Origin: Caldifarciminota bacterium
GTDB lineage: Bacteria > Hydrothermota > Hydrothermia > LBFQ01
Direction: 5' to 3'
DNA: 36,307 bases
Assembly: GCA_015490465.1 (NCBI GenBank)
Contig: WFXS01000106.1
Span: 1-36,307, forward strand
Position numbers and translations under genes: made by a program. The notes below the pieces were generated by a model. That model saw only the letters and a program-made list of their open reading frames with translations, was not told the origin of the DNA and searched no databases. This document shows, one piece after another, positions 1 through 36,307 of this stretch. How positions within the stretch are numbered: the first letter of the stretch is position 1; each line of letters starts with the position of its first letter.

Positions 1-151
1 CCACCACCCCGTCCCTTATTGCCCTCTCGTGTCGCATTATGAGGTCCTTCCAGACCCTCCTGCGGACCGTATCGTCGTATATGCCGAGAAACGCGAGGAA
101 ATCGCTAAGGGCAGAGTACTTCTTAAAGGGAAGTTGATTGAGGATTTCCAA
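1..151 (-). CDS. N-terminal fragment of an unknown protein, runs off the left edge
   Basis: An open minus-strand frame runs from about 151 to the window edge and would encode about 50 residues beginning (M)EILNQLPFKKYSALSDFL and containing a basic helical stretch (TVRRRVWKDLIMRHERAIRDG). Base composition and codon choice match the neighbours, with G or C often in the third position. The start is uncertain. TTG at 149-151 is the most plausible, just downstream of the DJ-1 gene and its hairpin; an internal ATG lies at 37-39. No clear -10 box or Shine-Dalgarno site was found at this spacing. I do not recognise the family, and no function can be assigned from this fragment. Confidence 0.4.
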   Translation of the reverse strand, partial: MEILNQLPFKKYSALSDFLAFLGIYDDTVRRRVWKDLIMRHERAIRDGVV

Positions 152-160
152 GATAGGGGA

Positions 161-180
161 AGGGGGCCGGAAGGCCCCCT
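161..180 (-). terminator. hairpin after the RNase III-like/DJ-1 gene
   Basis: A perfect 8-bp stem with a GGAA loop on the plus strand (AGGGGGCC/GGCCCCCT) lies 5 bp beyond the stop codon of the minus-strand DJ-1 fusion gene. On the minus strand it is followed by a C/T-rich but not T-only stretch, so termination may be partial and the next gene may be reached by read-through. Confidence 0.55.
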
Positions 181-185
181 GCGGT

Positions 186-1376
186 TTACTTTTCGGTTAT
201 CTCAATTCCGAGGAGTTTTATGAACTCGCGCATCCACTTCGGATGGGCGGGCCAGGCCGGAGCCGTTACGAGGTTACCGTCCACCACCGCCCCGTCCATG
301 GGGACCTCAACGTACTCGGCACCGGCGTTCACGATATCGGGGGACACGGCGGGATAACAGGTGGCCTTCTTACCCTTGAGGGCGCCCGGAACGGCGGCCA
401 GAACGAGGGGACCGTGACAGATGGCGGCTATGGGCTTTCCGGCGTCCACGAAATGCTTAACTATCTCCCTGACGCGCGCGTTCAGGCGGATGTACTCGGG
501 GGCCCTTCCGCCAGCGATGACGAGGCCGTCGTACTCCTCGGGGTTCACCTTATCAAAGTCCTTGTTCAGGGTGAAGTAGTGGCCGGGCTTCTCGCTGTAG
601 GTCTGCTCACCCGTGAAGTCGTGTACGGCGGTTATGACCCTCTCTCCAGCCTTCTTATCGGGGCATACGGCGTCTACCTTCACTCCCACCGTCAGGAGTA
701 TCTGGAAAGGTACCATCGTCTCGTAATCCTCCGCAAAATCTCCGGTCAAAAGCAGTACTTTCTTTGCCATGGTACCTGCATTATACGGGTGAAGGGCCAA
801 CCGTGCTGCCTCGTTCCGGGCCTCCCGCTTGCTCCTCCCCGTACCCTCGCCTATAAGGATGCCGTCCGAGTATATCCGGGCCTTAAATCCACCCTTTACG
901 GTCCAGTACCTGACCCTCAACCTGCCCTTCCTGTCTCGCCATAAGGTCTGCCAGTAGTTACGGAACTCCGGATGCAACCTCTCCATTATGGGCCAGACCT
1001 CACGGTCAAGGGCCCTGAATATCCTCTCAAGGGGAAAGTGGAGGTAGAGGACACCGAGTATGGCCTCAAACATGCTGGCGTAGGAGTACTCGCTTCTTGC
1101 CCCCTCCTCTGCTATCAGGTAGTTCTCAATCCCGAGGGCCTTAACGATCAGGTAGAGGGCGTAGTTGCTCTTGTATTCCGATGCGAGGGTGCTTATCTCC
1201 TCCTCGTCAAGTCCCGCGGAGAACAACCTTGAGACTACCCAGAGGTTCAGAACGGCGTCCCCGAGGGTGGCCAGACGGAAGAAGTCCCCGTTTCCCATAC
1301 TCTTGTGGATGAGGGCTTTCCTCCTTACGCTTTCGGGAAGCTCAAGGAAAAGGGAGAGAAAACCCCTGTCGTCCAT
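186..1376 (-). CDS. RNase III-like domain + dsRBD fused in frame to a DJ-1/PfpI domain
   Basis: The 396-residue frame has three parts. Residues about 10-130 resemble an RNase III domain with the LGDAVLNL and [11 protein letters not shown] motifs. Residues about 138-196 form a double-stranded-RNA-binding domain ending in [20 protein letters not shown]. Residues 203-396 are a complete DJ-1/PfpI domain with the nucleophile Cys320 in AAICHGP and an acidic partner in DFAEDYE. The RNase III active site looks broken: Ala36 stands where LEFLGD has its Glu, and Ser101 replaces the Asp of GDVFEA. Asp40 and Glu104 remain. The RNA-binding half is therefore probably non-catalytic. No stop separates the two halves, but Met203 (ATG at 768-770) is preceded by a perfect TATAAT 9 bp upstream, so DJ-1 may also be made alone. 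The gene follows the glycosyltransferase by 3 nt. A sequencing error hiding a stop cannot be excluded. Confidence 0.75.
780..785 (-). promoter_or_regulatory. internal -10 box (TATAAT) for the DJ-1 half
   Basis: TATAAT on the minus strand lies inside the last codons of the dsRBD part (codons for Tyr-Asn) and 9 bp before the ATG at 768-770. Sequence and spacing match the promoters of about 20 other genes in the window, so a separate leaderless DJ-1 transcript is likely. Confidence 0.5.
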
Positions 1377-1379
1377 CCC

Positions 1380-2642
1380 TCAGTAGCTCGTCACGTTCTC
1401 CGACCGTATCCCCTCCCAGAGGTTTACGAAGTACTCCTTGAGCTCCTCAAACGTGGCAGCCATTTCATCAAAGAACTCCTCGGCTTTAACGGTGTCGGCA
1501 TCCCTCAGGCGGTTGTACAGGTTGGCCACGTTCAGGTTGTAGAGGGGTATAAGGGTGTTCAGGACTTTGAACCTCTGGCGGGTCATACTGTGGAAGGTTA
1601 TGGCGTACCTGTAGACCGTCCTCGCCCAGGTTTCGTTGGGTATTACGAACTTATCAGGATTTTCCTCGTAATAAAGGGCCTCGTATACCCGATAATCTTC
1701 GGGTTCAAGGATGTTCCGCCAGAGCGCTCCGAAGTTCTCGTATCCCAACTTGAAGTACTCTATAAGTGCGAGGAGGTCTATATCAAAGGGTGGAGGATCT
1801 TCCCCGGCAAATTCACCGAGTACGGGGACGTCCTCAGAGCCTTTCACCTTCTTCCAGTAGCCTTCGTACTCGTCAAGGAGGTTGAATATGGTTCCCACGA
1901 CCTGCCTGAACATCCCCGAGAGGTGTTTGGCGGGATCCTTCACGTCGTGTACCTTGGCTCCGAGCCGGGCCTGAGCGATACGGAAGCCTCCCGTTATGGC
2001 GTTCACGGTCATCCATATGTCTATACCGAAGCGGGCGACGTCCGTTTCCCAGACGTCCTGATTTACGTAATGGTTGAAGAGGGACGAGCCTACACCGAAA
2101 TCCCCCCCTATGGGCTGCCTTATCCCCTTTCCGAATAGGGCGCGGGTCAGGGGGTAGGCTATCGTGTTCGTTATGGTACCATCGTACTTGTAGCGCTTGT
2201 AGTAGGGGGTGACGTACTCGTACCCTTCAAATACGGGCGTCAGGATGTTCCTCACCCACTCCGGCGTTATGGATCTCAGGTCGGCATCAAACAGAGCGAC
2301 GGCTTCGGCATCTAAGAACTTGGCGGCCTCAAACACCGCCCTCAGGGCCGATCCCTTTCCGGGCAGGCCCCTGTATATGGCCACGATCTTCTCGTGATCG
2401 TAGTCGGAGAGGTCCACGGACTGCGCCACCTCCCGCGTGTCGTCGGTAGATCCTCCGTCCGATACGAAGATCAGGGCCTTCTTACCCGGAAAGTACATAT
2501 GCAGCCCCTGACACACGGTCTTTATGACCTTTCTGACCGTGTTGGCGTTCATGTAGGTAGGTATGCCCACCACTATATCGGCGTCTCCGAGGATCTCCAG
2601 TTTGCGTATGGTGGGCTGTCTCAAAGCCGTAAGAAACCTCAT
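1380..2642 (-). CDS. family 2-like glycosyltransferase, possible glucosyl/mannosylglycerate synthase
   Basis: This 420-residue GT-A fold enzyme has an N-terminal nucleotide-sugar region (VVGIPTYMNANTVRKVI, then FVSDGGSTDDT), the metal-binding DAD motif in LFDADLRSITPEW, and an acceptor region with RQPIGGDFGVG. The layout (DADxxS-P-W, then QPxGG) resembles mannosylglycerate synthase (GT78) and glucosylglycerate synthases, which make compatible solutes in thermophiles. The C-terminal 150 residues are helical. It starts at an ATG that overlaps the stop of the upstream glycerate 2-kinase gene (ATGA), so the two are probably translationally coupled. Glycerate or phosphoglycerate as acceptor would fit that pairing. 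The GT-A family call is firm; the exact donor and acceptor are inference, and a cell-wall glycosyltransferase is the main alternative. Confidence 0.7.
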   Translation of the reverse strand: MRFLTALRQPTIRKLEILGDADIVVGIPTYMNANTVRKVIKTVCQGLHMYFPGKKALIFVSDGGSTDDTREVAQSVDLSDYDHEKIVAIYRGLPGKGSALRAVFEAAKFLDAEAVALFDADLRSITPEWVRNILTPVFEGYEYVTPYYKRYKYDGTITNTIAYPLTRALFGKGIRQPIGGDFGVGSSLFNHYVNQDVWETDVARFGIDIWMTVNAITGGFRIAQARLGAKVHDVKDPAKHLSGMFRQVVGTIFNLLDEYEGYWKKVKGSEDVPVLGEFAGEDPPPFDIDLLALIEYFKLGYENFGALWRNILEPEDYRVYEALYYEENPDKFVIPNETWARTVYRYAITFHSMTRQRFKVLNTLIPLYNLNVANLYNRLRDADTVKAEEFFDEMAATFEELKEYFVNLWEGIRSENVTSY

Positions 2643-3946
2643 TTCTTCCCTTCTACGTAAACGAGAACCACGTCCGCGACGTTCGTACCCGTAGGACCCG
2701 TCCTGATGTGGGTCCCCATGAGCCTGTGGAAGCTGTAGGAGTCGTTCTCCTCCAGAAAACGGTTCACGTCTATCCTCTCCCTCTTAACCCTCTCCCTGTC
2801 GGCGTCGCTCACCGCGGCCCCCGCAACGTCCGTGGGGCCGTCTATTCCGTCCGTTCCGGCACTCAAGAATATTATTCTAAGGCCTTCCTCCATCTCCTTC
2901 AAGAAGGCCAGGACCAGCTCCTGATTTCGCCCTCCTTTGCCCTTCCCCCTGACGGTTACGGTGGTTTCACCTCCGAATACGAGGAGGACGGGTGGAGAGA
3001 ATGGCTCCCTGTAAAGGGCTACGTGTCGGGCCATGGCGTAGAGGACCCGCGCCACCTCTCGGGCCTCACCCTGAAGCGTGTCCGTTATTATGCGGCTCCT
3101 TATACCGAGGTTTCTGGCCCCGTCCCTTATCGCCAGAAGGGCGGTCCGGTTGTTCCCTATCAGGATGTGGCGTATGCGACGGGGCATCTCCTTCAGGGTC
3201 TCCGGCACATCACCCTCCAACCCCTTCGTTATCACCTCCCTCACGCTTCTGGGGAGTTTCTCCCACACACCGTAGGACTTCAGGATGCGGTAAACGTCCC
3301 CGTAGGTCGTCGGATCGGGATAAAAAGGCCCGGATCCTATGGAGGAGAGGTCGTCCCCCACGACGTCTGAGAGGACGAGGACGTACCCTATGGCACGGGT
3401 CAGGGTAGCGAGTCTGCCACCCTTTACGGAGGAGATGTGCTTCCTGACGGCGTTTATCTTCCTTATGTCCATACCCGACTTGAGGAGGAGGTCGGTCGTG
3501 GCTATGAGGTCTTCAAGGGTTATGGGAGGTATAGGTCTCTCCAGAAGGGCGGAGGTTCCTCCGGAGAGCAGGTAGATGAATCGGTCGTCCGGTCCGAGGG
3601 ATCTGAGGTACTCAACTAACTTTTCTGTAGCCTCCACGTTTTCCCTTGAGGGCAGGGGATGGGTCCCGTACCGAAAGTCTATGCGACTGCCTTTACCCTT
3701 TGCTCCACCTTTCACACCTATCACCACCCCCCCGAGTACCCTGTCCCGGAGGATACTCATAACCTCGTTGGCCATGCGTACGGAGGCCTTACCGCTACCG
3801 AGGACGTGAACCCCTCCACGGAAACGGAAGCGACCGACCTTAACGAAGGGGCCGAATATGCTCACGGTGTTCCTTACGAGGTTTTCAGGAAGCACCGCGG
3901 ATACTCCGAGGAGGTAAAGATCTACGAGGGTTTCCTTCGTTACCAC
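2639..3946 (-). CDS. glycerate 2-kinase (MOFRL family)
   Basis: This 435-residue protein matches the glycerate kinase type II/MOFRL family, which phosphorylates D-glycerate to 2-phosphoglycerate with ATP. Visible motifs are GGVHVLGSGKASVRMA near residue 45, LLSGGTSALLERP near 125, the KHISSVKGGRLA loop near 170, LVLSDVVGDDLSSIGSGP, and the C-terminal MOFRL region (VFGGETTVTVRGKGKGGRNQ, then SAGTDGIDGPTDVAGA). Length is normal for the family. The start is a GTG (3944-3946) one base after the stop of the small membrane protein gene. The 3' end overlaps the glycosyltransferase start by 4 nt. The pairing suggests handling of glycerate released from, or used for, glycosylglycerate, though serine/glyoxylate breakdown is also possible. 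Confidence 0.88.
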   Translation of the reverse strand: MVTKETLVDLYLLGVSAVLPENLVRNTVSIFGPFVKVGRFRFRGGVHVLGSGKASVRMANEVMSILRDRVLGGVVIGVKGGAKGKGSRIDFRYGTHPLPSRENVEATEKLVEYLRSLGPDDRFIYLLSGGTSALLERPIPPITLEDLIATTDLLLKSGMDIRKINAVRKHISSVKGGRLATLTRAIGYVLVLSDVVGDDLSSIGSGPFYPDPTTYGDVYRILKSYGVWEKLPRSVREVITKGLEGDVPETLKEMPRRIRHILIGNNRTALLAIRDGARNLGIRSRIITDTLQGEAREVARVLYAMARHVALYREPFSPPVLLVFGGETTVTVRGKGKGGRNQELVLAFLKEMEEGLRIIFLSAGTDGIDGPTDVAGAAVSDADRERVKRERIDVNRFLEENDSYSFHRLMGTHIRTGPTGTNVADVVLVYVEGKK

Positions 3947-3947
3947 C

Positions 3948-4160
3948 TTACCCTACGATTTTAAGGAAGTAGGAAAGGACGGCCATGAGGGCGCTCAGGA
4001 TACCCACACTGGACCACCATCCGAGACGTCTCCGGTGGATCACCGAAACGAGGACGTACACGACCACTGGGGCGGAGGCCCAGACTACGGGACCGAGACG
4101 GAGGTTGAAAAAGGAGAGGAGTATCCCCGCGGATACGAGAATCAGGGGTATCTTACTCAT
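3948..4160 (-). CDS. small membrane protein of unknown function
   Basis: The 70 residues hold about three hydrophobic segments: PLILVSAGILLSFF, VVWASAPVVVYVLVSVI and SVGILSALMAVLSYFL. They are separated by short basic loops (HRRRLGWW), as expected for an inner-membrane protein with the loop in the cytoplasm. The ATG at 4158-4160 overlaps the end of riboflavin synthase by 8 nt, and the stop is one base before the glycerate kinase GTG, so it is a tightly packed operon member. I do not recognise a named family. Confidence 0.7.
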   Translation of the reverse strand: MSKIPLILVSAGILLSFFNLRLGPVVWASAPVVVYVLVSVIHRRRLGWWSSVGILSALMAVLSYFLKIVG

Positions 4161-4755
4161 CCTTAAGGAATCCCATTAGTCTCTCAACGTAGCGGGCTAC
4201 GACGTCGGCCTCAAAGTTGAGGGGGTCCCCTTCCCTGCGGAGTCCGAGGGCAGTCACGTGGAGGGTGTGGGGTATCAGTCTGATGCGGAAACGGTTGCCG
4301 TTCACGGAGTTCACCGTAAGGCTCGTCCCGTCAAGGGCCACCGAACCCTTCGGCGCCACGTACCTCTCAAGTCCTTCGGGAACCTCCACGACCCACTCCA
4401 GACCGTCCTCACCGTAGTCTATAACCTCCGCGAGACGGGCAACACCGTCCACATGTCCCAACACTATGTGGCCGTCCAGACGATCCCCCACCCTCAGGGA
4501 CCTCTCGTAGTTGCTGACGTACCCCGGTTGAAGGACCTCTCCGAACTTGGTCCTCCTCAGGGTCTCGTCCGAAAGGAAGAAGGTAGCCCTGTTTCCCTCG
4601 TACTCCTCAACGGTCAGACACGCCCCATCAAGGGATATAGACTGTCCTTTCCTGAAGTTTATATCCCCCTCAAACTCCCAAACCGCCCTCCTGCCCCTGT
4701 GGGTATCTTTTACCTCTACTACCCGTGCCTTCCCCTCCACTATACCGGAGAACAT
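4153..4755 (-). CDS. ribE: riboflavin synthase, alpha chain
   Basis: This 200-residue enzyme dismutates two 6,7-dimethyl-8-ribityllumazines to riboflavin plus a pyrimidinedione. It shows the hallmark start MFSGIVEGKARV and the duplicated lumazine-binding barrels. Barrel 1 has SLDGACLTV and YERSLRVGDRLDGHIVLGHV; barrel 2 has VALDGTSLTVN and IRLIPHTL. Length is typical (about 200). The ATG (4753-4755) is 7 nt after a TAGAAT box with no Shine-Dalgarno site, so the mRNA is probably leaderless. It is the first gene of a minus-strand operon continuing to position 186. No other rib genes and no FMN riboswitch are visible. Confidence 0.95.
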   Translation of the reverse strand: MFSGIVEGKARVVEVKDTHRGRRAVWEFEGDINFRKGQSISLDGACLTVEEYEGNRATFFLSDETLRRTKFGEVLQPGYVSNYERSLRVGDRLDGHIVLGHVDGVARLAEVIDYGEDGLEWVVEVPEGLERYVAPKGSVALDGTSLTVNSVNGNRFRIRLIPHTLHVTALGLRREGDPLNFEADVVARYVERLMGFLKDE

Positions 4756-4757
4756 CG

Positions 4758-4774
4758 CGGGTATTCTATACCCG
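4758..4774 (-). promoter_or_regulatory. ribE -10 box inside a perfect 17-bp dyad
   Basis: The minus-strand -10 box TAGAAT (4763-4768) ends 7 bp before the ribE ATG. It is embedded in a perfect inverted repeat with arms CGGGTAT (4758-4764) and ATACCCG (4768-4774) around a 3-nt centre. A protein bound here would cover the -10 box, so this is a candidate repressor operator. Confidence 0.6.
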
Positions 4775-4806
4775 TACCGGATGGAGGTGGGGAGACGCTT
4801 CCGGCT

Positions 4807-4812
4807 TAGAAT
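4807..4812 (+). promoter_or_regulatory. -10 box of the EamA transporter gene
   Basis: TAGAAT preceded by CT matches the consensus seen throughout the window. It lies 5 bp before an ATT codon that is the likely start of the transporter, the same spacing as polX. It is divergent from the ribE promoter 39 bp away. Confidence 0.6.
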
Positions 4813-4817
4813 CGGCC

Positions 4818-5678
4818 ATTCCGGGAATTATCCTCTCTTTCGGTGTAGCTGCCCTTGAGAGCGTTAAGGACGCTTTCGGCAAAGTGGCAACACGGGAGAT
4901 TCCTGCGGCTCGCCTGCTCTTTCTGTACAAGGTCGTGGCCCTCGTGTTCGTCCTGCCTTTCGCCCTGTACAACTTCCGGATCGTATCCTTCTGGTCCCTG
5001 ATAACCGTCCTGATGGTTAACGCCCTCCTGAACGCTCTGGCCTTTTACCTCTACCTCAGGGCGATCTCCCTTTCTCCCCTTTCGGTGACGGTCCCTATGC
5101 TCAGTTTCTCGCCCGTCTTCCTCCTTTTCACCTCCCGCCTTATCCTCGGTCAGAAGGTGGACCTTACGGGTATATTGGGCATAGTCCTCATAACCGTCGG
5201 CTCCTATCTCCTTAACTTAAGGGACGTCCGACGGGGACCCTTCGTTCCCATCCTCGCCCTCTTGAAGGAACCGGGTCCGAGGTACATGCTGACGGTTGCC
5301 TTCATATGGAGTATAACGGCCAACCTTGACAGGATAGGTGTGGGGTTGAGCGATCCCTTCGTATGGGTCGCCCTCATGAACGTGGGCGTTATCTCCTTCG
5401 TTATGCCCGTGGCTCTCCGAAGCGGTTCGGGACCCGTAAGGTGGAGGTTCCCCATAGCGATGGGGGTGGCGGACGGTATAGGAGCCGTACTTCAGATGTT
5501 CGCCATAACCCTCGCCCCCGTCCCCCACGTCATAGCCATAAAGAGGACGAGCATCCTCCTGTCCTCTATCGTCGGATTGTTGGTCTTTCGGGAAGGGAGA
5601 TGGGCGGAGAGGTTCTCCGGCGCCCTCGCCATGGCCGTTGGCGCAGTTCTGGTTATACTTTCCATAGCGAGGGGGTAG
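4818..5678 (+). CDS. EamA/DMT-family transporter, probable ATT start
   Basis: About 286 residues with ten hydrophobic helices in two EamA repeats, the layout of drug/metabolite exporters such as RhaT and YdcZ-like proteins. Repeat 1 starts PGIILSFGVAALESVKDAFGK and contains AISLSPLSVTVPMLSFSPVF. Repeat 2 contains ALMNVGVISFVMPVAL and TLAPVPHVIAIKRTSILLSS. The only in-frame ATG upstream (4725) lies inside ribE and would add a non-membrane tail across the promoter; no ATG, GTG or TTG lies between it and the first helix. ATT at 4818-4820 sits 5 nt after TAGAAT and begins exactly at helix 1, so I place the start there. A GTG about 20 codons further would cut helix 1. The substrate is unknown. Confidence 0.8.
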   Translation: MPGIILSFGVAALESVKDAFGKVATREIPAARLLFLYKVVALVFVLPFALYNFRIVSFWSLITVLMVNALLNALAFYLYLRAISLSPLSVTVPMLSFSPVFLLFTSRLILGQKVDLTGILGIVLITVGSYLLNLRDVRRGPFVPILALLKEPGPRYMLTVAFIWSITANLDRIGVGLSDPFVWVALMNVGVISFVMPVALRSGSGPVRWRFPIAMGVADGIGAVLQMFAITLAPVPHVIAIKRTSILLSSIVGLLVFREGRWAERFSGALAMAVGAVLVILSIARG

Positions 5679-5770
5679 TACCCTCCATCGGAGAAGACCC
5701 TAAAATGAGATTCCCCGTTTACGCCAATACAATTTTCCGCTGGATCGCGGAGTATATCGCATCACCCTCC

Positions 5771-5816
5771 AGATCTTTGGAGGCCGTTACAATAAAACGG
5801 GGGGCATGCGCCCCCC
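5771..5816 (-). terminator. terminator between the convergent EamA and DUF1641 genes
   Basis: A GC-rich stem GGGGGGC/GCCCCCC with a 4-nt ATGC loop (5799-5816) is followed on the minus strand by GTTTTATTGT, a good intrinsic terminator for the DUF1641 gene. Two smaller perfect stems lie beside it: CCTCCA/TGGAGG near 5767-5784 and CCGTT/AACGG near 5784-5800. They may help to end the EamA transcript coming from the other side. Nothing else was seen in the 150-bp gap. Confidence 0.7.
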
Positions 5817-5828
5817 TCGTCTTTACGT

Positions 5829-6320
5829 TCAGGATATGCCGAGTTTCTTCCTCTTTTCGCGGATCATCTGGAGCTGCTTTTCCATCTGTGGCATCATCTT
5901 GCCCACGTCCTCGGACGTGTAGGCTATGGACTTACCGAAGGCCTTGAGGAAGAGGAATATGAAGCCCAGCGCCCTCTGGACGTCGGGATCGCCGAGCATC
6001 CTCATGAGGCCCATAAGTCCCACTTTGGGCGGGTTCTGGAAGGTCTCCGGTGTCATCTCCTCGTTCAGGGCTTTGGCGAAGTTGTTGAACATAACCGTGA
6101 TCATCGTGGGGTTAAGCATTTCAAGGACGTGGAGTAAGAAGGATATGTTCGCCCCTATGGTAAGGATACGGGGGTCCGTCATGTAGGAAAGGGAATCCGG
6201 AACCAGATCCACGATATCCTCTGCAAGGTCAATTAAACCCGCCTCGTTCGCCTTCTGGAGAAGTTCCAGAAGTTTCTCTATGCTCTCCTGCACCCTTTCA
6301 TCTTTGCTCATAGTTGCCAT
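5829..6320 (-). CDS. DUF1641 protein, partner of sulfide:quinone oxidoreductase
   Basis: This 163-residue, mostly helical protein has the DUF1641 look: an N-terminal helical segment (ESIEKLLELLQKANEAGLID), a central region with ILTIGANISFLLHVLEML, and the conserved VGLMGLMRMLGDPDVQRALGFIFLFLKAFGK block around residues 100-133. DUF1641 proteins are commonly encoded beside sulfide:quinone oxidoreductase or formate dehydrogenase genes, and here the gene directly follows sqr with an 11-nt gap. The start is set by a strong Shine-Dalgarno site (AAGGAGGTG, about 4 nt before the ATG at 6318-6320), unlike the promoter-proximal genes. A second ATG three codons in is possible. Its role is probably membrane attachment or assembly of the Sqr complex, by inference. 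Confidence 0.8.
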   Translation of the reverse strand: MATMSKDERVQESIEKLLELLQKANEAGLIDLAEDIVDLVPDSLSYMTDPRILTIGANISFLLHVLEMLNPTMITVMFNNFAKALNEEMTPETFQNPPKVGLMGLMRMLGDPDVQRALGFIFLFLKAFGKSIAYTSEDVGKMMPQMEKQLQMIREKRKKLGIS

Positions 6321-6331
6321 CTTTCACCTCC

Positions 6332-7501
6332 TTACCTTGTAAGATAGAAACCGAACCACATCGCCTCAAAGGCCATCTTCACCAGCCTTATCTCCTTACC
6401 GCGGCCGAGAACTCCGCAGTTCGGCGGACCGGAAACGTCCCTGTAAAACTGTGAGAACTCGCACATGGGCAGAACGGCGTCGTCACCGAAGTCCATGATA
6501 CACATGGCAACGGGGCTGAAGGAGTCCGCTATGTAGGCACCCTTTACGTCTGCGGCTATCTCGTTGGCGACGAACTCGGCCTGAAAGTGGGCCACCACGC
6601 CCGCCGGAGGGAGGTTAAGAGCGGCGTTAGCCCCGTCTCCGATAAGGAACACTTCGGGGAACTTCTTGGATCGGAAGGTCTCCGGGTCTACTATAGGGAG
6701 TCCCTCGGGTCCCGTAAGTTCGCTGTTAAATACCACCGGGTTGGGTTTGTTGGGAGGTACCAGAAGGAGAAGGTCGTAAGGGAGCTCGCGCCCATCCTTC
6801 GCCACGACCTTTTTGGAATCCTTATCCACGCGCACCACTTCAAAGTTACCTACGAACTCCACACCTTTGTTGTCCAGAATCTCCTGTATGACGCCCATTA
6901 TGGCGGGTCCCATGTTGGAGAGGGGTCCGGGGGTTACGTTGAAGACGGTTATGTTCGTCTTATCTCTCAGTCCCCTCGCCCTCAAGGTAAAGTCCAGCTG
7001 GCCAGCGATCTCGTAAGGTGCCGGGGGACAGCGGTAGTACATGCCCGAGACGCCTATAACTATGTTGCCGCCCTTGAAGTTCCTTATGGCCTCACGGAAG
7101 CGCAAAGCTCCCTGTAGGGACCACGTATGGTAAGCGTCCTCGTAGCCGGGAAGGGCATCGGGATCAAGCACCACGCCGAGGGAGACGATGAGGAAGTCGT
7201 AATCGTACTCTCCGTTCTTGGTCTTCACCTTCTTCTTGGAGGGGAGTATCTGGGTTATCTCGTCGTTCACGAACCTCACACCCTTCTTCTCAAGGAGCTT
7301 CAGGGGACGGCGTATGTCGTCCGGCTCCTTGAAGTTCAACCCCACCCACGGATAGCTGGGCATAAACTCGTGGTAGGGGTTCTTATCTATCAGGGTTATA
7401 TCGGCCTCTTCTCCATGCTTAAAGATCTTGGCCAGTTTGTTGGCCGCGACCAGACCGCCGCTCCCACCCCCGAGAATGAGGATCTTGGGTTTTCCTTTCA
7501 T
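6332..7501 (-). CDS. sqr: sulfide:quinone oxidoreductase
   Basis: A 389-residue flavoprotein that oxidises sulfide to polysulfide and passes electrons to membrane quinone. It has the FAD-binding start KILILGGGSGGLVAANKLAK, a second nucleotide-fold strand region, the C-terminal FAD motif FPEVFLIGDGANA, and an NLPPAGVVAHFQAE segment typical of Sqr/NDH-2 enzymes. Cys158 in YRCPPAPYE and Cys334 in VAMCIMDFG sit where the redox-active cysteines of Sqr lie; Cys347 and Cys362 are extra. The C-terminus ends in an amphipathic stretch (MAFEAMWFGFYLTR) fit for membrane binding. ATG is 9 nt after TAAAAT. Type II NADH dehydrogenase is less likely because of the paired cysteines and the DUF1641 partner. 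Confidence 0.85.
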   Translation of the reverse strand: MKGKPKILILGGGSGGLVAANKLAKIFKHGEEADITLIDKNPYHEFMPSYPWVGLNFKEPDDIRRPLKLLEKKGVRFVNDEITQILPSKKKVKTKNGEYDYDFLIVSLGVVLDPDALPGYEDAYHTWSLQGALRFREAIRNFKGGNIVIGVSGMYYRCPPAPYEIAGQLDFTLRARGLRDKTNITVFNVTPGPLSNMGPAIMGVIQEILDNKGVEFVGNFEVVRVDKDSKKVVAKDGRELPYDLLLLVPPNKPNPVVFNSELTGPEGLPIVDPETFRSKKFPEVFLIGDGANAALNLPPAGVVAHFQAEFVANEIAADVKGAYIADSFSPVAMCIMDFGDDAVLPMCEFSQFYRDVSGPPNCGVLGRGKEIRLVKMAFEAMWFGFYLTR

Positions 7502-7510
7502 GACACCGAT

Positions 7511-7516
7511 ATTTTA
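7511..7516 (-). promoter_or_regulatory. -10 box of the sqr-DUF1641 operon
   Basis: TAAAAT on the minus strand lies within TATAAAAT, 9 bp before the sqr ATG, leaving a leader of at most a few nucleotides. No -35 hexamer is recognisable; two dyads lie further upstream. Confidence 0.65.
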
Positions 7517-7548
7517 TATAGGTAGACGAGGAGACCCGCCATCTTTTT

Positions 7549-7583
7549 CTGGAAAACGGTTTTCCAGTTGCGAACGGTTTGCA
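7549..7583. promoter_or_regulatory. tandem dyads upstream of sqr, candidate operator pair
   Basis: Two adjacent inverted repeats share an AACGGTT core. The first is a perfect 19-bp dyad, CTGGAAAAC-G-GTTTTCCAG (7549-7567). The second is TGCGAAC-G-GTTTGCA (7569-7583) with one mismatch. Their centres are 18 bp apart, and the nearer one ends 32 bp upstream of the sqr -10 box. No T-run follows on the minus strand, so termination of the preceding gene is a weaker explanation than a regulator-binding site. Confidence 0.5.
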
Positions 7584-7594
7584 GATAGACGGGA

Positions 7595-8911
7595 TTAATA
7601 ACCCTTCCCTTTGAGGATCACCAACACGGTTTTGAAAATTATGATCATGTCCAGCCAGAAGGACCAGTTGACCACGTAGAGGGTGTCAAGGAGCATCCTA
7701 ACCTTGTAGCCCACCTCGTTCCTGCCGCTCACCTGCCACAGACCCGTTATGCCGGGGCGAACGCTGAGGATTATCCTGGCGTACTCCTGTATATGCTTCA
7801 ATTCGTCCGGTATGTAGGGGCGGGGTCCTACTACGCTCATGTCCCCTTTAAGGACGTTAAAGAACTGGGGCAGTTCGTCCATAGAGGTCTTCCGGAGCCA
7901 CTTCCCCACCCTCGTAACGCGGGGGTCGTTCTTGAGTTTCCAGTACGTCTCCCACTCCCTTCGGGCTTCGGGGTCGTTCTCCAGTATCTCCTTCAACCTC
8001 TCCTCGGCATCCACGTACATCGTCCGGAACTTGTAGGAGGTGAAGAGTTTCCCGTTTTTACCCACCCGTACCTGTTTGAATATTACGGGGCCCTCTGAGT
8101 CCAGCTTTATGAGGATGGCTATTATCAGGAACAGCGGAGCGAGCAGGATCAGGACGGCGAGGGAGAAGAGTATGTCAAACGTGCGCTTTATCGTTCCCCA
8201 GAGCAGGGATCTCCTCTGGGAGAAGGTTTCAAACACGGGGAGGTTCTGGGTTATGGAGAAGTGGAGTATCTGGTTCGCCAGAGGTATGCCGGAGATCTCC
8301 GGAACGTAGAAGACCTTGTCAAAGTGAAGGGAGAAATGGGCCAGTTCGTCGTAAAACTCGTGGAGGAAGGGAATACGGGTGAGGACGACGTTGCGAACCT
8401 TCCCTATCCAGTCCTTCACCTCCTCCAGCTTTACTATGGCCACGGGTCTGTAGGCGAGGTACCACTCCTTCTCAAAGAAGTTCTTCACCTTCTCGCACTC
8501 CGGCCCCTCAACGATTATTATATCCTCCTTCAGGTAACCGTTAAAGATACGTTTGGAGAGCCACCGCAGGGAAGGCACCAGCACGAAAGCGAAGGCTATG
8601 CTCAGACCTATGAAGAGGCGGGAGTAATCGGGATCCGTACGGGTCATGGCGAAGAAACCGAAGACCAGTATCAGGGTCAGAAAGAGGGCCTCCACTATCT
8701 CGCGGGTCTCCTCGTAGAATAGCCGCCTCTGAGAGTACAACCTCTTGAAGGCGAAGGCTGCTATGAGAATTACCACTATGACCAGGAACTCGCGCCACCT
8801 GTTCGGGAACTCCTGAGCGTACCTGCCGGAGAACTTTATAAAAAAAGCCGCCGAGGAGGAGAGGATTACTGCCACGAGATCCGTAAGGAACATTACTATG
8901 CTGTACCTCAT
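7595..8911 (-). CDS. polyprenyl glycosylphosphotransferase (WbaP/exopolysaccharide sugar transferase type)
   Basis: A 438-residue membrane enzyme that loads a sugar phosphate onto the undecaprenyl-phosphate carrier to start capsule, O-antigen or exopolysaccharide synthesis. The N-terminal half has four or five hydrophobic helices (MFLTDLVAVILSSSAAFF, FLVIVVILIAAFAFK and others). A CoA-binding-like middle follows. The C-terminal catalytic domain carries RTFDILFSLAVLILLAPLF, the KFRTMYVDAE motif, DELPQFFNVLKGDMSVVGPRP, and VRPGITGLWQVSGRN. Length is normal. It is alone in its transcription unit, with other glycosyltransferases elsewhere in the window. The sugar cannot be told from sequence. Confidence 0.92.
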   Translation of the reverse strand: MRYSIVMFLTDLVAVILSSSAAFFIKFSGRYAQEFPNRWREFLVIVVILIAAFAFKRLYSQRRLFYEETREIVEALFLTLILVFGFFAMTRTDPDYSRLFIGLSIAFAFVLVPSLRWLSKRIFNGYLKEDIIIVEGPECEKVKNFFEKEWYLAYRPVAIVKLEEVKDWIGKVRNVVLTRIPFLHEFYDELAHFSLHFDKVFYVPEISGIPLANQILHFSITQNLPVFETFSQRRSLLWGTIKRTFDILFSLAVLILLAPLFLIIAILIKLDSEGPVIFKQVRVGKNGKLFTSYKFRTMYVDAEERLKEILENDPEARREWETYWKLKNDPRVTRVGKWLRKTSMDELPQFFNVLKGDMSVVGPRPYIPDELKHIQEYARIILSVRPGITGLWQVSGRNEVGYKVRMLLDTLYVVNWSFWLDMIIIFKTVLVILKGKGY

Positions 8912-8919
8912 CGTAGACG

Positions 8920-8947
8920 ATCTTCCGTGTATTTTACTCCGGAAGAT
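8920..8947 (-). promoter_or_regulatory. sugar-transferase promoter: -10 box framed by a perfect inverted repeat
   Basis: TAAAAT (8931-8936, minus strand) is flanked by the arms ATCTTCCG (8920-8927) and CGGAAGAT (8940-8947), a perfect 8-bp inverted repeat with a 12-nt spacer and 20 bp between arm centres. The -10 is 19 bp from the ATG, giving one of the few short leaders here, with a weak GGAAG ribosome site that overlaps the inner arm. Confidence 0.55.
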
Positions 8948-8974
8948 ACCCCCCCGGCAACAGGGTGTTCAACA

Positions 8975-9634
8975 TCAGGTGTTTACCAGCCTGCCGTCCT
9001 TCAGATGGAGTACGACGTCGCACGTGGAGGCGAGGTCAAGGTCGTGCGTGGCCACTATCACCGTCCTCCCTTCTACGGCTATACCTGTGAGTACCTTAAA
9101 GATCGTGGCCGAATTCTTACTGTCAAGGTTCCCGGTAGGTTCGTCCGCGAATATGACTTCGGGGTCGGTTATGAGGGCGCGGGCTATGGCTATCCTCTGC
9201 TGTTCACCCCCGGAGTACTCGTAGGGCTTCTTGGAGGGATCGGTTATGCCGAGGGTTTTGAGGATCTCCCTCGCCCGCTTCGGATCCGTCTTCCCCGTCT
9301 TCAGGTACAGGCCCATGGAGACGTTGTCAAGGGCGCTGAGGTACGGGATGAGGTAGAACTGCTGGAATACGAAGGCGAAGTGATCCGCCCGGAACCTGGC
9401 CCTCCCGTCGTCCCCCATGGAGAAGAGGGCGATATCTCCGTAAATTACCCTGCCCACATCGGGGACCTCTATGCCAGCGAGCAGGTACAGGAGGGTAGTT
9501 TTGCCGCTACCGGAGGGGCCGACGACGGCGTAAGACTTCCCCGGCATAAACTCGTAGGAGAAACCATCAACGGCCACCGTCTTAACCTTCTTCCCGTAGA
9601 CTTTCTTTAAACCTTCGGCCTTTAGCACCTTCAT
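8975..9634 (-). CDS. ABC transporter ATP-binding protein (LolD/MacB type)
   Basis: A 219-residue ATPase with Walker A GPSGSGKTT near residue 39, a Q-loop in FVFQQFYLIPYLSALDNV, the ABC signature YSGGEQQRIAIARAL, Walker B VIFADEPTGNLDS, and the switch His in IVATHDLDLA. The Q-loop and SGGEQQR pattern is that of the MacB/LolD/FtsE group, which powers mechanotransmission permeases. It overlaps the permease gene by 4 nt (ATGA), so the two form one unit. The substrate is unknown; lipoprotein release, peptide export and cell-wall signalling are all possible. Confidence 0.92.
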   Translation of the reverse strand: MKVLKAEGLKKVYGKKVKTVAVDGFSYEFMPGKSYAVVGPSGSGKTTLLYLLAGIEVPDVGRVIYGDIALFSMGDDGRARFRADHFAFVFQQFYLIPYLSALDNVSMGLYLKTGKTDPKRAREILKTLGITDPSKKPYEYSGGEQQRIAIARALITDPEVIFADEPTGNLDSKNSATIFKVLTGIAVEGRTVIVATHDLDLASTCDVVLHLKDGRLVNT

Positions 9635-10749
9635 CTCCCCAGACCCTCCCTTACGTTGATCCTCATGGCGGATACGGCTGGAAGTACGCTCCCGACGAAT
9701 CCCACGACGATGGCGACGGACAGGGATAAGAGGAGGATACCCGCGGACATTTCAAGCAGATCAAGACCGAACACCCGAACCATAACCTTCCCGGACACCT
9801 CAACGAGTCCCCACCCGAGGAGGACCCCAAAAGCCCATCCGATGAGGCTTACGGCTACGGCCTGAACTACAACGAGGCGGAAGATGAACCACCTGGTCGC
9901 CCCCAACGCCCTGAGTACGGAGAACTCCCATCTCCTCTCCTGAACGGTTATGGCCATTATGGCGAAAAGGAAGACCGCCGTCACGAACAGGGCTATTGAG
10001 GAGAGGCCGAACCGTATGGCGTCCCCTATGGCGACGAAGGAGCGGGCGAGTCTCATCAGGTCCTCCGACGTCTGCACGCTGTAGTTGGGGAAACTCTTCT
10101 TCAGGAGCTTCACCACCTCTTCTGACCTCTCAGGGGGTGGGGCCACGGCGACGGCAAGTATCCTCTCCGTCCCCATATCCTCCATGAGGAGGTTGAGAGG
10201 CACTATTATGGCGTTGTCAACTATGGGAGACCCTGCCTTCGCTATTCCCACGATCACGTACTTCCCCGTCCCTATAAAGACCGTGTCCCCTATCTTCCAC
10301 CCGGCGGTCCTCGCCATGACGCTCCCCACGACGGCCTCCCTCCGGGTGCTATCCGTAAGATCTCTCCCCTTCCCTATGGAGTAATCGGCCAGAAAGTGCA
10401 TTGAGGAGGAGAAATCCTTCCCGAAGACTACCCCGACGGCCTTTGGTGGAAACCCGCCCGTGTAGGGAAGTCGTAGGACGGCGTAAACCTTCCCGACCCC
10501 GAGGGCGCGTACGGAGTCGGCGAGTTGCCTCGGAAGTATTGGCTGGGCGGAGAGGGCCTGTCCCGGTGGGAGTACGAGGATCTGGAGGTTGAATGCCCGA
10601 ACGTTCTTCTGTATGAGGCTCCTTGCTCCCTCGCCGAAGGACATGAGGTAGACGAGCGACGTGATGGAGATCGCGAGGCCGATAATTGCGAGGAGAAAGC
10701 GCAGGAGGTGGTGTTTTATAGAAAGAAAAACGACCTTCAGGAGGAACAC
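9631..10749 (-). CDS. MacB/FtsX-family ABC transporter permease
   Basis: A 372-residue permease with the MacB/FtsX plan. An N-terminal helix (FLLAIIGLAISITSLVYLMSF) is followed by a roughly 200-residue periplasmic domain (about 40-240) and three C-terminal helices: SSIALFVTAVFLFAIMAI, LVVVQAVAVSLIGWAFGVLL and ILLLSLSVAIVVGFVGSVLPA. The conserved cytoplasmic ERRWEFSVLRALGATRWFI segment couples to the ATPase. GTG is the start, 5 nt after TACAAT. No adaptor (MacA) or outer-membrane channel gene is adjacent. Confidence 0.88.
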   Translation of the reverse strand: MFLLKVVFLSIKHHLLRFLLAIIGLAISITSLVYLMSFGEGARSLIQKNVRAFNLQILVLPPGQALSAQPILPRQLADSVRALGVGKVYAVLRLPYTGGFPPKAVGVVFGKDFSSSMHFLADYSIGKGRDLTDSTRREAVVGSVMARTAGWKIGDTVFIGTGKYVIVGIAKAGSPIVDNAIIVPLNLLMEDMGTERILAVAVAPPPERSEEVVKLLKKSFPNYSVQTSEDLMRLARSFVAIGDAIRFGLSSIALFVTAVFLFAIMAITVQERRWEFSVLRALGATRWFIFRLVVVQAVAVSLIGWAFGVLLGWGLVEVSGKVMVRVFGLDLLEMSAGILLLSLSVAIVVGFVGSVLPAVSAMRINVREGLGR

Positions 10750-10754
10750 CCGGT

Positions 10755-10760
10755 ATTGTA
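10755..10760 (-). promoter_or_regulatory. -10 box of the ABC permease-ATPase operon
   Basis: TACAAT on the minus strand lies 5 bp before a GTG start codon, too close for a 5' leader. The 37-bp gap to the end of ispG holds nothing else. Confidence 0.6.
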
Positions 10761-10786
10761 CGGTGGCCCGTTTGATGCTCCTTCGT

Positions 10787-11872
10787 TCAGGCGGCCACTT
10801 CCAGTTTCACACCCCACCTGTTCTCAATCTCCTCAATCAGGGCGTCCAACAGGTCCTCCTCCTTTACCCTCTTTATCGGCTTCCCCTTAACGAATATGAA
10901 CCCGGACCCTTTGCCGGCGGCTATGCCGATGTCGGCCTCCCGCGCCTCACCCGGCCCGTTCACCTCGCACCCCATAACCGCCACCTTGAGCGGAAGTTTC
11001 ACCCCTTCAAGGGCCCTCTCAACCCTCTCCGCCAGGCCTATAAGGTCTATCTTGGTACGGCCACACGTCGGGCAGGCTATGAGCATTATCCCCCGGCTCC
11101 TGATCTGTAGAGACTTGAGGATCTCCCAGGCCACCCTGACCTCCTCAACGGGATCCGCCGTCAGGGAAACCCGGAAGGTGTCCCCTATGCCTTCGGCAAG
11201 GAGCGTACCTATACCCACGGAGGACTTTATTATCCCGGTCTTCGGTGTTCCGGCTTCGGTCACGCCGAGGTGGAGGGGGTAGTCTATAAGTTCGGATAGT
11301 CTCCGATATGCTTCTATCATCTGGGGTACGTAGGCGGACTTTGCGGATACCACTATGTCCTCAAACCCCTCATCTTCAAAGAACCTGACCCAGCGGACGG
11401 CGCTCTCAACTATCCCGTCAACCGTCACTCCACCGTACTTGTCTATGAGGTCCATCTCAAGGGATCCGGCGTTTACCCCAATACGGATGGGTATCCTGTT
11501 GGCCTTGGCGGCGGCGATGACCTCCCTCACCTTATCTTTCCCCCCGATATTGCCGGGGTTTATCCGTATCTTGTCCGCCCCGGCATCGGCGGCCATCAGG
11601 GCTATCTTATAATCAAAGTGGACGTCGGCCACTATGGGAACCTTTCCCTTGAAGTGGTCAACTATCCTCTTGAAGGCCGGGACGGTCCTCCGCGATGGGA
11701 CGGCCACCCGGACGATCTCACAACCGGCATCCACCAGCCTTTCAATCTGGCCGATGGTGGCCTCAACGTCGTTGGTGTCGGTTGATGTCATGGACTGAAC
11801 GGCTATGGGGTTATCTCCCCCTATCCTTACGTTGCCTATACGTACGACCCTCGTTTTTTTACGCCTTATCAC
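10787..11872 (-). CDS. ispG: 4-hydroxy-3-methylbut-2-enyl-diphosphate synthase
   Basis: This iron-sulfur enzyme of the MEP isoprenoid pathway converts methylerythritol cyclodiphosphate to HMBPP. It has the TIM-barrel start (NPIAVQSMTSTDTNDVEAT), DVHFDYKIALMAADAGADKIRINPGN, LHLGVTEAGT, and the [4Fe-4S] cysteines in LIACPTCGRTK and VAVMGCEVNGPGEA. Length from the chosen start is 361 residues, normal for the short bacterial form. The GTG at 11870-11872 is 7 nt after TAGAAT. The open frame extends upstream, but that extension would run across the divergent promoters into yidC and is not part of the protein. It is divergent from yidC. Confidence 0.95.
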   Translation of the reverse strand: MIRRKKTRVVRIGNVRIGGDNPIAVQSMTSTDTNDVEATIGQIERLVDAGCEIVRVAVPSRRTVPAFKRIVDHFKGKVPIVADVHFDYKIALMAADAGADKIRINPGNIGGKDKVREVIAAAKANRIPIRIGVNAGSLEMDLIDKYGGVTVDGIVESAVRWVRFFEDEGFEDIVVSAKSAYVPQMIEAYRRLSELIDYPLHLGVTEAGTPKTGIIKSSVGIGTLLAEGIGDTFRVSLTADPVEEVRVAWEILKSLQIRSRGIMLIACPTCGRTKIDLIGLAERVERALEGVKLPLKVAVMGCEVNGPGEAREADIGIAAGKGSGFIFVKGKPIKRVKEEDLLDALIEEIENRWGVKLEVAA

Positions 11873-11879
11873 GCTCTCT

Positions 11880-11885
11880 ATTCTA
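11880..11885 (-). promoter_or_regulatory. ispG -10 box
   Basis: TAGAAT (minus strand) lies 7 bp before the ispG GTG. It faces the yidC box; only 27 bp separate the two, and a GACGG/CCGTC dyad (11891-11906) sits between them. Confidence 0.6.
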
Positions 11886-11912
11886 AAGGCGACGGTTTCA
11901 CCCGTCCAGCGG

Positions 11913-11918
11913 TATAAT
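11913..11918 (+). promoter_or_regulatory. yidC -10 box
   Basis: TATAAT lies 11 bp before the yidC ATG, giving a leader of about 4-5 nt with no Shine-Dalgarno site. Confidence 0.6.
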
Positions 11919-11929
11919 ACCCGCTTCAA

Positions 11930-13309
11930 ATGAACGACAGGACTACGAGGCTTCTCCTCTTCTTCGTCTTCGCCATGGGTTTCATGTTCCTGTGGGACTA
12001 CGTTTTCGTGAGGCCGAAGAGGGAAGCCCTGAAGAAACAGGAAGTTAAGACTAAGAAAGTTGAGAAACCCAAGCCAGCCAAAGCTAAAAAGAAGGTTCCG
12101 GAGATAAAACCCCTGAAACTGGCCGAGATACGACTCAACGGCCACGCCTACACCGTTGACGTCGGCAACGGGGCGGTTTACTCCCTCAGGGACTACAAGC
12201 ACAAGGCCGAGCCAAAGGGGTACATAATCAGGCCCCTCAGGAAGGTGAGTAACGTGGAGGTGGACGCACGGGCAAAGAGGGTTGAGGGGGACTGGTTCTC
12301 TTACACCTTCGGCGACAACTTCGGGATAACCTTTGAGATAAAGGATAACAAGCCCATCCAGATAACCACCCCCATAACCGAGAAGGGTCAGTACCAGCGC
12401 AAGGACCTGTTAGTGAAGACGAAAAACGGGGAGTTCAAGAAGATAAAGTACGGGGACGCCAACCTCAGGTTCAGAGGAGATACGATGCTCTGGTTCGGCC
12501 CCCGGTCCCGTTACTATCTGGTGGCCGTTACGGGTTTCAGGGGCAGGGTGGTTTCCTTTAAGGACGGTGATCGGATCACCTTAAGGCTTTACCCCGACAA
12601 CCCTCAGAAGTTCAGGGTATTTTTCGGTCCGACCGAGAGGGAGGTCCTGGCCGGGTTTAACCCCCCTCTCAAGGAGGCCTTTGATCTTGGGGGTGGGTGG
12701 ATCCGGTGGATGGTCTGGCCCATTTACTGGGCGCTCGTCTTCTTCTACAAGTTCACCGGACACTACGGCCTCGCCATAATAGTTCTCGCCCTCGTCCTGA
12801 AGGTCCTCATGTCCCCTCTCTACATCAACATGTACCGTTCGGCCAGGGGTATGCAGAAACTCCAGCCCAAACTGAAGAAGATTCAGGAACTCTACAAGGA
12901 CGACCCCGAACGCCTCCAGTGGGAGATGATGAAACTCTACCGGGAGGCCGGGGTGAACCCCCTCGGTGGATGCCTTCCTATGCTTCTGATGCTGCCCGTA
13001 TTCTGGGCGCTCTATCAGGTCCTGCAGAACGCTATAGAGTTGAAGGGGTCCTCCTTCCTCTGGGTCCAGGACCTCTCCATGAAGGACCCCTACTACGCCC
13101 TTCCCATAATAATGGGTGTGGTGAGCGCGGCCCACGCGTGGTTCCAGCCCACCGCCGATCCCAACACGAAGAGGACCTCCGTCCTCATGTCCGCCGTTTT
13201 CGTCTTCATATTCCTTAACCTCCCCGCGGGTATAGTCCTCTACTGGCTCGCCTACTCCCTGTTCGGACTAATAGAGCAGAGGATTTACAGGTACATCCTG
13301 AAGTACTGA
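11930..13309 (+). CDS. yidC: membrane protein insertase YidC
   Basis: A 459-residue insertase that places proteins in the inner membrane, alone or with SecYEG. TM1 is LLLFFVFAMGFMFLWDYVF. A lysine-rich linker precedes a periplasmic beta domain (about 60-245). The conserved C-terminal core starts FDLGGGWIRWMVWPIYWALVFFY and contains YGLAIIVLALVLKVLMSPLY, the cytoplasmic helical hairpin MQKLQPKLKKIQELYKDDPE, VNPLGGCLPMLLMLPVFWALY and the last helices. A periplasmic domain marks it as the diderm type. The M50 protease gene follows after 1 nt. Confidence 0.95.
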   Translation: MNDRTTRLLLFFVFAMGFMFLWDYVFVRPKREALKKQEVKTKKVEKPKPAKAKKKVPEIKPLKLAEIRLNGHAYTVDVGNGAVYSLRDYKHKAEPKGYIIRPLRKVSNVEVDARAKRVEGDWFSYTFGDNFGITFEIKDNKPIQITTPITEKGQYQRKDLLVKTKNGEFKKIKYGDANLRFRGDTMLWFGPRSRYYLVAVTGFRGRVVSFKDGDRITLRLYPDNPQKFRVFFGPTEREVLAGFNPPLKEAFDLGGGWIRWMVWPIYWALVFFYKFTGHYGLAIIVLALVLKVLMSPLYINMYRSARGMQKLQPKLKKIQELYKDDPERLQWEMMKLYREAGVNPLGGCLPMLLMLPVFWALYQVLQNAIELKGSSFLWVQDLSMKDPYYALPIIMGVVSAAHAWFQPTADPNTKRTSVLMSAVFVFIFLNLPAGIVLYWLAYSLFGLIEQRIYRYILKY

Positions 13310-13310
13310 C

Positions 13311-13934
13311 ATGATGGACGTACTCGCCCTCCGGATAATCGTTCTTCCCTTCATGGTCCTCGCCCTCACCTTCCACGAGTTCGCCCACGCGTGGACGGCC
13401 TACCGGTTGGGTGATCCCACCGCAAAGTACTCCGGCCGGCTGACCCTTAACCCTCTCGTACATATAGACTGGTTCGGACTTATGGCCCTCATACTGGTGG
13501 GGTTCGGATGGGCGAAGCCCGTTCCGGTGGATCCCTCCCGCTTCCGTAACCCTCCGGCACACATGGCGATAGTGGCCGCTGCCGGGCCGATCTCCAACCT
13601 CCTCCTCGCCCTCCTCGGGGTCATAATATATCGGATCTCCGTTTTCGTCGCACCGTGGGCGCTTCCGGCCGTGGACACCTTCGTGTGGCTCAACGTCATT
13701 CTGGCGGTCTTCAACATGATACCGCTTCCACCACTTGACGGGTGGCGGGTACTACAGGGGTTCAACCCCTCCCTCTACTGGAACTACGAATTGGAGAGGA
13801 AACTGCAGTACGTTCTCCTCGGTCTCATACTCCTGTCTATACTCCTGCCCATGTTTGACGTACTCGGTATGATCATCTTTCCCATTTCAAGGGCGATATA
13901 CCATATTCTCCTCGCTCTCGTAGGTCTGGGATAA
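13311..13934 (+). CDS. site-2 protease family (M50) membrane metalloprotease
   Basis: A 207-residue intramembrane zinc protease. The zinc-binding HEFAH motif (His22-His26) lies in helix 1-2, followed by LNPLVHIDWFGLMALILVGFGWAKPVPVDP, which is typical of the short M50 family (group related to SpoIVFB/TTHA-type). The third ligand is Asp in NMIPLPPLDGWRVL. The whole protein is about six helices with no PDZ domain. Two ATG codons in tandem (13311, 13314) follow the yidC stop by 1 nt, so expression is probably coupled to yidC. The substrate is unknown. Confidence 0.88.
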   Translation: MMDVLALRIIVLPFMVLALTFHEFAHAWTAYRLGDPTAKYSGRLTLNPLVHIDWFGLMALILVGFGWAKPVPVDPSRFRNPPAHMAIVAAAGPISNLLLALLGVIIYRISVFVAPWALPAVDTFVWLNVILAVFNMIPLPPLDGWRVLQGFNPSLYWNYELERKLQYVLLGLILLSILLPMFDVLGMIIFPISRAIYHILLALVGLG

Positions 13935-13944
13935 CGTTCGGGCT

Positions 13945-13950
13945 TAGGAT
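13945..13950 (+). promoter_or_regulatory. -10 box of the DUF2752 gene
   Basis: TAGGAT in the CTTAGGAT context lies 6 bp before a GTG start. It differs by one base from the common TANAAT form. Confidence 0.45.
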
Positions 13951-13956
13951 TTAAAC

Positions 13957-14244
13957 GTGTACGCCTGCCCCTACAGGAGCCTTACCGGAATACCGGACGG
14001 GGGATGCGGTACCTACAGGTCAATCATGGCTCTCCTCCACGGGGATATCTTAGAGAGCCTGTACTGGAATCCCCTCACCCTCGTATCCCTGTTCGTTATC
14101 CTCCTATTTCCCTTCATCGGTCACAGGAACCGTATAAGGGCGCTGACCCTCCTCATCTTTCTGTACCTCCTCCTTACGTTCGTCAGGCTGTTCATGTACC
14201 TTAAGGGGTGGCGTATACCGTACATCTATCCCGAAGACCTCTAA
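13957..14244 (+). CDS. DUF2752 small membrane protein
   Basis: 95 residues with the DUF2752 signature: an N-terminal CPYRSLTGIP, then GGCGTYRSIMALLHGDILESLYWNPL, then helices VSLFVILLFPFIG and ALTLLIFLYLLLTFVRLFMY. The usual CPxCG motif reads DGGCG here, so one of the normal cysteines is missing while Cys4 and Cys17 remain. GTG start at 13957 fits the leaderless spacing. The molecular role of the family is not known. Its stop lies 26 nt before the receptor gene. Confidence 0.8.
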   Translation: MYACPYRSLTGIPDGGCGTYRSIMALLHGDILESLYWNPLTLVSLFVILLFPFIGHRNRIRALTLLIFLYLLLTFVRLFMYLKGWRIPYIYPEDL

Positions 14245-14257
14245 AGAGTACACGCCT

Positions 14258-14263
14258 TACAAT
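14258..14263 (+). promoter_or_regulatory. -10 box of the TonB-dependent receptor gene
   Basis: TACAAT in the CCTTACAAT context lies 7 bp before the ATG at 14271, which decides the start over an in-frame ATG 63 nt upstream inside the DUF2752 gene. Confidence 0.6.
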
Positions 14264-14270
14264 CCTCACC

Positions 14271-16268
14271 ATGCTCCTTGTTCTGTTCGCAGGAACCTGC
14301 AGGGTGGAGATCCAGACTTTACCCAACGCCTACGTAAAGGTTGGGAGGCTATCCACGTACACCGATCAGGAGGGTAGGGTTATACTGAACGTAAGTGAGG
14401 GTGATACCGTACACGTTTACCACGTCGGGTACAGGGACACGTCCCTGGTCCTAACCTGCTCTAAGACAAAGATAGCATTAGAACTTGAGCCTTCGGAGTA
14501 CATGTTCCCGGAGGTGGTGGTTGAGAAGACCGTTGGGGAGAACGTTTCAACCCGTCCCGTAAGGGCGGTAAGGAGGGAGGAAGTACTGTACCCCTCAGGC
14601 CTTACCATGAGGCCGGACGATGCCCTTGAAAATATCCCCGGCGTGGTCTTCGTGGGCAAGGATCCGACCGCTTCCGTGCCTGCGGTGAGGGGTCTGGCCT
14701 TCTTCCGCACCCTCGTCGTTCTGGACTTTGTACGCCTGAGTACGGAGAGAGAAATTGGCCCCTCCCTCTTTTTTGCTCCCGTGGGTGTGGTAAGGGCGGT
14801 TGAGGTGGCCGAGGGTGGGAGCGTACCCTTCGGATCGGACGCCATGGGGGGAACGGTGATGTACCTCCTCAAGGGGGTGGGGGATCCGGACGAGTTCTCC
14901 CTGCACCTCAGGAGCAACCAGCCCAACGCGTCCGTGTACGTCGGACACTCTCCGGTTGATTCCCTGTACGTGGGCGTGGCCACGTCCCTATCCGGAGATT
15001 ACACCTATCCGGATACGCTCAGGTCCAACGGTTTCTGGGGATCCGGCTCCCTAAAGGCCCCCTCCTCCAACCGGAAGTTCGGGACTATTCTTGAGGTCAG
15101 GAGATGGGGAACGAGCCTGAAGGCTGCCCTCTTTTCAACGCGGGACTTCTACCGTGCCTACACGGGGACCATGTACTACCCGGATATGGATCACGTCTTC
15201 CTCCTTTTCGGTAGCCGGTTTCTCTCTGCTGGTTATCACGGTTATACGGTTCTGGCCAGGAAGGTTAAGGAGGGTAAGGTAAAGGACAACCTGAGGAGGG
15301 GCAGAGACGTGACCCTGCGTTTTCAGTTTGATAGGGGTGGTCTGCATGTGGGCGCTTCGTACTTCGGGCGTATGGGGGTGACCTCCTCCGTATTTGAGGA
15401 CGGCAGGTGGCTCTACGACGAGATGGCCAGCGCTACGGTACACGATGCCGGCCTCTTCCTCTTTGGCGACTACCGTGTGGGGAACGTACTACTCTCCGGT
15501 GGGGGAAGGGTAGGCCTTTACACGGCGAGTAACGTAAAGGGATGGAGGGTAATCCCGTCCTTCCACGTAGGGGGAAGGTTCCCGTTAAGGGATGTTGTCC
15601 TTTCGGTCAACCTTGAGACCTCGTACCGCTTCCCGACCCTGACCGAGAGCAGCTCCCGTTCACCCCATCCGAGGGGTTTTATACTCGGCAACCCCGACCT
15701 CAACCCCGAAAGGGGCATAAGCGGAGATTTCGGTTTGAAGTGGATGGGGGATAGGGTGAGTTTTGAGGCCCTGGCCTTTGCAACTGCCATAAACGATTAC
15801 GTAGACCTGACGAGGAGCGACACCCTTACACCGGAGGGTGATTCCATATTTTACTACACCAACGTCCCCGGCCGTACGGTAGTCCTCGGCATGGAAACGA
15901 TCCTCTCCGTGAACCTCTTCCGGAATACCCTGCGTCTCTCCTACACCCACCTGAACGGTAAGGCCGGAGACAGGGTCGTGTCGGGGATCATCCCATCGGT
16001 TTTGAAGATAACGTGGGAGTACGAAGGCAGGTTCAAGCCCTACGTAAAGGGAGAGTACAGGCCAGCGATTGAGGACGTGGCGGTCGTTGAGGTTCCCCGT
16101 CCATCCTTCTTCCTGCTGAACTTCGGGATCCGGGGGAAGGTACTCGGAGCTGAGGTGGATGGCGGTATGTCCAACGTTAACAACGCCGTAGCGTACCGCA
16201 CCCTCAATCCGAAGTCTCTGCCCCTTCCGGGGAGGGGAGTTTACCTGAACCTGAGGAGGGTCTTTTAA
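14271..16268 (+). CDS. TonB-dependent receptor-like outer-membrane protein
   Basis: 665 residues from the chosen ATG. A short hydrophobic leader (LLVLFAGT) precedes a carboxypeptidase-regulatory-like beta domain (about 15-85, AYVKVGRLSTYTDQEGRVIL). A plug domain follows (about 95-215) with DDALENIPGVVF, VRGLAFFRTLVVLD and VRAVEVAEGGSVPFGSDAMGG. The rest is a beta barrel of about 450 residues with the TESSSRSPHPRGFILGNPDLNPE segment found in many receptors, ending in Phe (LRRVF), the outer-membrane barrel signature. Such receptors take up siderophores, cobalamin or glycans using TonB; no TonB box is certain and no tonB/exbBD gene is nearby. The signal peptide is short and lacks N-terminal lysine or arginine, which is odd. 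The 3' end overlaps the convergent small gene by 65 bp. Confidence 0.88.
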   Translation: MLLVLFAGTCRVEIQTLPNAYVKVGRLSTYTDQEGRVILNVSEGDTVHVYHVGYRDTSLVLTCSKTKIALELEPSEYMFPEVVVEKTVGENVSTRPVRAVRREEVLYPSGLTMRPDDALENIPGVVFVGKDPTASVPAVRGLAFFRTLVVLDFVRLSTEREIGPSLFFAPVGVVRAVEVAEGGSVPFGSDAMGGTVMYLLKGVGDPDEFSLHLRSNQPNASVYVGHSPVDSLYVGVATSLSGDYTYPDTLRSNGFWGSGSLKAPSSNRKFGTILEVRRWGTSLKAALFSTRDFYRAYTGTMYYPDMDHVFLLFGSRFLSAGYHGYTVLARKVKEGKVKDNLRRGRDVTLRFQFDRGGLHVGASYFGRMGVTSSVFEDGRWLYDEMASATVHDAGLFLFGDYRVGNVLLSGGGRVGLYTASNVKGWRVIPSFHVGGRFPLRDVVLSVNLETSYRFPTLTESSSRSPHPRGFILGNPDLNPERGISGDFGLKWMGDRVSFEALAFATAINDYVDLTRSDTLTPEGDSIFYYTNVPGRTVVLGMETILSVNLFRNTLRLSYTHLNGKAGDRVVSGIIPSVLKITWEYEGRFKPYVKGEYRPAIEDVAVVEVPRPSFFLLNFGIRGKVLGAEVDGGMSNVNNAVAYRTLNPKSLPLPGRGVYLNLRRVF

Positions 16269-16434
16269 CCGCCTTTTCCCTTCTCTTCTGCCTCATGTAG
16301 TTCTCCACGATACCCCATATACCCACAAAAACGAGAAGGAGTGGCCAGTCCCTGCCGAAGTTTATAACCTCAAAACCGAGGTTGTTTAGCCAGAGCATCA
16401 AGCCTACGATCACCAGAACCACGTACAACCACAT
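16204..16434 (-). CDS. small LiaF/DUF5668-like membrane protein
   Basis: 76 residues with two hydrophobic helices (LYVVLVIVGLMLWLNNLGF and WPLLLVFVGIWGIVENYM) around a short FGRDW turn, as in the N-terminal domain of LiaF-type and DUF5668 proteins, followed by a basic tail. The last 20 or so residues (PSSGSGKLPSPEGAETSD) are low-complexity and are read antisense through the end of the receptor gene. The ATG abuts the plus-strand ATG at 16435 in a CATATG. The -10 box TAAGAT is 6 bp upstream. Function is unknown; a membrane-stress sensing role is known for relatives only. Confidence 0.65.
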   Translation of the reverse strand: MWLYVVLVIVGLMLWLNNLGFEVINFGRDWPLLLVFVGIWGIVENYMRQKRREKAVKRPSSGSGKLPSPEGAETSD

Positions 16435-16440
16435 ATGCGA

Positions 16441-16446
16441 ATCTTA
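16441..16446 (-). promoter_or_regulatory. -10 box of the LiaF-like gene
   Basis: TAAGAT in the CTTAAGAT context on the minus strand, 6 bp before the ATG at 16432-16434. It lies within what would otherwise be read as the 5' end of the plus-strand gene. Confidence 0.5.
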
Positions 16447-16477
16447 AGGCCGAATACGAACTTCACCCTCCCCACCT

Positions 16478-16483
16478 TAGAAT
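16478..16483 (+). promoter_or_regulatory. -10 box of the GT-C glycosyltransferase gene
   Basis: TAGAAT in the perfect CCTTAGAATA context, 8 bp before an in-frame TTG. This favours the TTG start over the ATG 57 nt upstream. Confidence 0.6.
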
Positions 16484-16491
16484 ATCACACC

Positions 16492-18273
16492 TTGAAGGCA
16501 AAGAGATTCCTGCCTCTTGCGGTTGCGGTGTTGGTTTACCTGTCCGTGGCCATTTACTACGCCCTCAGGCTCTGGAGCATCACGGAGGGTAAAAACCTGT
16601 ACGTCATAGACGACGCCTACATCCACATGGCCATAGCGAAGAACTTCGCCCTCCACGGCGTGTACGGAATAACCCGTTACTACTTCTCCAACGCCTCGTC
16701 CTCCCCTCTGTGGACGTTTCTCATATCCGGTGGGTTCAAGCTCGTGGGACTCAAGATATGGGTACCTTTTGTACTGGCCCTCCTCTCCGGTGTGGGCGCC
16801 CTTCTGGCTCTGGCTCACATCTACGACCGCGAAAAGATCCCCACGGGGAGATCTGCGGTCTTCCTCCTCGCCCTCCTGTTCCTGACGTCCTTCTGGGGTC
16901 TGACCTTCACCGGTCTGGAACACCTCCTCCAGATCCTGACCATGGCCCTGACCGTCTGGTCCGCGGCCCTGATCCTCTCGGGTCGGAAAGAAAGGGGACT
17001 TTACTACCTGCTCTACGGATCTTCGTCCGTGGCGGCCGTCGTCCGTCCGGAGTCTTGGGCGTTGATTGCAGGGGTCTTCATGCTCTTTCTGATAAGCAGA
17101 AGATGGAAGGAGGCCCTCTCTTACGCGATAGTTTCCTTTTTACCCGTAGTCCTGCTCGGCCTGTGGAGTAAGGCTAACGGTAACGGCTTCCTGCCCAACA
17201 CCTACTACCTCAAGGGGACGAAAGGGGGAGGTCTTATGGATCTGTTTTACTACACCCCGAAGCTCACCCACCTGTCAGCGCAGTCGGCCCTGATCGCCGC
17301 CTTCGTTTACCTCACCTTCGCCGTCTGGAAGGAAGAGACCCTACGCAGGATCCTCGGTCTGGCCATCCTCGGTTTTTCCCTCATACTCCTCCTCGGTCTC
17401 GCCCGGAACCTGCCCGTATTCCTTGATGCCGGAGTCTTCATAGACCGTTACTATCTCAAAGGTGTACCCTCCCTGATCTTTTCCCTTTCCATTCTCGTGG
17501 CCAAGCTCGGTCTGCTTCTCACACTCCTGAGCCTTTACAACGGAAACGTAAAGTGGGAAAAGGGCGTCGTCCTCTCCTTCCTGCTCGCCGTCGTACTCCT
17601 CGCCCACTTCCACAGGGGAGGTTTCGGATGGTTCTTCCGGTACGAGGCCTACCTGATAGCGCTGACCCTGGCCTTTTACCCTCTCCTCTCCAGGGGCTTT
17701 CCGAACGTACGGAGGGCCTTCATCACGCTGGGCTGGATCGTCCTCCTCATTCCCCTCCTGCTCAGGGGCCTGACCGTCCTGAAGGACATAACTCCGGCCG
17801 TACGTATAACCCACCTCAAGAACTACCACCTGGCCGTTTTCGTAAGCAGGCACTTCAACGGTAAGGGTATAGCCATGGACGACATAGGTTACGTCTCCTT
17901 CCTGTCCGACGCTAAGGTCGTTGACTTCGTGGGTCTCGGAACTTACGAGGTGGCGAAGGCCATTCACGAGGGAAGGTTCAACACGGACTTCATGAGGTAC
18001 CTCGTTAAAAAGTACGGCATAGAGGCGGCTATACTCCGTCCGGGGTGGTACGTGAAGTACGGAGGACTGCCCGGAGAGTGGCTTGTGGTGGGAACCTGGA
18101 AGGTGGAGGACGTCTACTATCCCGGAAGCAACTTCCTCACCTTCATGGCCGTAGATAGGGAGATGGCGGACGACCTGCAGACGTATCTGGAGGAATCAAA
18201 GGGGTACGTGCCTCCGGAGGTGGATGTACAGGTGTATCCCCCCACCCCTCTGGAACAGATAATGAGCAGGTAG
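16492..18273 (+). CDS. GT-C type membrane glycosyltransferase
   Basis: 593 residues from the TTG, with ten or more hydrophobic helices. The first periplasmic loop has YVIDDAYIHMAIAKNFALHGVYG and then SSSPLWTFLISGGF, the DDxxI...SPLWT pattern of polyprenyl-phosphate-sugar-dependent GT-C enzymes (AftB- and mannosyltransferase-like proteins); Asp-Asp is the likely catalytic/metal site. A C-terminal soluble domain (about 450-593) holds AMDDIGYVSFLSDAKVVDFVGLG. It probably adds sugars to envelope glycans or proteins outside the inner membrane. An upstream ATG at 16435 would add 19 residues (RILRPNTNFTLP...) that cover the promoter, so TTG is preferred. Confidence 0.82.
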   Translation: MKAKRFLPLAVAVLVYLSVAIYYALRLWSITEGKNLYVIDDAYIHMAIAKNFALHGVYGITRYYFSNASSSPLWTFLISGGFKLVGLKIWVPFVLALLSGVGALLALAHIYDREKIPTGRSAVFLLALLFLTSFWGLTFTGLEHLLQILTMALTVWSAALILSGRKERGLYYLLYGSSSVAAVVRPESWALIAGVFMLFLISRRWKEALSYAIVSFLPVVLLGLWSKANGNGFLPNTYYLKGTKGGGLMDLFYYTPKLTHLSAQSALIAAFVYLTFAVWKEETLRRILGLAILGFSLILLLGLARNLPVFLDAGVFIDRYYLKGVPSLIFSLSILVAKLGLLLTLLSLYNGNVKWEKGVVLSFLLAVVLLAHFHRGGFGWFFRYEAYLIALTLAFYPLLSRGFPNVRRAFITLGWIVLLIPLLLRGLTVLKDITPAVRITHLKNYHLAVFVSRHFNGKGIAMDDIGYVSFLSDAKVVDFVGLGTYEVAKAIHEGRFNTDFMRYLVKKYGIEAAILRPGWYVKYGGLPGEWLVVGTWKVEDVYYPGSNFLTFMAVDREMADDLQTYLEESKGYVPPEVDVQVYPPTPLEQIMSR

Positions 18274-18284
18274 CCTTTCCGCAA

Positions 18285-18290
18285 TAGAAT
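18285..18290 (+). promoter_or_regulatory. tldD -10 box
   Basis: TAGAAT, then seven bases (CCCCCCT), then the ATG. There is no Shine-Dalgarno site in this C-rich spacer. Confidence 0.65.
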
Positions 18291-18297
18291 CCCCCCT

Positions 18298-19740
18298 ATG
18301 GAGAAGTACCTTCACGTTGCCCTTGAAAAGCTAAAGGAGGCGGACTACGGCGAGGCGAGGTTCGTCAGGATAACCTCACAGGACGTAACGGTCAGGAACG
18401 GAAGGCTGGAGAGCGTATCGGAAAGCGTTGAGGAAGGTATAGGGGTCCGCGCGGTGGTGGGTGGTTCCATAGGTTTCGCCGCCACTAACCGCGTACTGAT
18501 AGACGAGGTCGTAAAGGCCTCCGAAAGGGCGCTGGCGTACGCAAAGGCTTCGTACAAAGCCCTCGGTAAGACGAAGCCCTTCCTGTCGGAGCCGAGGCAC
18601 GAGGGGGAGTACCGTACGGAGGTAGGGGTTGATCCCTTCACCGTACCCGTTGACCGGAAGATAGACCTCCTCATGAAGGTGGACGAGATACTGGCGAAGG
18701 ATCCGAAGATCGTACTCAGAACGGGAAGCCTGCACTTCCGCAAGATAGAGAAGGTCTTCGTGAACAGCGAAGGGTCCTTCCTGAAGCAGACGATATACAT
18801 GACGGGAGGAGGGTACACGGCCTACGCCTTCGTGGACGGTGTACTTGCCCACCGTTCCTACCCTGCCCCCCACGGCGGAAACCACCTTCAGGCCGGATGG
18901 GAGTTCATAGAGGAGATGGACTTCCTGAGGTACGCGGATCAGATAAGGGAAGAAGCCATAATGTTCGCAAAGGCCGACACCCTTAAAGAGGAGATGGAGA
19001 CGACTCTGGTTCTCGGCACCCATCAGATGATCCTACAGATACACGAGAGCGTCGGCCATCCCCTTGAGCTGGACAGGGCTATAGGCTACGAGGCCAGCTA
19101 CGCCGGCACCAGTTTCGCCCGCATAGAGAACCTCGGAAAACTACGGTACGGTTCCCCCCTGATGAACATCGTCGCGGACGCCACCCTGAAGCGGGGTCTC
19201 GGAACTTTCGGATGGGACGACGAGGGGGTGGAGGCCCAGAGGGTTGATCTCATAAGGGAGGGTATCCTCGTCGGCTACCTCTCGTCGCGGGACAGCGCAT
19301 GGGCTATAGGTCTGAATCGCAGCGGAGGTATGGCGAGGGCGAGCGGGTTCAACCGCATGCCCATGGTACGTATGACGAACGTCTACCTCCTCCCCGGCGA
19401 AGGCACCCTTGACGATATCCTATCCGAGATAAAGGACGGCGTATACATGGACCTCAACAAGTCCTGGTCCATAGACCAGAGGAGGCTCAACTTCCAGTTC
19501 TCAACGGAGGTTGCCTACCGCATAAGGAACGGGAAACTGGCCGAGCCTCTAAGGAACGTCATCTACTACGGGATAACGCCGGAGTTCTGGGGGAGCATGT
19601 ACGCCCTCGCCGGAAAGGACGAGTGGAAGCTCTGGGGTCTTCCCCACTGCGGCAAGGGGGAGCCGGGCCAGTCTATGGACACAGGCCACGGGGCCTCACC
19701 TGCGGCCTTCCGGAAGGTAAGGGTGGGGTCAACCGCCTGA
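18298..19740 (+). CDS. tldD: TldD-family metalloprotease
   Basis: 480 residues matching TldD, the catalytic subunit of the TldD/TldE (PmbA) zinc protease that unfolds and cleaves small modified peptides. The N-terminal domain includes VRNGRLESVSESVEEGIGVRAV. The zinc site is HESVGHPLELDR (His249, Glu250, His254), followed by YAGTSFA and the conserved GTFGWDDEGVEAQRVDLIREG and YLSSRDSA region. NRMPMVRMTNVYLLPG, another conserved block, is intact. Length is normal. No pmbA partner lies in the window, so it works either with a partner encoded elsewhere or alone. Confidence 0.93.
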   Translation: MEKYLHVALEKLKEADYGEARFVRITSQDVTVRNGRLESVSESVEEGIGVRAVVGGSIGFAATNRVLIDEVVKASERALAYAKASYKALGKTKPFLSEPRHEGEYRTEVGVDPFTVPVDRKIDLLMKVDEILAKDPKIVLRTGSLHFRKIEKVFVNSEGSFLKQTIYMTGGGYTAYAFVDGVLAHRSYPAPHGGNHLQAGWEFIEEMDFLRYADQIREEAIMFAKADTLKEEMETTLVLGTHQMILQIHESVGHPLELDRAIGYEASYAGTSFARIENLGKLRYGSPLMNIVADATLKRGLGTFGWDDEGVEAQRVDLIREGILVGYLSSRDSAWAIGLNRSGGMARASGFNRMPMVRMTNVYLLPGEGTLDDILSEIKDGVYMDLNKSWSIDQRRLNFQFSTEVAYRIRNGKLAEPLRNVIYYGITPEFWGSMYALAGKDEWKLWGLPHCGKGEPGQSMDTGHGASPAAFRKVRVGSTA

Positions 19741-19753
19741 AAAGTTCTCCCTT

Positions 19754-19759
19754 AGAATA
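19754..19759 (+). promoter_or_regulatory. secG -10 box
   Basis: TAGAAT in the CCCTTAGAATA context, 7 bp before the secG ATG. Confidence 0.65.
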
Positions 19760-19766
19760 GCCGTCC

Positions 19767-20165
19767 ATGTACGTGGCCCTTCTAATTTTGTACCTGTTGA
19801 TAGTCCTCGTGATGATAGTGGTGGTGTTGTTGCAGGAACCCCGTACGGGGGGAGGACTCGGTATAGCCTTCGGCGGTGGTGTTGAAAACGTTATAGGTGT
19901 AAAGACGGCTCCCACCTTCTTCACGAACCTGACGATTGGACTCGGTGCGGCCTTCGGTATTCTGGCCTTCATACTCTCCATGATGTCCGGTGCCAGGACC
20001 GCCACCACGTCCGTGGTGGCCAAAGAGGCGGGGAAGGGGACGGTTTACAAGGTGCTTCAGGAGCTCCAGAGGCAGGCCCCCCCTCAGGCTCCTCAGGGCG
20101 GTGCCGTGGCCCCGGCTACACCCGTACAGCCTTCACCCGCTCCCGCCCCCCAGCAGGGTAAGTGA
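19767..20165 (+). CDS. secG: preprotein translocase subunit SecG
   Basis: 132 residues. Helix 1 is VALLILYLLIVLVMIVVVLLQ, followed by the SecG signature LLQEPRTGGGLGIAFGGGVENVIG. Helix 2 (GLGAAFGILAFILSMM) comes next, then a long Ala/Pro/Gln-rich tail (about 75-132) that is longer than in most SecG proteins and probably unstructured. SecG helps SecA insertion during export through SecYEG. Its TGA overlaps the GTG of the next gene (GTGA), so the glycosyltransferase is coupled to it. Confidence 0.9.
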   Translation: MYVALLILYLLIVLVMIVVVLLQEPRTGGGLGIAFGGGVENVIGVKTAPTFFTNLTIGLGAAFGILAFILSMMSGARTATTSVVAKEAGKGTVYKVLQELQRQAPPQAPQGGAVAPATPVQPSPAPAPQQGK

Positions 20166-21241
20166 GGGAATACGCCTTCTTCACCAACTTCCCCACACCG
20201 CACAAGGTTGACCTGTTCAACTACCTGAACGGGGAGTTAGAAGGCAGAATAACCTTCTTCTTTTACGCCTCCTCCGTCCCGAAGAGGAAGGGCTGGGAGA
20301 GGGATCTGGAGCGGGCGAACTTCAGGTACGAGGTCTTAGACTCACTCCGCATAAAGACGTCCGTGGGGTTCGGTTCCGACGAGGCCTACGCCTTCCTTCC
20401 CAGACACCTGCCGGATCTATCCCGTTTCCGAAAGGTGGTAATAAGTGGGGGGCTTACGCCTGTGGAACTCTTTCTGAGTCTTAAAACCCTTTCCCATGGG
20501 GTACCGTACATACTGTGGACGGGGGCCCCCTCCCTTTCCTTCGGCGGATGGTGGGGTGTGCCTTACAGGGCGCTTGTACGTTTCCTGCTCTTCTCAAACG
20601 CCTACGCCGTGGTGGCTGCAACGGGTACGGCGGCGGAGCATGCCCGCAGGCTCGGAGCGAGAAGAGTGGAAGTCGCGTATACGACGTTTGACGTTGAACG
20701 GTTCAGGTACGATAAGGTACACAGGGGAGAATGCCTATCCGCAGTATTTGTGGGAAGGCTCATAAAGGTAAAGAGGGTTCCCGACCTCCTTGAGGCCGTA
20801 TCCACGGTGTCCAGCGTCACCCTTGACGTCGTCGGCGAGGGCCCCCTGAGGGAGGATCTGGAGAGGATGGCCGGAGAAATGGGTATAACGGATAGGGTCA
20901 GATTTCTGGGAAAGGCGGATTACGGTAAGATGCCCCTTATGTACCGGAGGTACGATCTCCTCCTTCTGCCCTCGGAGTGGGAAGTTTTCGGATTCGTCGT
21001 CGTGGAAGCGCTTATGTCCTCCCTGGCCGTGGCCGTATCCGAAGGGGTGGGGGCAAAGGATTTCCTTCCCGAATGGGCTATCTTCCCCGTGGGAGACGTA
21101 GGGAGTATAGCCCGGATAGTTGAGAGGATGAAAGATCCATCGGTCAGAAACGACGTAGTGCGGTTCGGTCGTGGAAAGGTTGAAAGTTTAGCCACACCGG
21201 AGAGGTGGGCCCGTACCTTCGCCTCCCTCCTTGAGGAGTGA
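20162..21241 (+). CDS. GT4-family (GT-B) glycosyltransferase
   Basis: 359 residues. The C-terminal domain has the GT4 pattern: AVFVGRLIKVKRVPDLLEAV near 185, LDVVGEGPLREDLERMAGEMG, RVRFLGKADYGKMPLMYRRYDLLLLPSEWEVFGFVVVEALM and EGVGAKDF. The conserved ExFGxxxxE motif appears as EVFGFVVVE. The N-terminal domain is the acceptor side. GTG start overlaps the secG stop by 4 nt. It is probably a retaining transferase using a nucleotide sugar in lipopolysaccharide or exopolysaccharide assembly, in line with the WbaP- and GT-C-type genes nearby. Confidence 0.88.
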   Translation: MREYAFFTNFPTPHKVDLFNYLNGELEGRITFFFYASSVPKRKGWERDLERANFRYEVLDSLRIKTSVGFGSDEAYAFLPRHLPDLSRFRKVVISGGLTPVELFLSLKTLSHGVPYILWTGAPSLSFGGWWGVPYRALVRFLLFSNAYAVVAATGTAAEHARRLGARRVEVAYTTFDVERFRYDKVHRGECLSAVFVGRLIKVKRVPDLLEAVSTVSSVTLDVVGEGPLREDLERMAGEMGITDRVRFLGKADYGKMPLMYRRYDLLLLPSEWEVFGFVVVEALMSSLAVAVSEGVGAKDFLPEWAIFPVGDVGSIARIVERMKDPSVRNDVVRFGRGKVESLATPERWARTFASLLEE

Positions 21242-22042
21242 TCACCCTCGCCCGAAGGCCTCCTCTATCCTCCTGTAATCCTCAGGTTCCACCTCAAACT
21301 CCACGGACTTAAGGTTCTCCATAAGGTGATCCTCGTTTTCGGTTTTGAATATGACGATTATCTTCCGGTGCCTCGTGAGGAAGTTCAGGACCACCTGGGG
21401 AACGGTCATGCCGTACTTACGGGCCACGGACTTGAGTACCTCCATCCTCTCCCCCGTAGGCCACGCACCTCTCCACAGGGGCAGGTACCCGCTCAGGGTT
21501 ATACCGTTTTCCTCCGCAAAGGGAAGAAGTTCCTCCTCAACCTCCCGAAAGTTGTCAAGGTTGTACTCCACCTGATTGTTCACTATCTTCAGGTACCTCA
21601 GGGCCTCCTCCATCTCCTTAACCGAAAAGTTGCTCACGCCGGCGTAGGCTACCTTACCCTGCTCTATCAGGTAGGCGAAGGCCTCCATGGTCTCGCCAAG
21701 GGGGTGGGAGCCGTCGTACCAGTGGAGGAGGTAGAGGTCAACGTAATCGGTCTTCAGCTTCTTAAGGCTCCTCTCTAAGGCGGCTATGGTCCCACGGAAC
21801 GAGGCGTTGTGAGGCATCACCTTAGTCGTTATGAACACCTCGTCCCTTCTCCCCCTTATCGCCCTCCCGACGATTTCCTCTGCACCCTCGTACATCTCTG
21901 CCGTGTCTATATGCCAGAGGCCTTCGTCTATGGCCCTGCGGATCGTCCTCTCCATGGCCCTGGGGTCCCGTATGGCCCAGGTACCCAGAGCAAAGATGGG
22001 AAGAAGCTCTTCCGTCCTGTCAAGTTCTATCTCCGGAAGCAT
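21242..22042 (-). CDS. aldo/keto reductase
   Basis: 266 residues, an NAD(P)H-dependent carbonyl reductase of the TIM-barrel family. The catalytic tetrad is visible: Asp46 and Tyr51 in WHIDTAEMYEG, Lys74 in VFITTKVMPHN, and His107 in YLLHWYDG. AGVSNFSVKEMEEAL follows as expected. The length is at the short end of the family, lacking C-terminal extensions. ATG is 6 nt after TAAAAT on the minus strand. The stop is immediately after the end of the convergent GT4 gene, with no gap. The substrate is not predictable. Confidence 0.92.
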   Translation of the reverse strand: MLPEIELDRTEELLPIFALGTWAIRDPRAMERTIRRAIDEGLWHIDTAEMYEGAEEIVGRAIRGRRDEVFITTKVMPHNASFRGTIAALERSLKKLKTDYVDLYLLHWYDGSHPLGETMEAFAYLIEQGKVAYAGVSNFSVKEMEEALRYLKIVNNQVEYNLDNFREVEEELLPFAEENGITLSGYLPLWRGAWPTGERMEVLKSVARKYGMTVPQVVLNFLTRHRKIIVIFKTENEDHLMENLKSVEFEVEPEDYRRIEEAFGRG

Positions 22043-22048
22043 TAAGGA

Positions 22049-22054
22049 ATTTTA
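22049..22054 (-). promoter_or_regulatory. -10 box of the aldo/keto reductase gene
   Basis: TAAAAT in the CCTTAAAAT context on the minus strand, 6 bp before the ATG. It is divergent from polX; an 8-bp palindrome GTGGCCAC (22057-22064) lies just upstream. Confidence 0.6.
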
Positions 22055-22088
22055 AGGTGGCCACGTTCACCGAACCGTCCTGCGGGGG

Positions 22089-22094
22089 TAGAAT
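22089..22094 (+). promoter_or_regulatory. polX -10 box
   Basis: TAGAAT, 5 bp before the polX ATG; the closest spacing seen for an ATG-started gene. Confidence 0.6.
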
Positions 22095-22099
22095 TCGTT

Positions 22100-23833
22100 A
22101 TGAGGAAGAACGAGGAGATCGCGGAAATTCTGGACCGTCTGGCGGATGCCCTTGAGTTCCTCGGTGAGATCCCCTACAAGGTCAGGGCCTACAGGAGGGC
22201 CGCCCGTGTGATAGAGAACTACCCCGAAGACATAGAGGAGCTTTACCGCAGGAGGGGAATTGATGGGCTTATGGACCTTCCCGGTGTAGGGGAGAGGATA
22301 GCGAAGAAGATAGCCGAGTACCTTGAAACCGGTCGCATGAGCAAGTACGAGGAGGTGATGGCCCAGGTGCCGAAGGATCTGATAGACCTGCTCTCCGTCC
22401 CCGGCATAGGCCCAAGGACACTCAAGGTGGCTTACGAAAAACTCGGTGTGAGGACAAAGGAGGACTTCCGCAGGGTGTTGGAGGACGGTTCACTGGCGAG
22501 ACTTCCCGGCTTTGGGCCGAAGAAGGTTGAGAACATTAAACGTGCTTTGCAACTTTACGAAAGGATGGCCGGGCGGATCCCCCTCGGCCTCGCCTATCCC
22601 ATCGTCCAGAACATAGTGGGGGAACTTGGGAAGATACCGGAGGTCCTTGAGATACACCCGGCCGGTTCCTTCCGCAGGATGAAGGAGACCGTTGGGGATA
22701 TAGACATCCTCGTATCCGCCGATCCAAAGGACGGCCGTAAGATAATAAACGAGTTCGTAAACCTGCCGGAGGTCGTTCAGGTCCTGGCCGCCGGGGACAC
22801 CAAGGGGTCGGCCGTATTCGGGAAGTATCAGGTGGACCTGCGGGTCATACCCCCCCAGTCTTACGGGGCTGCCCTCCAGTACTTCACGGGGAGCAAACAG
22901 CACAACATCCACCTGCGCACCATAGCGAGGGCTAAGGGGTTGAAAATATCCGAGTACGGAGTCTTCAAAGGAAACGAGAAGGTGGCGGGCAGGACTGAGG
23001 AGGAGGTCTATGCGGCCGTCGGCATGCTCTGGATACCCCCGGAGCTGCGGGAGGACAGGGGGGAGATAGAGGCGGCGATGGAGGGGAAACTCCCGGACCT
23101 CGTGGATTACGGCGACATAAAGGGGGACCTCCACGTCCACAGCCACTACTCCGATGGCACGGCCACGCTTGAGGAGATAGCCCTCGCCGCCCTGAAGATG
23201 GGGTACGAGTACGTGGCCGTATGCGACCACTCCCAGAGCGTGAAGTACGCCGGTGGTTTAGACATAGACACCCTGCGTGCTAAGAACAGGGAGATAGACC
23301 GTATAAACGCCTCCCTCAAGGGGATCAGACTCCTGAAGGGGGCGGAGGTGGACGTACTTCAGGACGGCTCCCTTGACTACCCGGACGAGGTTTTGGCGGA
23401 GTTGGACTTCGTAATAGCCGCCGTCCATACGTGGAGGAAGGACGAGGACGTAACGGAGAGGATAGTCAAGGCGATGGAGAACCCCTTCGTCCATGCCATA
23501 GCTCACCCCACGGGTAGACTCATAGGCAAGAGGGAGGGGTACAGGGTGGATATGGAGGAGGTGGTCAAAAAGGCGAGGGAGACGGGTACCTTCCTTGAGA
23601 TAAACGGATACTACGAGAGACTGGACCTCAACGACGTCAACGCCCGCCTGGCGAAGGAGAACGGCGTAAAGATAACCCTCGGAACGGACACCCACCAGAT
23701 AGGCCAGCTCTGGCAGATGAGATTGGCCGTCGGCACCGCCCGCCGGGGGTGGCTGGAGAAGGGGGACGTCATAAACGTGTTGCCCCTTGAAGAACTCCTG
23801 AAAGCCCTCGCGTGGAAACGCGAAACAACCTGA
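22100..23833 (+). CDS. polX: bacterial family X DNA polymerase with PHP domain
   Basis: 577 residues, the normal size for bacterial PolX, a gap-filling repair polymerase with a PHP 3'-5' exonuclease/AP-endonuclease domain. Two helix-hairpin-helix motifs (LPGVGERIAKKI near 60, VPGIGPRTLKVAY near 100) bind DNA. The nucleotidyltransferase site has Asp200 and Asp202 (VGDIDILVSA) and Asp246 (YQVDLRVI). The PHP domain starts GDLHVHSHYSDG (His345, His347, His349) and continues with EVDVLQDGSLDYPDEVL, AHPTGRLIGKREG and TLGTDTHQ. All catalytic residues look intact in both domains. Confidence 0.95.
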   Translation: MRKNEEIAEILDRLADALEFLGEIPYKVRAYRRAARVIENYPEDIEELYRRRGIDGLMDLPGVGERIAKKIAEYLETGRMSKYEEVMAQVPKDLIDLLSVPGIGPRTLKVAYEKLGVRTKEDFRRVLEDGSLARLPGFGPKKVENIKRALQLYERMAGRIPLGLAYPIVQNIVGELGKIPEVLEIHPAGSFRRMKETVGDIDILVSADPKDGRKIINEFVNLPEVVQVLAAGDTKGSAVFGKYQVDLRVIPPQSYGAALQYFTGSKQHNIHLRTIARAKGLKISEYGVFKGNEKVAGRTEEEVYAAVGMLWIPPELREDRGEIEAAMEGKLPDLVDYGDIKGDLHVHSHYSDGTATLEEIALAALKMGYEYVAVCDHSQSVKYAGGLDIDTLRAKNREIDRINASLKGIRLLKGAEVDVLQDGSLDYPDEVLAELDFVIAAVHTWRKDEDVTERIVKAMENPFVHAIAHPTGRLIGKREGYRVDMEEVVKKARETGTFLEINGYYERLDLNDVNARLAKENGVKITLGTDTHQIGQLWQMRLAVGTARRGWLEKGDVINVLPLEELLKALAWKRETT

Positions 23834-23834
23834 T

Positions 23835-23919
23835 CTACGCCCATTATCCTGCGGCGTGATGAAAGCTATCGGAGGGAAGGACGGTAAAGGTAAGCGCTTT
23901 GCGTAAGGTATGGGCGTGG
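23835..23919 (+). other. possible structured RNA element between polX and gcvH
   Basis: The 108-bp gap between polX and gcvH is closed by a near-perfect 10-bp stem: CTACGCCCAT (23835-23844) pairs with ATGGGCGTGG (23910-23919), with one G-U. Inside are smaller complementary runs (AAAGC with GCTTT) and a purine-rich segment. No T-run follows on either strand, so it is not a simple terminator. It does not match the glycine riboswitch core. A 15-codon ATG frame (MKAIGGKDGKGKRFA) starts at 23860 but has no good promoter or ribosome site. Confidence 0.3.
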
Positions 23920-23928
23920 ATGCAACCG

Positions 23929-23934
23929 TAAAAT
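23929..23934 (+). promoter_or_regulatory. gcvH-gcvPA -10 box
   Basis: TAAAAT, 7 bp before the gcvH ATG, implying a leaderless gcvH mRNA that would not contain the stem-closed element just upstream. Confidence 0.6.
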
Positions 23935-23941
23935 ACCCTCT

Positions 23942-24328
23942 ATGAAAGTTCCGGAGAACCTCCTGTACACGAAGGAACACGAGTGGGTTAAGGTTGATGG
24001 AGACGTGGCCACGGTTGGTATAACCGACTACGCTCAGGACCAGCTGGGGGACATAATCTACGTAGAACTGCCCGAGGTCGGCCGTAAGGTTAAGCAGATG
24101 GAAGCCGTCGCTACGGTGGAGGCCGTTAAGACTGCCGCCGACGTCTACGCCCCCGTCAGTGGTGAAGTTGTTGAGATAAACGAAAAACTTTCCGAAAAGC
24201 CCGAACTCCTGAACCAGGACCCCTACGGTGAGGGCTGGATGTTCAGGATAAAACTTGAGAACCCGGATGAGCTTAAGGAGCTCCTTTCGCCCGAAGAGTA
24301 CAGAAAGCTCATAGAGGCGGAGGGATGA
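23942..24328 (+). CDS. gcvH: glycine cleavage system H protein
   Basis: 128 residues, the lipoyl carrier of the glycine cleavage system. It begins YTKEHEWVKVDGDVATVGITDYAQDQLGDIIYVELPEVG and carries the lipoylation site Lys63 in VEAVKTAADVYAPVSGEV, ending with GWMFRIKLENPDEL. Length is standard. It overlaps gcvPA by 4 nt (ATGA). Confidence 0.95.
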   Translation: MKVPENLLYTKEHEWVKVDGDVATVGITDYAQDQLGDIIYVELPEVGRKVKQMEAVATVEAVKTAADVYAPVSGEVVEINEKLSEKPELLNQDPYGEGWMFRIKLENPDELKELLSPEEYRKLIEAEG

Positions 24329-25638
24329 GGTACCTTTCCCTGAGCGACGGGGACAGGGAGGAGATGCTTAAGGCCCTGGGCCTCCCATCTCAGGAGGCCC
24401 TCATGAGGGAGGCTGTGGGCGACGTTCCCTTTACGGACGTTCCCGATATACCCGCCCTCTCGGAGAGCGAGCTGGCCCGCCGTATAGAGGAGATCGCATC
24501 CTCCAACGCTTACAACCTTCGCATCTTCGCCGGGGGTGGGGCGTACGACGTCCATACCCCCTCCGTGGTGAACCACGTTCTCCTGAGGTCGGAGTTCTAC
24601 ACGGCCTACACACCCTACCAGCCGGAGGTCTCTCAGGGGACGCTTCAGGCCATGTACGAGTTCCAGAGCCTCATGGCCGAGATAGCAGCGATGGAGGTGG
24701 CCAACTCGTCCATGTACGACGGCGCAACTGCCCTGGCCGAGGCCATACTGATGGCTTTCCGTTTAAAGAAAAAGTACAGGGTACTCCTTCCGAAGTCCCT
24801 CAATCCCCTATACCGCAGGGTGATAGACACGTACCTTCCCGATTTTGCCGAAGTACAGGAGTACTCCTATACGGCCTCCGGTGAGGCCGACCTACCCGAA
24901 CTCCTATCGCTTATAGACGACGGGACGGCGGCGGTCGTCGTACAGTCACCCAACTACTTCGGTATTCTTGAGAACCTCCGGGCGATAAGTAGCGCCGTAA
25001 GGGAAAGGGGCGTTTTGCTCGTGGTACATTACGACCCCGTAGCCGCTACGGTGACGGTGCCTCCCGGTGAGGTGGGGGCGGACATAGCCACGGCCGAAGG
25101 TCAGGTCCTCGGTCTCCCACTCGGTTTCGGAGGGCCGTACGTGGGTATAATGGTCTCGTGGAAGAGGTACATCAGGCAGATGCCGGGGAGGATAGTGGCC
25201 GAGACGACGGACGTGGACGGGCGTCGGGGGTTCGTAACGACCTTACAGGCCCGTGAACAGCACATAAGGAGGGCGAAGGCCACGTCCAACATATGTACCA
25301 ACAACCAGCTCATGGCTCTGGCCGTTGCGGTTTATACCGCCCTTCTCGGAAAAGAGGGGTTGAGGAAGATCGCACTGACCACTTACAGCAAGACGAGGTA
25401 CTTCGCCGAGAACCTGCCCGAAGGCTACAGTCTGGAGTTCACAGGTACACCTTTCAGGGAGGTGGTGATCAAGGCCCCCGTACCGGCGAAGGAACTGATA
25501 GAGAGGGCAGCAGAGAGGGGTTTCCTCCTTGGTCCTGCCGTCCCTTCCCTCGGTGAGAACCACCTGCTTGTGGCCTTTACGGATAGGTATACGAAAGGGG
25601 ACGTAGACGCCCTCCTTGAGGTTTTGAAGACGGTTTAG
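24325..25638 (+). CDS. gcvPA: glycine dehydrogenase (decarboxylating) subunit 1
   Basis: 437 residues, the first half of the two-subunit P-protein that decarboxylates glycine and loads aminomethyl onto GcvH. Family features include FAGGGAYDVHTPSVVNHVL, the aligned YTAYTPYQPEVSQGTLQAMYEFQSLMAEI block, MEVANSSMYDGATALAEA, and GRIVAETTDVDGRRGFVTTLQAREQHIRR followed by ATSNICTNNQL. The PLP lysine lies in subunit 2 (GcvPB), which is not in the window; gcvT is also absent. A DASS transporter starts directly at its stop codon. Confidence 0.94.
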   Translation: MRYLSLSDGDREEMLKALGLPSQEALMREAVGDVPFTDVPDIPALSESELARRIEEIASSNAYNLRIFAGGGAYDVHTPSVVNHVLLRSEFYTAYTPYQPEVSQGTLQAMYEFQSLMAEIAAMEVANSSMYDGATALAEAILMAFRLKKKYRVLLPKSLNPLYRRVIDTYLPDFAEVQEYSYTASGEADLPELLSLIDDGTAAVVVQSPNYFGILENLRAISSAVRERGVLLVVHYDPVAATVTVPPGEVGADIATAEGQVLGLPLGFGGPYVGIMVSWKRYIRQMPGRIVAETTDVDGRRGFVTTLQAREQHIRRAKATSNICTNNQLMALAVAVYTALLGKEGLRKIALTTYSKTRYFAENLPEGYSLEFTGTPFREVVIKAPVPAKELIERAAERGFLLGPAVPSLGENHLLVAFTDRYTKGDVDALLEVLKTV

Positions 25639-26988
25639 ATGTTATACCGCCGGGTACTCGTAGTACTTGGACCCGCTTTTTTTATTCTGTCCCTTCTCCT
25701 GCCAGTGGACGTGAAGGTGGCGGCGACGATCGGAACGGTACTCTGGATGGGGGCGTGGTGGATCGGTGAGGTGATTCCCCTCGCCGTTACGGCCCTCATC
25801 CCCCTCGTCATCGCCCCCCTCTTTGGCATAGCACCCGCGAAGGAGATCGCACCGACCTACGCCAAATCCCCCATATTCCTCTTCCTTGGAGGGTTTATCC
25901 TCGCCATAGCCCTTGAGAAGTACGACCTCCACCGCTACCTCTCGGGAAGACTCCTGAGGGTCTTCGGCAGATCGGAGGTGGGGGTGTTCGTAGGCGTTTC
26001 CCTGGCCTCCTACTTCCTCTCCATGTGGATAAGCAACACGTCCGCGACCTTAATAATGGTTCCTTTAATCTTATCGCTCGGTGCCGGTCAACTTACTAGA
26101 GCGCTTGCCTTCGGGGCGGCATACTCGGCAAGCATAGGAGGTGTGGCCACGCTTATAGGGACACCGCCTAACATCATGTACGCGGGCGTCATGAGGGAGT
26201 ACGGGGTTGACGTGTCCTTCTTGGAGTGGATGCGGTTCGGTCTTCCCTATTCCATGGTCCTGGAAGGCATATTTCTGACCCTTGGCATCCTGTGGTTCCG
26301 TCTGGGGAGGAGGAAAACGGGGGTCCGGTTTGAGGACGTGGGTATCTCCCGTAAGGGGAGGAACGTACTGATGATATTCCTTGGGGCCGTTCTCCTCTGG
26401 CTTACGCGGTCGGGTATAGACGTGGGAGTATTTTCAATCCCCGGATGGGCGGACCTCCTGCCGTTTAAAGGGGCGGACGACTCTACCGTGGCCATGGCGG
26501 CTACTGTACTCCTTTTCCTCGGGAACTTCGTGGATTGGAAGGACACCGAAAGGGTCCCATGGGATGCCCTCCTGCTCTTCGGTGGAGGTTTCGCCCTCTC
26601 CCACATGATAGTAAAGAGTGGCCTTTCGGAGGTCATAGTCCAGTCCCTGAAGGCGTACTCCGGTCTTCCCCCCGTCGTGTTCGTGGGTCTCTGGGCAACC
26701 ATTACCCTCGCGCTGACGGAACTGGCGTCCAATACGTCAATATCCGCAGTCTTTATCCCTCTCGCCTACTCCTTTGCCGTAGCCGTGGGCATGGACGCCA
26801 AAGCCCTCGCCGCAGTGGTGGCGGTAGCAGCCTCCGGTGCCTTCATGCTCCCCGTGGCGACCCCTCCCAACATGTTGGTGTACTCCTTCAAACTCGTAAG
26901 TATGCGGGACATGATGAGGGTGGGCGTGATAATGAACGTTATTGCCCTTATCCTCGCCGTCCTTCTCGTGTACCACCTCGCACCATGA
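25639..26988 (+). CDS. SLC13/DASS-family anion:sodium symporter
   Basis: 449 residues with about 11-12 helices, a divalent anion or dicarboxylate transporter. The two SNT motifs that bind substrate and sodium are present in the paired hairpins: MWISNTSATLIMVPL (near 133) and ELASNTSISAVFIPLAY (near 361). SIGGVATLIGTPPNIMY and ASGAFMLPVATPPNMLVYS are the matching conserved loops. The ATG directly follows the gcvPA stop with no gap, so it appears to be the third gene of the glycine operon. Likely substrates are succinate, malate or sulfate; sequence does not decide. Confidence 0.92.
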   Translation: MLYRRVLVVLGPAFFILSLLLPVDVKVAATIGTVLWMGAWWIGEVIPLAVTALIPLVIAPLFGIAPAKEIAPTYAKSPIFLFLGGFILAIALEKYDLHRYLSGRLLRVFGRSEVGVFVGVSLASYFLSMWISNTSATLIMVPLILSLGAGQLTRALAFGAAYSASIGGVATLIGTPPNIMYAGVMREYGVDVSFLEWMRFGLPYSMVLEGIFLTLGILWFRLGRRKTGVRFEDVGISRKGRNVLMIFLGAVLLWLTRSGIDVGVFSIPGWADLLPFKGADDSTVAMAATVLLFLGNFVDWKDTERVPWDALLLFGGGFALSHMIVKSGLSEVIVQSLKAYSGLPPVVFVGLWATITLALTELASNTSISAVFIPLAYSFAVAVGMDAKALAAVVAVAASGAFMLPVATPPNMLVYSFKLVSMRDMMRVGVIMNVIALILAVLLVYHLAP

Positions 26989-26997
26989 AATAAAAAA

Positions 26998-27027
26998 GGG
27001 GGCGGTGGGGAAGAAACCCACGCCCCC
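26998..27027 (-). terminator. intrinsic terminator of the Asp-box protein gene
   Basis: The stem GGGGGCG(G)TGGG/CCCACGCCCCC is followed on the minus strand by TTTTTTATTTC, a strong rho-independent terminator just after the 27037 stop. The plus strand lacks a T-run, so it serves the DASS transcript poorly. Confidence 0.85.
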
Positions 27028-27036
27028 TGAGGTCCT

Positions 27037-28509
27037 TTACCTTACCACGACCTTCCAGACTCTGGACCCGTTCCTGACGAAGTAAACTCCCGGAGAGAGC
27101 GACACCTTACCCTCTGCGGATCTCAGAAGAAGTCGCCCGGAGGAGGTGTACACGTCGGATCCGGCGGGCAGGTCAACGGCGCCCTTATAGACCTTCACCT
27201 TCTTCTCCTTGAAGGTGGGAAGCTCGGCGTAACCGGTAGCAACGGCCGTCGTGGCGAAGTATATGGCCCCGGCGTCCTCGTTGTAGTAGTCGTCTCCCCA
27301 GATGGCGAATAGGTCGCCGGAGTGGTAGAGTATGGTGTTATAGTCGTGACCGGCAGGGTTCTCGTTCATGGTGTAATCGTGGTCGGAGACCCTAACACCG
27401 CCCCAGGTGCTTCCCCAGTCGTTGGAGGAGTACATAACCGTCGTCCACGGGGCAGAGCTCCCCGTCCTGCTCTGCGCCATCACGTAGATGGAGTTGGACC
27501 CGTCGGTAGTAACGAAGGGCAGGATGTACTGGGCGGTAGTATCGGACACACCGGCCCACGTAGAACCTCCGTCCGTAGAGTATGCTATGGTGATACTGCA
27601 GGAGTTCCCGCCGGTCCCACTTTCGTCCACCACGGCCGCCATGGCAACCTTGTTCCCCACACCGGCTACGGTACCGGCTATCTTGACCGGTCTGTTGAAG
27701 TTCGGACAGGTCGCAGCTCCACCTGTGGGTACCGTTCCCAGTACGCCCGCTACGTAGTTCCAGGTACTTCCGAAGTCCGGAGACTTAGTGTACTCTATGA
27801 CCACATCGTGACTACTGTAGCAGTACAGACAGTTGTCGGCCATGTGAACGAGGTTGTTGGCCGCATCGTAGTACGTGAAGGCGACCGTACTCGCGTACCC
27901 GGGATCCACCCTCACGGGCGTCTGCCACGTGGCCCCACCGTCCGTACTCTTTACGCTGATCATCTCGTAGGTACTCAGGGACGTTGACCCGTAGCCGTCG
28001 GCCGTGAATACGACGAGTAACTCCGTAGTTCCACCGTTGTCGCGGGCGAGTATCCACGGTTTGTCCTTGAAGTGGGCCCAGCTGTCGTTTGGAGGGAGGA
28101 TGGAGCAGGACCAGTTGGAGATGTTATCGGGGGATCCGGTATTGCTGCAGAAGTACACCTCCCCTTTCGTCTGGGAACCCACCTGACACCACACCATACC
28201 TACCCAGTAGAACTTATTGGGATCGCCGGGGTCGGCCGCGAGGGAGGGGTCCCCGACCCAGCATGAGGCAGGATCCGATGGGGCGAAGTAGCCGACCTGC
28301 GTCCAGGTATACCCGTTGTCAGAACTGACGGCGAGCTGGTTGACAGTGTAGTATCCGGAGACGTCCTGATTTATCCAGCTGGAGACGACCCAGTTAGACG
28401 ACTTGGCCATGGTCACCTCAGTCTGATCCTTGCCCGTAGATATGTCCCAGTTGCTCACCTTAACGTTTACGCCGAAGGGGGCATCGCCGAGTATGGTCAG
28501 TATCAACAT
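27037..28509 (-). CDS. secreted Asp-box (BNR/sialidase-like) protein with C-terminal sorting domain
   Basis: 490 residues. At least five Asp-box turns of the S-x-D-x-G-x-T-W type mark a beta-propeller: SSDNGYTW, STDGGATW, SPDFGSTW, STDGGSTW and SNDWGSTW. No sialidase catalytic Arg/Tyr set can be assigned, so it may only bind. The last 60 residues (VYTSSGRLLLRSAEGKVSLSPGVYFVRNGSRVWKVVVR region) look like a type A C-terminal domain used in type IX secretion. The N-terminus (MLILTILGDA) is short for a signal peptide, so the annotated start may miss part of it. A strong Shine-Dalgarno site (AGGAGGTGGAAG) precedes the ATG, which follows the upstream secreted-protein gene by 10 nt. Confidence 0.8.
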   Translation of the reverse strand: MLILTILGDAPFGVNVKVSNWDISTGKDQTEVTMAKSSNWVVSSWINQDVSGYYTVNQLAVSSDNGYTWTQVGYFAPSDPASCWVGDPSLAADPGDPNKFYWVGMVWCQVGSQTKGEVYFCSNTGSPDNISNWSCSILPPNDSWAHFKDKPWILARDNGGTTELLVVFTADGYGSTSLSTYEMISVKSTDGGATWQTPVRVDPGYASTVAFTYYDAANNLVHMADNCLYCYSSHDVVIEYTKSPDFGSTWNYVAGVLGTVPTGGAATCPNFNRPVKIAGTVAGVGNKVAMAAVVDESGTGGNSCSITIAYSTDGGSTWAGVSDTTAQYILPFVTTDGSNSIYVMAQSRTGSSAPWTTVMYSSNDWGSTWGGVRVSDHDYTMNENPAGHDYNTILYHSGDLFAIWGDDYYNEDAGAIYFATTAVATGYAELPTFKEKKVKVYKGAVDLPAGSDVYTSSGRLLLRSAEGKVSLSPGVYFVRNGSRVWKVVVR

Positions 28510-28519
28510 CTTCCACCTC

Positions 28520-29047
28520 CTACCTTACCACAGATACGGGAGAGACGTACAGATCAAACGCGCGTGAAACTTCACCGGTCTCCTTGTCCATATAGGGAAG
28601 GATTACGACCTTGAAGGGGAGTTTAACATCGGGACGTTCCATAAGGCCGCCTATTACCTCAATAGTGTGAGCCGTACTTATGGAGATGGGGGACCACGAA
28701 TCCGTGGCCTCTACGACGGTCTGAGTCATGTGGAGCCTTTCTCCTTTCTGCAGGAATACCTGTACCCGGTACTTCCCCTTCCCCCTGACGTACATGGTTA
28801 CGGCCTTCACGTCGGACATATCTCCGGTTCCCAGAAGCATGTAAGCCGAAGGGGCCATCTGCGGGTCTGACCACGTTCCGTAAAGGCGGGCGGAGTATCC
28901 GTGGATCTCACCGGACATCCGGGGTGCATGGTCAGATACTCGCTCTACCCTGAGAGTAGAGGATACCCAGACGTCCTTAACATCAGCGCTTTTCTTCGGT
29001 GGGGGCGGCGCGTACAGTGTTCCCCCTGCACTTAACAACCACATCAT
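28520..29047 (-). CDS. small secreted protein of unknown family
   Basis: 175 residues starting with a compact signal peptide (MMWLLSAGGTLYA, likely cut before PPPPKK). The mature part is beta-rich (WVSSTLRVERV, SARLYGTW, VTMYVRGKGKYRVQVFLQKG, ISISTAHTIEVIGG) and ends SPVSVVR. It resembles a beta-sandwich accessory or carbohydrate-binding-like domain, but I recognise no named family. Two ATG codons in tandem start it (29045 and 29042), 9 nt after TATAAT. It is co-transcribed with the Asp-box protein, suggesting a joint extracellular role. Confidence 0.65.
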   Translation of the reverse strand: MMWLLSAGGTLYAPPPPKKSADVKDVWVSSTLRVERVSDHAPRMSGEIHGYSARLYGTWSDPQMAPSAYMLLGTGDMSDVKAVTMYVRGKGKYRVQVFLQKGERLHMTQTVVEATDSWSPISISTAHTIEVIGGLMERPDVKLPFKVVILPYMDKETGEVSRAFDLYVSPVSVVR

Positions 29048-29056
29048 GACACCTCT

Positions 29057-29062
29057 ATTATA
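29057..29062 (-). promoter_or_regulatory. -10 box of the secreted-protein operon
   Basis: TATAAT on the minus strand, 9 bp before the first of two ATG codons. An AGAGGTG stretch between could act as a partial Shine-Dalgarno site. A direct repeat TGTTACA/TGTTACC lies in the -35 area (29080-29095). Confidence 0.6.
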
Positions 29063-29109
29063 CGTCGGAATTCGGGTTGATGTTACATGTTACCCAATAT
29101 AAAAAAAGG

Positions 29110-29184
29110 GGCGGCCGACGGGACTTGAACCCGCGACCCCCAGAGCCACAGTCTGGTGCTCTAACCACCTGAGCTACGGCCGCC
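29110..29184 (-). tRNA. tRNA-His (GTG anticodon)
   Basis: The minus strand folds as a cloverleaf with acceptor GCGGCCG/CGGCCGC, D-arm GCTCAGGTGGTTAGAGC, anticodon arm CCAGACTGTGGCTCTGG with GTG, and T-arm GCGGGTTCAAGTCCCGT. The encoded extra G at -1 (29184) faces C73 (29110), the identity pair of bacterial tRNA-His. CCA is not fully encoded; a T7 run follows directly and serves as terminator. Confidence 0.97.
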
Positions 29185-29197
29185 GTAAGAGGATGGT

Positions 29198-29203
29198 ATT
29201 TTA
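29198..29203 (-). promoter_or_regulatory. tRNA-His -10 box
   Basis: TAAAAT in the CCTTAAAAT context, 13 bp before the mature 5' end. This is longer than the 5-9 bp seen at protein genes and leaves a short leader for RNase P. Confidence 0.6.
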
Positions 29204-29230
29204 AGGCTGTATCACGGACGATTTCGGGGG

Positions 29231-29236
29231 TAAAAT
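29231..29236 (+). promoter_or_regulatory. tryptophanase gene -10 box
   Basis: TAAAAT, 7 bp before the ATG. There is no tnaC-like leader peptide, unlike enteric tna operons. Confidence 0.6.
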
Positions 29237-29243
29237 CCCGCCT

Positions 29244-30584
29244 ATGCGTTATCCCGTTGAACCCTTCAGAGTTAAGGTTGTAGAGCCTATAGACCTGCCT
29301 ACGAAAGAGGAGAGGGAGAGGCTACTCGTGGAAGCCAGATACAACCTGTTTAAAATCCCTTCGGAAAAAGTTTTCATAGACTTTCTCACGGACTCCGGTA
29401 CCGGGGCGCTCTCCCAGAGCCAGTGGGCCGCCATGATGGAGGCCGACGAGTCTTACGCGGGGCCGCGGAGCTGGTTCCACCTGAAGCGGTCCATAGAGGA
29501 GTTTACGGGGTACGAGGACCCCATACCGGTTCATCAGGGTCGTGCCGCCGAGAAGTTGCTGGCATCCCTATACCTCCACGAGGGGGCAGGAGTGGTGTCC
29601 AACACCCTCTTTGATACCACGAGGGGAAACTTCACGGCAGTGGGGGCGAAGATATACGACGCTCCCACACCGGAGGCGCAGGACCTATCCAGCGACCACC
29701 CTTTCAAGGGCAACGTAGACCTGAACCGGCTTGAAGATCTCCTGAAGCGGGGGGGGATAAAACTCGTCGTTATGGTGATGACCAACAACACGGGTGGCGG
29801 CCAGCCCGTAGATCTGGATAACCTGAAGGAGGCCTACGGGATAACCCGTAAGTACGGCGTACCTCTGATAATAGACGCCTGCCGCATATCCGAGAACTCC
29901 TACCTCGTGAAGAAGCGCAACCCGAAGTACTCTAACTGGAGCGTTAAGGATATTGTCCTTGAGTCTTTCAAGCACAGCGACGGGGCGTTCATGAGCGGAA
30001 AGAAGGACGGACTCTCCAACATGGGAGGTTTTCTGGTTCTGAGAGACCCGCAGAAGAGACTAAGAGCAAAGGAGCTTCTAATACTCTGGGAGGGTTTTAT
30101 ACATTACGGGGGACTTTCGGGGAGGGACATGGAGAGCCTTGCCGTCGGGCTTATGGAGTCCCTTGACGAGAGATACCTTGAGTACAGGACAGGACAGGTA
30201 GCCTACCTTACGGAGAGGATAAGGGAGACGGGATGGGACGTTATGTGGCCTCCGGGAGGACATGCCGTATACGTTGAGGTACGTAATGCCCTGTCCCATA
30301 TCCCCCGTGAGCAGTTTCCTGCCCACTCCCTCGTTGTGGAGCTTTACCGCAGGGGAGGGATAAGGACGGTTGAGGTAGGGAGCCTGATGTTCAAGGATGC
30401 TGCCCGCTACGAGTTCGTGAGATTTGCCATACCACGCAGGATGTACCTCCAGAGTCACCTTGACTATACGGTTGAGGTCCTTGAGGATATCTACAGAGAC
30501 AGGGATAAACTCAGAGGGTACCGTATAACTTACGAACCGCCTTTCCTCCGTCACTTTCTCGCGGAGCTGGAGCCGATAGCCTGA
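29244..30584 (+). CDS. tnaA: tryptophanase (beta-eliminating lyase family)
   Basis: 446 residues, a PLP enzyme splitting L-tryptophan to indole, pyruvate and ammonia, or L-tyrosine to phenol in the sister enzyme. The fold markers are clear: VFIDFLTDSGTGALSQSQWAAMM, Tyr71 in DESYAG, VHQGRAAEKLL, SNTLFDTTRGNF, NNTGGGQPVDLDNL, Asp211 in LIIDACRISEN, and the Schiff-base lysine in MSGKKDG (Lys254). At the position where tyrosine phenol-lyase has Arg (SMERG), this protein reads RTVEVGS, like the AVEIGS of tryptophanase, so tryptophan is the likelier substrate. The next gene starts directly at its stop codon. Confidence 0.88.
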   Translation: MRYPVEPFRVKVVEPIDLPTKEERERLLVEARYNLFKIPSEKVFIDFLTDSGTGALSQSQWAAMMEADESYAGPRSWFHLKRSIEEFTGYEDPIPVHQGRAAEKLLASLYLHEGAGVVSNTLFDTTRGNFTAVGAKIYDAPTPEAQDLSSDHPFKGNVDLNRLEDLLKRGGIKLVVMVMTNNTGGGQPVDLDNLKEAYGITRKYGVPLIIDACRISENSYLVKKRNPKYSNWSVKDIVLESFKHSDGAFMSGKKDGLSNMGGFLVLRDPQKRLRAKELLILWEGFIHYGGLSGRDMESLAVGLMESLDERYLEYRTGQVAYLTERIRETGWDVMWPPGGHAVYVEVRNALSHIPREQFPAHSLVVELYRRGGIRTVEVGSLMFKDAARYEFVRFAIPRRMYLQSHLDYTVEVLEDIYRDRDKLRGYRITYEPPFLRHFLAELEPIA

Positions 30585-31310
30585 ATGCCTAAGAGCAAAC
30601 GGGCGCTCTTTTACGTAAGCCTGTTACTCATAACGGTTTTTCTGTGGAACACGGGGATACTCTACCCCGTGAGGATGCTCGCCGTCTTCTTCCACGAGCT
30701 ATGGCACCTCCTCGCATCCCTCTCTACGGGGGGCAGGGTGAGGGAGTTCGTACTCGTACCTCAGGAGGGCGGACACGTGATTACGGAAGGGGGGAACGCC
30801 TTTCTCGTAGGGACCGCCGGATACCTCGGTTCCCTCCTGAGCGGGATCGTTATACTCGTCCTCTCCGACAGGACGAAGTTTGACCGTCTCGTGGCGGGGG
30901 TGTTGGGTCTCATCGTCGTCTTCATAGGCTTCGCCTTCGGAGATACCCTCTTCACGGTACTCTTCTGTCTCATTGTCGGCTCTCTCCTCCTCGGTATGGC
31001 TCTATTTCTGCCATCGGAGATTAACGACCTCGTCCTCCGTTTCCTCGGCCTCTCCGTGATGTTGTACGCTCCGTACGATGTGTTCACCGACGTGTTCCTG
31101 TCCAACGCTTACTTAAGCGACGCCGGGCTGCTATCGGAGAGGGTGGGGGGATCTCCCCGCCTATGGGGTACGTTGTGGATGATGATTTCGCTGATAGCAA
31201 TTTCCTCCGTTATGGTTTACCTGCTGAACAAACCCCTACCGGGCGAGGAGGTGGAAGGGGAAGGTGAAACCCATACGGAAGATTACGGGGACGATTGGAG
31301 GGACGTATAA
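30585..31310 (+). CDS. M50B-like membrane metallopeptidase homologue
   Basis: 241 residues with about six helices. HELWH near residue 38 (FFHELWHLLASLSTGGRV) is an HExxH zinc motif, and GYLGSLLSGIVILVL follows as in the M50B-like group. The usual distant Asp ligand (NxxPxxxxDG) is not obvious, so activity is uncertain. The C-terminal tail is acidic (PGEEVEGEGETHTEDYGDDW). Its ATG begins at the base after the tryptophanase TGA, so translation is probably coupled. The functional link to tryptophanase is unknown. Confidence 0.72.
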   Translation: MPKSKRALFYVSLLLITVFLWNTGILYPVRMLAVFFHELWHLLASLSTGGRVREFVLVPQEGGHVITEGGNAFLVGTAGYLGSLLSGIVILVLSDRTKFDRLVAGVLGLIVVFIGFAFGDTLFTVLFCLIVGSLLLGMALFLPSEINDLVLRFLGLSVMLYAPYDVFTDVFLSNAYLSDAGLLSERVGGSPRLWGTLWMMISLIAISSVMVYLLNKPLPGEEVEGEGETHTEDYGDDWRDV

Positions 31311-31318
31311 ACAAAAAA

Positions 31319-31392
31319 TTGCGGGGGCGGGATTTGAACCCGCGACCTCCGGGTTATGAGCCCGGCGAGCTTCCTGGCTGCTCCACCCCGCG
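31319..31392 (-). tRNA. initiator tRNA-fMet (CAT anticodon)
   Basis: The minus-strand cloverleaf starts CGCGGGG and ends CCCCGCA plus A73, giving the C1-A72 mismatch that marks bacterial initiator tRNA. The anticodon stem ends in GGG/CCC pairs (GCCGGGCTCATAACCCGGA), another initiator feature, and the T-arm is GCGGGTTCAAATCCCGC. CCA is not encoded; a T6 run (31313-31318) follows as terminator, 3 bp from the end of the convergent membrane peptidase gene. Confidence 0.97.
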
Positions 31393-31403
31393 ATCTGAGG
31401 CGT

Positions 31404-31432
31404 ATATTATAAGGGTGAAACGCAACCGCGTG
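31404..31432 (-). promoter_or_regulatory. tRNA-fMet promoter, duplicated copy of the paralogue promoter
   Basis: The -10 box TATAAT (31406-31411) lies 13 bp before the tRNA 5' end and is preceded by GTTTCACCCT. Nearly the same sequence (CACGCGG-T-CGTTTCACCCTTA-AAT pattern) lies at 31887-31915 before the next gene, part of a tandem duplication. Confidence 0.65.
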
Positions 31433-31876
31433 CTACCGCAGGCTCTTCAGAATGAGATGGGCGCTGAGGACGAGCATAAGGGCTTGAGTGATAGCGAACG
31501 GTATCAATCCCCCATCAAGTGGGAGCGTCAGAAGGTAGTATATGACCCCGACCAGGAGGACGAAGATGGCAAAACCGTCGCTGAAGGAAAAGGCAGAAGG
31601 TCTTTCATCCTCTTTCACAAGGACCTTTCGGGCAATATAAACGAGGACCGCGAGGACCGATAAGCCCGTTGAGAATACCTGTATCTGCATGGGGCGTATC
31701 AGAGGCCTTTCCATCTCCGGTACCGTTAACGACCATATGAACACCGCGATTACCCCTATGACAGATATTCCGATAATAATGCTCTTAGTAGAGATAAGTT
31801 TCCGGATCCACCCTTTCTTTTCCTCCTTTTCCTTTGTCCCCGAAGACTGAAGGTCTGCTGATTTTTCCATTTTCAT
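31433..31876 (-). CDS. four-helix membrane protein, tandem paralogue A
   Basis: 147 residues from the ATG at 31874-31876 (an ATG at 31888 abuts the -10 box, so it is less likely; one at 31870 is also possible). A highly charged N-terminus (MEKSADLQSSGTKEKEEKKGW) is followed by helices SIIIGISVIGVIAVFIWSL, IQVFSTGLSVLAVLVYIARKV, AIFVLLVGVIYYLLTLPL and IPFAITQALMLVLSAHLIL, ending KSLR. The second half matches the neighbouring protein at 31916-32497 (DGFxIFxLLVGxIYY...SAHLILKSxR). I do not recognise the family. Promoter TACAAT lies 12 bp upstream. Confidence 0.65.
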   Translation of the reverse strand: MKMEKSADLQSSGTKEKEEKKGWIRKLISTKSIIIGISVIGVIAVFIWSLTVPEMERPLIRPMQIQVFSTGLSVLAVLVYIARKVLVKEDERPSAFSFSDGFAIFVLLVGVIYYLLTLPLDGGLIPFAITQALMLVLSAHLILKSLR

Positions 31877-31888
31877 TTTACCGTGCAT

Positions 31889-31894
31889 ATTGTA
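31889..31894 (-). promoter_or_regulatory. -10 box of paralogue A
   Basis: TACAAT in the CCCTTACAAT context, within a roughly 29-bp segment nearly identical to the tRNA-fMet promoter. Confidence 0.55.
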
Positions 31895-31915
31895 AGGGTG
31901 AAACGTACCCGCGTG

Positions 31916-32497
31916 CTACCGCATACTCTTCAAGATGAGGTGGGCGCTGAAGACGAGCATAAAGGCCTGAATAATGGCGAACGAAAGAAGATCTTTATCT
32001 TTAGTGGGCGGAGGGGTAAGGGCGTAGTAAATAATGCCAACCAGCAGAAGGAAGATTATGAAGCCATCAGTGAAAGGAAGACCGGTAAGTTTGTTGTTTT
32101 TCTTTTCTTTGGAAGTCCCCTTCTCAGCACCCGAGGAGCGAACTTTAGCCGTTCCATAAAGGAAAAGGAGATAGAAAACTATAGCAAAAACTGATATTTC
32201 CAGCGATATAACCTGTACTATTGCCCCCAGTGCGTTTACGTTCACCGATTTTGCATTTTTTGCATTTTCTGTATTTAAAATTGCATTCAAAACATTTGCA
32301 TTTAGCATTACATTCAAAACCCAGTTCAGTAGTGATAATCCGGCTACTATTAATGATACTGCAATCGCTATAGCCATTTTTGTACATCCCCACTTGCTTA
32401 TATTCGGCTCTTCAGGTTGACCACCAGTCCTCCTTTTTCCCGGTGCCTGCAGCTGTTCACTTGATTTTTCGGTATTATTCGCCTTCTCCCCGGCCAC
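31916..32497 (-). CDS. membrane protein with Asn-rich repeat, tandem paralogue B
   Basis: 193 residues from GTG (32495-32497), 6 nt after TAAAAT. The N-terminus is polar and charged, followed by helix IAIAVSLIVAGLSLLNWVL and an unusual Asn/Ala-rich stretch (about 68-90, NVMLNANVLNAILNTENAKNAK). Further helices are VQVISLEISVFAIVFYLLFLY, a charged loop with SKEKKNNKL, IIFLLLVGIIYYAL and a last helix ending SAHLILKSMR. The end is homologous to paralogue A. The central DNA is strikingly AT-rich and built from AATGCAAA-like units, unlike all neighbours. The family is not recognised. Confidence 0.65.
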   Translation of the reverse strand: MAGEKANNTEKSSEQLQAPGKRRTGGQPEEPNISKWGCTKMAIAIAVSLIVAGLSLLNWVLNVMLNANVLNAILNTENAKNAKSVNVNALGAIVQVISLEISVFAIVFYLLFLYGTAKVRSSGAEKGTSKEKKNNKLTGLPFTDGFIIFLLLVGIIYYALTPPPTKDKDLLSFAIIQAFMLVFSAHLILKSMR

Positions 32498-32503
32498 GAG
32501 GTT

Positions 32504-32534
32504 ATTTTAAGGGAGAGTTGAAGGATATTTCAAC
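32504..32534 (-). promoter_or_regulatory. paralogue B promoter with upstream dyad
   Basis: TAAAAT (32504-32509, context CCTTAAAAT) is 6 bp before the GTG. A perfect dyad, GTTGAA-6 nt-TTCAAC (32517-32534), lies 7 bp upstream of the box, where a -35 element would be. It starts right at the end of the acyltransferase gene, so it could also be a weak hairpin for that transcript. Confidence 0.5.
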
Positions 32535-33650
32535 CTACCACGGATTTAATGCAAATACCATAGCAAAGAACTTCCAGACGCTCCGGGATAGTTTCTGACC
32601 GTACCGATTCCTCAACATCTCCCACGTGTAAACGAAGGTGGCAGTTACGAGGAATATCATCCCTCCCACAATTAGAGAGTCCACCCATCCCCTGTGACCG
32701 TAAAAGCGTGTCAGAGGAGCGGTAAAGGGCGAGCCGTAAACTATAGCGTTGTGGAATGCGTAGGACATGAGGGAGTTCCTTCCGAGCATGGCCAGAAACT
32801 CTGAGTGAAACCCGAAGTTTTCGGCCGCTATGAGGGCGAACAGGATGAGCATAAGGGTTCCCACCCGTACCAGAATGTTGTACACGTGGCCCTCAGAAGG
32901 GGGGTAGGGTACGAAAACGGTAAGGGCAACTGCTAAGGACACTGCGGCCATCAGGCCGAAGGTTATACGCCTGTCCACGAAGTAGGAGCTTCCAAGAGTT
33001 GAACCGAAGAACATGTACCCCCAGTAGGGAAATACGGGGAAAAGGGAACCCTCCCGCGTGAAGTACGGTGCTATGAACATGGGCAGGCTCTTCCCCCACT
33101 CCCACACCCACGGGGTAGAGAGCCAGAACAACGCCGTCAGGAAGAGGAATATCCCCATCCTCACCACGGGGGATTTAACGAGCCTCAGGACGGAGGTTAT
33201 TACCAGTACTCCGGAACCTATGCTTATAAGTATCTCCACCCTTTTGAAGATGTGGAGACCGTTCACGAACCATTCGGGAGGAGACCCACCCTTTATAAGC
33301 GGAAGGTTCAGGGTAATACCGAGAGAGGAGGTCACGAACAGGATAGAGAAAAGGACGAGAAGCATAAGGGATTTTGTAGGTAGCTGGGTGGCATAACCAA
33401 AGGCCATCAGTTCTATGCCCCTTCTCAACCTTCGCCAGAATTTGGTGTCGTTGTAGGTGTATACGGCCAGAAATCCGGAGGAGACGAGGAAAGCGGGAGC
33501 CACGAGACCGTTAAAGAAAGCGACGGAGTGGTACAGCGGAGTAGACTTTATAGACGGGATTATCAAACCGTCAAGGGTGTGGGTCGGGATCATCCATATT
33601 ACGAAGAGGCCTTTCAGATAATCAAAAAACAACAACCTTTTTTTACTCAT
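32535..33650 (-). CDS. multi-pass membrane acyltransferase-like protein (DUF1624/HGSNAT or OpgC type)
   Basis: 371 residues from the ATG at 33648-33650, about ten helices. The first segment (KRLLFFDYLKGLFVIWMIPTHTLDG) matches the start of the acyltransferase families that use an N-terminal R/KxxxxDxxKG motif and a His in helix 1 (His30 area). AAENFGFHSEFLAMLGRNSLMSYAFHN is the typical late motif (LGRxSLxxYxxH). Such proteins transfer acetyl or succinyl groups to periplasmic glycans. An upstream GTG frame extends into a terminator hairpin and is rejected. No good promoter or Shine-Dalgarno site is visible; the gene probably receives read-through from rpe across the hairpin. Confidence 0.78.
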   Translation of the reverse strand: MSKKRLLFFDYLKGLFVIWMIPTHTLDGLIIPSIKSTPLYHSVAFFNGLVAPAFLVSSGFLAVYTYNDTKFWRRLRRGIELMAFGYATQLPTKSLMLLVLFSILFVTSSLGITLNLPLIKGGSPPEWFVNGLHIFKRVEILISIGSGVLVITSVLRLVKSPVVRMGIFLFLTALFWLSTPWVWEWGKSLPMFIAPYFTREGSLFPVFPYWGYMFFGSTLGSSYFVDRRITFGLMAAVSLAVALTVFVPYPPSEGHVYNILVRVGTLMLILFALIAAENFGFHSEFLAMLGRNSLMSYAFHNAIVYGSPFTAPLTRFYGHRGWVDSLIVGGMIFLVTATFVYTWEMLRNRYGQKLSRSVWKFFAMVFALNPW

Positions 33651-33661
33651 CACCAAAACAC

Positions 33662-33690
33662 TCCCCACCCCGTTATCTCAGGGGTGGGGA
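33662..33690 (-). terminator. terminator/attenuator hairpin between the 36-residue gene and the acyltransferase
   Basis: Perfect 10-bp stem TCCCCACCCC/GGGGTGGGGA with a 9-nt loop, followed on the minus strand by GTGTTTTGG. It lies 12 bp after the small-gene stop and 11 bp before the acyltransferase ATG, so it could end the mini-gene transcript or attenuate the next gene. Confidence 0.65.
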
Positions 33691-33702
33691 CTCTTCACCT
33701 CT

Positions 33703-33813
33703 TCAGTAGGTTATGAGAATGCTTCCCCCACGGGAAGACGTCCTGCCAAGTACCCTCGGCTTTTGGTAAGGCTTGCGCTGGGAAATGCGTGGAACGCGCC
33801 TTTCCTTGTTCAT
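33703..33813 (-). CDS. 36-residue basic peptide gene
   Basis: The frame MNKERRVPRISQRKPYQKPR followed by VLGRTSSRGGSILITY has ten Lys/Arg and one acidic residue, no helix-forming membrane segment and no Cys. It has its own TATAAT (33836-33841), a strong Shine-Dalgarno site (AAAGGAGGT, 5 nt before ATG), and a hairpin after the stop, so it forms a complete mini transcription unit just downstream of rpe. In RNA reading through from rpe, a 10-bp stem would cover the Shine-Dalgarno site. Possible roles are a small RNA- or ribosome-binding protein or a regulated toxic or modified peptide; no family is recognised. A chance ORF is possible but unlikely given the signals around it. Confidence 0.6.
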   Translation of the reverse strand: MNKERRVPRISQRKPYQKPRVLGRTSSRGGSILITY

Positions 33814-33820
33814 GTTCTAC

Positions 33821-33847
33821 CTCCTTTATACGGGTATTATAAAGGAG
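33821..33847 (-). promoter_or_regulatory. 27-bp dyad holding -10 box and sequestered Shine-Dalgarno site of the 36-residue gene
   Basis: Arms CTCCTTTATA and TATAAAGGAG are perfectly complementary over 10 bp with a 7-nt loop. On the minus strand the first arm includes the rpe stop codon and most of TATAAT; the second arm is the Shine-Dalgarno region. Transcription from this TATAAT should begin near 33829-33831, after the first arm, leaving the site free. Confidence 0.65.
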
Positions 33848-34472
33848 AACCGGGGTCCGTTCCAGCGGGTTTGCGACCTCTGAAAAAGGCAGCTCCCATG
33901 ACCACCTCATCGGCAGGCCCGATTTTGGATAAATTTTCCCACTTAACCCCTCCGTCAACCGTTATGGTGAACCTTAGATCCCTCTCCCTCCTCATTCTGT
34001 CCAGCTCGGAAACCTTGGGGAGTACCCACTCTAACATCCTCTGACCGGCAAAGCCGGGGTAAACGGTCATAACGAGGACCTGATCCACCTTATCTAACAA
34101 CTTCAGGAGTCGGGAAACAGGCGTATCGGGTGAAATCGCGATCCCTGCCTTTAGACCTGCCTCGCGTACCCTGCGGAGGGTGGAGGATAAGAAAGCCGAG
34201 CTCTCGTAATGAACCGTTATCCTGAAGACTCCGGGGAGGACAAAGCGGTGGATGTAGCGGTCGGGATGGGTGAGCATTAAGTGTACGTCCAGAGGTTTTC
34301 CCGTCCTCTCGTGTATGGCTCTGGCCAGGTCTGGCCCAAGGGTGAGGTTGGGGACGAAGTGGCCGTCCATCACGTCCACGTGGATGAAATCCCCCTCCTT
34401 CGCCCTCTCCAGCTCCTCGTAGCACCTCGCCCAGTTGGCGGCTATTACGGAAGGTCCTACGCGGTACCTCAT
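33837..34472 (-). CDS. rpe: ribulose-phosphate 3-epimerase
   Basis: 211 residues, a TIM-barrel enzyme interconverting ribulose-5-phosphate and xylulose-5-phosphate. It has VGPSVIAANWARCYEELERA, the metal-binding HVDVMDGHFVPNLTLGPDLARAI, DVHLMLTHPDRYI, VLVMTVYPGFAGQRML (the usual MSVNPGFGGQ reads MTVYPGFAGQ) and the phosphate-binding TVDGGVKWEN and MGAAFF. All metal ligands (His, Asp, His, Asp) are in place. The C-terminus (RGRKPAGTDPGSPL) is slightly shorter than usual. Its ATG overlaps the carboxylase stop by 4 nt, so it lies in that operon. Confidence 0.93.
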   Translation of the reverse strand: MRYRVGPSVIAANWARCYEELERAKEGDFIHVDVMDGHFVPNLTLGPDLARAIHERTGKPLDVHLMLTHPDRYIHRFVLPGVFRITVHYESSAFLSSTLRRVREAGLKAGIAISPDTPVSRLLKLLDKVDQVLVMTVYPGFAGQRMLEWVLPKVSELDRMRRERDLRFTITVDGGVKWENLSKIGPADEVVMGAAFFRGRKPAGTDPGSPL

Positions 34473-36010
34473 AACGGTATGTTGCTGTGCTTCTTGGGCG
34501 GGAGGGTCTGACGCTTGTTCCTGAGGAGGCGGAGTCCCTTTATCAAGACCTGACGGGTCTTTGACGGTTCAATTACATCGTCTATGTATCCGAGGGAGGC
34601 GGCGTAATACGGGTTGGCGAACTTCTCTCTGTACTCCCTCGTCAGTCGGTCTATCAGCTCCTGCGGATTCTCGGCCTCTGCTATCTCCTTCTTGTAGAGT
34701 ATCTTAACTGCTCCCTCCGGCCCCATGACGGCGAACTCGGCCGTTGGCCACGCGTAGTTGAGGTCCGCCCTTACCTGCTTGGACCCAAGGACGCAGTAGG
34801 CCCCACCGTAGGACTTACGCACCACAACGGTTATCTTTGGCACGGTGGCCTCCGCGTAGGCGAATAGGAGCTTCGCCCCGTGCCTTATTATCCCACCATG
34901 TTCCTGCTCAACTCCGGGCATGAAGCCGGGGATGTCCTCAAAGGTTATTATGGGGATGTTGAAGGCGTCGCAGAACCGCACGAAACGGGCCGCCTTCACC
35001 GAGGCGTTTATGTCTAACGCACCGGCCAGATGGAGGGGTTGCTGGGCGACTATCCCGACGGGAAAACCGCCGAGACGGGCGAAACCCACTACGATGTTGG
35101 GAGCGAAGTTCTCGTGTACCTCAAAGAACTCCCCGTTGTCCACTATCCTGCGTATAACGTCCTTCATATCGTAACCCTGATAGGGGTCCGCCGGTACTAT
35201 GTAGTTGAGGTCGGGGTCCTCCCGGTCTTCGGGGTCATCCGTGGGTACGTAGGGCGGATCTTCGGCGTTGTTGGAGGGGAGGTAGGAGAGGAGCTTCCTT
35301 ATCCCCTCAAAAACCTCGGCCTCGCTGTCGTACACGAAGTGGGCCACCCCCGACTTCTCGGCGTGGACGTCGGCACCTCCCAGCTCTTCGGGTGTAACGT
35401 CTTCATGAGTTACCGCTTTTACGACCTCAGGTCCGGTTATGAACATGTAGCTCGGCCCACGTCTCATGAAAATGAAGTCGGTTATGGCCGGGCTGTAAAC
35501 GGCCCCACCAGCCGATGGACCAAGTATGGCCGAGATCTGGGGTATCACGCCGGAGGCGAGGACGTTACGCAGGAATATCTCGGCGTATCCGCCGAGGGAG
35601 GCCACACCGTCCTGTATCCGGGCCCCTCCGGAGTCGTTCAGGCCGATTACGGGTACCCCTACCCGCATAGCCGTGTCCATAACCTGCACTATCTTCTTAG
35701 CGTTGCTCTCGGATATGGTGCCACCGATTACGGTGAAGTCGTGGGCAAAGATGCCGACCGGTCTCCCGTCTATGGTGCCAAAGCCGGCGACGACGCCGTC
35801 GCCGTAGTACTTCTGCTTTACATCGGGGTTGCGGTGGGTGACGAATACCCCTATCTCCATAAAGGAACCTTCGTCCAGAAGGTAGTCTATCCTTTCTCTT
35901 GCCGTCAACTTGCCCTTCTCGTGCTGGCGCTTTATCCTCTCCGGTCCTCCTCCCTCGTAGGCTTTTTTCTTCATCTCCTTGAGCTGTCTCAGTTTCTCCT
36001 CTATGCTCAT
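34469..36010 (-). CDS. acyl-CoA carboxylase, carboxyltransferase (beta) subunit
   Basis: 513 residues from the ATG at 36008-36010, normal for propionyl-/methylmalonyl-CoA carboxylase beta chains. The N-terminus has LKEMKKKAYEGGGPERIKRQHEKGKLTARERIDYLLDEGSF. The two crotonase-like halves carry FGTIDGRPVGIFAHDFTVIGGTISE, IGLNDSGGARIQDGVASLGGYAEIF, SAGGAVYSPAITDFIFM, and then PGFMPGVEQEHGGIIRHGAKLLFAYAEATVPKITVVVRKSYGGAYCVLGSK. It carboxylates propionyl-CoA or acetyl-CoA using biotin on a partner not seen here; alternatively it is the carboxyltransferase of a sodium-pumping decarboxylase. The open frame extends 30 codons upstream across the -10 box, so the shorter start is used. Confidence 0.9.
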   Translation of the reverse strand: MSIEEKLRQLKEMKKKAYEGGGPERIKRQHEKGKLTARERIDYLLDEGSFMEIGVFVTHRNPDVKQKYYGDGVVAGFGTIDGRPVGIFAHDFTVIGGTISESNAKKIVQVMDTAMRVGVPVIGLNDSGGARIQDGVASLGGYAEIFLRNVLASGVIPQISAILGPSAGGAVYSPAITDFIFMRRGPSYMFITGPEVVKAVTHEDVTPEELGGADVHAEKSGVAHFVYDSEAEVFEGIRKLLSYLPSNNAEDPPYVPTDDPEDREDPDLNYIVPADPYQGYDMKDVIRRIVDNGEFFEVHENFAPNIVVGFARLGGFPVGIVAQQPLHLAGALDINASVKAARFVRFCDAFNIPIITFEDIPGFMPGVEQEHGGIIRHGAKLLFAYAEATVPKITVVVRKSYGGAYCVLGSKQVRADLNYAWPTAEFAVMGPEGAVKILYKKEIAEAENPQELIDRLTREYREKFANPYYAASLGYIDDVIEPSKTRQVLIKGLRLLRNKRQTLPPKKHSNIPL

Positions 36011-36018
36011 AGGTGGGA

Positions 36019-36024
36019 AATTTA
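36019..36024 (-). promoter_or_regulatory. -10 box of the carboxylase-rpe operon
   Basis: TAAATT in the CCTTAAATT context on the minus strand, 8 bp before the ATG. It differs by one base from the common TANAAT form. Confidence 0.5.
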
Positions 36025-36307
36025 AGGGGGACTTGAACCTGCCGTCCCAGAAAAGTACTTCCTGAAGCTCTCGTCCACGTCTCCCACTTTTTTGTTCCAC
36101 GGAGTTGGGTTCGGACGTTGGATTTCTGTATCCTTGATAGCCGGTGGGTACGGGATAGGACTAGGCCCGGTGTACCTTCACAAATAGCACACCCGATGTG
36201 CGGGTTTCCAGCAGGCTATCACTTCGGAGAATCTAAGGGAACGGGGGCCGTATTGCCAGATAAAGGCCGCAGCAATAGTACGGAGTAAAATTTTACGCCA
36301 TATACGG
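36025..36307. other. gene-poor right end with possible RNA structure
   Basis: No convincing gene lies here. A perfect 8-bp stem TGATAGCC/GGCTATCA (36135-36142, 36214-36221) encloses two hairpins, GGTAC/GTACC (36147-36151, 36172-36176) and GCACA/TGTGC (36187-36191, 36197-36201), forming a possible three-way junction. A further hairpin, CCGTATTGC with GCAAT and ACGG (36248-36283), lies beside TAAAATTTTA (36286-36295), a symmetric sequence that reads as a -10 box on both strands. An in-frame but start-less, Pro-rich open frame (RYTGPSPIPYPPAIKDTEIQ) also crosses this stretch on the minus strand. Confidence 0.35.

Follow-up and report, generated by a model that had tools for sequence, protein, structure and literature searches.

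Leaderless genes are well described in Deinococcus-Thermus, where a sigma-A-type -10 box lies a few nucleotides before the start codon, the mRNA has little or no leader, the remaining genes use Shine-Dalgarno (SD) sites and the leaderless frequency is at least 30% (PMC12340547; PMC3160421); these properties recur in the genome described here, the short or missing leader as a prediction. Among such genes TANNNT is common 6-7 nt before the start (PMC12340547), and the arrangement is widespread in bacteria (PMC3160421). In Mycobacterium tuberculosis, too, much of the transcriptome is leaderless and has its -10 boxes close by (PMC3898074), as is probable here. Since Deinococcus-Thermus and the Actinobacteria already provide examples of a -10 box beside a leaderless gene, the leaderless part of what follows is a known kind of organization in a new lineage.

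Some promoters can do without a -35 element because sequence immediately ahead of the -10 box takes its place, as in the extended -10 promoters (T-15 G-14 n TATAAT). Residues Y34 and R35 of the zipper of the beta' subunit contact promoter position -17 (PMC4593229; PMC5101437), and in the Z-element promoters (-17/-18) of Yuzenkova et al. (2011), as cited in PMC5101437 and PMC4593229, this zipper contact can substitute for that at -35, its contribution there being described on model promoters.

Here, we use computation to show a promoter element of a member of candidate division WOR-3, its position, its conservation, its use by tRNA genes, its confinement to a single family of WOR-3 and the beta' changes that accompany it. 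The analysis began with one window (the whole stretch of 36,307 nt). Per-position statistics came from stretches totalling 603 kb of the 2.05 Mb genome (~30%), complemented by whole-genome pattern counts, and start codons were assigned computationally by a simple gene caller. The phylum survey covered 147 genomes in 37 families; f1 denotes the family of the source genome and f2 its sister family in the same order. Excess ratios for TANAATN{5,9}ATG, considered as a phylum-wide measure, were rejected as misleading in AT-rich genomes, and motif alignment was therefore used across the phylum.

A -10 box beside the start codons

TANAAT stands 5-12 nt (peak 7-8) upstream of about 40% of all start codons and about 70% of those of transcription-unit-first genes, and the box-to-start distances cluster tightly at 6-10 nt. 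The window has 34 called starts, of which 11 carry TANAAT at 5-9 nt; in eight equally wide control intervals placed farther upstream the counts were 1, 0, 0, 0, 0, 0, 0 and 0. The wider genome, which an earlier, sequence-only reading of the window had proposed to scan for such distances, gave the same picture: over 360 kb, the box stands 5-11 nt before 103 of 349 called starts, whereas the intervals 15-21 nt and 25-31 nt contain it at 5 starts each, and TANAATN{5,9}ATG matches 703 times in the whole genome against 200 for the reversed-pattern control. A de novo search, with no motif assumed, recovered TANAAT at 6-9 nt ahead of first genes; for operon-internal genes it returned AGGAGGT, at 5-6 nt. 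The signals divide accordingly: 198 first genes have a box, 12 an SD site and 69 neither, and internal genes number 98 with SD, 131 with neither and 35 with a box, which upholds the earlier statement that operon-internal genes use SD sites. The anti-SD ACCTCCTTT is intact in the 16S rRNA. The 69 first genes with neither signal count against the explanation that we favour below.

The box thus lies at a fixed short distance above chance, and SD sites are scarce there and present at internal genes, as is expected of leaderless architecture. These patterns support a genome-wide organization that would be leaderless or nearly so, -35-less and reliant on SD inside operons, the mRNA 5' end probably lying at the start codon. 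In 38 of 229 boxes the distance to the start is 10-14 nt, which would yield leaders of a few nucleotides; purine preference, taken as a proxy for +1 at spacings of at least 10 nt, gave no clear signal.

It might be argued that the boxes are real promoters but that the true translation starts lie downstream, the mRNAs having ordinary leaders, and the computational assignment of start codons leaves room for this. Such an error is nonetheless extremely unlikely. When orthologues are compared, the periodicity of codon positions sets in at codon 2 (codons 2-5: p1 0.71, p2 0.84, p3 0.46), so the assigned start codons are real; the start codons themselves are conserved; and SD sites are nearly absent precisely at the first genes.

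Within the window (Table 1), the boxes and spacings previously listed for ribE, the permease, ispG, the TonB receptor, the TTG-started GT-C-like gene, tldD, the aldo/keto reductase, polX, gcvH, the tnaA-like gene and paralogue B are all present as described. For secG the claimed 7 nt is in fact 8, and the two tRNA genes do carry the box, although not at the common distance of 13 nt that had been given. At paralogue A, an ATG touching the box was rejected as the start, being too close to the box to be transcribed. Ahead of the short SD-led frame, the same promoter appears to produce an mRNA with a leader.

Table 1. Promoter elements in the window, in order of position, with the distance from box to start codon or tRNA 5' end
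Position (strand)	Element	Distance (nt)	Start	Gene or context
780..791 (-)	full, CACCCGTATAAT	9	in-frame ATG 771	within 186-1376 open frame
4763..4774 (-)	C-18, G-15, box TAGAAT 4763-4768	7	ATG 4755	ribE (lumazine-binding domains, Pfam PF00677)
7511..7522 (-)	C-18, A-15, box TAAAAT 7511-7516	9	ATG 7501	
10755..10766 (-)	full, CCACCGTACAAT	5	GTG 10749	MacB/FtsX-type permease
11880..11891 (-)	full, CGCCTTTAGAAT	7	GTG 11872	ispG (GcpE)
11907..11918 (+)	full, CAGCGGTATAAT	11	ATG 11930	
14252..14263 (+)	A for C at -18, box TACAAT	7	ATG 14271	TonB-dependent receptor
16472..16483 (+)	full, CCACCTTAGAAT	8	TTG 16492	GT-C-like gene (name from sequence-only reading; no Pfam match)
18279..18290 (+)	CCGCAATAGAAT (C-18, C-15, A at -13)	7	ATG 18298	tldD
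19747..19758 (+)	full, CTCCCTTAGAAT	8	ATG 19767	secG
22049..22060 (-)	full, CCACCTTAAAAT	6	ATG 22042	aldo/keto reductase
22083..22094 (+)	C-18, G-15, box TAGAAT	5	ATG 22100	polX
23923..23934 (+)	full, CAACCGTAAAAT	7	ATG 23942	gcvH (name from sequence-only reading)
29057..29068 (-)	C-18, A-15, box TATAAT 29057-29062	9 or 12	ATG 29047 or ATG 29044	
29198..29209 (-)	full, CAGCCTTAAAAT	14	tRNA 5' end	tRNA-His
29225..29236 (+)	C-18, G-15, box TAAAAT	7	ATG 29244	beta-eliminating lyase (tnaA-like)
31406..31417 (-)	full, CACCCTTATAAT	12	tRNA 5' end	tRNA-Met
31889..31900 (-)	full, CACCCTTACAAT	12	ATG 31876	paralogue A
32504..32515 (-)	full, CTCCCTTAAAAT	6	GTG 32497	paralogue B
33836..33847 (-)	full, CTCCTTTATAAT		ATG near 33812	short SD-led reading frame

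An upstream element with C at -18

A longer element, CNNCNKTANAAT, has TANAAT as its right half; in it the box occupies -12 to -7, preceded by G/T at -13, C at -15, C at -18 and a T-rich stretch from -21 to -19. At 241 aligned leaderless boxes C-18 is present in 93%, position -15 is C in 69% and G in 22% (C or G in 91%), -13 is G or T in 88% and -14 is mostly C (54%). The motif (C/T)TTANAAT proposed earlier is hence corrected to CNNCNKTANAAT: its recurrent (C/T)TT was an incomplete description, the true constraints being those at -18 and -15. No -35 hexamer was found in 104, 135 or 241 aligned boxes or in orthologue conservation; chi-square is at most 14 at each position from -57 to -22 in the 241 boxes, and orthologues show no conservation from -36 to -21, in agreement with the sequence-only reading. 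The TGn extension (T-15 G-14) is also absent among the aligned boxes. Because C-18 (chi-square 658 in the same 241 boxes) is the strongest position outside the box, the lack of a -35 box has its counterpart in an upstream element, which the sequence-only reading had missed.

Each of the 13 tRNAs with no evident co-transcription has the full 12-mer upstream, and it is also found 5' of the 16S gene. The box is present at 31 of 33 orthologous starts, and C-18 in 30 of those 31; this conservation, together with its use by tRNAs, indicates that the box acts as part of a promoter.

The simplest alternative would be ordinary leaderless promoters of the Deinococcus/Actinobacteria style, that is TANNNT with no upstream element, with C-18 and C-15 a side effect of base composition. 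The frequency of such promoters in other bacteria speaks for it, and its leaderless half is the same as in our preferred explanation. Its compositional half is refuted: C-18 reaches 93% where upstream C is ~25% in the genome and where the adjoining positions -17 and -19 stay close to background; within genes, only 18% (antisense) or 26% (sense) of TANAAT boxes are accompanied by C at -18; in orthologue pairs of the same spacing -18 is identical in 21 of 21 while the neighbours are randomised (-17 identical in 19%, -19 in 38%); genus g2, at 41% GC, keeps C-18 at 95%; and on the Thermus plasmid pTT27 TANNNT at 6-7 nt lacks C-18 (39%, the same as its flanks, in 18 boxes). As a whole this alternative is very unlikely.

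C-18 and C-15 could instead be the footprint of an abundant activator that binds immediately ahead of the -10 box at nearly every promoter. Some activators do contact the spacer, a promoter that has no -35 element requires assistance, and a search for stand-alone CarD found none, the matches being only long Mfd/UvrB-sized proteins, so that another factor is conceivable. But the fixed register to the box (not +/-1), the use at tRNA and rRNA promoters and the 93% occupancy are properties of a core promoter, and the bases sit where the beta' zipper and sigma region 3.0 contact DNA; we consider an activator improbable.

Distribution and the RNA polymerase

Among the 147 genomes the motif is strongly enriched only in f1 (8/8 genomes), both genera of which use the same element. 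The sister family f2 is leaderless with CTTTAAAATT and has no C-18. A 13-residue insertion beside the beta' zipper occurs only in the order formed by f1 and f2, and the zipper change R35K only in f1, where NYKT is found in 8/8 genomes against NYRT in 98/98 others in which the site was found. R35K may be incidental, since f1 is a single branch with ~42 family-specific beta' changes at otherwise conserved columns. That f2 shares the insertion although it lacks C-18 counts against a link with the zipper.

Inspection of the sigma factor regions, another check suggested at the outset, revealed canonical-looking regions 2.4 and 3.0 in RpoD; against f2 and outgroups, regions 2.4, 3.0 and 4.2 show no change at known promoter-reading residues except Phe for Tyr at E. 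coli Y425, and the TG-reading residues R441, H455 and E458 (E. coli numbering) are conserved. The genome also encodes a second, divergent sigma of 283 aa, and it could be this protein, not RpoD, that reads the element. Its region 2.4/3.0 residues are unusual in its own genus (YADKWIKEAI...KPLSGMPHISKKD vs YAIWWVRQAI...), whereas RpoD is canonical. Nonetheless, the element is used by tRNA, rRNA and housekeeping genes, which RpoD normally transcribes; the second sigma shows no more than ~45% identity when the two f1 genera are compared, yet both have the same element; and the residues that read the -10 box have degenerated in this sigma instead of being conserved. A role for the second sigma as reader is accordingly unlikely.

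Proposed mechanism and comparison with known systems

We hold with considerable confidence that the best overall explanation is a single dominant housekeeping core promoter, CNNCNKTANAAT, probably read by the RpoD holoenzyme and mostly serving first genes that would be leaderless. RNA polymerase with its main sigma would place +1 some 7-9 nt downstream of the box, and transcription would begin at or within a few nucleotides of the start codon; most transcription-unit-first genes would be leaderless because the promoter is so placed. Downstream operon genes would use SD sites or stop-start overlaps.

How the -35 contact is dispensed with is a more speculative matter. The altered zipper region (the insertion plus R35K) might read or position C-18 and so make up for the absent -35 contact, a suggestion that we rate somewhat below an even chance. 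The zipper's phosphate contact alone does not explain base specificity. More tentative still is the broader proposal that the family has replaced -35 by an obligate base-specific -18 contact (with C-15) through a remodelled core; this would be the first genome-wide promoter code in which the core polymerase, not sigma region 4, gives upstream recognition, coupled to near-universal leaderless initiation.

The sharp boundary (one family, with a leaderless sister that lacks C-18) and the beta' changes turn this into a question testable with few mutants: how a -35-less housekeeping promoter works, and whether the core polymerase can carry sequence recognition. On the practical side, scanning these uncultured genomes for CNNCNKTANAAT at spacings of 5-12 nt would put right the annotation of their start codons and operons.

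Z-element promoters are alike in promoter position. As far as they are described in the papers that cite them, they differ from the present case, in which one base, at -18, hardly varies across the genome and zipper residues are altered, as judged from sequence. In the literature searched we found no precedent for a single, nearly invariant base at -18 serving as a standard core-promoter element. Compared with extended -10 promoters, -15 is here C or G and -14 mostly C, although the TG-reading sigma residues are conserved. In mycobacteria TANNNT is used with RbpA and CarD; here stand-alone CarD was not found and C-18/C-15 are present. Deinococcus-Thermus has TANNNT, with free middle bases, at 6-7 nt, whereas the box here is TANAAT at 6-10 nt (peak 7-8); and C-18 and C-15, absent from the Thermus plasmid sample (pTT27, 18 boxes), are here obligate.

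Boxes beside the start codons

The sequence-only reading had proposed that transcription units in this stretch carry a TANAAT box 5–9 bp before the start codon and are leaderless. Against the window sequence its list of boxes is accurate except for some distances: the secG spacing is 8 rather than 7, and the tRNA boxes lie 14 and 12, not 13, from their tRNAs. TANAAT stands 5–9 nt before the start in 11 of 34 window genes, compared with 0–1 in control windows; a count over the whole genome (2.05 Mb, 126 contigs, 91.7% complete; the window is contig WFXS01000106.1) gave 703 matches, against 200 for the control. Ahead of open-frame ATGs, distances of 6 to 10 occur 13, 26, 34, 23 and 12 times, and positions farther out about twice each. 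De novo motif discovery returned TANAAT 6–9 nt upstream of the first genes of transcription units and AGGAGGT 5–6 nt upstream of operon-internal genes. A larger sample (603 kb, 591 called genes) holds 241 in-frame starts with a box 5–12 nt upstream; first genes divide into 198 with a box, 12 with a Shine-Dalgarno (SD) site and 69 with neither, and internal genes into 35, 98 and 131, respectively. The 16S 3' end retains an intact ACCTCCTTT, which fits the use of SD sites within operons.

The leaderless architecture is confirmed by computation; it is of a known kind in an apparently new lineage, and no description of leaderless genes in candidate division WOR-3 was found in the literature searched. 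The best matches of the genome's RpoD are records named as WOR-3 (up to 100%), followed by further WOR-3 records and two MAGs labelled Thermotogota (94–95%).

Four 16S genes of this family (f1; L198–L201) end in GGAACACCTCCTTT and those of other phylum members examined in GGATCACCTCC, a difference that adjoins the anti-SD; the f1 genome G002 has the usual form, possibly from contamination. Among the tabulated features, the in-frame promoter suggests that the DJ-1/PfpI-like part may also be made alone, the short basic frame is a leadered, SD-led exception, and the near-identical upstream sequences suggest a duplication that took in the promoter.

Additional features observed in the window
Position	Strand	Feature	Detail
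186–1376	-	Single open frame	Appears to fuse RNase III-like and DJ-1/PfpI-like parts
780–791		Full leaderless promoter	In frame within 186–1376
771		ATG	Possible separate start of DJ-1/PfpI-like part
about 33700–33847	-	Full promoter, then short basic frame MNKERRVPRISQRKPYQK...	~24 nt leader with AAGGAGGT
31433–32515	-	Two tandem membrane-protein paralogues and tRNA-Met	Near-identical upstream TTTCACCCTTA[CT]AAT

A longer, family-specific promoter element

With boxes aligned so that TANAAT occupies -12 to -7, C stands at -18 in 92–93%, while position -15 is C or G in 91% and position -13 is G or T in 88%; -21 to -19 is T-rich, and -57 to -22 gives no signal. Intragenic TANAAT has C-18 in just 18% (antisense) and 26% (sense) of cases. 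The full CNNCNKTANAAT precedes all 13 tRNA genes having their own upstream region, 9–14 nt from the tRNA end in 11 and 24 and 42 nt in the other two (a 14th gene closely follows another tRNA), and CACCCTTATAAT lies upstream of the 16S gene. These occurrences mark the element as the housekeeping promoter rather than as something tied to the start of translation.

Comparison with the same-genus relative G001 gave 33 box-led starts whose start codons coincide in the alignment. Of these, 31 keep the box, and 30 of those 31 have C-18. Restricting the comparison to the 21 same-spacing pairs forces the boxes to agree but leaves C-18 free to differ; in these pairs identity is 1.0 at -18, 0.19 at -17, 0.38 at -19, 0.86 at -15 and 0.19–0.48 across -36 to -21, and codon-position periodicity sets in from codon 2 onward.

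Across 147 genomes of 37 families, CNNCNKTANAAT is enriched 3–14 fold in all eight f1 genomes, which fall in two genera (696 against 65 in the present genome), about 1 fold in f2, its sister family within the order, and 0.6 to about 2 fold in nearly all others; the few that exceed this range have very low counts, for example G014 (39 against 9) and G016 (47 against 17). The sister family is also leaderless, but with CTTTAAAATT, in which C-15 is present and C-18 absent; in two other families of the phylum (f4, f10) the de novo first-gene motif is the SD. The C-18/C-15 element is strongly supported and family-specific, and the literature searched yielded no description of it.

RNA polymerase and known systems

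The main sigma has canonical residues for reading the -10, extended -10 and -35. A second sigma factor of 283 aa (L091–L096), encoded between pth and the genes that follow it, occurs throughout the phylum; in this genus its region 2.4 is degraded (YADKWIKEAI), with the W433 and Q437 equivalents lost. Directly before the beta' zipper motif GEV..ETINY lies a 13-residue insertion (e.g. EAERKGRERGEYG), present in 11 of 11 members of the order examined and 0 of 19 others of the class; a degenerate DNA pattern for it, searched phylum-wide, hit 10 genomes, all of the order, and G005 has the insertion with a Lys. At zipper residue R35 (Thermus numbering) 8/8 f1 genomes have Lys, and the 98/98 others where the motif was found have Arg; at the RpoC loci (L138–L150) f1 carries LNTPVVHPWFYKMPPYIIPTLLG and the rest of the class LAVPVAHIWFYKIPPSIIGTLLD. 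In the Taq open complex R35 and Y34 are positioned to contact the -17 phosphate (PMC4593229), and a recognition of -17/-18 that can stand in for the -35 contact has been attributed to the zipper (PMC5101437). Because 42 columns of beta' that are conserved elsewhere are changed specifically in f1, and a single evolutionary event is involved, we offer the link between zipper and element as a hypothesis; recognition of the element by the zipper is plausible, if somewhat less than evenly probable.

Where beta' has its insertion, cyanobacterial gamma subunits carry a shorter one, so an insertion there is not unique to this order. In Thermus thermophilus pTT27 (150 kb) the box, TANNNT, lies at 6–7 nt and lacks C-18.
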